A stretch of DNA of 31,512 nucleotides, from positions 1 through 31,512 of the IMG/VR virus record IMGVR_UViG_3300009285_000970. The stretch is one strand, 5' to 3'. Each line of letters opens with the position of its first letter. The stretch's first letter is position 1. Below are positions 1 through 31,512 of the stretch, piece by piece. Both the position numbers and the translations under genes were made by a program. The notes under the pieces were generated by a model that had not been told where the DNA came from, ran no database searches, and was given only the letters and a program-made list of their open reading frames with translations. Origin of the DNA: a virus.

Positions 1-2
1 AG

Positions 3-194
3 GATTATCTTGCGAAACTCCCTGATGAAGATAAATACAAATTCCTCGCGGGCCTTCCAAAGGAAGTAATATGGAAAATGGCAGAAGGAAACCCTCACAG
101 CACTGGCGACGTCGTAGTCAGGGAGAAACCAATACCACTTGACCCAGATGTACAGCAAAACGTCAGCGTACAAGAAGATAAAGAGCCTCAATAA
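3..194 (+). CDS. Terminase small subunit, C-terminal part (partial)
   Basis: The window opens inside a reading frame with no start; it runs 63 codons from base 3 to a TAA at 192-194. The peptide (begins DYLAKLPDEDKYKFLAGLP, ends VQEDKEPQ) is charged and shows no diagnostic motif. The assignment rests on position: it lies directly upstream of the large terminase and overlaps its start by about 47 bases, the usual place for the small (DNA-recognition) subunit. The N-terminal DNA-binding part lies outside the window. Function is an inference from synteny. Confidence 0.55.
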   Translation, partial: DYLAKLPDEDKYKFLAGLPKEVIWKMAEGNPHSTGDVVVREKPIPLDPDVQQNVSVQEDKEPQ

Positions 195-1338
195 GAGGCT
201 TCGGGCGATACCGGGTGGAACGTCGGCCTCTAAAACCGTTTCAATACTGATGTGGCTAATTGCACTGGCGCAATCAGATAAAAGCCCTACAGTTACGAGT
301 GTTGTTGCTGAATCGTTCCCGCACTTGAGACGCGGGGCAATGAGGGATTTTCTTTTGATTCTTAATGAGCATAGATATTTCGACGACAGGCTTTGGGACA
401 AAACAAACTCTGTTTACACGTTTGAGACTGGTTCGCAGATAGAGTTCTTTTCAGTAGATCAGCCGGAGAAAGTAAGAGGAGCAAGGCGCGACCGATTGTT
501 TATCAACGAAGCAAACAACATCCCATTTAATGCTTTTGAGGAATTGGAAGTGAGAACGAAAGAGTTTATCTTTTTGGACTGGAATCCGACGAATGAATTT
601 TGGTATTACACGGAAGTTAAAGGGAAGCGCGAGGATGTAGAAGAAATCACACTTACATATCTCGATAATGAAGCGCTTGACCCTGCAATAGTGGCCTCGA
701 TAGAGTCGAGGAGAAATAGGCCAAGTTGGTTCAATGTTTACGGGCTGGGACAGTTGGGCGAAGTTGAAGGAAGGATATACACAGGCTGGAACATAATAGA
801 TTCAGTGCCGTATGAAGCGAGGTTAGAGCGCTACGGTGTTGATTTTGGCTATCATCCCGATCCCGCTACAATAATTGGAGTACATTATTACAATGGTGGT
901 TACATTCTCGATGAAGTAGCGTGTCAGCTCGAAATGAGCAATAGGGAGATGGCGAACACACTGAAGAATCTTCCCAAGGCACTTGTTGTCGCAGACAGCG
1001 CAGAGCCAAAGAGTATTACAGAGCTAAAAAGCTACGGACTCAATGTAACAGAAGCAGTGAAAGGAAAAGATAGTGTGAAGTATGGAATCAAGGCGGTGCA
1101 AGACCAAAAGATAAGTGTTACAAAACAGAGCGTGAATCTTATCAAAGAGTATCGGAACTATCTGTGGGATACTGATAAGGATGGTCACATCTTGCCGGGC
1201 GTTCCCCAAGAAGGGAACGACCATTGCCTCGATGCCTCACGCTATGCAATAAACTCTCTTGTGCCTATAATACGAAGGCGTGAGCATTTACAGAATCTTC
1301 CACAGCTACCAAGACAAAAATCAAACGTGGGCATATAA
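148..1338 (+). CDS. terL: Terminase large subunit (packaging ATPase and nuclease)
   Basis: This is the motor that cuts concatemeric phage DNA and pumps it into the prohead through the portal. The ATPase half has a Walker A of the GGTxxSKT type (PGGTSASKT, about residues 22-30), a Walker B/catalytic block (DRLFINEAN) and a coupling-type motif (FLDWNPTNEFW). The nuclease half shows the expected acidic residues in VDFGYHPDP, VVADSAEP and DHCLDASRY. About 396 residues is a normal length. The start is uncertain: ATG 148 is used here, TTG 139 is also in frame, and an in-frame stop lies at 115-117. Neither candidate has a good ribosome site. The gene after it begins 2 nt beyond its stop. Confidence 0.93.
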   Translation: MYSKTSAYKKIKSLNKRLRAIPGGTSASKTVSILMWLIALAQSDKSPTVTSVVAESFPHLRRGAMRDFLLILNEHRYFDDRLWDKTNSVYTFETGSQIEFFSVDQPEKVRGARRDRLFINEANNIPFNAFEELEVRTKEFIFLDWNPTNEFWYYTEVKGKREDVEEITLTYLDNEALDPAIVASIESRRNRPSWFNVYGLGQLGEVEGRIYTGWNIIDSVPYEARLERYGVDFGYHPDPATIIGVHYYNGGYILDEVACQLEMSNREMANTLKNLPKALVVADSAEPKSITELKSYGLNVTEAVKGKDSVKYGIKAVQDQKISVTKQSVNLIKEYRNYLWDTDKDGHILPGVPQEGNDHCLDASRYAINSLVPIIRRREHLQNLPQLPRQKSNVGI

Positions 1339-1339
1339 T

Positions 1340-1498
1340 ATGAATGATGAAGAAACCAAGAAAACCCCGATACTAGATTCTTTTGTGGAGCCGGAACCCT
1401 TCGTCTTCATTGTGCCGGTTTGTTGCAGGGAGGGACATGAATCTTGCCCTCACGGTGCGCCAAAATTAAAGAAAAAGAAAAGAAACAAGGGTTTGTAG
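1340..1498 (+). CDS. Small Cys/His-rich protein
   Basis: A 52-residue protein of unknown function. The start chosen is the ATG at 1340, preceded by TAAT, the start context seen throughout this genome; a longer in-frame version beginning at 1280 would run deep into the terminase gene. The centre holds CCREGHESCPHG, a compact Cys-Cys-His-Cys-His arrangement that could bind a metal, followed by a lysine-rich tail. It sits 1 nt downstream of the terminase stop and 1 nt upstream of the next start, so it is probably translated by coupling. TATAAT at 1334-1339 with AAGACA at 1311-1316 (17-nt spacing) resembles a promoter but would start transcription inside this frame. Confidence 0.55.
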   Translation: MNDEETKKTPILDSFVEPEPFVFIVPVCCREGHESCPHGAPKLKKKKRNKGL

Positions 1499-1499
1499 T

Positions 1500-1820
1500 A
1501 TGGAAGAAAAGCCCGACATCTCAAAGTTTCATAAGTTCACACCGAATCCCCTTTTCAAGGGACTCCCAAAGTATCTTAAAGACCCAAAGAACTACGAGAA
1601 AGTGCAAAGAACGTTGCTCGATACACTTGCCGGGACACATTCACACGGAGAACTTGAGACATGGGCTTCATGCCTTCATTGTCAGATAAAGCTAAAGAAT
1701 CATGGAGAGGCTATGAGGAAGTTGGGCTTTACATCTGGTAAGCAATACTATGCTTGGAAAAAAGTTATGCACATGATGACTGATCCGAAGTTCGACCCAC
1801 TTCCCAAGTATGACGAGTGA
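1500..1820 (+). CDS. Conserved-type small phage protein of unknown function
   Basis: A 106-residue soluble protein. It carries a single CLHC pair around residues 58-61 (in ETWASCLHC) and a C-terminal half rich in aromatic and basic residues (KLGFTSGKQYYAWKK). One CxxC pair alone is not enough for a normal zinc site, though a dimer could share one. A weak AAGGG lies 8-9 nt before the ATG, one of the few partial Shine-Dalgarno matches in the late region. The stop overlaps the start of the SET-domain gene by 11 nt, so the two are probably translationally coupled. No function is claimed. Confidence 0.7.
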   Translation: MEEKPDISKFHKFTPNPLFKGLPKYLKDPKNYEKVQRTLLDTLAGTHSHGELETWASCLHCQIKLKNHGEAMRKLGFTSGKQYYAWKKVMHMMTDPKFDPLPKYDE

Positions 1821-2241
1821 GATAAAGTTCGAGCAAATCTCTCAACTGAATGAGAGGGTGAAGCTGAAAGTGGCTCCCTCGAAGATAGAAGGCGTAGGAG
1901 TCCATGCACTACGGGATATAAAGAAGGGAGAAAAACTCTATCTTGACCATATGGCAGTTATGTACGATGTCCGCTATTCGGACTTCAATAAACTAAATAA
2001 TGAAGTGAAGGATTTCCTACTAGGAAGGTGGCCGCAGGTCGTGAATGGGAGTATCTTTGCATACCCCGATTGCCGCTACAGCGCCTTTCTAAATCACTCT
2101 GATACCCCGAATGTGGACGCTTTCAAGGATGTTGCTTTACAAGATATTAAGCGTGGTGAAGAGCTGACGGAAAACTATAAACTTATCCCCAAGTGGCAAA
2201 CAGCGCATCCCTGGTTACTTGACAAAAAAAATATGGTATAA
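1810..2241 (+). CDS. SET-domain protein, putative protein lysine methyltransferase
   Basis: SET domains transfer a methyl group from S-adenosylmethionine to lysine side chains. All the main SET signatures are here in order: the N-terminal GVGVHALRDIKKGEKL block (about residues 28-43), the cofactor-binding and knot motif FLNHSDTPNVD (about 95-105), and the closing ALQDIKRGEELTENY, whose final Tyr corresponds to the catalytic tyrosine. The protein is 143 residues, a bare SET fold without a cysteine-rich post-SET motif. It lies between terminase and portal, an unusual place for an enzyme, so a virion or packaging protein is a possible substrate (inference). Its stop codon overlaps the -10 element of the promoter for the next gene. 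Confidence 0.87.
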   Translation: MTSEIKFEQISQLNERVKLKVAPSKIEGVGVHALRDIKKGEKLYLDHMAVMYDVRYSDFNKLNNEVKDFLLGRWPQVVNGSIFAYPDCRYSAFLNHSDTPNVDAFKDVALQDIKRGEELTENYKLIPKWQTAHPWLLDKKNMV

Positions 2242-2250
2242 TATACAACC
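2215..2250 (+). promoter_or_regulatory. Extended -10 promoter for a leaderless transcript
   Basis: TGgTATAAT at 2234-2242 is a perfect extended -10 element, with a weak -35 (TTACTT, 2215-2220) 16 nt upstream. Only 8 nt separate the -10 from the ATG at 2251, so transcription should begin at or within a base or two of the start codon. A TTGACA at 2219-2224 is also present, but it is only 12 nt from the -10 and is unlikely to serve as the -35. Confidence 0.65.
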
Positions 2251-2487
2251 ATGCAACACCTTTGCATAAAACCCTCGTGCAAGAAACCTTATCACGATGA
2301 TGACGTTGAAGATTACTACTGCCCCGACTGTAGTAAGGAAAGAAAAGCAGTCGCGGCTCGCATAGATGCACAGATGGCTGGAAAAAGCAGAGAGCCGGCA
2401 AAGTCCGACCTTCAAGCCTTTGAGGAGAACGCAAGAGTTTTTAATGACCCAAATACAGGTAGACAAATCTTTTTTGGCCGCGCATGA
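2251..2487 (+). CDS. Zinc-ribbon-like small protein
   Basis: A 78-residue protein. Its N-terminal third contains CIKPSC and, 13 residues further, CPDC, a C-x4-C and C-x2-C pair typical of a small zinc ribbon. The remainder is charged and probably helical. It is the first gene behind the extended -10 promoter overlapping the end of the SET gene and is expected to be translated from a leaderless mRNA. It is one of only three native genes without T at -1. Its TGA stop overlaps the next ATG by 4 nt (ATGA). A role in nucleic-acid binding is possible but unproven. Confidence 0.7.
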   Translation: MQHLCIKPSCKKPYHDDDVEDYYCPDCSKERKAVAARIDAQMAGKSREPAKSDLQAFEENARVFNDPNTGRQIFFGRA

Positions 2488-2732
2488 AATATAAAGCCAC
2501 ACTCACAGCGATGGGACAAAAGTGTACCGCAACAGGCGACACTGCCATCGAGGCTATCACTAATCTCAAACCTAAGAACGTAAAAGCAAAAGGTATACTC
2601 ACGGTCGAGCATGACGGCGTAACAAGAGAAAGAATCCTCATGCCTCACATAGTCTCAAGGTTGTTCAACATGGTCGGGTTGAACAGAGAAGTCGCGCTGA
2701 AGAATATGGTAATACTTTTCAGCGGAATTTAG
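2484..2732 (+). CDS. Conserved-type small phage protein of unknown function
   Basis: An 82-residue protein, coupled to the upstream zinc-ribbon gene by an ATGA overlap. The N-terminal half (KYKATLTAMGQKCTATGDT, then AIEAITNLKP) looks like a small mixed alpha/beta domain; the C-terminal half (RLFNMVGLNREVALKNMVILF) is amphipathic and helical. It has no signal peptide or metal motif. Position between terminase and portal suggests a packaging or head-assembly accessory role, but nothing in the sequence shows this. Confidence 0.65.
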   Translation: MKYKATLTAMGQKCTATGDTAIEAITNLKPKNVKAKGILTVEHDGVTRERILMPHIVSRLFNMVGLNREVALKNMVILFSGI

Positions 2733-2750
2733 TAGTTAAACATCATTGTT

Positions 2751-3101
2751 ATGGGAAGAAAAAAGAAAGGAGTGGTTGCAGTAGAGAACGTGGAGGTTGT
2801 CGCCCCGACTGTTGTTGCAGAAACTAAGCCGGCAAAGAAAGAGCCATACTCACTCCACGCATGGTTCTCGTACATCGACAAGGAAGGTTTCAAAGTGAAG
2901 TCGGAATACAAGTCGGAAGGAGACACGGTGAAAGAATTACTTGCGGGTGTTGAGTTCCCTGCCGGAGTGAATCGGTTGGTGAACGTCACGGTGAAGCACG
3001 GAGCGAACGAGTTCACTAAAGCTCTTGCACCGCACAAAGCGAGAGCGATCCTTGAGAGTAAGAGTGAGTTTGAGTTCGGCAATGCGTTTAGAGGGATTTA
3101 A
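2751..3101 (+). CDS. Unknown protein with lysine/valine-rich N-terminus
   Basis: A 116-residue protein. The first 33 residues are low complexity (RKKK, then repeated VV and KPAKK) and probably disordered. The rest, from about LHAWFSYIDKEGF, reads as a compact domain of beta strands with two helices and ends NAFRGI. The ATG follows GTT and has no Shine-Dalgarno site; the gap to the previous gene is 18 nt. It lies just upstream of the portal and may be a minor head protein (inference). Confidence 0.65.
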   Translation: MGRKKKGVVAVENVEVVAPTVVAETKPAKKEPYSLHAWFSYIDKEGFKVKSEYKSEGDTVKELLAGVEFPAGVNRLVNVTVKHGANEFTKALAPHKARAILESKSEFEFGNAFRGI

Positions 3102-3125
3102 TTTGTAGGGCGATAGCCCGAAAGT

Positions 3126-4955
3126 ATGCCACAGAGCATATACGAATATGTAACGCAAGAGGAAGCCCGTTTTCAGACGGAGAAAGTTCGTGTTGCGGAT
3201 AACTGGGAGTGGTCGCTGAGAGATCATGTGCAGTTAATCTTCCATTTGAAAAACGGCATCTTCTACACCGGCGAGAATGATTGGCTACGCGCTTTTAAGA
3301 ACATAATGGAGCCGATACTCAACCTCGCATATTGGGCAGAAGACATAGAGCTAAAGGATGTGGTGTTTTTTATCGAGAGTGCGAAAGGCCGTGTACTCTC
3401 GTTTTTCGTAAAGAAGTACCACGATGAGGTCTATGTACGGCAACACAATCTCGACACGATGCTCGACGAGATAACGGAGTCAGATGTGGACTATGGTGGC
3501 ACTCTTGTGCAAAAGACAAACACACCGAAGCCTGAAGTAATCCCGCTGAACACGATAGCGTTCTGCGACCAGACAGATATTTTAGGTGCACCAATAGGTT
3601 TCAAGCATTTCTTTTCTCCAAGTAAGTTGCGGAAAATGGGAAAAGCTGGTTGGGGTGATCAGGCAAATGGTGCGACGATTTCAGTAGAAGATTTATGCGT
3701 CTTGGCATCAGCTGACAAAAAGCCCGCCTCAATGCCTGATACGCAAAAGAATAAGACACCGGGGAAGCAAATAGAGATTTACATAATCAAGGGCGACCTT
3801 CCCGACCACTACCTGGAGGATAACAACGACATGGAGTATTACTGCAATCAGGTGCAGGTTATAGGCTTCTATTACGACAAGCAAAGCAAACGGCAAGGCG
3901 TAACACTTTATAGGAAAGAGGAAACCGACGAGGAGTCACTTCTTTTCCACACGTCAAAGAAAGTACACGGTCGTGCTCTAGGGCGGGGTGTCGGTGAATC
4001 AATCCTCCACGACCAAGTGTGGACGAACTGCCTCACGATATGGAAGATGAATATGCTTGAGGCGGCCTCTAAAGTTCCACTTGTAACTGACGACCCGAAC
4101 TACACCAACAAAAATCGTATTACGGACATGGAAACGCTTGAGATTACGGTCATAGAAGACCAAAAGACTATCAAGCAAATCCCCACTGCCGCTCCCGCAA
4201 ACATCGCACTTTTCTCTAATAGCATTAACGAATGGTACGAGCATGTGCAGTTAGCGGGCGACGCACAAGACCCGCTACTCGGTAAGGAATCTTCATCCGG
4301 TACGACGTTCAGAGGTCAAGAGAGGCTTGTAGCTCAAGGAAGCGGCCCGCACAAGAAACGCAGAGGACAGCGTGCCAAGTTCGTAGAGGAAATATATCGC
4401 AAGATGATAATTCCGCAGATGGTTAAGGAAATAAACAAGGGTAGAGAATTCCTCGCCACTTTTACAACGGATGAGATTGAGTGGGTCGCAGAGCAACTCG
4501 CAGAGAACTACGCCAACAGAGAGCAAGCGGAAGATATGTTTAACGGGGTTGTCGCTCGTGACAAGGAATTGCTCAAGCAGAAATTCCTTGAAGACTTCTT
4601 GAAGAAAGGAAGTAAACACCTCTTAAAAGCCATTGAAGGAGAGTTAAAGAATGTGGAAATTAAAATTGGTATCAATGTTGCAGGGAAACAGAAGGACTTA
4701 GTGGGGCTTTCGGATAAAGTTCTCTCTATCTTTCAGTTCATATTCGCTAATCCACAAGGATTTCAGGCAGCAATGCAAATACCCGGACTCTCCAAAGCAT
4801 TCAACGACATTCTTGAGTTCAGTAATATGTCTCAATCAGACTTTGCATCATTTGCGAAGATTGCGCCTAAGATGTCCATGCCACTTTCAACTGGTGAGGA
4901 AGCGCCGGCTCCCGCAATGATGATGAGTCCACAGCCACAGCCTGCTCAAGTATGA
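3126..4955 (+). CDS. Portal protein
   Basis: The portal is the dodecameric ring at the capsid vertex through which DNA enters and leaves. At 609 residues it is in the range of podovirus-type portals. Recognisable blocks are AFCDQTDILGAPIGFKHF (around residue 145-165), typical of portals that describe the crown and wing, and the SSGTTFRGQERLVAQGSGPHK stretch followed by a long helical stem (EEIYRKMIIPQMVKEI). The C-terminal 30 residues are Pro/Ala/Met-rich and probably flexible. It follows the terminase block, as expected. The short hairpin GGGCGATAGCCC lies just before the start. Its TGA overlaps the next start (ATGA). Confidence 0.87.
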   Translation: MPQSIYEYVTQEEARFQTEKVRVADNWEWSLRDHVQLIFHLKNGIFYTGENDWLRAFKNIMEPILNLAYWAEDIELKDVVFFIESAKGRVLSFFVKKYHDEVYVRQHNLDTMLDEITESDVDYGGTLVQKTNTPKPEVIPLNTIAFCDQTDILGAPIGFKHFFSPSKLRKMGKAGWGDQANGATISVEDLCVLASADKKPASMPDTQKNKTPGKQIEIYIIKGDLPDHYLEDNNDMEYYCNQVQVIGFYYDKQSKRQGVTLYRKEETDEESLLFHTSKKVHGRALGRGVGESILHDQVWTNCLTIWKMNMLEAASKVPLVTDDPNYTNKNRITDMETLEITVIEDQKTIKQIPTAAPANIALFSNSINEWYEHVQLAGDAQDPLLGKESSSGTTFRGQERLVAQGSGPHKKRRGQRAKFVEEIYRKMIIPQMVKEINKGREFLATFTTDEIEWVAEQLAENYANREQAEDMFNGVVARDKELLKQKFLEDFLKKGSKHLLKAIEGELKNVEIKIGINVAGKQKDLVGLSDKVLSIFQFIFANPQGFQAAMQIPGLSKAFNDILEFSNMSQSDFASFAKIAPKMSMPLSTGEEAPAPAMMMSPQPQPAQV

Positions 4956-5191
4956 ACGACGCCGTTACACGTGAAAAGGTGACGCAATTCCTTAATGACA
5001 CGTTAATGGCTGATACTATAAAAGATGTTTTTGAGGACATCCTCGCTCGTCCTAGTAAGGATAGAGATGTACATTTACTCGCGGCTAAAATGATTGCGAT
5101 TGAACTGCTCCAAGAAACATGGAAAGAGCTTGCAAAGCTCAAGAATGAAAAAGAACAGGAGCCGAGGATAAGCAAGAATCCCGGTATCTAG
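4952..5191 (+). CDS. Small helical protein downstream of portal
   Basis: A 79-residue protein, almost entirely predicted helix by eye, with heptad-like hydrophobics in the middle (LLAAKMIAIELLQETWKELAKL) and a charged Lys/Glu tail. It is coupled to the portal gene by ATGA. The position after the portal would suit a head assembly or portal-associated factor, but no family was recognised. It ends 11 nt upstream of the promoter that drives the next gene. Confidence 0.65.
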   Translation: MNDAVTREKVTQFLNDTLMADTIKDVFEDILARPSKDRDVHLLAAKMIAIELLQETWKELAKLKNEKEQEPRISKNPGI

Positions 5192-5202
5192 TTATCAACA
5201 AC

Positions 5203-5241
5203 TTGCATTATTAGATTATTAGTGTGTTATACTAACGACGT
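5203..5241 (+). promoter_or_regulatory. Extended -10 promoter for a leaderless transcript
   Basis: TTGCAT (5203-5208) and the extended -10 TGtTATACT (5225-5233) are separated by 19 nt. Exactly as at 2251, 8 nt lie between the -10 and the ATG at 5242, so the mRNA should begin at or next to the start codon. The element lies in the short gap after the portal block and would give the following head genes their own transcription. Confidence 0.65.
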
Positions 5242-5673
5242 ATGGAAAATATAAAAGGTGCGATTCTTGCCGCGACTTTCACAGCAGCACTGTTCGCACT
5301 TGCAATTTGGATCGGAATCTCAACACAGCCCATTTACGCGAGTTCCCTTCAGGGAAACGATTATCAGGCCACCACAACGATGGCTGCTGTTACAGGCACG
5401 TTCGATGGGATTGAACTTCTTAAGACAGGACAAGGAGCCTTGGCTCAAGTCACTATCACGGGAGCTAACACGGGTAATATCATCTTCTACGACGCCACAA
5501 CGACGGATATTACCAAGCGTACTACGAGCCGGGCAACCTCAACGATAGTTATTGCTGATATTGCCGCTAGCGTGGCGGCGGGTACATACACGTTCGATGC
5601 CGAATTCTCCGACGGACTCTTAATGGTAAGAGCGTCAGGGATTGGGCCGACTTCGACGGTAATGTGGAGGTAG
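5242..5673 (+). CDS. Signal-anchored beta-rich virion or surface protein
   Basis: A 143-residue protein. Residues 1-30 form a signal peptide or signal anchor (NIKGAILAATFTAALFALA, with a possible cleavage region at IYASSLQ). The rest is Thr/Ser/Ala/Gly-rich beta sequence (ITGANTGNIIFYDATTTD; GTYTFDAEFSDGLLMV; PTSTVMWR) that looks like a small beta-sandwich such as a head decoration or fibre domain. A secretion signal is unexpected in a gene between portal and capsid. It is the first gene after its own leaderless promoter. Function is not established; a decoration protein or a protein exported to the host surface are both possible. Confidence 0.75.
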   Translation: MENIKGAILAATFTAALFALAIWIGISTQPIYASSLQGNDYQATTTMAAVTGTFDGIELLKTGQGALAQVTITGANTGNIIFYDATTTDITKRTTSRATSTIVIADIAASVAAGTYTFDAEFSDGLLMVRASGIGPTSTVMWR

Positions 5674-5694
5674 TTCATTGAAAACTAAATAAAA

Positions 5695-5759
5695 AACTGG
5701 AGAATCCCTTTTCGGGGCGGTGAATTCGCGCCCTGATAGTTCTCTCCAGTTCTATCAGG
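5695..5759 (+). other. Structured intergenic RNA with competing stems
   Basis: Two long perfect stems use overlapping territory. Stem A pairs AACTGGAGA (5695-5703) with TCTCCAGTT (5743-5751), enclosing a GGGCG/CGCCC hairpin (5715-5719 with 5729-5733). Stem B pairs CCTGATAG (5732-5739) with CTATCAGG (5752-5759). The 3' arm of A is the loop of B, and no base is left to bridge a pseudoknot, so A and B should exclude each other. This suggests a switch or attenuator ahead of the terminator-like hairpin at 5764. Confidence 0.55.
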
Positions 5760-5763
5760 TAGC

Positions 5764-5797
5764 GAACCGACCGCCTCACAAGGGCGGTCGTTCTTAT
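5764..5797 (+). terminator. Terminator-like hairpin
   Basis: CGACCGCC (5768-5775) and GGCGGTCG (5783-5790) form a perfect 8-bp GC-rich stem with a 7-nt loop, extended by GAA/TTC with one bulged C. A weak T-rich tail (TTCTTATT) follows. It lies between the gene ending at 5673 and the small gene starting at 5830. The interrupted T tract makes it a moderate rather than strong rho-independent terminator. Confidence 0.55.
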
Positions 5798-5829
5798 TAG
5801 GGAAACTTTATCAGGTTAGAAAATAAATT

Positions 5830-5976
5830 ATGTCCACACTCAATGATGCTAGGATGCCGAGTCTTAAAGACAAGCTCCTAGCTCAAGCGGATGGCGAAGT
5901 TGAGAAGAAAGAAAAAGAAGATGAGAAGGAAAAACAAGGTAAAGGTCGGAGGATTAAAAGCAAATCTAAAAATTGA
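5830..5976 (+). CDS. Small highly charged protein
   Basis: A 48-residue protein in the gap after the structured intergenic RNA. The N-terminus (STLNDARMPSLKDKLLAQAD) is followed by a run of Lys and Glu and ends in a basic tail (GRRIKSKSKN). The start has the usual AATTATG context and no Shine-Dalgarno site, and the stop overlaps a TTG that could extend the next gene by two codons. The Lys/Glu-rich helix followed by a basic end suggests nucleic-acid or scaffold interaction, but this is composition only. Confidence 0.6.
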   Translation: MSTLNDARMPSLKDKLLAQADGEVEKKEKEDEKEKQGKGRRIKSKSKN

Positions 5977-5978
5977 GT

Positions 5979-6518
5979 ATGCAACAGAATAAGGTGTTAG
6001 TAGGAGTTGGTATAGCAGTCTTGGCGATTGCCGCAGGGTGGATTGGAGGTAGTTTCAACGGATCGACTGATACAGTTACCCGTGAGGTGGTGAGAGAACT
6101 ACAACCAGTCATCGAGCAGGCGTTTGCAGCGGTTCCCGTTCTGAGCAGCCCGTTAGAGGTGAATGGTGTCGCAACGCATTATCTTGCACAGAAATTTCGG
6201 ACAGCGACTTCGACGCTCTCTTCGATACAGACGCCCGCTGCGACTACAACTGGAGAAGTGGTCTGTAGGTTGTTTACTGCCGCTTCATATGCGACAGGTT
6301 TTCAGCTTGCAACGGCTTCAACGTATGATGCAACTACCACCAACTTGGGATTTGTCTCAGTTGGGGCTAGTGCAGGGAATGCTTGGGTTAGTGCAACAAG
6401 TACGATGTTTGCTCCGAATCAATACATCAACTTGAAGCTCTCAACCTCTTCAGGAACTACTGTTGGAAGTGGTTTTGCGCCGACTGGTTCTTGCTACGCA
6501 AGACTTCAGGCGATGTAA
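5979..6518 (+). CDS. Membrane-anchored beta-rich virion or surface protein
   Basis: A 179-residue protein. Residues 5-24 (KVLVGVGIAVLAIAAGWIGG) form a transmembrane segment or uncleaved signal, followed by a short helix (TVTREVVRELQPVIEQAF) and then a Ser/Thr/Ala-rich beta domain with two cysteines (VVCRLF and GSCYARL) that could form a disulfide outside the cell. It has the ATST and ATTT repeats seen in the large fibre. The ATG at 5979 is preferred over the TTG at 5973, which overlaps the previous stop. Paired with the 5242 gene in architecture; precise role unknown. Confidence 0.75.
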   Translation: MQQNKVLVGVGIAVLAIAAGWIGGSFNGSTDTVTREVVRELQPVIEQAFAAVPVLSSPLEVNGVATHYLAQKFRTATSTLSSIQTPAATTTGEVVCRLFTAASYATGFQLATASTYDATTTNLGFVSVGASAGNAWVSATSTMFAPNQYINLKLSTSSGTTVGSGFAPTGSCYARLQAM

Positions 6519-6596
6519 GTTTACGGTTATCACACCTTACCAAAAGTGGAACACGTTTATTCTTATCGTACAAATAAAGAGAACAAAAAAACAGTT

Positions 6597-7178
6597 ATGA
6601 GTTCTGATACAAATCAAACCGAGGCACCGACGGAAAAAGGTGCAGGAGATGGGGGTGCTGCGACCATAGAGAAAATCGAATTGGCGAAAGCCGAATATGA
6701 GGAACTCGTTGGCCTTAAAGCAACCACTGGTTCTCTAAAAAGAGACTTGAAAGATGCTCAAAAGAAAATTGAGGAACTTTCAAAGCCAAAAGAAACTCCT
6801 AACGAAACCAAATCAGGCGACGTAGGTCTATTACAGAAAGGGTATCTCCGAATGTCGGGGATTACCGCTGAAGACGAAGTAGAATTTGCTCTTTCGACCG
6901 CTAAGAAATGGGGAATGGATGTGGATAAGATCGTAGACGATGAAGATTTCCAAGTGAAATTGAAGCGTATGCGCGACACCAAATCCAATACCGTAGCCAC
7001 CTCGAATGTTCGTGGAGGCTCCGGTACCTCTGAGGCGAAGAACACTCCGGAGTTTTGGAAGGCCAAAGGCACTCCACCAACTCCGACAGATGTTCCTGAC
7101 ACCAAACTTCGCAGGAAGATCATCCGCGAAATGACCGAAGCGGCAACGAACACGGGCATCAAGTTCTACAACGAATAG
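6597..7178 (+). CDS. Capsid scaffolding protein (putative)
   Basis: A 193-residue acidic protein directly before the major capsid gene, the classic position for the scaffold that shapes the prohead. The N-terminus is disordered (TNQTEAPTEKGAGDGG), then comes a heptad-like coiled coil (AKAEYEELVGLKATTGSLKR and on to KKIEELSKP, about residues 30-63), and a C-terminal charged helix (RRKIIREMTEAATNTGIKF) that could bind capsid. The ATG at 6597 is used instead of the upstream GTG at 6546, because it has the local start context and avoids an untypical basic leader. No protease domain is visible, so removal of the scaffold would be by exit or by a host or undetected protease. Confidence 0.72.
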   Translation: MSSDTNQTEAPTEKGAGDGGAATIEKIELAKAEYEELVGLKATTGSLKRDLKDAQKKIEELSKPKETPNETKSGDVGLLQKGYLRMSGITAEDEVEFALSTAKKWGMDVDKIVDDEDFQVKLKRMRDTKSNTVATSNVRGGSGTSEAKNTPEFWKAKGTPPTPTDVPDTKLRRKIIREMTEAATNTGIKFYNE

Positions 7179-7201
7179 GTCGGATAGACATAGGGCGTCT
7201 G

Positions 7202-7219
7202 GTCTTAGAAAGCTAAGAC
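7202..7219 (+). other. Hairpin immediately upstream of the capsid gene
   Basis: GTCTTAG (7202-7208) and CTAAGAC (7213-7219) form a perfect 7-bp stem with an AAAG tetraloop, ending 10 nt before the capsid ATG. There is no T tract, so termination is unlikely; 5' protection of a processed capsid mRNA or control of initiation is more plausible. Confidence 0.55.
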
Positions 7220-7229
7220 TTAACCAAAT

Positions 7230-8096
7230 ATGTCAGTAGCTAACACTGAAACATATGCAACAATTTACGACGACGCTCTACAGGCTCGCCTAGACCATCC
7301 ACAGACGTGGAAGGAAATGTGTGCGATAGAGATGACCAACACTCGTGTCATTTCTTCTTCGTACATGTCCACTACTCCGTCTATTCAGACGGTCTCTCGT
7401 GGTACGGGACACGCTGCACAAACCTACGCTGAAACAGCGGAAACGCTTACTATCAGCACCGGTCGTGACCTCGGTCTTATTCAAGACCTTGGCGATGCGG
7501 CACAGTCTCCGTGGACAACGGGGGCGATGCTCTTCGACCGTATTGGTAGTCTCTTAAACGAATTCATCGAGTCTAACGTCCTCGGGCAACACACCACATG
7601 GACGGACTTCGACAACGCTTCAATCGGTGGGAGTGCTGGAAACATCACAGTTTCCGCTTCCAACATCGATGACATCATTCGTGGTGTGAAGCGCGAGATT
7701 CGTGAAGGGAACGGCCAGTCGATGATGAACCAGAAGGGTGTCGGATTCGTATGGCGTGCAGCAGACTTCGAGTACTTGGAGGCGTTCGTACAAGCTAATG
7801 GCTTTGCGACCGCTGACACCGCTCTCAAAGAGGGAACGGTTGAAGGACTCCGCTACATGGGAGCCGACCATTACTGGTCGAACGACCACACGGCAAATCA
7901 CGTCTTCGCAGGCGTGAAGAAAATACAGCGCTTGGGTATTCTCAAGAACTTGTATGGTCGTGCGTTCACGATTCCATTCCCAGCAGGAGATTCAAACACG
8001 TTCTTCTCAGGAACGGCGTACTACTCTCGCGTTGACATCGGTCATTTGACGCCCACGGCTCACGCCGGAATCGTTTTTGACGTGAATGTCGCGTAG
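7230..8096 (+). CDS. Major capsid protein (HK97-fold, putative)
   Basis: The main shell subunit, 288 residues, a normal size for an HK97-fold protein without a long delta domain. Supporting signs are its place right after the scaffold, a helical N-terminal arm (TIYDDALQARLDHPQTWKEM), a central segment consistent with the spine helix and A domain (ITVSASNIDDIIRGVKREIR; FEYLEAFVQANGFATADTAL), and a C-terminal beta region (RVDIGHLTPTAHAGIVFDV). The start is AAATATG with no Shine-Dalgarno site. It is flanked by hairpins on both sides, which may help to stabilise its mRNA. The fold assignment rests on context and general pattern. Confidence 0.8.
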   Translation: MSVANTETYATIYDDALQARLDHPQTWKEMCAIEMTNTRVISSSYMSTTPSIQTVSRGTGHAAQTYAETAETLTISTGRDLGLIQDLGDAAQSPWTTGAMLFDRIGSLLNEFIESNVLGQHTTWTDFDNASIGGSAGNITVSASNIDDIIRGVKREIREGNGQSMMNQKGVGFVWRAADFEYLEAFVQANGFATADTALKEGTVEGLRYMGADHYWSNDHTANHVFAGVKKIQRLGILKNLYGRAFTIPFPAGDSNTFFSGTAYYSRVDIGHLTPTAHAGIVFDVNVA

Positions 8097-8098
8097 TT

Positions 8099-8155
8099 GT
8101 TCTCATCCTTTGCTTCGATACTAAAAATCGGGGCAAGGATATGGGAAGAACCCAT
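8099..8155 (+). other. Long hairpin downstream of the capsid gene
   Basis: ATCCTT (8105-8110) pairs with AAGGAT (8135-8140); after one bulged T the helix continues GC/GC, two G-U pairs and CGAT/ATCG (8116-8119 with 8127-8130), closing a 7-nt loop. GTTCT (8099-8103) and AGAAC (8147-8151) can close an outer stem, or ATGGG (8141-8145) can pair with CCCAT (8151-8155) next to the following start. There is no T tract. A 3' stabilising or processing structure that raises capsid output relative to downstream genes is the likeliest role. Confidence 0.6.
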
Positions 8156-8160
8156 AAAAT

Positions 8161-8925
8161 ATGAATTTCTATAATGTCACAGACCAATATAAATCACTCG
8201 TCCACGAATTGTGGAGTCTTTGCGATGCTGACATCACTTCATATCCTCTCGCAGAAGCGGCGCGGCGCGTTAATGCTTCACTCGAAGAACTTGTCGGAGT
8301 CATCATAAATAATGACGGAACGTGGGAATGGGACGACACCAATCACACCGACTTACCGAGGGGAACTGGAACGCTTGTGGAAGGACAGCAATCGTATTCT
8401 TTTGCGTCCGAGTACCTCCAAATAACTATGATAGAGATTAAGGACGTGAATGGAAATTGGGTCAAATTGAAGCCGCTTGATAAGGATGAGTTGGGCATGC
8501 TTTCTTCCGATGAGTATTTCGGCCTTACGAGCGGGAATCCCAAAACAGGCTTTACAGAATTCTATGACCAGCTCGGCGATTCCCTGCTTCTCTACCCTGC
8601 TCCAACATCAACCTACATAACTTTGGCGAGTGGACTCCGCATTTGGTTCAAGCGTACTATTGACCTGTTTACAGCCGCAGATACCACGCAAGAACCCGGA
8701 CTCCCCTCTACTCATCATGTAATGCTAGCTTTCATGGCGGCGATTCCATATTGCATGAAGTATCACAAGGATAGAGTGCCTCTCTACGAGAAAAAGGTGG
8801 ATGAAATGAAGGTGACGCTTCTAAAGCATTTCGCTCACAGGGAGAAGTCAAAGCGCAAGATTATGACTCCGAAAAGGATTGATTTTGGAGTTGGTGGTGG
8901 CGGACCAAATATACGATTTATATGA
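8161..8925 (+). CDS. Head-tail connector / tail accessory protein (putative)
   Basis: A 254-residue protein right after the capsid gene. It starts with helices (NVTDQYKSLVHELW; AEAARRVNASLEELV), continues with beta segments (YLQITMIEIKDVNGNWVKLK), and ends in a helical block with a basic C-terminus. This order and content match the adaptor proteins that sit under the portal in podovirus-type phages (the P22 gp4 class), which join head to tail. The assignment is by position and general pattern. The TGA stop overlaps the next ATG. Confidence 0.55.
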   Translation: MNFYNVTDQYKSLVHELWSLCDADITSYPLAEAARRVNASLEELVGVIINNDGTWEWDDTNHTDLPRGTGTLVEGQQSYSFASEYLQITMIEIKDVNGNWVKLKPLDKDELGMLSSDEYFGLTSGNPKTGFTEFYDQLGDSLLLYPAPTSTYITLASGLRIWFKRTIDLFTAADTTQEPGLPSTHHVMLAFMAAIPYCMKYHKDRVPLYEKKVDEMKVTLLKHFAHREKSKRKIMTPKRIDFGVGGGGPNIRFI

Positions 8926-9113
8926 GTCTCTCAGTATCAAATGACGCAAAGAATTCTCTTTCAATTACGAATGAGAGCAAGCCGAGTGGCGGCAAATGGA
9001 ACACTGATGCTACGAGAACATGGGCTGATGGCGGGACGTGGGGACAGCCCGGCACGTTCATAAAAAAGGACAGTAAAAACAATCTTTCTATTACTAACGA
9101 ATCAAAAACATGA
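8922..9113 (+). CDS. Small repeat protein with SLSITNES motifs
   Basis: A 63-residue protein whose two ends repeat: AKNSLSITNESKPS near residues 9-22 and SKNNLSITNESKT at residues 51-63, with a Trp/Gly-rich middle (TRTWADGGTWGQPGTF). The repeats differ at several third codon positions, so they are not a recent duplication. ATGA overlaps join it to both neighbours. It resembles a small tail or fibre-linker peptide; function unknown. The same LSITN peptide recurs in the 20-codon frame at 24397. Confidence 0.65.
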   Translation: MSLSVSNDAKNSLSITNESKPSGGKWNTDATRTWADGGTWGQPGTFIKKDSKNNLSITNESKT

Positions 9114-10210
9114 TTAAGAATATCTCAATTTCAATAGTGGTTTGCGTGTTTCTTTTCGTTGCTTTTGTGAATCTTCCTGCAAGTCTTTTCTCGATACGGC
9201 AGTATTTCACTGACGCTAGTTTCGGATCGACGCTCACTAACATTTCCTCCACGGATAATCTTGCAGACTTTCCCACTGTCTATAATGCAAACCAAACAGC
9301 ACTCAATAACGATAAGATAGAAGTCTCGACCACTACACTCCCCAATCTGGCTACCCTGCTTAATCTTGTCGCCGTGGGAACGATTACGACAGGAACGTGG
9401 AGCGCTGACGCTATCGCGGTTGCAAAAGGTGGTACTGGAACTACATCACCTACATCTAATTTAGTTATGCTCGGTAATGGTTCGAGTGGCTTAAAGACAG
9501 CCAACGGGTTTGGGACATCGGGACAATTCCTTACTTCTAATGGCAATGCGACCGCTCCTTCGTGGCAAACCTCTAGTATTGACCAGGGCATCCCCTACAC
9601 ATGGACAGCACATCATATCTTTTCAACACTTTTTGCAACGACTGCTTCGACTACTAATCTGACGTTTACTGGAATAACATCCTCACTTCTAAAAACCTCT
9701 AGTGTGGGGTTGACGCAAGCTGCTGTCGCAGGAACAGACTATCAACAACAACAGTACGTTTATGCAGATACAACTAACATCACGGCTAATAATGGTTTTG
9801 CCACTTCATCGAAGACTTTAGGAATACCTGCCGGTATCGCAACGGCGAGTTCTACTGTGGAAGTAACGGCAAATTTTACTCTTGCGGGTACTAACCCCGA
9901 AAATGGGACATTCTATTTAAAAACAGCGGCTGGAACCACCCTCATTTCGGGAACTCTTGCGGCCGCAGGTGGCACTCACACGGGTCATCTTCATATCAAT
10001 ATGTTTGCGGAGAACTCAACGAGCGTTCAGACTTCGATCTTGACTGCCTTTGCAAACATCATTACTACTAGTAGTGATTTTGTGGCCGTGTCTGCTGAGG
10101 GAACTTCTGCGGTCAACTTTGCAGCAGGACAAGGACTCGTCCTCGTACTTCAGGCTGACGCGGACGACACCTTAACAGTGCAAAACTTCACTATGAAATT
10201 CACACCTTAA
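9110..10210 (+). CDS. Signal-anchored tail fibre-like protein
   Basis: A 366-residue protein. Residues 2-24 form a hydrophobic signal or anchor (KNISISIVVCVFLFVAFVNL). Next come fibre-type repeats: GTITTGTWSADAIAVAKGGTGT, a block commonly found in phage tail fibres, then GNGSSGLKTANGFGTSGQFL and ATTASTTNLTFTG. The C-terminal part (YVYADTTNITANNGFAT onward) reads as a beta-sandwich. It is joined to the small repeat gene by ATGA overlap. A hydrophobic leader on a fibre is unexpected because fibres normally assemble in the cytoplasm. Confidence 0.72.
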   Translation: MIKNISISIVVCVFLFVAFVNLPASLFSIRQYFTDASFGSTLTNISSTDNLADFPTVYNANQTALNNDKIEVSTTTLPNLATLLNLVAVGTITTGTWSADAIAVAKGGTGTTSPTSNLVMLGNGSSGLKTANGFGTSGQFLTSNGNATAPSWQTSSIDQGIPYTWTAHHIFSTLFATTASTTNLTFTGITSSLLKTSSVGLTQAAVAGTDYQQQQYVYADTTNITANNGFATSSKTLGIPAGIATASSTVEVTANFTLAGTNPENGTFYLKTAAGTTLISGTLAAAGGTHTGHLHINMFAENSTSVQTSILTAFANIITTSSDFVAVSAEGTSAVNFAAGQGLVLVLQADADDTLTVQNFTMKFTP

Positions 10211-10211
10211 T

Positions 10212-11711
10212 ATGGGAAAAATCCTGATCTATAAACAGAATAGGTTTGATGGCGGGATTGCCAATGATATTCGCGCCGGAAAACCCAATCAGGCTCAACT
10301 CGTAAAGTATTTTGACATTCTCTCGCACCCTTCCTCGTTAAGGCCCCACAATTCAAGTGAAAGTGGTAATACGACCCCGACGACAGAAATACAAAGGTTT
10401 CTTTTTGCGAACTCCCTCCTATATGGCTATGGGGTTATTGATGGCGATTCAACAAGCGTACAGATTTATACCAAGAGCGATTTTTCAGGCGGTGCGTGGA
10501 ATACATTAGGTTCTTCTTCGACTGCAACAGTTACGCCTGACTTCAATCTTTTTGTGGCATATAAATATGGCGGAACTCTTTACTTATTTGGCGCGAGAGG
10601 TTCAGGCGGGACAGGCGCGATATGGAGGAACACTCCAGGCTCTGCCTTTGATGACAACCACCAAGCGTTGTCTTTCACAACGATAAATCAGGGCATTGTC
10701 CATTCCAAAGACAATATACTTTATATTCCTTATGATAATATCATTGCCAAAAACAACGCGGGAACTTGGAACACGACGGCATTGACGCTAACCGCTGACT
10801 ATCTTTGTTCCTCTATCTGCGAGTATGGAAACTTTCTTGCCATTGGATGTTCGGCGGCCGCGACGGCAGGTAGACCTCATTCCCGTGTTTTCCTTTGGGA
10901 TAGAGACAGCACTGTTTCAACCCTTACTGAAAGTATTGAGGTCGGACCTGAAATCCTAATGGCGTTGCATGAATATGAGGGTTCTCTGATTTCAATTGGC
11001 TATCTTGGCAAAAGAGTCATTGCTCGGCAATATCAGGGTGCTGCTGGTTTTGTAAAAATTGCCGAAATTAGGTCTACGGCAGTTGCAACTGCAATAATTA
11101 ATCGCCACAGTCAGAAAGCGAATGGTCGTATCTATTTCCTAGCTAACTTGACTATCGACGGAACTCAACATGAAGGTGTGTGGAGTTTTGGCCGTAGTCT
11201 TAATGGTGAGATGGCGTTCTCTTTCGACCGTACCGCCAATAACGACACTGACGTTAGTTCGTTACAGAGTTTTCACTTTGAGACTGTGTCAGGAATTGAT
11301 TATATGTTTGTCGCTTATACTGATAACTCGTCAAACGAGCAAGTATCAAAAACGAGTGAAACCTCAACGGACTTTACCGCTAGCTCGGTATGGGAATCTA
11401 CTATTATTAATTTTGATGATGCATCTGCGAAGAAGAAGTTATTAGCTGTCACCGTTATACATGAGCCATTGCCTACTGCGGGAAGTGTTACACTAAAATA
11501 CAAGGCTGATGCTGATAGTTCGTGGACTACTATCTACACCCACACAACGGATGACAGTATTTCTCACTCTGCTATTAACATTGAAAGTTCCGGCGCAACT
11601 CTACCTGAATTCAAGGAACTACGGCTACAAATCACATCAACAGGTGGTGCAGTCATAAATGGCATTAAGGCTTTGGCAGAAATTACTGGAAAGGATATTT
11701 ATAGCGTATGA
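10212..11711 (+). CDS. Tail nozzle / beta-propeller-like protein (putative)
   Basis: A 499-residue soluble protein with many short beta strands and Gly/Asn turns. It opens with KQNRFDGGIANDIRAGKPNQ and a segment (YFDILSHPSSLRPH) of the kind seen at the N-terminus of phage nozzle or DNA-stabilisation proteins (P22 gp10 class); repeated blocks such as LFVAYKYGGTLYLFGARG and SKDNILYIPYDN look like propeller blades. The C-terminal 120 residues are a separate beta-sandwich (GSVTLKYKADADSSWTTIYT). It lies in the tail module after the connector and supports a short-tailed morphology. The name is a pattern-based inference. The start is TTAATATG, 1 nt after the previous stop. Confidence 0.5.
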   Translation: MGKILIYKQNRFDGGIANDIRAGKPNQAQLVKYFDILSHPSSLRPHNSSESGNTTPTTEIQRFLFANSLLYGYGVIDGDSTSVQIYTKSDFSGGAWNTLGSSSTATVTPDFNLFVAYKYGGTLYLFGARGSGGTGAIWRNTPGSAFDDNHQALSFTTINQGIVHSKDNILYIPYDNIIAKNNAGTWNTTALTLTADYLCSSICEYGNFLAIGCSAAATAGRPHSRVFLWDRDSTVSTLTESIEVGPEILMALHEYEGSLISIGYLGKRVIARQYQGAAGFVKIAEIRSTAVATAIINRHSQKANGRIYFLANLTIDGTQHEGVWSFGRSLNGEMAFSFDRTANNDTDVSSLQSFHFETVSGIDYMFVAYTDNSSNEQVSKTSETSTDFTASSVWESTIINFDDASAKKKLLAVTVIHEPLPTAGSVTLKYKADADSSWTTIYTHTTDDSISHSAINIESSGATLPEFKELRLQITSTGGAVINGIKALAEITGKDIYSV

Positions 11712-12025
11712 CTCTCGAACAAAGAATCGCAAGACTAGAGGGGCTTTTATCGCAACTTATCGCATCCGATCGCTATGTCTTTCATAAACATATACAAATG
11801 TTAGACGGTAGGAATGTTCAGTTAGGGCTAACTACGGGTACAAAGATAGGTCTTTCAGGTGGTTCAACTGGTGAAAAAATCGGCCTATGGGGTACTACTC
11901 CGGTAGTGCAACCAAGTGCCATTGCAGATGTAGCAGGTGGTCTCTCCGATTCAGACGGGACTGCGCGTGCTAAAATCAACTCAATCCTCGCCGCGCTACG
12001 CCTTCCAGGATTTATTGATACATAA
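11708..12025 (+). CDS. Tail-tip / fibre trimerisation-type protein
   Basis: A 105-residue protein. An N-terminal helix (TLEQRIARLEGLLSQL) precedes a beta-rich part containing the module (T/L)xxGTKIGL...GEKIGLWGTTPVVQPSAIADV followed by ARAKINSILAALRLPGFI. The GTTPVVQP...INxxLxxLRxxGxI pattern is common at the C-termini of phage tail-fibre and baseplate proteins. Here it is a stand-alone protein, coupled to the nozzle-like gene by ATGA overlap, and probably caps or trimerises a tail component. Confidence 0.65.
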   Translation: MTLEQRIARLEGLLSQLIASDRYVFHKHIQMLDGRNVQLGLTTGTKIGLSGGSTGEKIGLWGTTPVVQPSAIADVAGGLSDSDGTARAKINSILAALRLPGFIDT

Positions 12026-12028
12026 AAT

Positions 12029-13480
12029 ATGGCAACTCAATTCTACAGAAGGCCCGACGAGAGTACAGAGCAATTCAATGCTCGTGTGCAGACCTATTCT
12101 CCAAGTGGAGCTATTACTTCCGAACAGCTTGCTCCTACAGAATCATTGACACTCCCCCCGCCACAACCAACAAGGGATTATAGCCCTCTTGCATCAGCGA
12201 GCATCGAGGGACTTTTGGGCGCGTTCAATACGCCTGCGCCAGAAGAACAAAAGGGACTTGATTTCCAAAACCAGATTCTTGACCTAACACGTTCACTTGG
12301 GGGTGAAACGCAGAGGAAACAGGAACTGGAAGCACAACAAGGCGTTACACAACAGAGAACTGACTTACAGGCCATCGTCGGGCAACTTCAAGGCTTACAA
12401 AAGGAAGCACTCGCAATTCCACTTCAGATACAGCAAGAATTCGCAGGACGCGGAGTTACTGCGGCCGGTGTCGCACCGATACAAACAGGAAGACTCCGTG
12501 AGAACGCAATCAAATCTCTGGGACTTGCCGCAATAGGGCAAACTTTGCAGGGAAATCTTCAACTGGCTGAGAGTTCCATTGAATCAGCAATAGAGGCTGA
12601 ATATGCCCCGAAGAAACAAGAATTGGAGATATTGAAGCAACAATACGAATTGAATCGTGAATCCCTTGAGCGTACAGATAAAAAACGTGCGGATGCACTT
12701 AATATTCTTCTAAAAGAACGTGAGAGAGTGATCAATGATAGACGCGAAGATTCAAAAATGAAACTTCAATTAACAGTACAGGCTGCTTCTAACTCAGCAA
12801 ATCCAGCTCCGTTGAGCGTTTTAGAAGCGGCAAGGAGTTCCGAAACTCCACTTGAGGCACTTTCTTATCTATCGCCATATCTTACGAATCCACTTGAGGT
12901 GGAAGCGCAAGTAGCTGATTTAGCGGCCTTGAAAGCCTCAACAGCACTTACATACGCCAATCTTGAGAAGACACATGCTGAAATAGCAAAAATAAGAAGT
13001 GAAGCGGCGGGGCAAGGCTCAATTTCACAAACGAATTTAGGAGAAATTCTTGATAATTATTCCCTCTCAAACGAGATTCTCTCCGACCCTAACCTTTCAA
13101 TCGCCGTTGGACGCAGTAGCATTTTAGATCCACGGAACTTTATACCTGGCTCTGCGGTTCAGTTAACAAAAAATAAGATAAATCAATTAATTGCTCTACT
13201 TTCGCTTGAAAACCGTCAAAGACTTAAGGGTTCTGGGCAAATCTCGGACTACGAAAGTCGAATTTTGGCACAAGCCTCAACAGCACTTGGTGTCAATCTT
13301 TCAGACGATGACTTTAAAAAAGAATTGAGAAAGGTGCGTGGCGTTTTTGCTACTTCGGCAGGTTTGGAAACAATGGTAGCAGTTAAAGACCCTAAAACAG
13401 GTCAGGTTCGTATCGGGCCAATGAATAGAAAAGGCATTGAAAGTGCCGTGGCACAAGGCTATTCGATTGAATATAAATAA
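12029..13480 (+). CDS. Coiled-coil internal virion (ejection) protein (putative)
   Basis: A 483-residue protein that is mostly helical. A Pro-rich start (TLPPPQPTRDYSPL) is followed by Gln/Glu-rich coiled coil from about residue 75 to 245 (AQQGVTQQRTDLQAIVGQLQ; KQELEILKQQYELNRESLER), and a C-terminal domain with LENRQRLKGSGQISDYESR and SDDDFKKELRKVRGVF. Position between tail genes and fibres, together with the next Gly-rich membrane-active-looking protein, fits the ejection proteins that podovirus-type phages send into the cell with their DNA. No enzyme domain is visible. The start is AAATATG, 3 nt past the previous stop. Confidence 0.55.
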   Translation: MATQFYRRPDESTEQFNARVQTYSPSGAITSEQLAPTESLTLPPPQPTRDYSPLASASIEGLLGAFNTPAPEEQKGLDFQNQILDLTRSLGGETQRKQELEAQQGVTQQRTDLQAIVGQLQGLQKEALAIPLQIQQEFAGRGVTAAGVAPIQTGRLRENAIKSLGLAAIGQTLQGNLQLAESSIESAIEAEYAPKKQELEILKQQYELNRESLERTDKKRADALNILLKERERVINDRREDSKMKLQLTVQAASNSANPAPLSVLEAARSSETPLEALSYLSPYLTNPLEVEAQVADLAALKASTALTYANLEKTHAEIAKIRSEAAGQGSISQTNLGEILDNYSLSNEILSDPNLSIAVGRSSILDPRNFIPGSAVQLTKNKINQLIALLSLENRQRLKGSGQISDYESRILAQASTALGVNLSDDDFKKELRKVRGVFATSAGLETMVAVKDPKTGQVRIGPMNRKGIESAVAQGYSIEYK

Positions 13481-13481
13481 T

Positions 13482-14867
13482 ATGGCATTTGAATTTGAAA
13501 CATTCGGAGCGCCTCTTGTTCAGGGAGAGGCTGCTGTAAAAAAACCAGAAGGTTTGAGTTTCCAGGGTGTACTTAATACTGCAACAAAAGTATCGAAGGG
13601 ACTTGGTTTTGGGGGTGTTGTTGAAACTTTGGGTACTAATCTTGCTAATATTGGAGTGGGATTAGACCCGCGTACTTCCCTTGAAGAAAAAGTGGCTATT
13701 TCTAAAGAATTACCTCAAACTACGCTGGCTGAAAGCATTGGTGCAGGAGTACAACTTGGTGCGAATGTGGCTGGATTTAAAGGTGTTGGAGGGATTGGTT
13801 CTTTTGCAAAACGTCTTTTAACAAACATTGGACTTGGTGGTTCTATATTTGGAGGTGCTACTGCCGCCGAGGGTGGTTCAGCAGAAGAAATAGCGAAGAG
13901 TACTGCCGCTGGTGGTGCTATCGGGGCCGCTATACCACTTGCTGGTGCTACCCTAAGGATTATCGGGGATCAAATTGATAATTTACCTTCGAGGTTTATA
14001 GAGAGTGCTTTGGGAAGAAATAAAAAGGTGGTAATAGAGGAAATAAGGAAAGGTGGAGAGGGGTTGAATAAATATCTACTTGAGAAGAAGTCAATAGGGA
14101 CTGCCGAGACACTTCTCAGAAACGCAGATGATTCGGTAGAGACTCTAGGAAAACAAATACAGGAGAAACTTGCAAGTGCTATTACTCAAGGCGGGAAAGT
14201 TGTTGCGATTGGACGCGACAATTTTCTTGATGATGTAGTAAAAATTCCCGAAGCAGAGGGGGCATTACTTGATAGGGCGGGAGTCAGAGCCATTATTGAA
14301 AGGCTTGCTCCACAATCCAAACAGATTCTTCAAAAGAACTCTTGGACTCTTTCAGAGGCAAATAAACTACGGCAACTTCTTGACAGGACATTGGGTGATA
14401 GGGGGTTTCTTTCATCGCAATTGAGTAGTGATAAACAGGTACTGCTTTCGTTTGCAAATAATCTGCGTGAAACTGTAAAGTCAAAAGCACCCGAAGGGGT
14501 AAGGGCACTTTTTAGTGAATTGGCGAATGAGATAAAACTTCGAGAGGCTTTACTTAATAAAGTCGCTCAACGAGCTGGAAATCAAGTGCTGAGTTTTGGT
14601 GATTTTATAGGTGGCGGTCTTGGCGGAATCTTTGGTTCTTTAGGAGCACAGCCCCTCCTAGGGGCAGGTCTAGGAGTAGCAACTCGTCGTGCCATCGAAT
14701 CAGTACCATTCAAAATGGGAGCGGCTAAAGTCATAAATGCAATTACAAAAGCTGGCCCCGTTCTCGAACAACTAGCACCAGCACAACAGACTGTTATTCT
14801 TGACCTCCTCTCCGAAATTCTCTCACCCGATGCTGAATCGAACCGACAAGAAGGGCAATCACAGTAA
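13482..14867 (+). CDS. Gly/Ala-rich membrane-active internal virion protein (putative)
   Basis: A 461-residue protein. It has several Gly/Ala-rich hydrophobic stretches: around residues 90-108 (GVQLGANVAGFKGVGGIG), 117-155 (NIGLGGSIFGGATAAEGG; GGAIGAAIPLAGATLRIIG) and near 380-405 (DFIGGGLGGIFGSLGAQPLL). These alternate with charged helices. The pattern suits a protein that inserts in the host envelope during DNA delivery. The ATG at 13482 (TAATATG, 1 nt after the previous stop) is chosen over an in-frame ATG at 13437 inside the upstream gene. Assignment as an ejection protein is by position and composition. Confidence 0.55.
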   Translation: MAFEFETFGAPLVQGEAAVKKPEGLSFQGVLNTATKVSKGLGFGGVVETLGTNLANIGVGLDPRTSLEEKVAISKELPQTTLAESIGAGVQLGANVAGFKGVGGIGSFAKRLLTNIGLGGSIFGGATAAEGGSAEEIAKSTAAGGAIGAAIPLAGATLRIIGDQIDNLPSRFIESALGRNKKVVIEEIRKGGEGLNKYLLEKKSIGTAETLLRNADDSVETLGKQIQEKLASAITQGGKVVAIGRDNFLDDVVKIPEAEGALLDRAGVRAIIERLAPQSKQILQKNSWTLSEANKLRQLLDRTLGDRGFLSSQLSSDKQVLLSFANNLRETVKSKAPEGVRALFSELANEIKLREALLNKVAQRAGNQVLSFGDFIGGGLGGIFGSLGAQPLLGAGLGVATRRAIESVPFKMGAAKVINAITKAGPVLEQLAPAQQTVILDLLSEILSPDAESNRQEGQSQ

Positions 14868-14917
14868 ATATGAGAATCGAGACACAGAATAGAACGAATA
14901 GCACGAAGATAAACATA

Positions 14918-15409
14918 TTATCTGTATTGGTTTTTCATAATCAAGGTTTTCAGTGCTTTCTCGATAGGCCATCTAGCTATTACAATTCTATGCCAAAGGG
15001 TGCCTGGTTTGATGGAAACAATCTCCGACCACTCCGCGAGTGTCAATGTCTTTCCTCTAGAAGTAAATCTAGGAATGTTCCTAGTATTCCTTGCTTGCTC
15101 CTTCAACGAAACCCATCTGCAATTCTCTCTACTATAGTCGCCTATTGGATTAATACGATCTATCTGCGTGTTTTTCTCCCCATATTTGTTGACGTGGGCG
15201 AGATAAGAAGTACTCATATCTCTCCAAAATTCGTCAAAGGTATTCCACTGACATTTAACTCCTTTTGCTCCATAACGGGAATAACTAATGTTGTTAGGAT
15301 TCTTACAACGAGCACGGAGGGTAAAAAAGATATTATTCGGGCGTTTTTGCGCAAGTCCATGCTTATAGGCAGGATTATTTTTTCCAAACATTCCTTTTCG
15401 CTTTTTCAT
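14918..15409 (-). CDS. HNH homing endonuclease (NUMOD-type), antisense in the late operon
   Basis: A 163-residue free-standing homing endonuclease. In order: an N-terminal NUMOD3-like stretch (GMFGKNNPAYKHG), a zinc-free HNH core of the phage type (RCKNPNN...YGAKGVKC...IDRINPIGDYSRENCRW, about residues 34-99) and a C-terminal DNA-binding helix-turn-helix (TLTLAEWSEIV...WPIEKAL). It is encoded on the strand opposite to every other gene in the late region, as expected for a mobile gene that cuts and copies itself into intronless alleles. AAGGG lies 10 nt before its ATG, and A rather than T is at -1, both unlike its neighbours. A long frame on the + strand of the same segment is its shadow. Confidence 0.85.
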   Translation of the reverse strand: MKKRKGMFGKNNPAYKHGLAQKRPNNIFFTLRARCKNPNNISYSRYGAKGVKCQWNTFDEFWRDMSTSYLAHVNKYGEKNTQIDRINPIGDYSRENCRWVSLKEQARNTRNIPRFTSRGKTLTLAEWSEIVSIKPGTLWHRIVIARWPIEKALKTLIMKNQYR

Positions 15410-15427
15410 TTTTTCTTGCCCTTACAA

Positions 15428-15470
15428 CCGACCCGCTTTGCGAGTAGGTCGGCTATAGGAGCCGCAAAGC
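15428..15470. other. Competing hairpins in the leader of the antisense HNH gene
   Basis: CCGACC (15428-15433) can pair with GGTCGG (15447-15452), with CGC/GCG inside. Alternatively GCTTTGCG (15435-15442) pairs perfectly with CGCAAAGC (15463-15470). The two 6-8 bp stems interlock and are likely alternatives. The segment lies just upstream of the HNH start on the minus strand and between two late genes on the plus strand, so it could act in either transcript. Confidence 0.45.
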
Positions 15471-15515
15471 TAATAATGGTTTAATCTTAATACCAATCCC
15501 CCTAAAAAGCAACCT

Positions 15516-16322
15516 ATGACTGTAGATACTAAATTACTCAAAGTTGTAGAAGATAAAATCATCTTCGCAGAACGGTTGGCTTCAATAATGCAAGATTCCT
15601 TTACGAAAAAGGAGTTTGTAGCGGCATTTGAGCAGGTAATCAAGATTTTCCTCGCTCTCAAAGAGAATAACACGAAAGAGATGTCTTCTTTCAGAGAAGA
15701 ATACGAGACCGCAAAAAAAACAATGGGTAAAGAACATCATCAAATGATAACGATGCTTGAAACGAAACTCAATGCCTCTCTAGCCGAAAAACTCTCACTT
15801 ATTGATGCACGACTTCGTGAATTAAAGGATGGGGAAGATGGTGAGGATGGAAAGGACGCAGACGAAGATAAAATCTTGCAGGATGTACTCGCTCGCATCT
15901 CAATCCCTAAAATTGAAGAGATTGAACAGGATTTGCCGAAGTTGGGAGACCGTATCCGGGATGGACTCGAACTACTGCCCGAAGGAGAGAAGCTCCGTAT
16001 TGAGGCAATCGAGGGATTACAAAAAATACTCGACGAGCTTCGCCAGATTCGCGCTCAAAGGTTCGGGAGTGGAGGCACAAGTTCAATGGGAGTAGCCGCC
16101 GCCATGAGCAACATCGTGAAAAAAGAAACTCCCACGGGGGATATAGATGGCGTGAATCTTTCTTACACGGTTACGAAACCAATAAACGCAGTTCTTTCTT
16201 TTGCTATCAACGGAATGGTCATAATGGATTCGGAGTATACGATTGCAGGAAGAACGATTACGTTCACTACGGCAATACCATCTGCTTATTCTGGGCAGAC
16301 TTTTAGAATTGTTTATGTTTAG
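15516..16322 (+). CDS. Coiled-coil fibre-base protein with C-terminal beta domain
   Basis: A 268-residue protein. The N-terminal 185 residues are helical coiled coil (TKKEFVAAFEQVIKIFLALK; LEKTKLNASL-like heptads), interrupted around residue 107 by a short acidic DGEDGEDGKDAD run that looks like a degenerate collagen-type linker. The last 65 residues (ETPTGDIDGVNLSYTVTKP; AINGMVIMDSEYTIAGRTITF) form a beta domain common on phage tail fibres and receptor-binding proteins. It overlaps the giant fibre start by 8 nt and is probably its partner or adaptor. A TGgTTTAAT at 15477-15485 may serve as a weak promoter after the HNH insertion. Confidence 0.65.
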   Translation: MTVDTKLLKVVEDKIIFAERLASIMQDSFTKKEFVAAFEQVIKIFLALKENNTKEMSSFREEYETAKKTMGKEHHQMITMLETKLNASLAEKLSLIDARLRELKDGEDGEDGKDADEDKILQDVLARISIPKIEEIEQDLPKLGDRIRDGLELLPEGEKLRIEAIEGLQKILDELRQIRAQRFGSGGTSSMGVAAAMSNIVKKETPTGDIDGVNLSYTVTKPINAVLSFAINGMVIMDSEYTIAGRTITFTTAIPSAYSGQTFRIVYV

Positions 16323-19300
16323 TCATTTATTCGTAGGTCTTTTTGCTGCCGCAGCAATGCTATGGGGCGGTCTTTTTTACATTGAGGAAAAACAACCACA
16401 ATTCGGACTTTCGACTTTCATAACAGCACAAGGCGGTACTGGCACTTCCTCTCCAAGCGGCATTCTGTACGGTAGTGGCTCAAGCAATCCTCTCAAAACT
16501 GTTTCATATTCTGGGGCTTCGTTCGATACCTCGACGGGTATTTTAACAGTGACTGAAGGCGGCTCCGGCTTCTCCACCACCTCCGCCGACTATTGGGACA
16601 TAACCAAAGCACGCTGGGCGACCACCTCGTCTGATTACTGGATAGGGACGTACAACAAAGGCTTTTTCTTTTCTACGACTTCGACTGACTATTGGGAGAC
16701 GCAACAGGCGGCAAGGAGTTCGGGATTTTCTACCACGTCTGCCGATTACTGGGTCACTGCTTCCACAACGATTCCTAAAACGACACTCGCTCAAACGTGG
16801 AACGCCTTACAGACATTCGCATCAGGATTTCTCTCACAAGCATCTTCCACCGTAGTCGGCTCGCTTACAGTCACTGGAGGAGTTGTCGGAAATGCTTCGA
16901 CTGCGACGGCACTTGCCGCGAATGGTGCGAACGCATCGGCGGGCAATGCTATTTTGGGTGTGGACGCTTCGGGTGCAGCAGAGGGCGCGTTCGATGTATG
17001 GACAGAGGCGGAGAATACTTCGGCTGGCTATACATCAAATACCGGCACTGTCACCTCTATCGCCACGACATATCCAATTCAGGGCGGAACTATCACGACT
17101 ACCGGCACGCTCTCATTTCCTGCGACCTCAACCCTCTACGGAACAGGGACATCAGGACAGGTACTCATGTGGTCTGGAAGTACACCAGTGTGGGCTGCAA
17201 CTTCAACTGGCACGACATACACTGGGACATATCCAATCGTTGTAACTGGCAGCGTCATTTCAACTCCCCTTGCTTCAACAACCGTCGCTCAAACCTACGG
17301 TACACCCCAGATAGGCGCACTTACATTTGCTACGTCCTCCGATACGAACATCTTGCTTAACATCTCGAATACCAATGGCGCTTTCTCCTTCACGCCAGCA
17401 TGGGCAGGAACGCTTGCTGATGCACGCATCACGTCCGCTTCAACATGGAATGCGAAAGAACCTGCAATCTCCGCAGGGACAATAAATGATTACTGGCGCG
17501 GTGACAAAACGTTCCAAGCTACTTCCACGTTGCGCCTCACAAAAAGCCAGATTACCGACTTCGGAACCTACGAAAACCCCCTTACTTTCAACTATCCTCT
17601 TACACGTTCAGTGGACACCATATCTTTTCCTGCAACTTCCACTTTGTACGGCACGGGAACGAACGGACAGGTCTTGATGTGGTCGGGGACTACGCCAATA
17701 TGGGCGGCGACTTCTTCGGTAGCAGGAAGCGGTGCTTGGCCCTTCACTCCGACCACGAATTTCGGGGTCGCTGTGCAATCTACCTCGACTCCCATATGGA
17801 GTACGGCCGGACTTCAAGCATCGTCTACGAGCCATTTTCTCAATGCAACGATTTGGGGCAATCTCAATGTAATTGCTGGCCAGTCCTACCAGTATAACGG
17901 AGCCAATATCATTAACGCTTCAACGACCTTATTTAATTACAATTTTGGCAAACAAGCTGGTAACCTCACCAACACTGGTACTAACAATACGATGGTCGGC
18001 TACGATGCGGGTAATGACATGGCTGTTGCGTCTGCAAATACTGCTGTTGGTTCTGCTGCTTTCAATAATTTCATTGGCGATGGCAGTGATGACCTTAACA
18101 ATGTCGCTATAGGCGATACAGCGTTGGGCGGATTGCTCTATGGTTCTGAAAACACGGCTGTTGGTGCCACGTCTTTAGCTACGGCAACGACAACCAGTGC
18201 TAACACGGCTATCGGTATTGGCGCTCTTGAATTTAGTGGCTATGTGGCGACTGGTAATACATTCGTCGGCACTCACGCAGGAGCATTTGCAGACCCGGAT
18301 AATTCTACTGCTGTTGGCTATTACGCTCTCTCTGGCCCCTCAGCAATAAGTTTTGGTGACCAGGGTTTCAGTATCACGGACTCAATCGCTCTCGGCTACC
18401 GTGCCGGTGAAGATATGGCTACATCGTCAAACAATATCCTCATCGGTGAACAAACGATGATGCCCAACGCTACTGACAGCAATATGCTCAACATCTCCAA
18501 CTTGATTTGGGCCACAGGACTTACCGACCGTTCTACTCCAACTGCGACTGTTTCGGCAGGCAACGTCGGTATTGGCACGAGTACGCCCGGTACGCTCTTA
18601 TCTTTGCAAGGTGTCGGCAATTTCCATACAGCGACCTCGACGTTTACAAGTACGGGCGGAATCAATCTAACAGGTGGATGTTTTGCGATAGGTGGAACAT
18701 GTGTAGGGGGAGCGGCAGACGGCACGGCCTCCTCGACTCTTCTCGGCGACAGGAATACCTGGACTGGCCTCAACGTTTTTTCTAACGCCACCTCCACACT
18801 CTTCACCTCAACGACCGCATGGATTACTAACCTCTTCATAGGGGCTGATACCATCGCGGAATATATCTCTGACACTATTGGCGCGGGAGTCTCTGGCAAC
18901 ACGGAAACCGACATCACTGTAACGTATGATGACGCAGATAATACGTTCGATTTCGTCGTTGACACATTGCCGAATCTCACGGGGACACTCGATTACGACA
19001 GCGGTGGTACGGGCACTTCAACAGCGGCAACATTGGGCAATGTCCTCTACTGGAATGGCTCTAATTGGGAAGGGCTTGCAACATCGTCACTCGGTATCAC
19101 TGCCGCAGGTGATGGCACCGCGTCCTCGACACTGCTCTCGGATAGAAATACGTGGACTGGTCTCAATGTATTCAGCAACGCCACCTCAACTTTGTTCACC
19201 GCAACAAGCGCATGGATAACAAAGCTTGCCAACCTTGCCTCGGCAGGATTCGTAAAGACTTCGAGTGACGGGACGCTCTCGGTGGATACAACGACCTACG

Positions 19301-22300
19301 AAAGCGGCCTCACGGCTGGCGACGGACTGACCCGTACATCAAATGATTTCGACTGCGACACCGCTTCGGGTTCGGTGTTCGGCTGTCTCCTTTCCCTGGA
19401 TTGGACTGACCTCAAAACCAAAATCTCCTCTTCCACGATAGACACCGAAAGCGAGCTTGAAACCTTTTTGACCGACGTAACGAACGTCTTCACGAACAAC
19501 GACGGTGCGCTCGCGGATGATGACCTGACGAACGACTCCATAGAGAATTTGAGCGATGTGGCCGCGATGACCGAGAATTATGGCGACCTTTTGGGATGGA
19601 ACGGTACGGCGTGGGCTGATTTTGCGACCTCTTCACTCGACCTTAACGTATCCGGTCTCGGCTCGTACGACTTCGGAGATTGGACGTGCAATGGGACTGC
19701 TTGCACACTTGATGCTACATATCTCACAGGTAACCAGACGATAACGCTTTCAGGGGATGTCTCTGGCTCCGGTGCGACTGCTATCACAACTACTCTCGGA
19801 CTTGAAAAAGTATTCGGCAAGCACCTTTCTACGACGACGAACAGCTTTGCGAATGGCGAGATACTCACTTTCGTTTCCGCTACCGATGACTTCGAGGGAA
19901 AGACGTGCGCGGAGATAACGGGAAGTGCCGACCTATGCGATGGAAGTGACGCGACGGGAAGCGGCGCACCGTGGCCATTTGATTCAACAACGTGGAGCGC
20001 CGCAGTTGCCGCAGGAACCTCCACCAACTACAGGAACACAGGAATAGTCGCGGCCTCGTCTACGTTCGCGGGGAACGCAACCTCTACCAATCATACGGTG
20101 GCAGGAAACTTCATTGCCACAGCAATCACCTCTGCACTCGGCTTATTCGGCTCTGACGGACTTCTTGCCGAATACGCAGGGGCATCTTGTACCAACCAAT
20201 TCGTGCGCTCTCTAAACGGCGCGGGAGCCGCTACTTGCGCCACCGTCGCAACTACTGACGTTGCTTCGGGTATAACACTCGACACGGAGTGGGATACGGA
20301 GAGCGAAGTGCAGACTGCATGGGGAAGCGTGAACATTCTTTTGGAAACGGAAATAGACGCCTCTTCCGAACTCGCCGCTCTGATGGACGACGAAACGGGT
20401 GGCACCGGCGTTCTTGTCTTCAACGCATCTCCGACGTTCACCGGACTTTCGGTAATCCCTTTCGCCTCCTCAACTGCCACAGCCGTTTCAGGTACGGGAT
20501 TCTTTGGCACAGCCTCAACGACGAACCTCACCGTGTCGAGCGCACCAAATGGCGTGCTCGTTACGAACAATACGGGAGTTGCAACGGCATCATCGACGCT
20601 CGGTCTTGATAAAATCCCGACGTGTGCGTCGATAACCGGCTCCGCTGCGCTCTGCGATGGCGACGATGCAACGGGTGCAGGTAGTGCATGGCCTTTCACT
20701 CCCGCAACCTACTATGGTCAAGGCGTACAATCGACTACCACCGCTTTGCAACTTAACGGGACACCGTTCTCTCTTTTCGCGTCCTCCACTGCGCTTTTCG
20801 AGCAGGCATCTACCACAAGACTCACAATCAGCGACGGAATTTATCTCGCAGGGAGCCGGATCACTGACTTCATAGCTGACGCCACGATAGATTTAGTTTC
20901 AGGCGCACTACGTGTTGTTGACCTTGTTTGTACGAACTGCATTGACGACACCGAAATCACTACCCACGCCGGAACAGCCCTTTCAGCCGACCTTGAAGAA
21001 GAAGTCACCGAGGGATCTCTGGCAGATAGCACCATCGTCAGTGCAGACATTAAAGATGGGGAAATAGTTAATGCCGACCTAAGTGCGACGGCCGCTATCG
21101 CGTACTCTAAGCTCAATCTTGTAGGTTCTCTACTCGGTCGCGACCTGTCGACCACTACCGCGTTCGCCAATGGTGAACTTCTTTCCTATGTTTCCGCAAC
21201 GGATAATTTCTCATCCCTCACTTGTGCCGAGATAACCGGTTCGGCCGACCTCTGTGATGGGGGAGACGCAACAGGAGCAGGCGGCGGCTCATGGCCGTTC
21301 ACCACTACCGATACCAACTTCGGTGTGACACCCCAACAATCCACCACTACGCCCGAGTGGTTCAAGGGAAATGGCACGTGGGGAATGTTCGCGTCTTCGA
21401 CGAGCGTGTTTGATAACGCCACAACATCTCTTTTCACAACAGGGACGGCATGGGTAAATACACTCCTACGTCCCGATGCAGACGACGGAGCCGCGCTTGG
21501 AGCCACAAACATCGGATGGTCTGACCTCTTTCTTGCAGATAGCGGTGTGATAAGTTGGGGCGGCCAAGCGGATATTATAGGAAATGTGTCTCTCACTCTA
21601 CGCTCTGACGGTGAACTTATTTTTAATGGTAGCGATGGTGGGAGTGGAAACTTCGGGGCAGCGGGAGTTAAGCTATTCGGTGCTGATGGTGTCCTCACCA
21701 TGCTCGGCCTCGGCGACGGCGCAGACGAATCCTACACCACCGACCTCGATAATGGTGGCGCGAACGTCATAACATTCGGGACAGGAAGCGGAGCAACAAC
21801 GCTTGATTGGGATGCTTTTACTCTCGCCAAGTTTGCCCAAGCATCCACCACCATCTTCTCGTCATATGGCCCCGCGTACTTTGGGGCATCTGCCACAAGT
21901 TCCTTTTCAACCGCAGGAGCATTGACACTCACGACACCGCTTCTCGTCGCTTCAGGAGGCACAGGAGCCGCAACGCTCACAGGGCTCCTACAAGGCAATG
22001 GAACGTCCGCAATCACAGGTATCACCAATTCTTCGACTGTAGGGCAGATTCTGAGGGTTACGGGTGCTTCTACCTACGCATGGGGAGCACTCAACCTCGA
22101 CGATACAGACGCTTTCACCGGCACATTGCCCGTCGCCAACACGCAACTCACTGCTGGGCGGTCGCTCACGCTTTCGACGGATGATGTGCTTGCCGACGTA
22201 GAACTTTACACCGACACAAAATGCATCTGGTTTGAAGACCCGACCGCAGATGACGACTTCAAGAGTGTCTGGGCAAACAAAACTGCAAATGCTTTCGACC

Positions 22301-22539
22301 TTTCCGAAATATGGGCGGAGAGCGACCAGACGGTTACCTTCATGCTTCAGGTGGATGATGGTACTCCCGCAGATGTTGACAGCGTAGACCTTGCTCCCGC
22401 AGCTGGAGAAGCCGAGGATACGTCACTGAACGGTGACACACAGGTAGCCGCAGGGGAAGAACTCGACCTTGCCATCACGAGTGTAGCCAGTACACCGACC
22501 TACGTTTCAATTTGCTGGACGGGAGCGTGGGCAGACTAA
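16315..22539 (+). CDS. Giant modular tail fibre / adhesin with N-terminal anchor and YadA-like head repeats
   Basis: A 2074-residue protein, about a fifth of the window. The start is ATG 16315, overlapping the previous stop; it opens with a hydrophobic anchor (HLFVGLFAAAAMLWGGLFYI). Modules in order: TSADYW repeats (about residues 80-150); a pair of SFPATSTLYGTGTxGQVLMWSG blocks (near 266 and 436); YadA-like head repeats (about 555-710: VGYDAGND, TAVGSAAF, VAIGDTAL, TAVGATSL, TAIGIGAL, TAVGYYAL, IALGYRAG); GNVGIGTSTP; two ASSTLLxDRNTWTGLNVFSN repeats (near 802 and 933); three CAxITGSAxLCDGxDATG repeats (at 1198, 1437, 1637), each followed by WPF; and a C-terminal beta domain (about 1963-2074) with LQVDDGTPADVDSVDL. 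It is expected to be a trimeric receptor-binding fibre. TST-rich blocks of this type are associated with Patescibacteria (from memory, not searched). Confidence 0.82.
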   Translation: MFSHLFVGLFAAAAMLWGGLFYIEEKQPQFGLSTFITAQGGTGTSSPSGILYGSGSSNPLKTVSYSGASFDTSTGILTVTEGGSGFSTTSADYWDITKARWATTSSDYWIGTYNKGFFFSTTSTDYWETQQAARSSGFSTTSADYWVTASTTIPKTTLAQTWNALQTFASGFLSQASSTVVGSLTVTGGVVGNASTATALAANGANASAGNAILGVDASGAAEGAFDVWTEAENTSAGYTSNTGTVTSIATTYPIQGGTITTTGTLSFPATSTLYGTGTSGQVLMWSGSTPVWAATSTGTTYTGTYPIVVTGSVISTPLASTTVAQTYGTPQIGALTFATSSDTNILLNISNTNGAFSFTPAWAGTLADARITSASTWNAKEPAISAGTINDYWRGDKTFQATSTLRLTKSQITDFGTYENPLTFNYPLTRSVDTISFPATSTLYGTGTNGQVLMWSGTTPIWAATSSVAGSGAWPFTPTTNFGVAVQSTSTPIWSTAGLQASSTSHFLNATIWGNLNVIAGQSYQYNGANIINASTTLFNYNFGKQAGNLTNTGTNNTMVGYDAGNDMAVASANTAVGSAAFNNFIGDGSDDLNNVAIGDTALGGLLYGSENTAVGATSLATATTTSANTAIGIGALEFSGYVATGNTFVGTHAGAFADPDNSTAVGYYALSGPSAISFGDQGFSITDSIALGYRAGEDMATSSNNILIGEQTMMPNATDSNMLNISNLIWATGLTDRSTPTATVSAGNVGIGTSTPGTLLSLQGVGNFHTATSTFTSTGGINLTGGCFAIGGTCVGGAADGTASSTLLGDRNTWTGLNVFSNATSTLFTSTTAWITNLFIGADTIAEYISDTIGAGVSGNTETDITVTYDDADNTFDFVVDTLPNLTGTLDYDSGGTGTSTAATLGNVLYWNGSNWEGLATSSLGITAAGDGTASSTLLSDRNTWTGLNVFSNATSTLFTATSAWITKLANLASAGFVKTSSDGTLSVDTTTYESGLTAGDGLTRTSNDFDCDTASGSVFGCLLSLDWTDLKTKISSSTIDTESELETFLTDVTNVFTNNDGALADDDLTNDSIENLSDVAAMTENYGDLLGWNGTAWADFATSSLDLNVSGLGSYDFGDWTCNGTACTLDATYLTGNQTITLSGDVSGSGATAITTTLGLEKVFGKHLSTTTNSFANGEILTFVSATDDFEGKTCAEITGSADLCDGSDATGSGAPWPFDSTTWSAAVAAGTSTNYRNTGIVAASSTFAGNATSTNHTVAGNFIATAITSALGLFGSDGLLAEYAGASCTNQFVRSLNGAGAATCATVATTDVASGITLDTEWDTESEVQTAWGSVNILLETEIDASSELAALMDDETGGTGVLVFNASPTFTGLSVIPFASSTATAVSGTGFFGTASTTNLTVSSAPNGVLVTNNTGVATASSTLGLDKIPTCASITGSAALCDGDDATGAGSAWPFTPATYYGQGVQSTTTALQLNGTPFSLFASSTALFEQASTTRLTISDGIYLAGSRITDFIADATIDLVSGALRVVDLVCTNCIDDTEITTHAGTALSADLEEEVTEGSLADSTIVSADIKDGEIVNADLSATAAIAYSKLNLVGSLLGRDLSTTTAFANGELLSYVSATDNFSSLTCAEITGSADLCDGGDATGAGGGSWPFTTTDTNFGVTPQQSTTTPEWFKGNGTWGMFASSTSVFDNATTSLFTTGTAWVNTLLRPDADDGAALGATNIGWSDLFLADSGVISWGGQADIIGNVSLTLRSDGELIFNGSDGGSGNFGAAGVKLFGADGVLTMLGLGDGADESYTTDLDNGGANVITFGTGSGATTLDWDAFTLAKFAQASTTIFSSYGPAYFGASATSSFSTAGALTLTTPLLVASGGTGAATLTGLLQGNGTSAITGITNSSTVGQILRVTGASTYAWGALNLDDTDAFTGTLPVANTQLTAGRSLTLSTDDVLADVELYTDTKCIWFEDPTADDDFKSVWANKTANAFDLSEIWAESDQTVTFMLQVDDGTPADVDSVDLAPAAGEAEDTSLNGDTQVAAGEELDLAITSVASTPTYVSICWTGAWAD

Positions 22540-22540
22540 T

Positions 22541-24394
22541 ATGAAATTCAAGAAAACTATCGTCGGAGCGATACTTGTTCTCGGAGCCGCTTCTGTACCT
22601 GTGGTCGAAGTGCCGGAGAATTACTACGTCCGCGAAGGCCCGGCCGCAGAGACGCAATTCTCGGAAGTGGAGAGGTCGCACGACATCAAAGGGCTCACGG
22701 AGGCGCATATCATCGGAGAGGCGTGCTACAACGAATTTCGCATGAAGGGAGAAAAGACGATACGCAAGAGAATAGATTGCGAGGAGCATTTCAAGCGTCG
22801 GGACATTCCCGGATACCCGATGCCCGCGATGGAGGGGAGGATATGGGGAGGCTACAGCACCTACCTTTTCGACACCCCGTCGGGAGATTTGGACGAAGGC
22901 TTCTACGCGAAAAGCGAACGGAATATAAAAATACCGGCTGCACAGGCAACTCTCGAAGCGCTGACACCAACAGCGGACGCTGCTGTAGCTTTCAGCGCAC
23001 AGACCAGTCTTTCAGCCGCCGCCGTAAACACCGTTTCATATAGTCACACAGCACCGGCAAGCGGCACTCTGGTCGTTGCTTCTCTTCTTCAGGATGGAAG
23101 TGGTGCTCAAGATCGGAAAACCAATTACTGTACATATAATTCGGTGGATATGTTTTACACATTGCACAACAATTATGATGTTGGAGGTTTTACTATCACC
23201 GTTTTTTCTCTTCACAGTCCTACTTCTGGTGCGAATACGGTCTTTTGCCAATTTAACGATACAGCCCAATCCGCAAACGTGCCGGGTGACGGAACTTCTA
23301 TCGCAACCTCCTTTTCGGGAGCTGACTTAATGCTCCCTGTTGAAGCCACGGCAACTAATAGTGGTTTTTCGGCGATTGCAAGCGTAAGTATTACAACAAA
23401 ACTGGCTAATTCTCTCATAGCCGACTTCATGCTTACCGATGAAGTAAACACGAGCGATATAATTCCGGCTGGAGACCTCCACACAGAGGGTGTTGAAATC
23501 TCTTTAGTAGGTGAGAATGCCTTATTTGGCTATGCGGGGCCAGTTGTATCCGCTGGAGCAACGACAACAAGCTGGACTTGGACAGGAGACGAACAATGGG
23601 CTCACTCTGCACTTTCAATTAAAACCCCTTGCCCCGATTTTACTTTCTGTACAGACATTATTACGACGACAGGAACTACGACTTGGAACGCCCCTGCCTT
23701 AACTAATGTAACGAGTGTCAGCGCTGCCTGTTGGGGCGCAGGTGGTGGTGGTGCAGGTGATGCCGCAACGGGAAATGGTGGAAGTGGTGGCGGTGCGTAT
23801 GCCTCTACTACAAATATCACCGTTACTGGGAACAGCCTAACTGTCTACGTCGCGCCAGCCGCAGCCGAAGAAACCAATGGCGAAGCTTCTTATATCTACA
23901 ACGGAGCCACCTATAGTCCGATAGCTTGTGGGGGCACCGCTACGGCGACAATTACGGGAGGTGCAGGCGGAACTACAGCATGTTCAGTAGGAAGTGCTGC
24001 TGAATCTGCTGGTGGCGCAGGTGGTAATGGAACTGATAGTGGAGATACTGGGGGTGGCGGTGGCGGAGCCGGTGGGCCTGACGGTACAGGTTCAGTTGGT
24101 GCCGCCGGAGATGGTTCTTCTGGTGGAACAGGAGGTGCAGGTGACGCTGGTTCCGGTGGGCCAGGTGGTTCTGGAGGTACTATTGCAGGCGGTAATCAAG
24201 GTGCAACTCATTTAGACGGGAGCGGTGGTGGGGGAGGTGGTGACGACACATTTATAGGAGGTTACGGGGGATATGGAGGCGGAGGCGGGGGTGGAGAGGG
24301 TAGTGGAGGTCTTGGTGGACAAGGCATGTGCTTGATTTCTTACACTCCGGTTGCTGATGCGGGAGGAGGCCGCCGCATCCTATGGCCGCAATAA
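22541..24394 (+). CDS. Glycine-rich secreted adhesin / receptor-binding protein
   Basis: A 617-residue protein with a signal-like N-terminus (KFKKTIVGAILVLGAASVPVV), a charged Cys-containing segment (EACYNEFRMKGEKTIRKRID), a beta domain (about 145-365), then from about residue 374 a glycine-rich module starting TTTWNAPALTNVTSVSAACWGAG and GGSGGGAYASTTNITV, the pattern of glycine-rich tail-fibre tip domains. Residues about 490-596 are nearly all Gly, Ser, Asp and Pro in GG-spaced runs, as in fibre adhesins built from polyglycine-II helices (the phage S16 gp38 type). The very short C-terminus after it (RRILWPQ) is basic. It follows the giant fibre by 1 nt (TAATATG) and is probably its tip or a second receptor binder. 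Confidence 0.7.
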   Translation: MKFKKTIVGAILVLGAASVPVVEVPENYYVREGPAAETQFSEVERSHDIKGLTEAHIIGEACYNEFRMKGEKTIRKRIDCEEHFKRRDIPGYPMPAMEGRIWGGYSTYLFDTPSGDLDEGFYAKSERNIKIPAAQATLEALTPTADAAVAFSAQTSLSAAAVNTVSYSHTAPASGTLVVASLLQDGSGAQDRKTNYCTYNSVDMFYTLHNNYDVGGFTITVFSLHSPTSGANTVFCQFNDTAQSANVPGDGTSIATSFSGADLMLPVEATATNSGFSAIASVSITTKLANSLIADFMLTDEVNTSDIIPAGDLHTEGVEISLVGENALFGYAGPVVSAGATTTSWTWTGDEQWAHSALSIKTPCPDFTFCTDIITTTGTTTWNAPALTNVTSVSAACWGAGGGGAGDAATGNGGSGGGAYASTTNITVTGNSLTVYVAPAAAEETNGEASYIYNGATYSPIACGGTATATITGGAGGTTACSVGSAAESAGGAGGNGTDSGDTGGGGGGAGGPDGTGSVGAAGDGSSGGTGGAGDAGSGGPGGSGGTIAGGNQGATHLDGSGGGGGGDDTFIGGYGGYGGGGGGGEGSGGLGGQGMCLISYTPVADAGGGRRILWPQ

Positions 24395-24396
24395 AT

Positions 24397-24459
24397 ATGA
24401 AAACCCTCTCCATCACAAACGGCTCCGTCTCGATAACGGGCGGGTCGTTGCAGATATGA
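24397..24459 (+). CDS. 20-residue LSITN peptide (micro-ORF)
   Basis: A 20-codon frame encoding KTLSITNGSVSITGGSLQI after the initiating Met. Evidence that it is real: it starts with TAAATATG 2 nt after the adhesin stop, the exact start context of this operon, and its TGA overlaps the next ATG as ATGA. The peptide shares LSITN with the 63-residue protein at 8922. It could be a functional small beta peptide, or a short coupling frame that carries ribosomes to the next gene. Confidence 0.45.
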   Translation: MKTLSITNGSVSITGGSLQI

Positions 24460-24893
24460 CAGAAACTCCAACAGAAAAGAAAGCGCAGGAACTTCTCGAA
24501 ACTGCTAAAGTGGTAGCAGAACAACTCTTACTCCACAGTGACGGTAAAGGACTGGAGAAGATGAGGAAGGAGATAAGCGAAACTATCGGGATTACGGTCA
24601 ATGGAAAGATAGACGTGATAAATGAATTACTCCAAAAACAAAACGAGGTCGTAGAAACTCACCGCGAAGAGAGACTCGTCCAAATAGATGATATACGACG
24701 GGATATTCTCTTTCATAACGAGAAACATGATAAAGACATGGTGAGGATTATGCCCGTCATCTTGGCTTTTGAAAGTGGACAAAGGGACTTAGAAACAGCA
24801 AAAAGGGGTGGTAAACTTGTCTTATGGTTGGCCGCAACGATTACCGCGATTGGGGGAGCGATACTTGTGTTAAAAAGCATATTTAATTGGTAG
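24456..24893 (+). CDS. Coiled-coil protein with C-terminal transmembrane helix (lysis accessory, putative)
   Basis: A 145-residue protein: about 115 residues of charged helix (AQELLETAKVVAEQLLLH; HREERLVQIDDIRRDILFHN) and then one membrane span (GKLVLWLAATITAIGGAILVL, near residues 119-139) with a short tail. The layout (cytoplasmic coiled coil plus C-terminal anchor) recalls XhlA-type haemolysin/holin helpers, though it is longer. It lies directly upstream of the lysin gene. The ATG at 24456 is preferred to an upstream in-frame ATG at 24351 that lies inside the adhesin gene. The lysin promoter overlaps its end. Confidence 0.6.
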   Translation: MTETPTEKKAQELLETAKVVAEQLLLHSDGKGLEKMRKEISETIGITVNGKIDVINELLQKQNEVVETHREERLVQIDDIRRDILFHNEKHDKDMVRIMPVILAFESGQRDLETAKRGGKLVLWLAATITAIGGAILVLKSIFNW

Positions 24894-24902
24894 AATACTA
24901 GT
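24888..24902 (+). promoter_or_regulatory. Extended -10 promoter for the lysin gene
   Basis: TGgTAGAAT (24888-24896) ends 6 nt before the lysin ATG (24903), so the transcript should start at or very near the start codon. No good -35 is visible, as is common when an extended -10 is present. The TAG in the -10 is also the stop codon of the upstream gene. Confidence 0.55.
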
Positions 24903-26489
24903 ATGCCTGAAAAGCCGAAAGACTTTATCGTCACTCAGATCTCGCCTAATTTTGTCTATCCCGAAGTCAAGCCAGAGGATTACAAATTCGGTTCAGGACA
25001 GTTAGAGGGAACTCCTCTTCGCGCTGATGGCGACTGGCGAGACTATCTCCCCCCGGAAGAAGACCAGAACATACGGGGAATCGAAAGCTCGGCGTGTTAT
25101 GTCGAAGCCTCGCAACACGCTATAGCAACCATAGAGGAGGAAGGGCTGGAGGAGCCTGACAACAACTACTCCGCACGTTTCAACGCGCTACTCTCTGGTG
25201 GCACTCAACAAGGTGGCAACCCACTTAAGGGAGGGGAATCAATGAGAGAGCATGGTCTTGTCCCTGATTCCTTGATGCCTTTTGGAGATGCGATACAATC
25301 CTGGGCTGATTTCCACTCGTTCAAGGGCGTCGCTGAAGAGGTAGTACGCGCAAAAGGAAAAGAGTATCTAGGAAAAAAGATTTTAGGATACGATATCGTT
25401 TGCGAAAGGTGGGAATCTGTAGAGGCAAAATACAAGAAACTAAAGCAATCTCTCCAGTTCTCTCCATGTCCTGTAAGCGTAACGGCATGGTACGAGAAAG
25501 ACGGCATCTACTACAAACCCGAAGGAATGAATGACAATCACCTCGTAGAATTGGTGTATATTGATATCGAGAATCACCCCTATATTCGAGACACATACGC
25601 ACCCTACCTAAAGAAACTAGAAGCTAACTTTAACTTTGATTTTGCAATGCGTTGGTCAGTTGATAAGAGAGCGGTTCCTTCCCAGCCTATCCCACCTCCA
25701 GCCCCCCAAACCCAAGAAAACATCCTCACGCAGATAATCGCCCTACTAAAAAAAATCCTCGCCATATACTCCACCACTCCCCCTTCAGTCCCCGTCCCAC
25801 CCGTTCTCTCAAATAGAGAACGACTCCATAACTCTGCGAAGTCCTTTCTGGGAAAGGATGCACGACCTCTTAAACTTGCACCAAAAGACTTCGGTTGCGC
25901 CGAAGCGGTTTGTACCGTAGTAAACTCGGTTGACCCTACCTTCCCTAGAAACATTACCTATACTCCGAACCTCAAGTCATTCCTTGATAAGAACACTAAA
26001 TACAAGCAAACGAAGCTTTACTCTCCCGGATGTATCATAATCAGCCCTACAGGAATGGGGAATGGTAAAATTACAGGTCACACTGGTATAATGGGGGAGA
26101 AGGATGTCATCTATTCCAACAACTCTCTCACGGGACTCTGGGACGATTATTACACTCTCACTTCATGGATTGCCCGCTACCGGACTAAAGGGGCGTTGCC
26201 TATCTTCTTCTACGAACCTGTTGCGTTGGTCGGCGCGACATCACCAACTACATTACCAACTAATAAATCTAAAATGCAATTCTCAACAACAATCGTAGCA
26301 GTTATCGTGAACTTATTGTCCATGCTCTTGCCGCTCATTAACGTCCAAGTCGGCACTGATGATCTTACTAACAGCATCCAAACTATCGTCGCAGTCTTTA
26401 CAGGTGCTTACATTTGGTGGCAGCGCACCAGATTACAGGCGGCTCCGAATGGTGTCGGCGACGTGAATCTAGCGGGAATAAAACAATAA
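24903..26489 (+). CDS. Lysin with papain-like and NlpC/CHAP-like domains fused to a holin-like membrane domain
   Basis: A 528-residue protein. Domain 1 (about 1-265) is papain-like: DQNIRGIESSACYVEA holds the oxyanion Gln and nucleophile Cys, DNHLVELVYID the His, and RDTYAPYLKKL the third active-site position, here Asp rather than Asn. A Pro-rich linker with an amphipathic helix (NILTQIIALLKKILAIY) follows. Domain 2 (about 307-440) is NlpC/CHAP-like: FGCAEAV (Cys), ITGHTGIMG (His), and SNNSLTGLWDDYYTLTSW. Domain 3 (458-528) has two membrane spans (TTIVAVIVNLLSMLLPLI; LTNSIQTIVAVFTGAYIWW) and a basic/polar tail ending GDVNLAGIKQ, as in small phage holins. Probably cuts peptide bonds of the host wall. 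It has its own leaderless promoter. Confidence 0.8.
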   Translation: MPEKPKDFIVTQISPNFVYPEVKPEDYKFGSGQLEGTPLRADGDWRDYLPPEEDQNIRGIESSACYVEASQHAIATIEEEGLEEPDNNYSARFNALLSGGTQQGGNPLKGGESMREHGLVPDSLMPFGDAIQSWADFHSFKGVAEEVVRAKGKEYLGKKILGYDIVCERWESVEAKYKKLKQSLQFSPCPVSVTAWYEKDGIYYKPEGMNDNHLVELVYIDIENHPYIRDTYAPYLKKLEANFNFDFAMRWSVDKRAVPSQPIPPPAPQTQENILTQIIALLKKILAIYSTTPPSVPVPPVLSNRERLHNSAKSFLGKDARPLKLAPKDFGCAEAVCTVVNSVDPTFPRNITYTPNLKSFLDKNTKYKQTKLYSPGCIIISPTGMGNGKITGHTGIMGEKDVIYSNNSLTGLWDDYYTLTSWIARYRTKGALPIFFYEPVALVGATSPTTLPTNKSKMQFSTTIVAVIVNLLSMLLPLINVQVGTDDLTNSIQTIVAVFTGAYIWWQRTRLQAAPNGVGDVNLAGIKQ

Positions 26490-26490
26490 T

Positions 26491-26628
26491 ATGGGACTTC
26501 GCACAATTTGCGTCGGTCTCATCCTTCTCGGTGTAGGGATGCTAACACCAGTCAACATTCCCTACTTCGGAATCGCAATTGCCTTGTGTCTCGTTGTAGG
26601 AGGTGTCATGTCTCTTATCGGACGATAG
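26491..26628 (+). CDS. 45-residue two-span membrane protein (holin or antiholin candidate)
   Basis: A small gene starting TAATATG 1 nt after the lysin stop. The product has two hydrophobic segments, TICVGLILLGVGML and FGIAIALCLVVGGVMSLI, joined by a short turn (TPVNIPY), with an Arg near each end. The size and layout suit a small class II holin, a pinholin or an antiholin partner of the holin-like domain on the lysin. The function is inferred from position and topology only. Confidence 0.6.
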   Translation: MGLRTICVGLILLGVGMLTPVNIPYFGIAIALCLVVGGVMSLIGR

Positions 26629-26639
26629 CGAGAGGGATG

Positions 26640-26654
26640 TGATAAAATCGAGTA
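26640..26654 (+). promoter_or_regulatory. Extended -10 promoter of the HNH-AP2 gene
   Basis: TGaTAAAAT (26640-26648) lies 6 nt before the ATG at 26655, the same arrangement as the other leaderless promoters here. A -35 is not evident. The mobile HNH gene therefore appears to carry, or to have adopted, the leaderless promoter style of the genome. Confidence 0.5.
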
Positions 26655-27116
26655 ATGAAAACAATCGAACTAACACGAGGGAAAGTAACCGTCGTCGATG
26701 ATGATGACTTTCCCTCTCTTTGTCGGTACAAATGGGCCTTTACTTCTAACGGTTATGCTGCTCGCGGAGTATGGAAGGGAAAAACCATCTTAATGCATCG
26801 TCTACTCCTCGATGCCCCAAAAGGGGTAGAGGTAGACCATAAAAATCGAGATAAGTTAGATAACCGTCGTGAAAACATTCGACTCTGCTCCGGAGCGCAA
26901 AACAAACAGAACCGCGGAATCCAGAAGAATAATATCAGTGGGTACAGAGGCGTTCATTGGTCGAGCCTCAATGACAAGTGGAGGGCCACGATTGACGTAA
27001 ATGGGAAAAGACATCATCTCGGTCTCTTTTACGAAGAAAGAGATGCTGCTCTCGCTTATAACGAGTCGGCAAAGAAATTTTATGGAGCATTCGCCTTCAT
27101 AAATAAAGTCTCGTAA
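26655..27116 (+). CDS. HNH-AP2 homing endonuclease
   Basis: A 153-residue free-standing endonuclease with a full HNH core: KTILMHRLLL (first His), VEVDHKNRDKLDNRRENIRLCSGAQNKQNR (catalytic and metal-binding Asp-His and Asn residues), then an AP2-type DNA-binding domain (SGYRGVHWSSLNDKWRATID; HHLGLFYEERDAALAYNESA). The overall order is the standard HNH_3 plus AP2 form of phages. It has A at -1 of its start, as do the other two HNH genes. Its TAA shares its last base with the first copy of the conserved hairpin motif. Confidence 0.9.
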   Translation: MKTIELTRGKVTVVDDDDFPSLCRYKWAFTSNGYAARGVWKGKTILMHRLLLDAPKGVEVDHKNRDKLDNRRENIRLCSGAQNKQNRGIQKNNISGYRGVHWSSLNDKWRATIDVNGKRHHLGLFYEERDAALAYNESAKKFYGAFAFINKVS

Positions 27117-27163
27117 GCGGACATCCAACCCTCGCATGGGAGAACCGAGGGTTGTAGCCCGCT
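27116..27163 (+). ncRNA. Conserved hairpin motif, copy 1 (candidate cis-regulatory RNA)
   Basis: Outer stem AGCGG (27116-27120) with CCGCT (27159-27163); internal loop ACATC (27121-27125) opposite TAGC (27155-27158); inner stem CAACCCTCG (27126-27134) with CGAGGGTTG (27146-27154), 9 bp perfect; loop of 11 nt. The outer stem ends 2 nt before the ATG at 27166, so folding should affect initiation. Copy 2 at 29296-29337 keeps the internal loop and swaps stem base pairs in a compensatory way. Not recognised as a known riboswitch class. Confidence 0.6.
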
Positions 27164-27165
27164 CT

Positions 27166-27267
27166 ATGACTAAACTACTCACAATTACAGTAATCTTCAC
27201 CGTCCTGTATATAGGCTTTCTTCTATTCACCAACATCTTTACAAGCGGTGGAGATTATGTCCGATAG
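27166..27267 (+). CDS. 33-residue single-span membrane peptide
   Basis: A short frame directly behind the first hairpin motif. The product has a Lys near the N-terminus, one hydrophobic span (LLTITVIFTVLYIGFLLF) and a polar end (NIFTSGGDYVR). T is at -1 of the ATG, like the native genes. It could be a small holin-type, toxin-type or regulatory membrane peptide. The evidence for expression is the start context and the RNA motif at its 5' end. Confidence 0.5.
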   Translation: MTKLLTITVIFTVLYIGFLLFTNIFTSGGDYVR

Positions 27268-27279
27268 TTTGTCCACATG

Positions 27280-27307
27280 TTGCATGTATTGTCTATGAAT
27301 GTATGAT
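27280..27307 (+). promoter_or_regulatory. Candidate promoter for the CHAP-like gene
   Basis: TTGCAT (27280-27285) and TATGAT (27302-27307) are 16 nt apart. The -35 is identical to that of the promoter at 5203. Transcription would begin near 27314, giving a leader of about 43 nt before the proposed ATT start at 27357. Confidence 0.4.
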
Positions 27308-27356
27308 TAAGTCTCAACCTAGCCTAGCAAGCTAGTTCAAACATGCACTTACGCCT

Positions 27357-27743
27357 ATTAAACCTTTTGTTGCGATAGTAGTCACCGTACTGCTCGTCGC
27401 TCCTGCCGCTACATTTGCGGCTTCTCCTCAATGCGAGTGTGTTCGCGCATTACGAGAGTTCCGAGGTGTGAATATACGGGGCGACGCATGGACACTGAAA
27501 CCCAACACCCCTCTCAACGAAGTGATGGTGGGTGACGTTCTCCTAGAGAAGATAGGTAAGACATATCACGCCGCATACGTCTTAGCTGTTGACACCGATT
27601 TAGTTGTCGTCGAAGGTAAACGTGAGATTCGCCGCCCTACTTCGCTACTCGTGTGGGAATGCAACTATAAACGGTGTCAATGCGGGACCCGTACTATCCC
27701 CATATCTGAACCCGACATCAGGGGAATCCTCCGAACGGTATGA
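27357..27743 (+). CDS. Secreted CHAP/NlpC-like protein, probable ATT start
   Basis: From an ATT at 27357 the frame reads a textbook signal peptide, KPFVAIVVTVLLVAPAATFA then ASPQC, followed by a CHAP-like domain: PQCECVRALREF (candidate nucleophile Cys), VNIRGDAW, VMVGDVLLEK, TYHAAYVLAV (candidate His), VVVEGKREI and DIRGIL. That is the usual order in small CHAP-type amidases or peptidases. No ATG, GTG or TTG exists in frame upstream of the signal peptide (stop at 27333-27335); the first GTG (27441 region lacks one; 27468 is the next) would delete the signal and the Cys. Either ATT is used or a start was lost by mutation. Length 128 residues. Confidence 0.55.
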   Translation: MKPFVAIVVTVLLVAPAATFAASPQCECVRALREFRGVNIRGDAWTLKPNTPLNEVMVGDVLLEKIGKTYHAAYVLAVDTDLVVVEGKREIRRPTSLLVWECNYKRCQCGTRTIPISEPDIRGILRTV

Positions 27744-27758
27744 TACGATTAACAAACC

Positions 27759-27884
27759 ACGCGACTAGGTGCTTTTCGACGAAGCATCATTTCCATAAAA
27801 GGTAGTCGTGTTCGGGCAAGCGGCGCATCTTTCCGCATAAGTTTTGGTGCGCCGAAGCCTGAGTATGTCGAAGTCTCAGGACTT
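27759..27884 (+). other. Structured 5' leader of the secreted protein gene
   Basis: Three hairpins in a row: ACGCGACTA (27759-27767) with TAGTCGTGT (27803-27811), enclosing TGCTT/AAGCA (27770-27774 with 27782-27786); CGGCGCA (27821-27827) with TGCGCCG (27848-27854); and CCTGAG (27858-27863) with CTCAGG (27875-27880), which competes with AAGTC/GACTT (27871-27875 with 27880-27884). No frame of note covers the segment. TATGAT at 27740-27745 might be a -10. The start of the downstream gene (27907) follows 22 nt after the last stem. Confidence 0.5.
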
Positions 27885-27906
27885 AATAGGGATTTAATTA
27901 GTAATT

Positions 27907-28641
27907 ATGGTTAAGAAATATATTGGTTTTGTGATAGCGGCCGCTCTCGCACTTCCTGTCATGGCTTCTGCTGCGACGATCTCGACCCCGTTGTTCTCAA
28001 ATGGTGACACCACCATTGACGCTACGGGTGGCTCGACAGTGAATGGTACGTTCACCCTTCAGGTTGGGTCAGGCGAGGTATGTGAGGTGATTCGCACTCA
28101 GGCTGACACACAAGCGTTTACCGACACATCGGTCGGCACCTCTCTTGGGTATCAGTTCGGCACGCACACCAACGTCCCGTTCAACGTAAAGGTCAGTCCT
28201 AACACTGGCACTTACAACGCAACGGTACAGTGTGCAGGTATCTTCGGTGGAAACCGTTCGGTAGACGGTGCTGACGGCGTCGTCGTCGGCCCTGTATCGC
28301 TCGGTACTATCCGCGTGACTGCTTCAGGCTCGACGGCAACAAGTGGTGGTAGCTCGACGATGGACGTTCTCTTGGCGCAACTTGCTGCCTTGATTGCGAA
28401 GCTCTCGGCACCGCCTGTCGTTGTGCCTCCGGCTGTAAACGCAAAGTGTACGGCATTGTCGGCGAAGTTGATAGGTACGATGGATAATACCTACAACCAA
28501 GCGAACATTCAGTTGCAAGGCTACTTGCTCTCGGAAGGTATGAGTATCCCCGCACTTGCGGCAGGTGCTAGCTTCGGGTACAAGGGGTCGCAGACAAATA
28601 GCGCTATCGTGCAGTTCAAGGCCATCAACGGGTGTTCTTGA
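27907..28641 (+). CDS. Secreted protein with C-terminal peptidoglycan-binding-like domain
   Basis: A 244-residue protein with a clear Sec signal peptide (VKKYIGFVIAAALALPVMASA, cleavage near residue 22). The mature part begins with a beta domain containing two cysteines (EVCEVI; VQCAGIF), then a Ser/Gly linker, a helix plus Pro-rich spacer (LLAQLAALIAKLSAPPVVVPP), and a last 68 residues (KCTALSAKLIGTM; IQLQGYLLSEGM; FGYKGSQTNSAIVQFKAING) in the order of a peptidoglycan-binding repeat, though diverged. The layout is typical of a cell-wall-associated bacterial protein, so in a phage it may be a host-surface modifier or superinfection factor (inference). It is the only gene behind the structured leader, and a strong terminator follows. 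Confidence 0.72.
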   Translation: MVKKYIGFVIAAALALPVMASAATISTPLFSNGDTTIDATGGSTVNGTFTLQVGSGEVCEVIRTQADTQAFTDTSVGTSLGYQFGTHTNVPFNVKVSPNTGTYNATVQCAGIFGGNRSVDGADGVVVGPVSLGTIRVTASGSTATSGGSSTMDVLLAQLAALIAKLSAPPVVVPPAVNAKCTALSAKLIGTMDNTYNQANIQLQGYLLSEGMSIPALAAGASFGYKGSQTNSAIVQFKAINGCS

Positions 28642-28707
28642 ACACTTACTAGGCTAATCGAACACATTATGTTTGATCCTCCTAAGCCTGACGAGAAAGA
28701 GTAAGAA

Positions 28708-28740
28708 ACGGCCCCCTTTACTGGGGGCCGTTTTCTTTCC
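28708..28740. terminator. Strong rho-independent terminator, possibly bidirectional
   Basis: ACGGCCCCC (28708-28716) and GGGGGCCGT (28723-28731) form a perfect 9-bp GC-rich stem with a 6-nt loop, followed by TTTTCTTTCC on the + strand. It ends the transcript of the secreted protein. On the minus strand the run after the stem is TTTCTTACTC, weaker but usable, and it would serve the HNH gene whose stop codon lies in the loop. Confidence 0.85.
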
Positions 28741-29194
28741 ATCGGTGGAGCTTCCTTGAAATCCCACCATTCCTCCGAAACTCTGCATCGTATTTCGAGT
28801 GGCATGACTTACATAAAGTCCACCAATCATCTAGCTCACGTTTATACTGTCTGCTTCGATTCGACATTTCTAACATCCGAGTGGAACCACAGAGCTGGCA
28901 ATCTTCTTCTAGGCCAATGTTTCTGTGCGCCCAATTATGCATAGCTATATATCCAACACTGTCTCCCTTCCAATACGGGTGTTCGGTTCCGCGCTTTCCT
29001 GGATTATTAGTCAGATTCCTCTCCGTGAGGTGAGGACGTTTTATTCCTAGATTGACACCAGGCTTTTTTGCACGACCTCCGATTCTTCCCGCTACGATAT
29101 TGTGACATCGCATCGAACAGTGTTTACTTTTCTTGGCAGCCGAGGGGGTACGAGAATACTCATTACCGCAGACTTGGCAAATAAGGTTCACCAT
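28718..29194 (-). CDS. HNH endonuclease with zinc-ribbon N-terminus
   Basis: A 158-residue protein from the ATG at 29194. N-terminal zinc ribbon ICQVCGNEYSRT with KKSKHCSMRCHN (about residues 5-32), a basic linker, then a phage-type HNH core: HPYWKGD, YIAMHNWAHRNIG, CQLCGS, and LDDWWTLCKSCHSKYD, where the Cys pairs bind zinc and the His residues do catalysis. The in-frame ATG farther upstream (29308) is rejected because an extended -10 ends 6 nt before 29194. The stop codon falls in the loop of the strong terminator at 28708, so the gene appears to have landed next to the terminator. A at -1 as in the other two HNH genes. Confidence 0.88.
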   Translation of the reverse strand: MVNLICQVCGNEYSRTPSAAKKSKHCSMRCHNIVAGRIGGRAKKPGVNLGIKRPHLTERNLTNNPGKRGTEHPYWKGDSVGYIAMHNWAHRNIGLEEDCQLCGSTRMLEMSNRSRQYKRELDDWWTLCKSCHSKYDAEFRRNGGISRKLHRWKENGPQ

Positions 29195-29209
29195 TCTTGT
29201 ATCATACCA
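29195..29209 (-). promoter_or_regulatory. Extended -10 promoter of the leftward HNH gene
   Basis: On the minus strand TGgTATGAT occupies 29209 down to 29201 and is followed by 6 nt (acaaga) and the ATG. This is the same leaderless arrangement seen on the + strand at 24888 and 26640. The -35 region is poor. Confidence 0.55.
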
Positions 29210-29246
29210 TAGAAACCGAACGAATAACTCGACGCACGGTACGAAC

Positions 29247-29277
29247 AAGGACTCCGCAACGGAGTCCTTTTCGTTTG
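29247..29277 (+). terminator. Rho-independent terminator
   Basis: AAGGACTCCG (29247-29256) and CGGAGTCCTT (29260-29269) form a perfect 10-bp stem with a 3-nt loop, followed by TTTTCGTTT. It isolates the following SD-using cassette from any upstream transcription and lies right before its promoter. Confidence 0.8.
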
Positions 29278-29293
29278 TGATATAATTTTTATG
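29278..29293 (+). promoter_or_regulatory. Extended -10 promoter of the SD-using cassette
   Basis: TGaTATAAT (29278-29286) is a perfect extended -10. An ATG 4 nt later is followed at once by TGA and is not a gene start. Transcription should begin near 29293, only a few bases before the second hairpin motif (29296), so the motif would form the very 5' end of the mRNA. Confidence 0.65.
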
Positions 29294-29295
29294 TG

Positions 29296-29337
29296 AACGG
29301 ACATCCAAAACTTACTTGCTGATTTTTGTAGCCCGTT
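29296..29337 (+). ncRNA. Conserved hairpin motif, copy 2 (candidate cis-regulatory RNA)
   Basis: Outer stem AACGG (29296-29300) with CCGTT (29333-29337); internal loop ACATC (29301-29305) opposite TAGC (29329-29332); inner stem CAAAA (29306-29310) with TTTTG (29324-29328). Against copy 1 the outer stem changes one G-C pair to A-T, and the inner stem changes CCCTCG/CGAGGG to AA/TT, while the loop bases are identical. The 3' arm can instead pair with GCGAACGG at 29354-29361, and CCTTT (29342-29346) with the AAAGG of the Shine-Dalgarno site (29371-29375), so a switch is possible. Confidence 0.6.
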
Positions 29338-29384
29338 TGCACCTTTAAGGACGGCGAACGGTGTAACTTGAAAGGAGAAGACCG

Positions 29385-29744
29385 ATGGCGTTCCTGTTGA
29401 AGGTGTGCCTGTTCCTCGTCCTTTGGTGCTTTCCAGCGGGAGCGCAACAGGTCGAGACAGGTTTCGGACTCATATGCGATACGCAGGCGCAAGTTGAGCA
29501 ATTCGTGCATGAGTTCACTACCACCCCGGAAACCCTCACCAAGGTTAACAACGGCGGAAATCCTTGCGGTGTACTCGCCGCCGCGTTTGTCCGAGGTGCG
29601 AAGGTTTCTCAAGTGCGTAACTCGCAAGGAGCGTTCGATGTGGTGGAAATCATGGTGGTGGGATACCAGCTAGAGTTCGGCTGGGTCCGTATTCCCCCAC
29701 TCGTTCAATACACGCTCTACAAGACGAAGGAGATTGCGATATGA
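29385..29744 (+). CDS. Small secreted protein of unknown function, SD-led cassette
   Basis: A 119-residue protein with a Sec signal peptide (FLLKVCLFLVLWCFPAGAQ, cleavage after about residue 20). The mature part is mixed alpha/beta (ETGFGLICDTQAQVEQFVHE; NNGGNPCGVLAAAFV; QLEFGWVRIPPLVQYTLYK) with two cysteines that may pair. It has a strong Shine-Dalgarno site, AAAGGAG at 29371-29377, 7 nt before the ATG, and G at -1, unlike the late genes. The sequence style (and GC-rich codons) looks like small hypothetical proteins of proteobacterial phages, from general familiarity only. The stop overlaps the next ATG (ATGA). Confidence 0.72.
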   Translation: MAFLLKVCLFLVLWCFPAGAQQVETGFGLICDTQAQVEQFVHEFTTTPETLTKVNNGGNPCGVLAAAFVRGAKVSQVRNSQGAFDVVEIMVVGYQLEFGWVRIPPLVQYTLYKTKEIAI

Positions 29745-29905
29745 AAACGTGTTGCCTTTGCGACCGACCCGCCAATGTCAAGCGGACGAACCGCGATGAC
29801 TGGGGCAGGGCTCACGACATCTTCCTGTGCGACCATCATGCCGCGCAGTTCGACAAGGAGGACGCACATGCGACAAAACCTGTGCCAACGACCGGAGTGC
29901 GGTAA
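29741..29905 (+). CDS. 54-residue zinc-ribbon-like protein
   Basis: A short gene joined to the secreted protein gene by an ATGA overlap, with AAGGAG ending 8 nt before its ATG. The product begins KTCCLCDRPANV and continues FLCDHHAAQF, giving a CxxC and a C-D-H-H group that can hold one zinc ion. The C-terminus is polar and probably disordered. Function unknown. Confidence 0.65.
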   Translation: MKTCCLCDRPANVKRTNRDDWGRAHDIFLCDHHAAQFDKEDAHATKPVPTTGVR

Positions 29906-30050
29906 AAAATTCGGCATGGTGCGACAAACGACCCGTCGTGGCTTCAGAAACTTTCAATACTGCTCACTGCGTTGCTTGAAGTTGCATACGGCTAAGCTAA
30001 CGGCTGATTCTGCACGGAAACACGAGTGGCTTCACGGACTCAACCGTTGA
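29868..30050 (+). CDS. 60-residue zinc-finger-like protein
   Basis: Start chosen at ATG 29868 because AAGGAGG lies 6 nt upstream, the best Shine-Dalgarno site in the window; it overlaps the end of the 29741 gene in another frame. The product has NLCQRPECGKKF and QYCSLRCLKLH, a C-x4-C and C-x3-C arrangement of a small zinc finger, in a basic protein suited to nucleic-acid binding. It ends the SD-led trio, and a strong terminator follows 14 nt after the stop. Confidence 0.7.
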   Translation: MRQNLCQRPECGKKFGMVRQTTRRGFRNFQYCSLRCLKLHTAKLTADSARKHEWLHGLNR

Positions 30051-30064
30051 AGACGACCGGCTTT

Positions 30065-30101
30065 GGGAGATTCACCGGCATTGCAATCTCCCACCTTTTT
30101 T
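30065..30101 (+). terminator. Rho-independent terminator
   Basis: GGGAGATT (30065-30072) and AATCTCCC (30085-30092) form a perfect 8-bp stem with a 12-nt loop, followed by ACC and six T (30096-30101). It closes the SD-led cassette. The T run is directly followed by the ATG of the next small gene. Confidence 0.85.
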
Positions 30102-30215
30102 ATGGCATCCGACGACCCTCCACATGAAGACGATTGGCTAATGAAAGTTCTTTTCCTTTTCTATATAATCTATCTAGGTTTTATTTTCTATATGCTTAAG
30201 GAGATATTTCTATGA
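30102..30215 (+). CDS. 37-residue single-span membrane peptide
   Basis: A short frame starting in the T run of the terminator. An acidic start (ASDDPPHEDDW) is followed by a hydrophobic segment (VLFLFYIIYLGFIFYM) and a short end. Its TGA overlaps the next ATG, and an AAGGAG for the next gene lies inside it. No ribosome site of its own is visible. It may be a small membrane peptide or only a leader for the next gene. Confidence 0.4.
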   Translation: MASDDPPHEDDWLMKVLFLFYIIYLGFIFYMLKEIFL

Positions 30216-30509
30216 AGCCTCGTCGTCCAGTGGGATATATTTGTCACCGTTGCTCCTATGTATTTCAAATGGAACCCCGGCCACGCGCCCCTTCGACTTT
30301 CCTTTGTGCTTCTTGCGAGGAAACAGTTTCAGAAAAGACTTCTTCTTCCACATCTTCTCCAGTGAAGGAACAAGGGAGTCAAAATGCGGACGCTCATGAT
30401 TCCGCCAATCCTTCGGGAACTCAATAAAGTGAGGACGCGAATCATCCTCAATATGTTTAGTGTCATCGGGAAATATGGTTTCAGCTTCCATCTTTCTAAG
30501 ATTTCTCAT
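30210..30509 (-). CDS. Basic protein downstream of the nuclease (conflicts with + strand frame)
   Basis: A 99-residue frame whose ATG overlaps the VRR-NUC stop as ATGA, with T at -1, exactly the coupling used in this leftward operon. The product is acidic at first (FPDDTKHIEDDSRPHF), then strongly basic (KMWKKKSFLKLFPRKKHKGK), and ends IPLDDEAS. No domain is recognised. It lies over the whole of the + strand zinc-ribbon frame at 30212-30427 and ends the leftward operon. Confidence 0.45.
   Translation of the reverse strand: MRNLRKMEAETIFPDDTKHIEDDSRPHFIEFPKDWRNHERPHFDSLVPSLEKMWKKKSFLKLFPRKKHKGKSKGRVAGVPFEIHRSNGDKYIPLDDEAS
30212..30427 (+). CDS. 71-residue zinc-ribbon protein (conflicts with antisense frame)
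   Basis: The N-terminus has YICHRCSYVF and, 17 residues on, FLCASCEE, two CxxC pairs that form a likely zinc ribbon; the second half is Ser/Glu-rich and disordered. AAGGAG lies 8 nt before the ATG and T at -1. It also overlaps the preceding small frame by ATGA. The same DNA is read on the minus strand by a 99-residue frame coupled to the nuclease gene. Only one of the two may be real, and the sequence does not settle which. Confidence 0.45.
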   Translation: MKPRRPVGYICHRCSYVFQMEPRPRAPSTFLCASCEETVSEKTSSSTSSPVKEQGSQNADAHDSANPSGTQ

Positions 30510-30817
30510 AAACCTGCTGCAATTACGTCATCTACGCTCCTAGCTACCAGATATATGCCACCATGTGCCTCTAATTCGCGTGAAAATGCCCGCTGTGGCT
30601 CGGAAAGAACCCCCTTTAGGGTTTTTACCTCTATGCCCACAAAAGTGCCTACGGGGCGTTTTACGAGGAAGATGTCAGGAGCCCCTGGAGTCCCCATCCG
30701 GTAGAACCCTCCGCGCTCGGTCTTGAAGGCCCCTGAATTATTGCGCCAGCAGAAATGACTTTTAAGTTTAAGATATTCAAGGATTGCTTTTTGGATGTCG
30801 GACTCTTTCTCTTTCAT
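30506..30817 (-). CDS. VRR-NUC domain nuclease
   Basis: A 103-residue single-domain nuclease of the PD-(D/E)XK fold. The diagnostic residues are visible: KESDIQKAILEYLK (N-terminal helix with the conserved Glu region), GTPGAPDIFLV (the G-x-P-D turn with catalytic Asp), and VGIEVKTLKGVLSEPQRAF (E-V-K, then Q). These enzymes act on branched or structured DNA in replication and recombination, and phages often encode them alone. It overlaps the winged-helix gene upstream and the basic protein gene downstream by 4 nt each, so the three are one operon. Confidence 0.9.
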   Translation of the reverse strand: MKEKESDIQKAILEYLKLKSHFCWRNNSGAFKTERGGFYRMGTPGAPDIFLVKRPVGTFVGIEVKTLKGVLSEPQRAFSRELEAHGGIYLVARSVDDVIAAGL

Positions 30818-31086
30818 ACCAATACTCCCACACCTTGTATGAAGTTGGGGTTGTGTTCCTTCGGAGCCTCCACTCCTTCTTTCGCTCGGTAGAACGCATG
30901 ATTCTTGGCTCGATATTCAACGTCAATCAGTTTGTCCTCGCATAGTTCCTCTAGCCGGCGTACCGCGCTCCGTGCCGTGTGAGTGGTGTTCTGCATGACT
31001 AGCCGCTGGAGATCGCCCGAACTTATCCAACACTTTTGCCCCACAAGATATCTCAACGATCGCTCCCTCAAAGACAATTTCTTCAT
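30814..31086 (-). CDS. Winged-helix-like DNA-binding protein (putative)
   Basis: A 90-residue protein. LSLRERSLRYLVGQKCWISSGDLQRLV, then TTHTARSAVRRLEELCEDK and LIDVEYRAKNHAFYRA follow the helix, helix-turn-helix and beta-wing order of small winged-helix domains. The C-terminal 25 residues are a flexible tail. It lies between the methyltransferase (14 nt gap) and the nuclease (4-nt overlap). A role in early gene regulation or replication is plausible but not shown. Confidence 0.6.
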   Translation of the reverse strand: MKKLSLRERSLRYLVGQKCWISSGDLQRLVMQNTTHTARSAVRRLEELCEDKLIDVEYRAKNHAFYRAKEGVEAPKEHNPNFIQGVGVLV

Positions 31087-31100
31087 AGTAGTTTCTCTTT

Positions 31101-31511
31101 TTAATTAGTTTTGGGGGCGAATAGCTGTCTATTCAGGTGATATGGAGTGATTGCCCAATCCAGTATATGTTTGCCGAGATGCGGATTAACAGCGTTCCTT
31201 TCCGTTAGCGGAATTTTGTTTGCTTTTTGCTGTCCCCTTTGGTTTGGACGACTATTCATACGCCCCACGGTGTCTTTCGGGAGCGCAAAATCAGGTACAG
31301 GAAAGTTCGTCCATATATAATGCCTTCCCGCGATTTGCGGCGGGATTATCGGGTCATAATAGGAAATAACATTCTCCACACAAAACTTTCCTTGGAAGAA
31401 ATGCTTGAGAAAGATTATCTCTTGCCACAATGTCATATCAGGATAGCGGAATACGCCACGTCCTTTAAGAAAGTAATTGGTGCGACTATGAGTAGGACAA
31501 GGTGGTGAGCT
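31101..31511 (-). CDS. DNA (cytosine-5) methyltransferase, N-terminus cut by window edge
   Basis: The frame is open to the right edge of the window and gives the last 136 residues. SSPPCPTHSRTN holds the catalytic Cys of motif IV (Pro-Pro-Cys), and FCVENVISYYD is motif VI (Glu-Asn-Val). RHYIWTNFP follows, and NAVNPHLGKHILDWA matches the motif IX-X region. There is little space for a target-recognition domain, so it is a compact phage type. It methylates C5 of cytosine, probably to protect phage DNA from host restriction. An ATG at 31436 lies after the catalytic Cys and is not the true start. It heads the leftward operon. Confidence 0.88.
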   Translation of the reverse strand, partial: SSPPCPTHSRTNYFLKGRGVFRYPDMTLWQEIIFLKHFFQGKFCVENVISYYDPIIPPQIAGRHYIWTNFPVPDFALPKDTVGRMNSRPNQRGQQKANKIPLTERNAVNPHLGKHILDWAITPYHLNRQLFAPKTN

Positions 31512-31512
31512 C

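Follow-up and report, generated by a model that had tools for sequence, protein, structure and literature searches.

Tailed phages are textbook cytoplasmic assemblers, and the question raised by this locus is why proteins encoded among its structural genes should begin with hydrophobic segments of the kind that direct proteins to a membrane. The locus, IMG/VR virus record IMGVR_UViG_3300009285_000970, is 31,512 bases long and was analyzed over its full length; it is referred to here as the window. The best 15-residue Kyte-Doolittle mean (KD15) served as the test, and a value of about 1.9 or more was taken as an N-terminal hydrophobic segment. Among the 34 window genes scored, such segments were found only in the genes starting at 5242, 5979, 9110, 16315, and 22541, designated SP1 to SP5 (KD15 of 2.36, 2.63, 3.01, 1.91, and 2.37, respectively), and in two genes outside the structural block, at 27907 (2.45) and 29385 (2.52). 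By the same test, TerL, the portal, the scaffold-like protein, the major capsid protein (MCP), and the remaining tail genes have no N-terminal segment. An initial annotation of this DNA had named the same five proteins as starting with a signal or anchor segment; this is confirmed, with the gene coordinates intact and no other structural gene sharing the property.

The window was assigned to a tailed dsDNA phage (Caudoviricetes) by its TerL, MCP, and portal genes, and its lineage comprises uncultivated viruses with short tails, some of which have been found with Patescibacteria. TerL (139–1338; this and the genes that follow are on the + strand unless noted) matches Pfam Terminase_3C (3e-11) and phrog_2 (2.6e-34). 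The portal (3126–4955) was assigned by synteny and through its relatives, which weakly match the phrog_332 head-tail adaptor and the phrog_156 portal, and the MCP (7230–8096) through relatives that match the phrog_267 major head protein (2.9e-12); the window's own MCP and portal proteins gave no direct family match. SP1 (5242–5673) and SP2 (5979–6518) belong to the head module and are followed by the scaffold-like protein (6546–7178). SP3 (9110–10210) is a tail-fibre-type protein with an N-terminal membrane anchor. Farther downstream are g15516 (15516–16322), an unexported protein that is probably a fibre base, SP4 (16315–22539), a 2074-residue fibre with a hydrophobic N-terminus, and SP5 (22541–24394), a Gly-rich fibre with a basic hydrophobic N-terminus. 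A small SET-domain-like protein near the portal (1810–2241, +) is conserved in 39 loci and is an odd member of a structural cluster. The late region also holds three likely homing-endonuclease-type ORFs (14918–15409, −; 26655–27116, +; 28718–29308, −), HNH/AP2-like by eye, and in relatives such ORFs occur at other points, for instance between scaffold and MCP in L018. No tRNA or Rfam family was found in the window.

The initial annotation had proposed a comparison with related phages. About 180 loci were gathered by TerL, portal, MCP, and MCP-alignment searches of viral contigs together with one genome-contig search, and the uniform segment test covered 162 loci with 2,777 ORFs. The segments are conserved in the homologues of SP1 (32 of 38), SP2 (41 of 42), and SP3 (23 of 25), 96 of 105 in total. 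They are absent from TerL (0/124), portal (0/99), scaffold (0/90), and MCP (0/104), and likewise from the families of g8161 (0/87), g10212 (0/36), g12029 (0/44), and g15516 (0/27). The premise that structural proteins normally lack such segments is supported, with 0 of more than 600 genes in the core families, and the same count under the same test rules out an artefact of chance or composition. At least one segment gene lies between portal and MCP in 53 of the 79 loci that contain both, and exactly two lie there in 44. Among TerL relatives, segment ORFs number 193 of 1,298 inside the clade versus 17 of 528 outside it (Fisher p 8e-15). When the latter figure, for ORFs of at least 100 residues from TerL relatives outside the clade, is taken as the background rate, the binomial probability of at least five segments in about 20 structural genes is approximately 4e-4.

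Two starts in the window are ambiguous, namely that of SP2 (5973 TTG or 5979 ATG) and that of SP4 (16243 TTG or 16315 ATG), and both ATG starts place the segment at the N-terminus. Wrong start codons as a general cause were rejected because the segment stays in frame across homologues that are 20–50% identical. On the MCP tree, the window falls in a 40-member clade in which anchors are present in 38 members and missing from two, both of them short fragments. The neighbouring branches are mixed, and at least five state changes are forced on the tree, so inheritance of the segments strictly with the capsid gene is not clean. In one relative of the unexported type (L227, the record of L168), the product of 10346–11158 (−) is a membrane protein with an SPFH/band-7 look (HflK/prohibitin-like, by eye).

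The segments of the SP1, SP2, and SP3 families have median lengths of 19–20 residues and are flanked by unequal charge. The net charge is +1.42, +1.82, and +0.81 before the segment and −0.65, −0.18, and −1.0 after it, respectively (Wilcoxon p 1.5e-5, 1.5e-5, and 1.3e-3), which is the pattern of insertion with the N-terminus in and the C-terminus out. By length and positive-inside bias, the three families classify as putative signal-anchor (type II) membrane proteins. In the SP1 and SP2 families, A-X-A cleavage motifs occur at chance level, no more often than in shuffled sequences, and these proteins therefore look like uncleaved anchors; SP1 of the window has a possible site (IYA/SS, the slash marking the point of cleavage) and was called an anchor. 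SP4 and SP5 of the window have no strict A-X-A site and were for this reason also called anchors. SP4 has the weakest KD15 of the five and no Lys or Arg ahead of its segment, that is, no basic n-region. All five window proteins thus look like uncleaved membrane anchors.

The fibre encoded directly after g15516 has a segment in nearly all relatives. In many of them it is a cleavable Sec signal of textbook form, such as MKHVLWFVLASLLFGTAVYA/AP in L110 and MKKLLLAIALLALPATALA/AP in L163. Most of these same-position fibres combine a basic n-region, a hydrophobic core, and an A-X-A motif, and strict A/V/S/T-X-A sites were counted in 16 of 26 fibre N-termini versus 10.6 ± 2.2 after shuffling. From the statistics of hydropathy, charge, and cleavage motifs on which the export calls rest, we consider membrane insertion or export with an outward topology very probable. 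The two small proteins outside the structural block (27907–28641 and 29385–29744, both +) have canonical cleavable Sec signals, ASA/AT and AGA/QQ, respectively. In L129, a homologue of the former (236 residues, with a segment) takes the place of SP2, flanked by portal and scaffold. Small exported proteins of about 100–140 residues are also encoded 3′ of the exported fibre in L110 (18696–19016) and L090 (13200–13622).

The nature of the exported proteins is best illustrated by their homologues. An SP3 homologue that lacks the anchor (L181) matches tail, minor-tail, and fibre PHROGs and, more weakly, cyanophage tail fibres, and the anchored SP3 retains a motif common to ordinary tail fibres. SP4 of the window has no PHROG match, and SP5 matches just Pfam Gly_rich_2 (5.6e-6) and an uncharacterised PHROG. 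Among the exported fibres of relatives, matches were obtained to tail fibre families (L149, L092), to tailspike/virion structural proteins (L129, L159), to the phage hyaluronidase family (L128), and, in L110, to a ConA-like lectin (Pfam Laminin_G_3). The L110 lectin has a predicted cleavage site at FASA/, and the residue directly beyond it, residue 22, corresponds in alignments to residue 2 of the unexported lectins of L107 (33% identity, 3e-29) and L040 (31%, 2e-32). Since their matches in the relatives are to tail fibres, tailspikes, and lectins, the exported fibres appear to be virion-type receptor-binding modules that have been given export signals. The natural reading is that the signals were added to ordinary modules, a direction of change that we infer.

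The C-terminal domain of SP4 is 78–79% identical to that of an exported protein in another phage lineage (L101, 11077–12570) and 48% identical to that of an exported protein in L099 (10842–13004). Both of these phages carry capsid genes different from the window's, which suggests that exported-fibre modules move between lineages. Besides the lineage of the window, the trait extends to some phages that have fibre modules in common with it (L101, L099).

The two head-module proteins are less readily assigned. The AlphaFold model of SP1 has an N-terminal helix (residues 2–26) followed by a small beta-sandwich (pLDDT 81.5), and that of SP2 has an N-terminal helix (3–23) and a jelly-roll-like ectodomain (pLDDT 79.4). 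Fold searches gave weak, general matches, to a nucleoplasmin-like sandwich for SP1 and to the Pgp3 C-terminal domain, CBM6, and a cyanophage short-fibre CBD for SP2, and the homologues of SP1 and SP2, all scanned against PHROG, did not converge on any one family. Because SP1 and SP2 are encoded between portal and scaffold, a role in the virion fits them at least as well as surface display. Bare SP1 homologues of 84–92 residues without an anchor occupy the same position in L107, L144, L149, L157, and L167. The SP2 ectodomain contains 1.68 Cys per 100 residues, at least two in 38 of 41 homologues, and its conserved Cys pair fits a disulphide that may form outside the cytoplasm. Between SP1 and SP2 lies a stretch of about 300 bp without a gene (5674–5972, +), and many relatives have a gap of 120–300 bp there. 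It includes a terminator-like hairpin (5768–5790, +; nine pairs, seven of them GC, then T-rich); terminator-like sites in the region are not above chance.

The segments, their conservation, their absence from the core genes, and the existence of segment-free homologues can be read directly from the sequences, and it is their function that must be explained. We propose that beta-rich proteins of receptor-binding type, encoded in the late cluster as SP1–SP5, have acquired N-terminal Sec-targeting segments. SP1–SP3 would insert as single-pass anchors with the N-terminus inside and the C-terminal domain beyond the cytoplasmic membrane, and SP4 and SP5 of the window would probably insert in the same way. 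In many relatives, the signal peptide of the distal fibre is instead predicted to be cleavable, and the fibre would be set free or retained on the outside. The exported proteins would reach the surface of the infected cell, where their likeliest role would be to bind and occupy receptors in cis, which would keep progeny and competing phages from being lost to a dying cell or its debris. Alternatively, they could otherwise alter what the surface of the infected cell binds. The explanation as a whole, in which late export places the fibres on the surface of the infected cell and masks its receptors, has in our estimate a probability of about 0.47; display as the final function and masking as its purpose are the parts that we hold at below even odds. 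Physically, surface display is a simple solution, and it would lend itself to the masking of receptors late in infection. It counts against display that no unexported distal fibre is obvious in the exported phages; if SP1–SP5 stay on the cell, g15516 would be a candidate for the receptor-binding protein of the virion. The idea that an arms race shows itself in faster divergence was rejected, as SP1–SP3 have diverged no more than the unexported g12029 and g15516.

It is possible, if on the unlikely side, that the exported proteins instead end up on the particle. Heads and tail bases would be made in the cytoplasm, and the fibres, including those of the head, would be stationed on the outward side of the membrane. 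They would be added to the particle as it leaves the cell or afterwards, perhaps together with a patch of membrane or an incomplete envelope. The genes sit within the head and tail cluster, unexported homologues are found at the same positions (L107, L157, L181), SP3 retains its ordinary fibre motif, and the exported proteins are mostly those expected on the particle exterior while the unexported ones form the core. The fibre itself looks split. The end of g15516 overlaps the start of SP4 by 8 nt, and in exported relatives g15516 encodes 179–298 residues; in most of them, the start of the exported fibre gene is no more than about 10 nt from the g15516 stop. In two other loci, the g15516 homologue runs on into a longer protein, in L107 (1013 residues) fused to the fibre and in L064 (625 residues). 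Three features are better accounted for by joining outside the cytoplasm than by surface display: the placement of the genes among those for assembly, the retained fibre motif, and the splitting of the fibre. However, the homology behind the split fibre is weak, with two fused cases and profile scores of 13.8 and 18.1 bits, and some probable exterior proteins of anchored phages have no signal, such as a Gly-rich ORF at the SP3 position (L090, 3590–4576). To our knowledge, no tailed phage matures in this way. That fibres have been split from a virion base and exported by Sec, with particles completed outside the cytoplasm or with membrane-held fibres, is accordingly graded here as rather unlikely.

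An apparent lysis module also argues against maturation outside the cytoplasm. It spans 24351–26489 (+) and comprises a protein with a membrane segment at its C-terminus (24351–24893; KD19 2.37) and a 528-residue lysin candidate with C-terminal membrane segments (24903–26489; KD19 2.26). N-terminal homologues of the latter in relatives weakly match papain-like peptidases, and its hydrophobic end looks like a fused holin. In L021, a separate small membrane protein adjoins the lysin. An envelope stage in assembly, one of the explanations offered by the initial annotation, or a budding stage appears to be disfavoured by this lysin/holin-type module.

The segments might also, instead of acting as export signals, be hydrophobic attachment helices that fix fibres and head proteins within the virion or at the portal or tail, or that serve genome delivery. 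The location of the genes in virion modules, the chance-level cleavage motifs of SP1 and SP2, and the missing basic n-region of SP4 fit such a role. We nevertheless regard it as improbable, as the charge bias follows the positive-inside rule, same-position fibres carry canonical cleavable signals, the homology of the L110 lectin begins exactly after its predicted cleavage site, the SP2 ectodomain is Cys-rich, and the unanchored homologues manage without the helix.

The initial annotation had favoured phage adhesins displayed on an episymbiotic host so as to alter its attachment to its own host. Membrane-targeted proteins of virion type with a predicted outward ectodomain are upheld by the present analysis, and the broader class of explanations in that annotation, a stage at the membrane or fibres or adhesins located outside the cell, is therefore reasonable. 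An episymbiotic host, by contrast, is a tentative proposal, and an altered attachment a conjecture. Missing ribosomal protein bL30 is a known feature of Patescibacteria. Two anchored MCP relatives come from bins of 1.2 and 0.9 Mb without bL30, one of them labelled Parcubacteria, and the single genome-bin relative without anchors comes from a 4.3 Mb Methylococcaceae bin with bL30 present. This is suggestive of a small-genome or Patescibacteria host for the anchored relatives, the phage contigs having been placed by binning. The exported domains are of lectin and fibre type, including the ConA-like lectin, and ConA-like lectin genes of groundwater Patescibacteriota phages have been listed as possible adhesion aids in a survey (PMC12911398). 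However, the lectin and fibre homologues are ordinary unexported phage proteins, and the genes lie within the assembly cluster of an apparently lytic phage. Five other phage-like loci in bins of the Patescibacteria phylum, one of them on an 818 kb contig, have structural genes without signals; the trait is therefore lineage-specific, and a rule for all Patescibacteria phages was rejected. Moreover, neither the SP4 C-terminal domain nor the 27907 protein was found in 287 Patescibacteria genomes, a search that had no known-matching genome as a positive control. Overall, adhesin delivery is very improbable. Capture of an adhesin from the host likewise has no support, the same absence from the 287 genomes being weak evidence for want of that control.

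Exported phage proteins are known from other systems. T5 Llp and Cor of HK022/phi80 are exported to the cell envelope and protect progeny or exclude other phages; the window proteins may be likened to them by description, but Llp and Cor are small dedicated lipoproteins or envelope proteins, whereas those of the window are the fibres themselves. Filamentous-phage coat proteins and plasmavirus envelope proteins are put into the host membrane before assembly. Those viruses extrude or bud, in contrast to the window, which is a tailed phage by terminase, portal, and MCP and has an apparent lysis module. The fibres, tailspikes, and LamG lectins of Caudoviricetes belong to the same families and occupy the same genome position as the exported fibres of the relatives; the known members are made in the cytoplasm and have no signals, whereas those of the relatives and the window have anchors or signal peptides. 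No precedent for exported tail fibres in a tailed phage was found within the open-access literature searched. The giant surface adhesins of Patescibacteria, for which host recognition has been proposed, are, like the window fibres, large proteins with signal or transmembrane segments (PMC13059738). In the reported case they are chromosomal, whereas the SP4 C-terminal domain is found in two other phage lineages.

A conserved export of fibre and head-fibre homologues throughout a lineage would imply that some tailed phages complete part of the virion beyond the cell boundary or cover infected cells in their own receptor-binding domains. Either would bear on the infection of very small bacteria, possibly including episymbionts, whose viruses are little known. 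A caution also follows for the lectins described as adhesion genes in phages of Patescibacteria, at least some of which, as the L110 case suggests, may be exported lectins derived from fibres.

Follow-up and report, generated by a model that had tools for sequence, protein, structure and literature searches.

One open reading frame joining a papain-like domain, an NlpC/CHAP-like peptidase domain and a holin-like hairpin in a virus genome

The timing of phage lysis is usually held to depend on a holin and an endolysin that are separate proteins. The virus record analysed here (the window, whose 31,512 bases are the whole of the record) raises the question of whether both functions, together with a protease, might be carried by a single polypeptide. 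Its plus-strand open reading frame (ORF) at 24903–26489 runs for 528 codons with zero internal stops in translation, and an earlier note had read in it two cysteine-peptidase domains and a holin-like membrane tail. It had also proposed a structure prediction of the whole protein and a search for homologues in which enzyme and tail are divided. Both were carried out, and are reported here with the evidence on whether the join is real and how such a protein might act.

Gene order in the window is podophage-like. A terminase gene (139–1338; Pfam Terminase_3C, 3e-11) and a run of structural genes precede tail-fibre-like genes that reach 24394, beyond which lies what we read as the lysis region. 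On the 5′ side of the fused gene, 24456–24893 (plus strand) encodes a coiled-coil-like protein with a predicted C-terminal membrane span, which has a relative upstream of the corresponding cassette in related contig L019 (E 2e-4); directly 3′, 26491–26628 (plus strand) encodes a 45-residue protein with two predicted spans and no clear relative among the collected loci. An HNH/AP2 endonuclease gene (26655–27116) stands just past the lysis region, and a relative with 37% identity lies in the lysis cassette of contig L029, between protease and amidase. Elsewhere in the window, one of the small genes close to the terminase (1810–2241) encodes a SET-domain protein of 143 residues (Pfam SET, 1.9e-11), and at 14870–15484 a plus-strand ORF of 204 residues overlaps a minus-strand ORF of 163 residues that has no Pfam match, neither of the two being clearly a gene.

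Predicted parts of the 528-residue protein

Searches of Pfam, PHROG, NCBIfam and PDB sequences left the protein unnamed, the Pfam and PHROGs rows being weak, unrelated or sub-threshold, and whole-protein searches (a viral_contigs scan, tblastn of the phages, PDB sequences) were empty. Since curated profiles name no part of the protein, relatives were collected, and the domain names used here rest on predicted structure and on those relatives. AlphaFold2, given the window protein and 29 other rows of relatives, returned a model with a mean pLDDT of 79, mostly above 90 in both peptidase domains, in which a papain fold and an amphipathic helix are followed by an NlpC/P60-CHAP fold, a flexible linker and, last, a hairpin of helices. 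The central claim of the earlier note is borne out by the open frame, the model, the fold matches and the profiles: two cysteine-peptidase folds, of different kinds, share one uninterrupted frame with a hairpin of two tail helices, so that the predicted holin and endolysin parts are joined in a single ORF.

The papain-like (C1 fold) domain occupies residues 41–255 approximately (25023–25667, plus strand). Foldseek matched it to 1cjl at 4.5e-7, and the best Z among PDB structures was with xylellain (3ois; Z 19.4, rmsd 3.1, 215 aligned). Q55, C65, H213 and D230 are invariant in all ten aligned sequences, the window included, and the first three are predicted to be the oxyanion glutamine and the catalytic cysteine and histidine. 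In fold (Z 17–19) and in these invariant Gln, Cys and His residues the domain resembles papain family C1A (xylellain, cathepsins and papain, and also Cwp84 of C. difficile). The third catalytic residue of papain is an asparagine, whereas here an aspartate is the likely third residue. Pfam Peptidase_C1 had no match in the window, and among the relatives L029 reached 0.0054, below the cut-off; we therefore call the domain papain-like, and not a Pfam C1 member.

Behind this domain lies an amphipathic, mildly cationic helix (residues 271–289; 25713–25769, plus strand), more amphipathic than its shuffles (p 0.019). The earlier note had placed such a helix in the linker and thought that it might disturb membranes. 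The helix is there, but it is not special to the linker, being common to the papain-like relatives. When the segment after the papain-like domain was taken by one rule in 13 ORFs (L008 was omitted, the papain-like profile finding no match there), five of the 13 had p < 0.05, with a combined Fisher value of 5e-7 across relatives that are not independent; in an earlier test on 27 segments several rows were not significant. Because the helix closes the papain-like proteins that stand alone and, where the protein is fused, lies ahead of the linker, we regard it as part of the papain-like unit. Amphipathic helices on the C-terminal side were also seen in L025:2736-3392, L025:4786-5442 and L029:2312-2989 (p 0.002, 0.068 and 0.089), one lectin-like protein and two amidases, as if the helix were a shared tag.

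The second domain (residues 304–440 approximately; 25812–26222, plus strand) is a predicted peptidoglycan peptidase of NlpC/P60-CHAP type. Modelled alone it reached a pLDDT of 94.7, and it matched 4xcm in Foldseek at 3.5e-4 and 7cfl with Z 12.1 (rmsd 2.7, 113 aligned). Phage endolysins were among the fold matches (Lys2972, Z 11.9; PlyGRCS, 11.9; LysIME-EF1, 11.2). C332, H393 and N406 do not vary across the 20 aligned sequences, the window among them, and C332 and H393 are the predicted catalytic Cys and His of the superfamily. The domain thus shares its fold and an invariant Cys and His with NlpC/P60 and CHAP endolysins (those just named and the LysK CHAP domain) but differs from them in that neither the CHAP nor the NLPC_P60 family of Pfam matched the window; the best values among relatives were 0.0038 for NLPC_P60 and 0.0053 for CHAP, all below cut-off. 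Fold and neighbouring genes make it a candidate endolysin.

At the C-terminus the model places a holin-like helical hairpin (helices 462–479 and 486–513; 26286–26441, plus strand) with an acidic loop and a basic C side, within the limits that the earlier note had given for a two-span tail (458–528). Model confidence in these helices is moderate (blocks of 63 to 76). By Kyte-Doolittle only the first span (463–481, 2.26) passes 1.2, and the second, weakly hydrophobic, rests on the modelled helix and on a pattern conserved in relatives. The hairpin was found by tblastn in L025 (1e-12), L019 (4e-6) and L029 (3e-5), while the phrog_263 holin profile responded weakly (E 0.94 in the window, 0.0024 in L019) and a DNA motif scan for the holin C-terminus returned no contigs. 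The loop carries a net charge of −2 and the C side +2, with the same signs in six of six hairpins, from which we infer by the positive-inside rule a topology with both ends inside, as would be expected of a class II holin.

Arrangement of the parts in related contigs

A DNA pattern around the SPTG...GH motif of the second domain brought four contigs, aligned as A1, and a search with that alignment yielded 18 contigs of viral_contigs together with a single genome locus, on a Parcubacteria metagenome-assembled contig that has 38,120 bases, as has L021, and encodes a protein identical to that of L021. Later scans, for which the papain-like domain, the hairpin and an alignment of closer enzymes served as queries, brought L025, L026, L027, L029, L040, L047 and L048, the hairpin scans yielding no contig beyond those of other scans. 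The comparison set, examined as fetched stretches, comprises 25 contigs besides the window; the proteins of L014 and L015 are identical. Neither the L011 enzyme nor the L025 protease found a match by tblastn in the phage collection, and the wall-enzyme profile, run on whole genomes of one phylum, matched one of 379, the Parcubacteria record in which the matched contig is viral contig L021/L024. From this one binned relative we suppose the host to be patescibacterial.

When 4295 ORFs of the collected loci were searched with a profile for each part, the window ORF alone contained all three. None of the 21 enzyme-bearing contigs, among the 25 examined, has the hairpin in the frame of the NlpC/CHAP-like enzyme, and the enzymes of aligned relatives stop near the domain end. 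Four other contigs (L006, L023, L040 and L047) fuse the papain-like part to the NlpC/CHAP-like part, and in four more (L021/L004, L020/L002, L019 and L022) the two occupy neighbouring ORFs that overlap. Beyond the window the hairpin profile matched five contigs (L029, L006/L034, L025, L019 and L022), always as a separate ORF of 68–75 residues counted stop to stop, and in the L006 contig about 5 kb from the enzyme. L022 and L019 have protease, wall enzyme and holin as three separate genes in the order of the window, with a 250-residue gene between the second and third in L022. In many other contigs, for example L009, L013, L016, L020, L021, L040 and L047, the enzyme is followed directly by a small membrane ORF that looks unrelated.

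The papain-like protein also occurs alone, in L025 before an Amidase_3 gene (2.4e-21) and a hairpin gene, in L029 before an HNH gene, an Amidase_2 gene (5.5e-7) and a hairpin gene, and in L027 before an SLT-like gene (1e-3, below cut-off). These amidase and SLT-like genes mark the neighbourhood as lytic, and the independence of the papain-like protein beside them suggests that it is probably a protease companion of the wall enzyme; the idea that it is a second wall enzyme is accordingly set aside.

In six further contigs (L003, L005, L009, L012, L013 and L018) a part with an HExxH motif precedes the NlpC/CHAP-like enzyme in the same ORF. The motif occurs in all six long N-terminal parts that are not papain-like, with L008 set aside (its long N-terminal part has no papain-like profile match), compared with six of 126 background ORFs of 150 residues or more, a background that includes some of the tested ones. 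Papain-like and zinc proteases look like interchangeable partners of the wall enzyme. Taking the fused, adjacent and HExxH arrangements together, 14 of 21 contigs pair the enzyme with a protease-like part, and in six (L010, L011, L014, L015, L017 and L048) no protease was recognised.

Origin and reality of the join

The three genes are separate and in the same order in L022 and L019, and the first two are fused in four other contigs; from this we consider it probable that a genuine gene fusion turned a lysis cassette of protease, endolysin and holin genes into the single gene of the window. The hairpin genes of L022, L019, L025 and L029, each separate and preceded by a stop, show where the fusion came from. 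The earlier note had held that such split homologues would point to a sequencing error. They exist, but an error does not follow from them, because the linker codons are coding-like and the fusion of the first two genes recurs in those four contigs.

Less likely, though the likeliest of the rival readings, is that the frame is fused but holds overlapping genes, a free 71-residue holin from the in-frame ATG at 26274–26276 (plus strand) making the holes as in relatives and the long form mainly delivering enzymes or regulating. This ATG corresponds in position to the starts of the separate holin genes, and two-polypeptide endolysins made from one gene have been published (PMC9430671, PMC4777826), an in-frame internal start with a shared stop being the mode that this reading would require; the short product of CTP1L (PMC4777826) is described as a cell-wall-binding part, not a holin. 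The base at −1 of 26274 is A, contrary to a local start rule that the earlier note had recognised and that proves real: T stands at −1 in 21 of 24 chosen starts and in 22% of 486 other ATGs of the window. The 24 omit 26655 (the HNH gene, with A at −1), whose inclusion makes 21 of 25, and doubtful GTG and TTG starts. In relatives, the holin-like starts have T at −1 in 14 of 17 cases. The doubt that the note cast on 26274 for its A is fair, but the start is not to be dismissed on that ground, as its upstream context (1.89) exceeds that of 11 of the 24 chosen starts and is matched or beaten by only 24 of the 486 non-start ATGs, itself included. With a good context and the wrong preceding base, internal initiation is plausible but weakened. 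The T before ATG, as at 24903, 26491 and 12029, may stem from a fourth base pair formed with the initiator tRNA; by eye, most such starts have no Shine-Dalgarno motif.

Unlikely, in our view, is an artefact or dead mutant in which a one- or two-base indel between 26211 and 26260, by assembly error or recent mutation, joined genes that were separate. The three-part join is known from one assembled sequence and from none of the other 25 contigs, and the disordered linker (residues 441–461; 26223–26285, plus strand; pLDDT below 50 at 445–462) lies where relatives have a stop codon. Shortly before the former holin start stands an out-of-frame TAATAA (26261–26266, plus strand, frame +2), the trace expected of a single-base error or a recent indel. 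A further but weak lead is that the leader faintly resembles the last part of the L048 enzyme gene, with a score of 30 that none of 200 shuffles reached; with the best shuffle at 28 we did not adopt the link. Against an error, the codon-usage score of 26211–26273 is 0.13 in the fused frame, compared with −0.56 in frame +1 and −1.53 in frame +2, the frame that would end at TAATAA; the middle half of the coding segments of this phage, at 18 codons each, scores 0.12–0.36. The linker being 21 codons long, this argues only weakly against an indel. Long neighbouring frames, such as 16243–22539, are intact. The linker also contains an imperfect, frame-keeping 12-base tandem repeat (26240–26263, 10 of 12 alike).

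It is also improbable that the hairpin is now a plain membrane anchor and that another protein, such as the product of 26491–26628 or 24456–24893, makes the hole. Both have predicted spans, and the latter has its relative upstream of the L019 cassette, but the hairpin retains the family pattern seen in its tblastn matches and in its profile (3e-27, the window itself being in the profile), and the 45-residue protein lacks a clear relative. That the protein belongs to the virion or surface we hold to be very improbable, because the gene lies 3′ of the tail-fibre-like genes and its relatives lie beside amidase and holin-like genes, even though one papain-like relative (L026) sits among structural genes.

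Possible mode of action and comparison with known fusions

If the gene is a genuine fusion, its product would be made in the cytoplasm and its hairpin would enter the membrane with both ends inside, leaving the two enzymes on the cytoplasmic face. Hairpins might then gather, with or without extra free holin from 26274, and open the membrane, so that the still-tethered NlpC/CHAP-like enzyme could reach and cut peptidoglycan while the papain-like domain would digest envelope or surface-layer proteins of the host. Such targets are suggested by Cwp84, a surface-layer-associated protease that is one fold match among many other papains, and by a passage of PMC13059738 according to which patescibacteria encode S-layer-homology proteins. 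Enzymes tethered to the inner face would seem badly placed if there were neither free holin nor processing, and a more speculative reading, to which we give little credence, would supply the processing: the hairpin would bring the enzymes to the membrane, the papain-like domain would cut the linker at 441–461 in cis or in trans and free wall enzyme or holin, and cleavage rather than gene dosage would be the lysis clock, after which the protease would breach the proteinaceous coat of a very small patescibacterial host.

The premise that endolysin and holin are normally separate holds for the relatives, where protease, wall enzyme and hairpin are spread over two or three neighbouring genes, but a natural fusion in the opposite order has been published. 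PMC9527704 reports six C. sporogenes genomes in which endolysin and TpeE-family holin form one fused protein, and discusses that the enzyme may act while anchored or after cleavage. By that description both cases join holin and endolysin in one polypeptide, implying a holin for every enzyme and perhaps a tether; they differ in that the C. sporogenes holin is N-terminal, with one span and an amphipathic helix, whereas the window has a C-terminal two-helix hairpin and an added papain-like protease. Our literature search found neither a lysis protein from a patescibacterial phage nor a fusion with the holin C-terminal to the endolysin, and the portions of PMC7302621 and PMC9671378 covered by it contained no endolysin-holin fusion. 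What sets the window apart is the order of the parts, the type of hairpin and the extra protease.

A natural one-to-one fusion with a C-terminal holin and a protease offers a direct way to ask if an endolysin held at the membrane is able to work through the lesion that a holin makes. In addition, the relatives suggest that phages of this group often combine their wall enzyme with one of two unrelated types of protease, a pairing that offers a hint at the coats of their mostly uncultured hosts.
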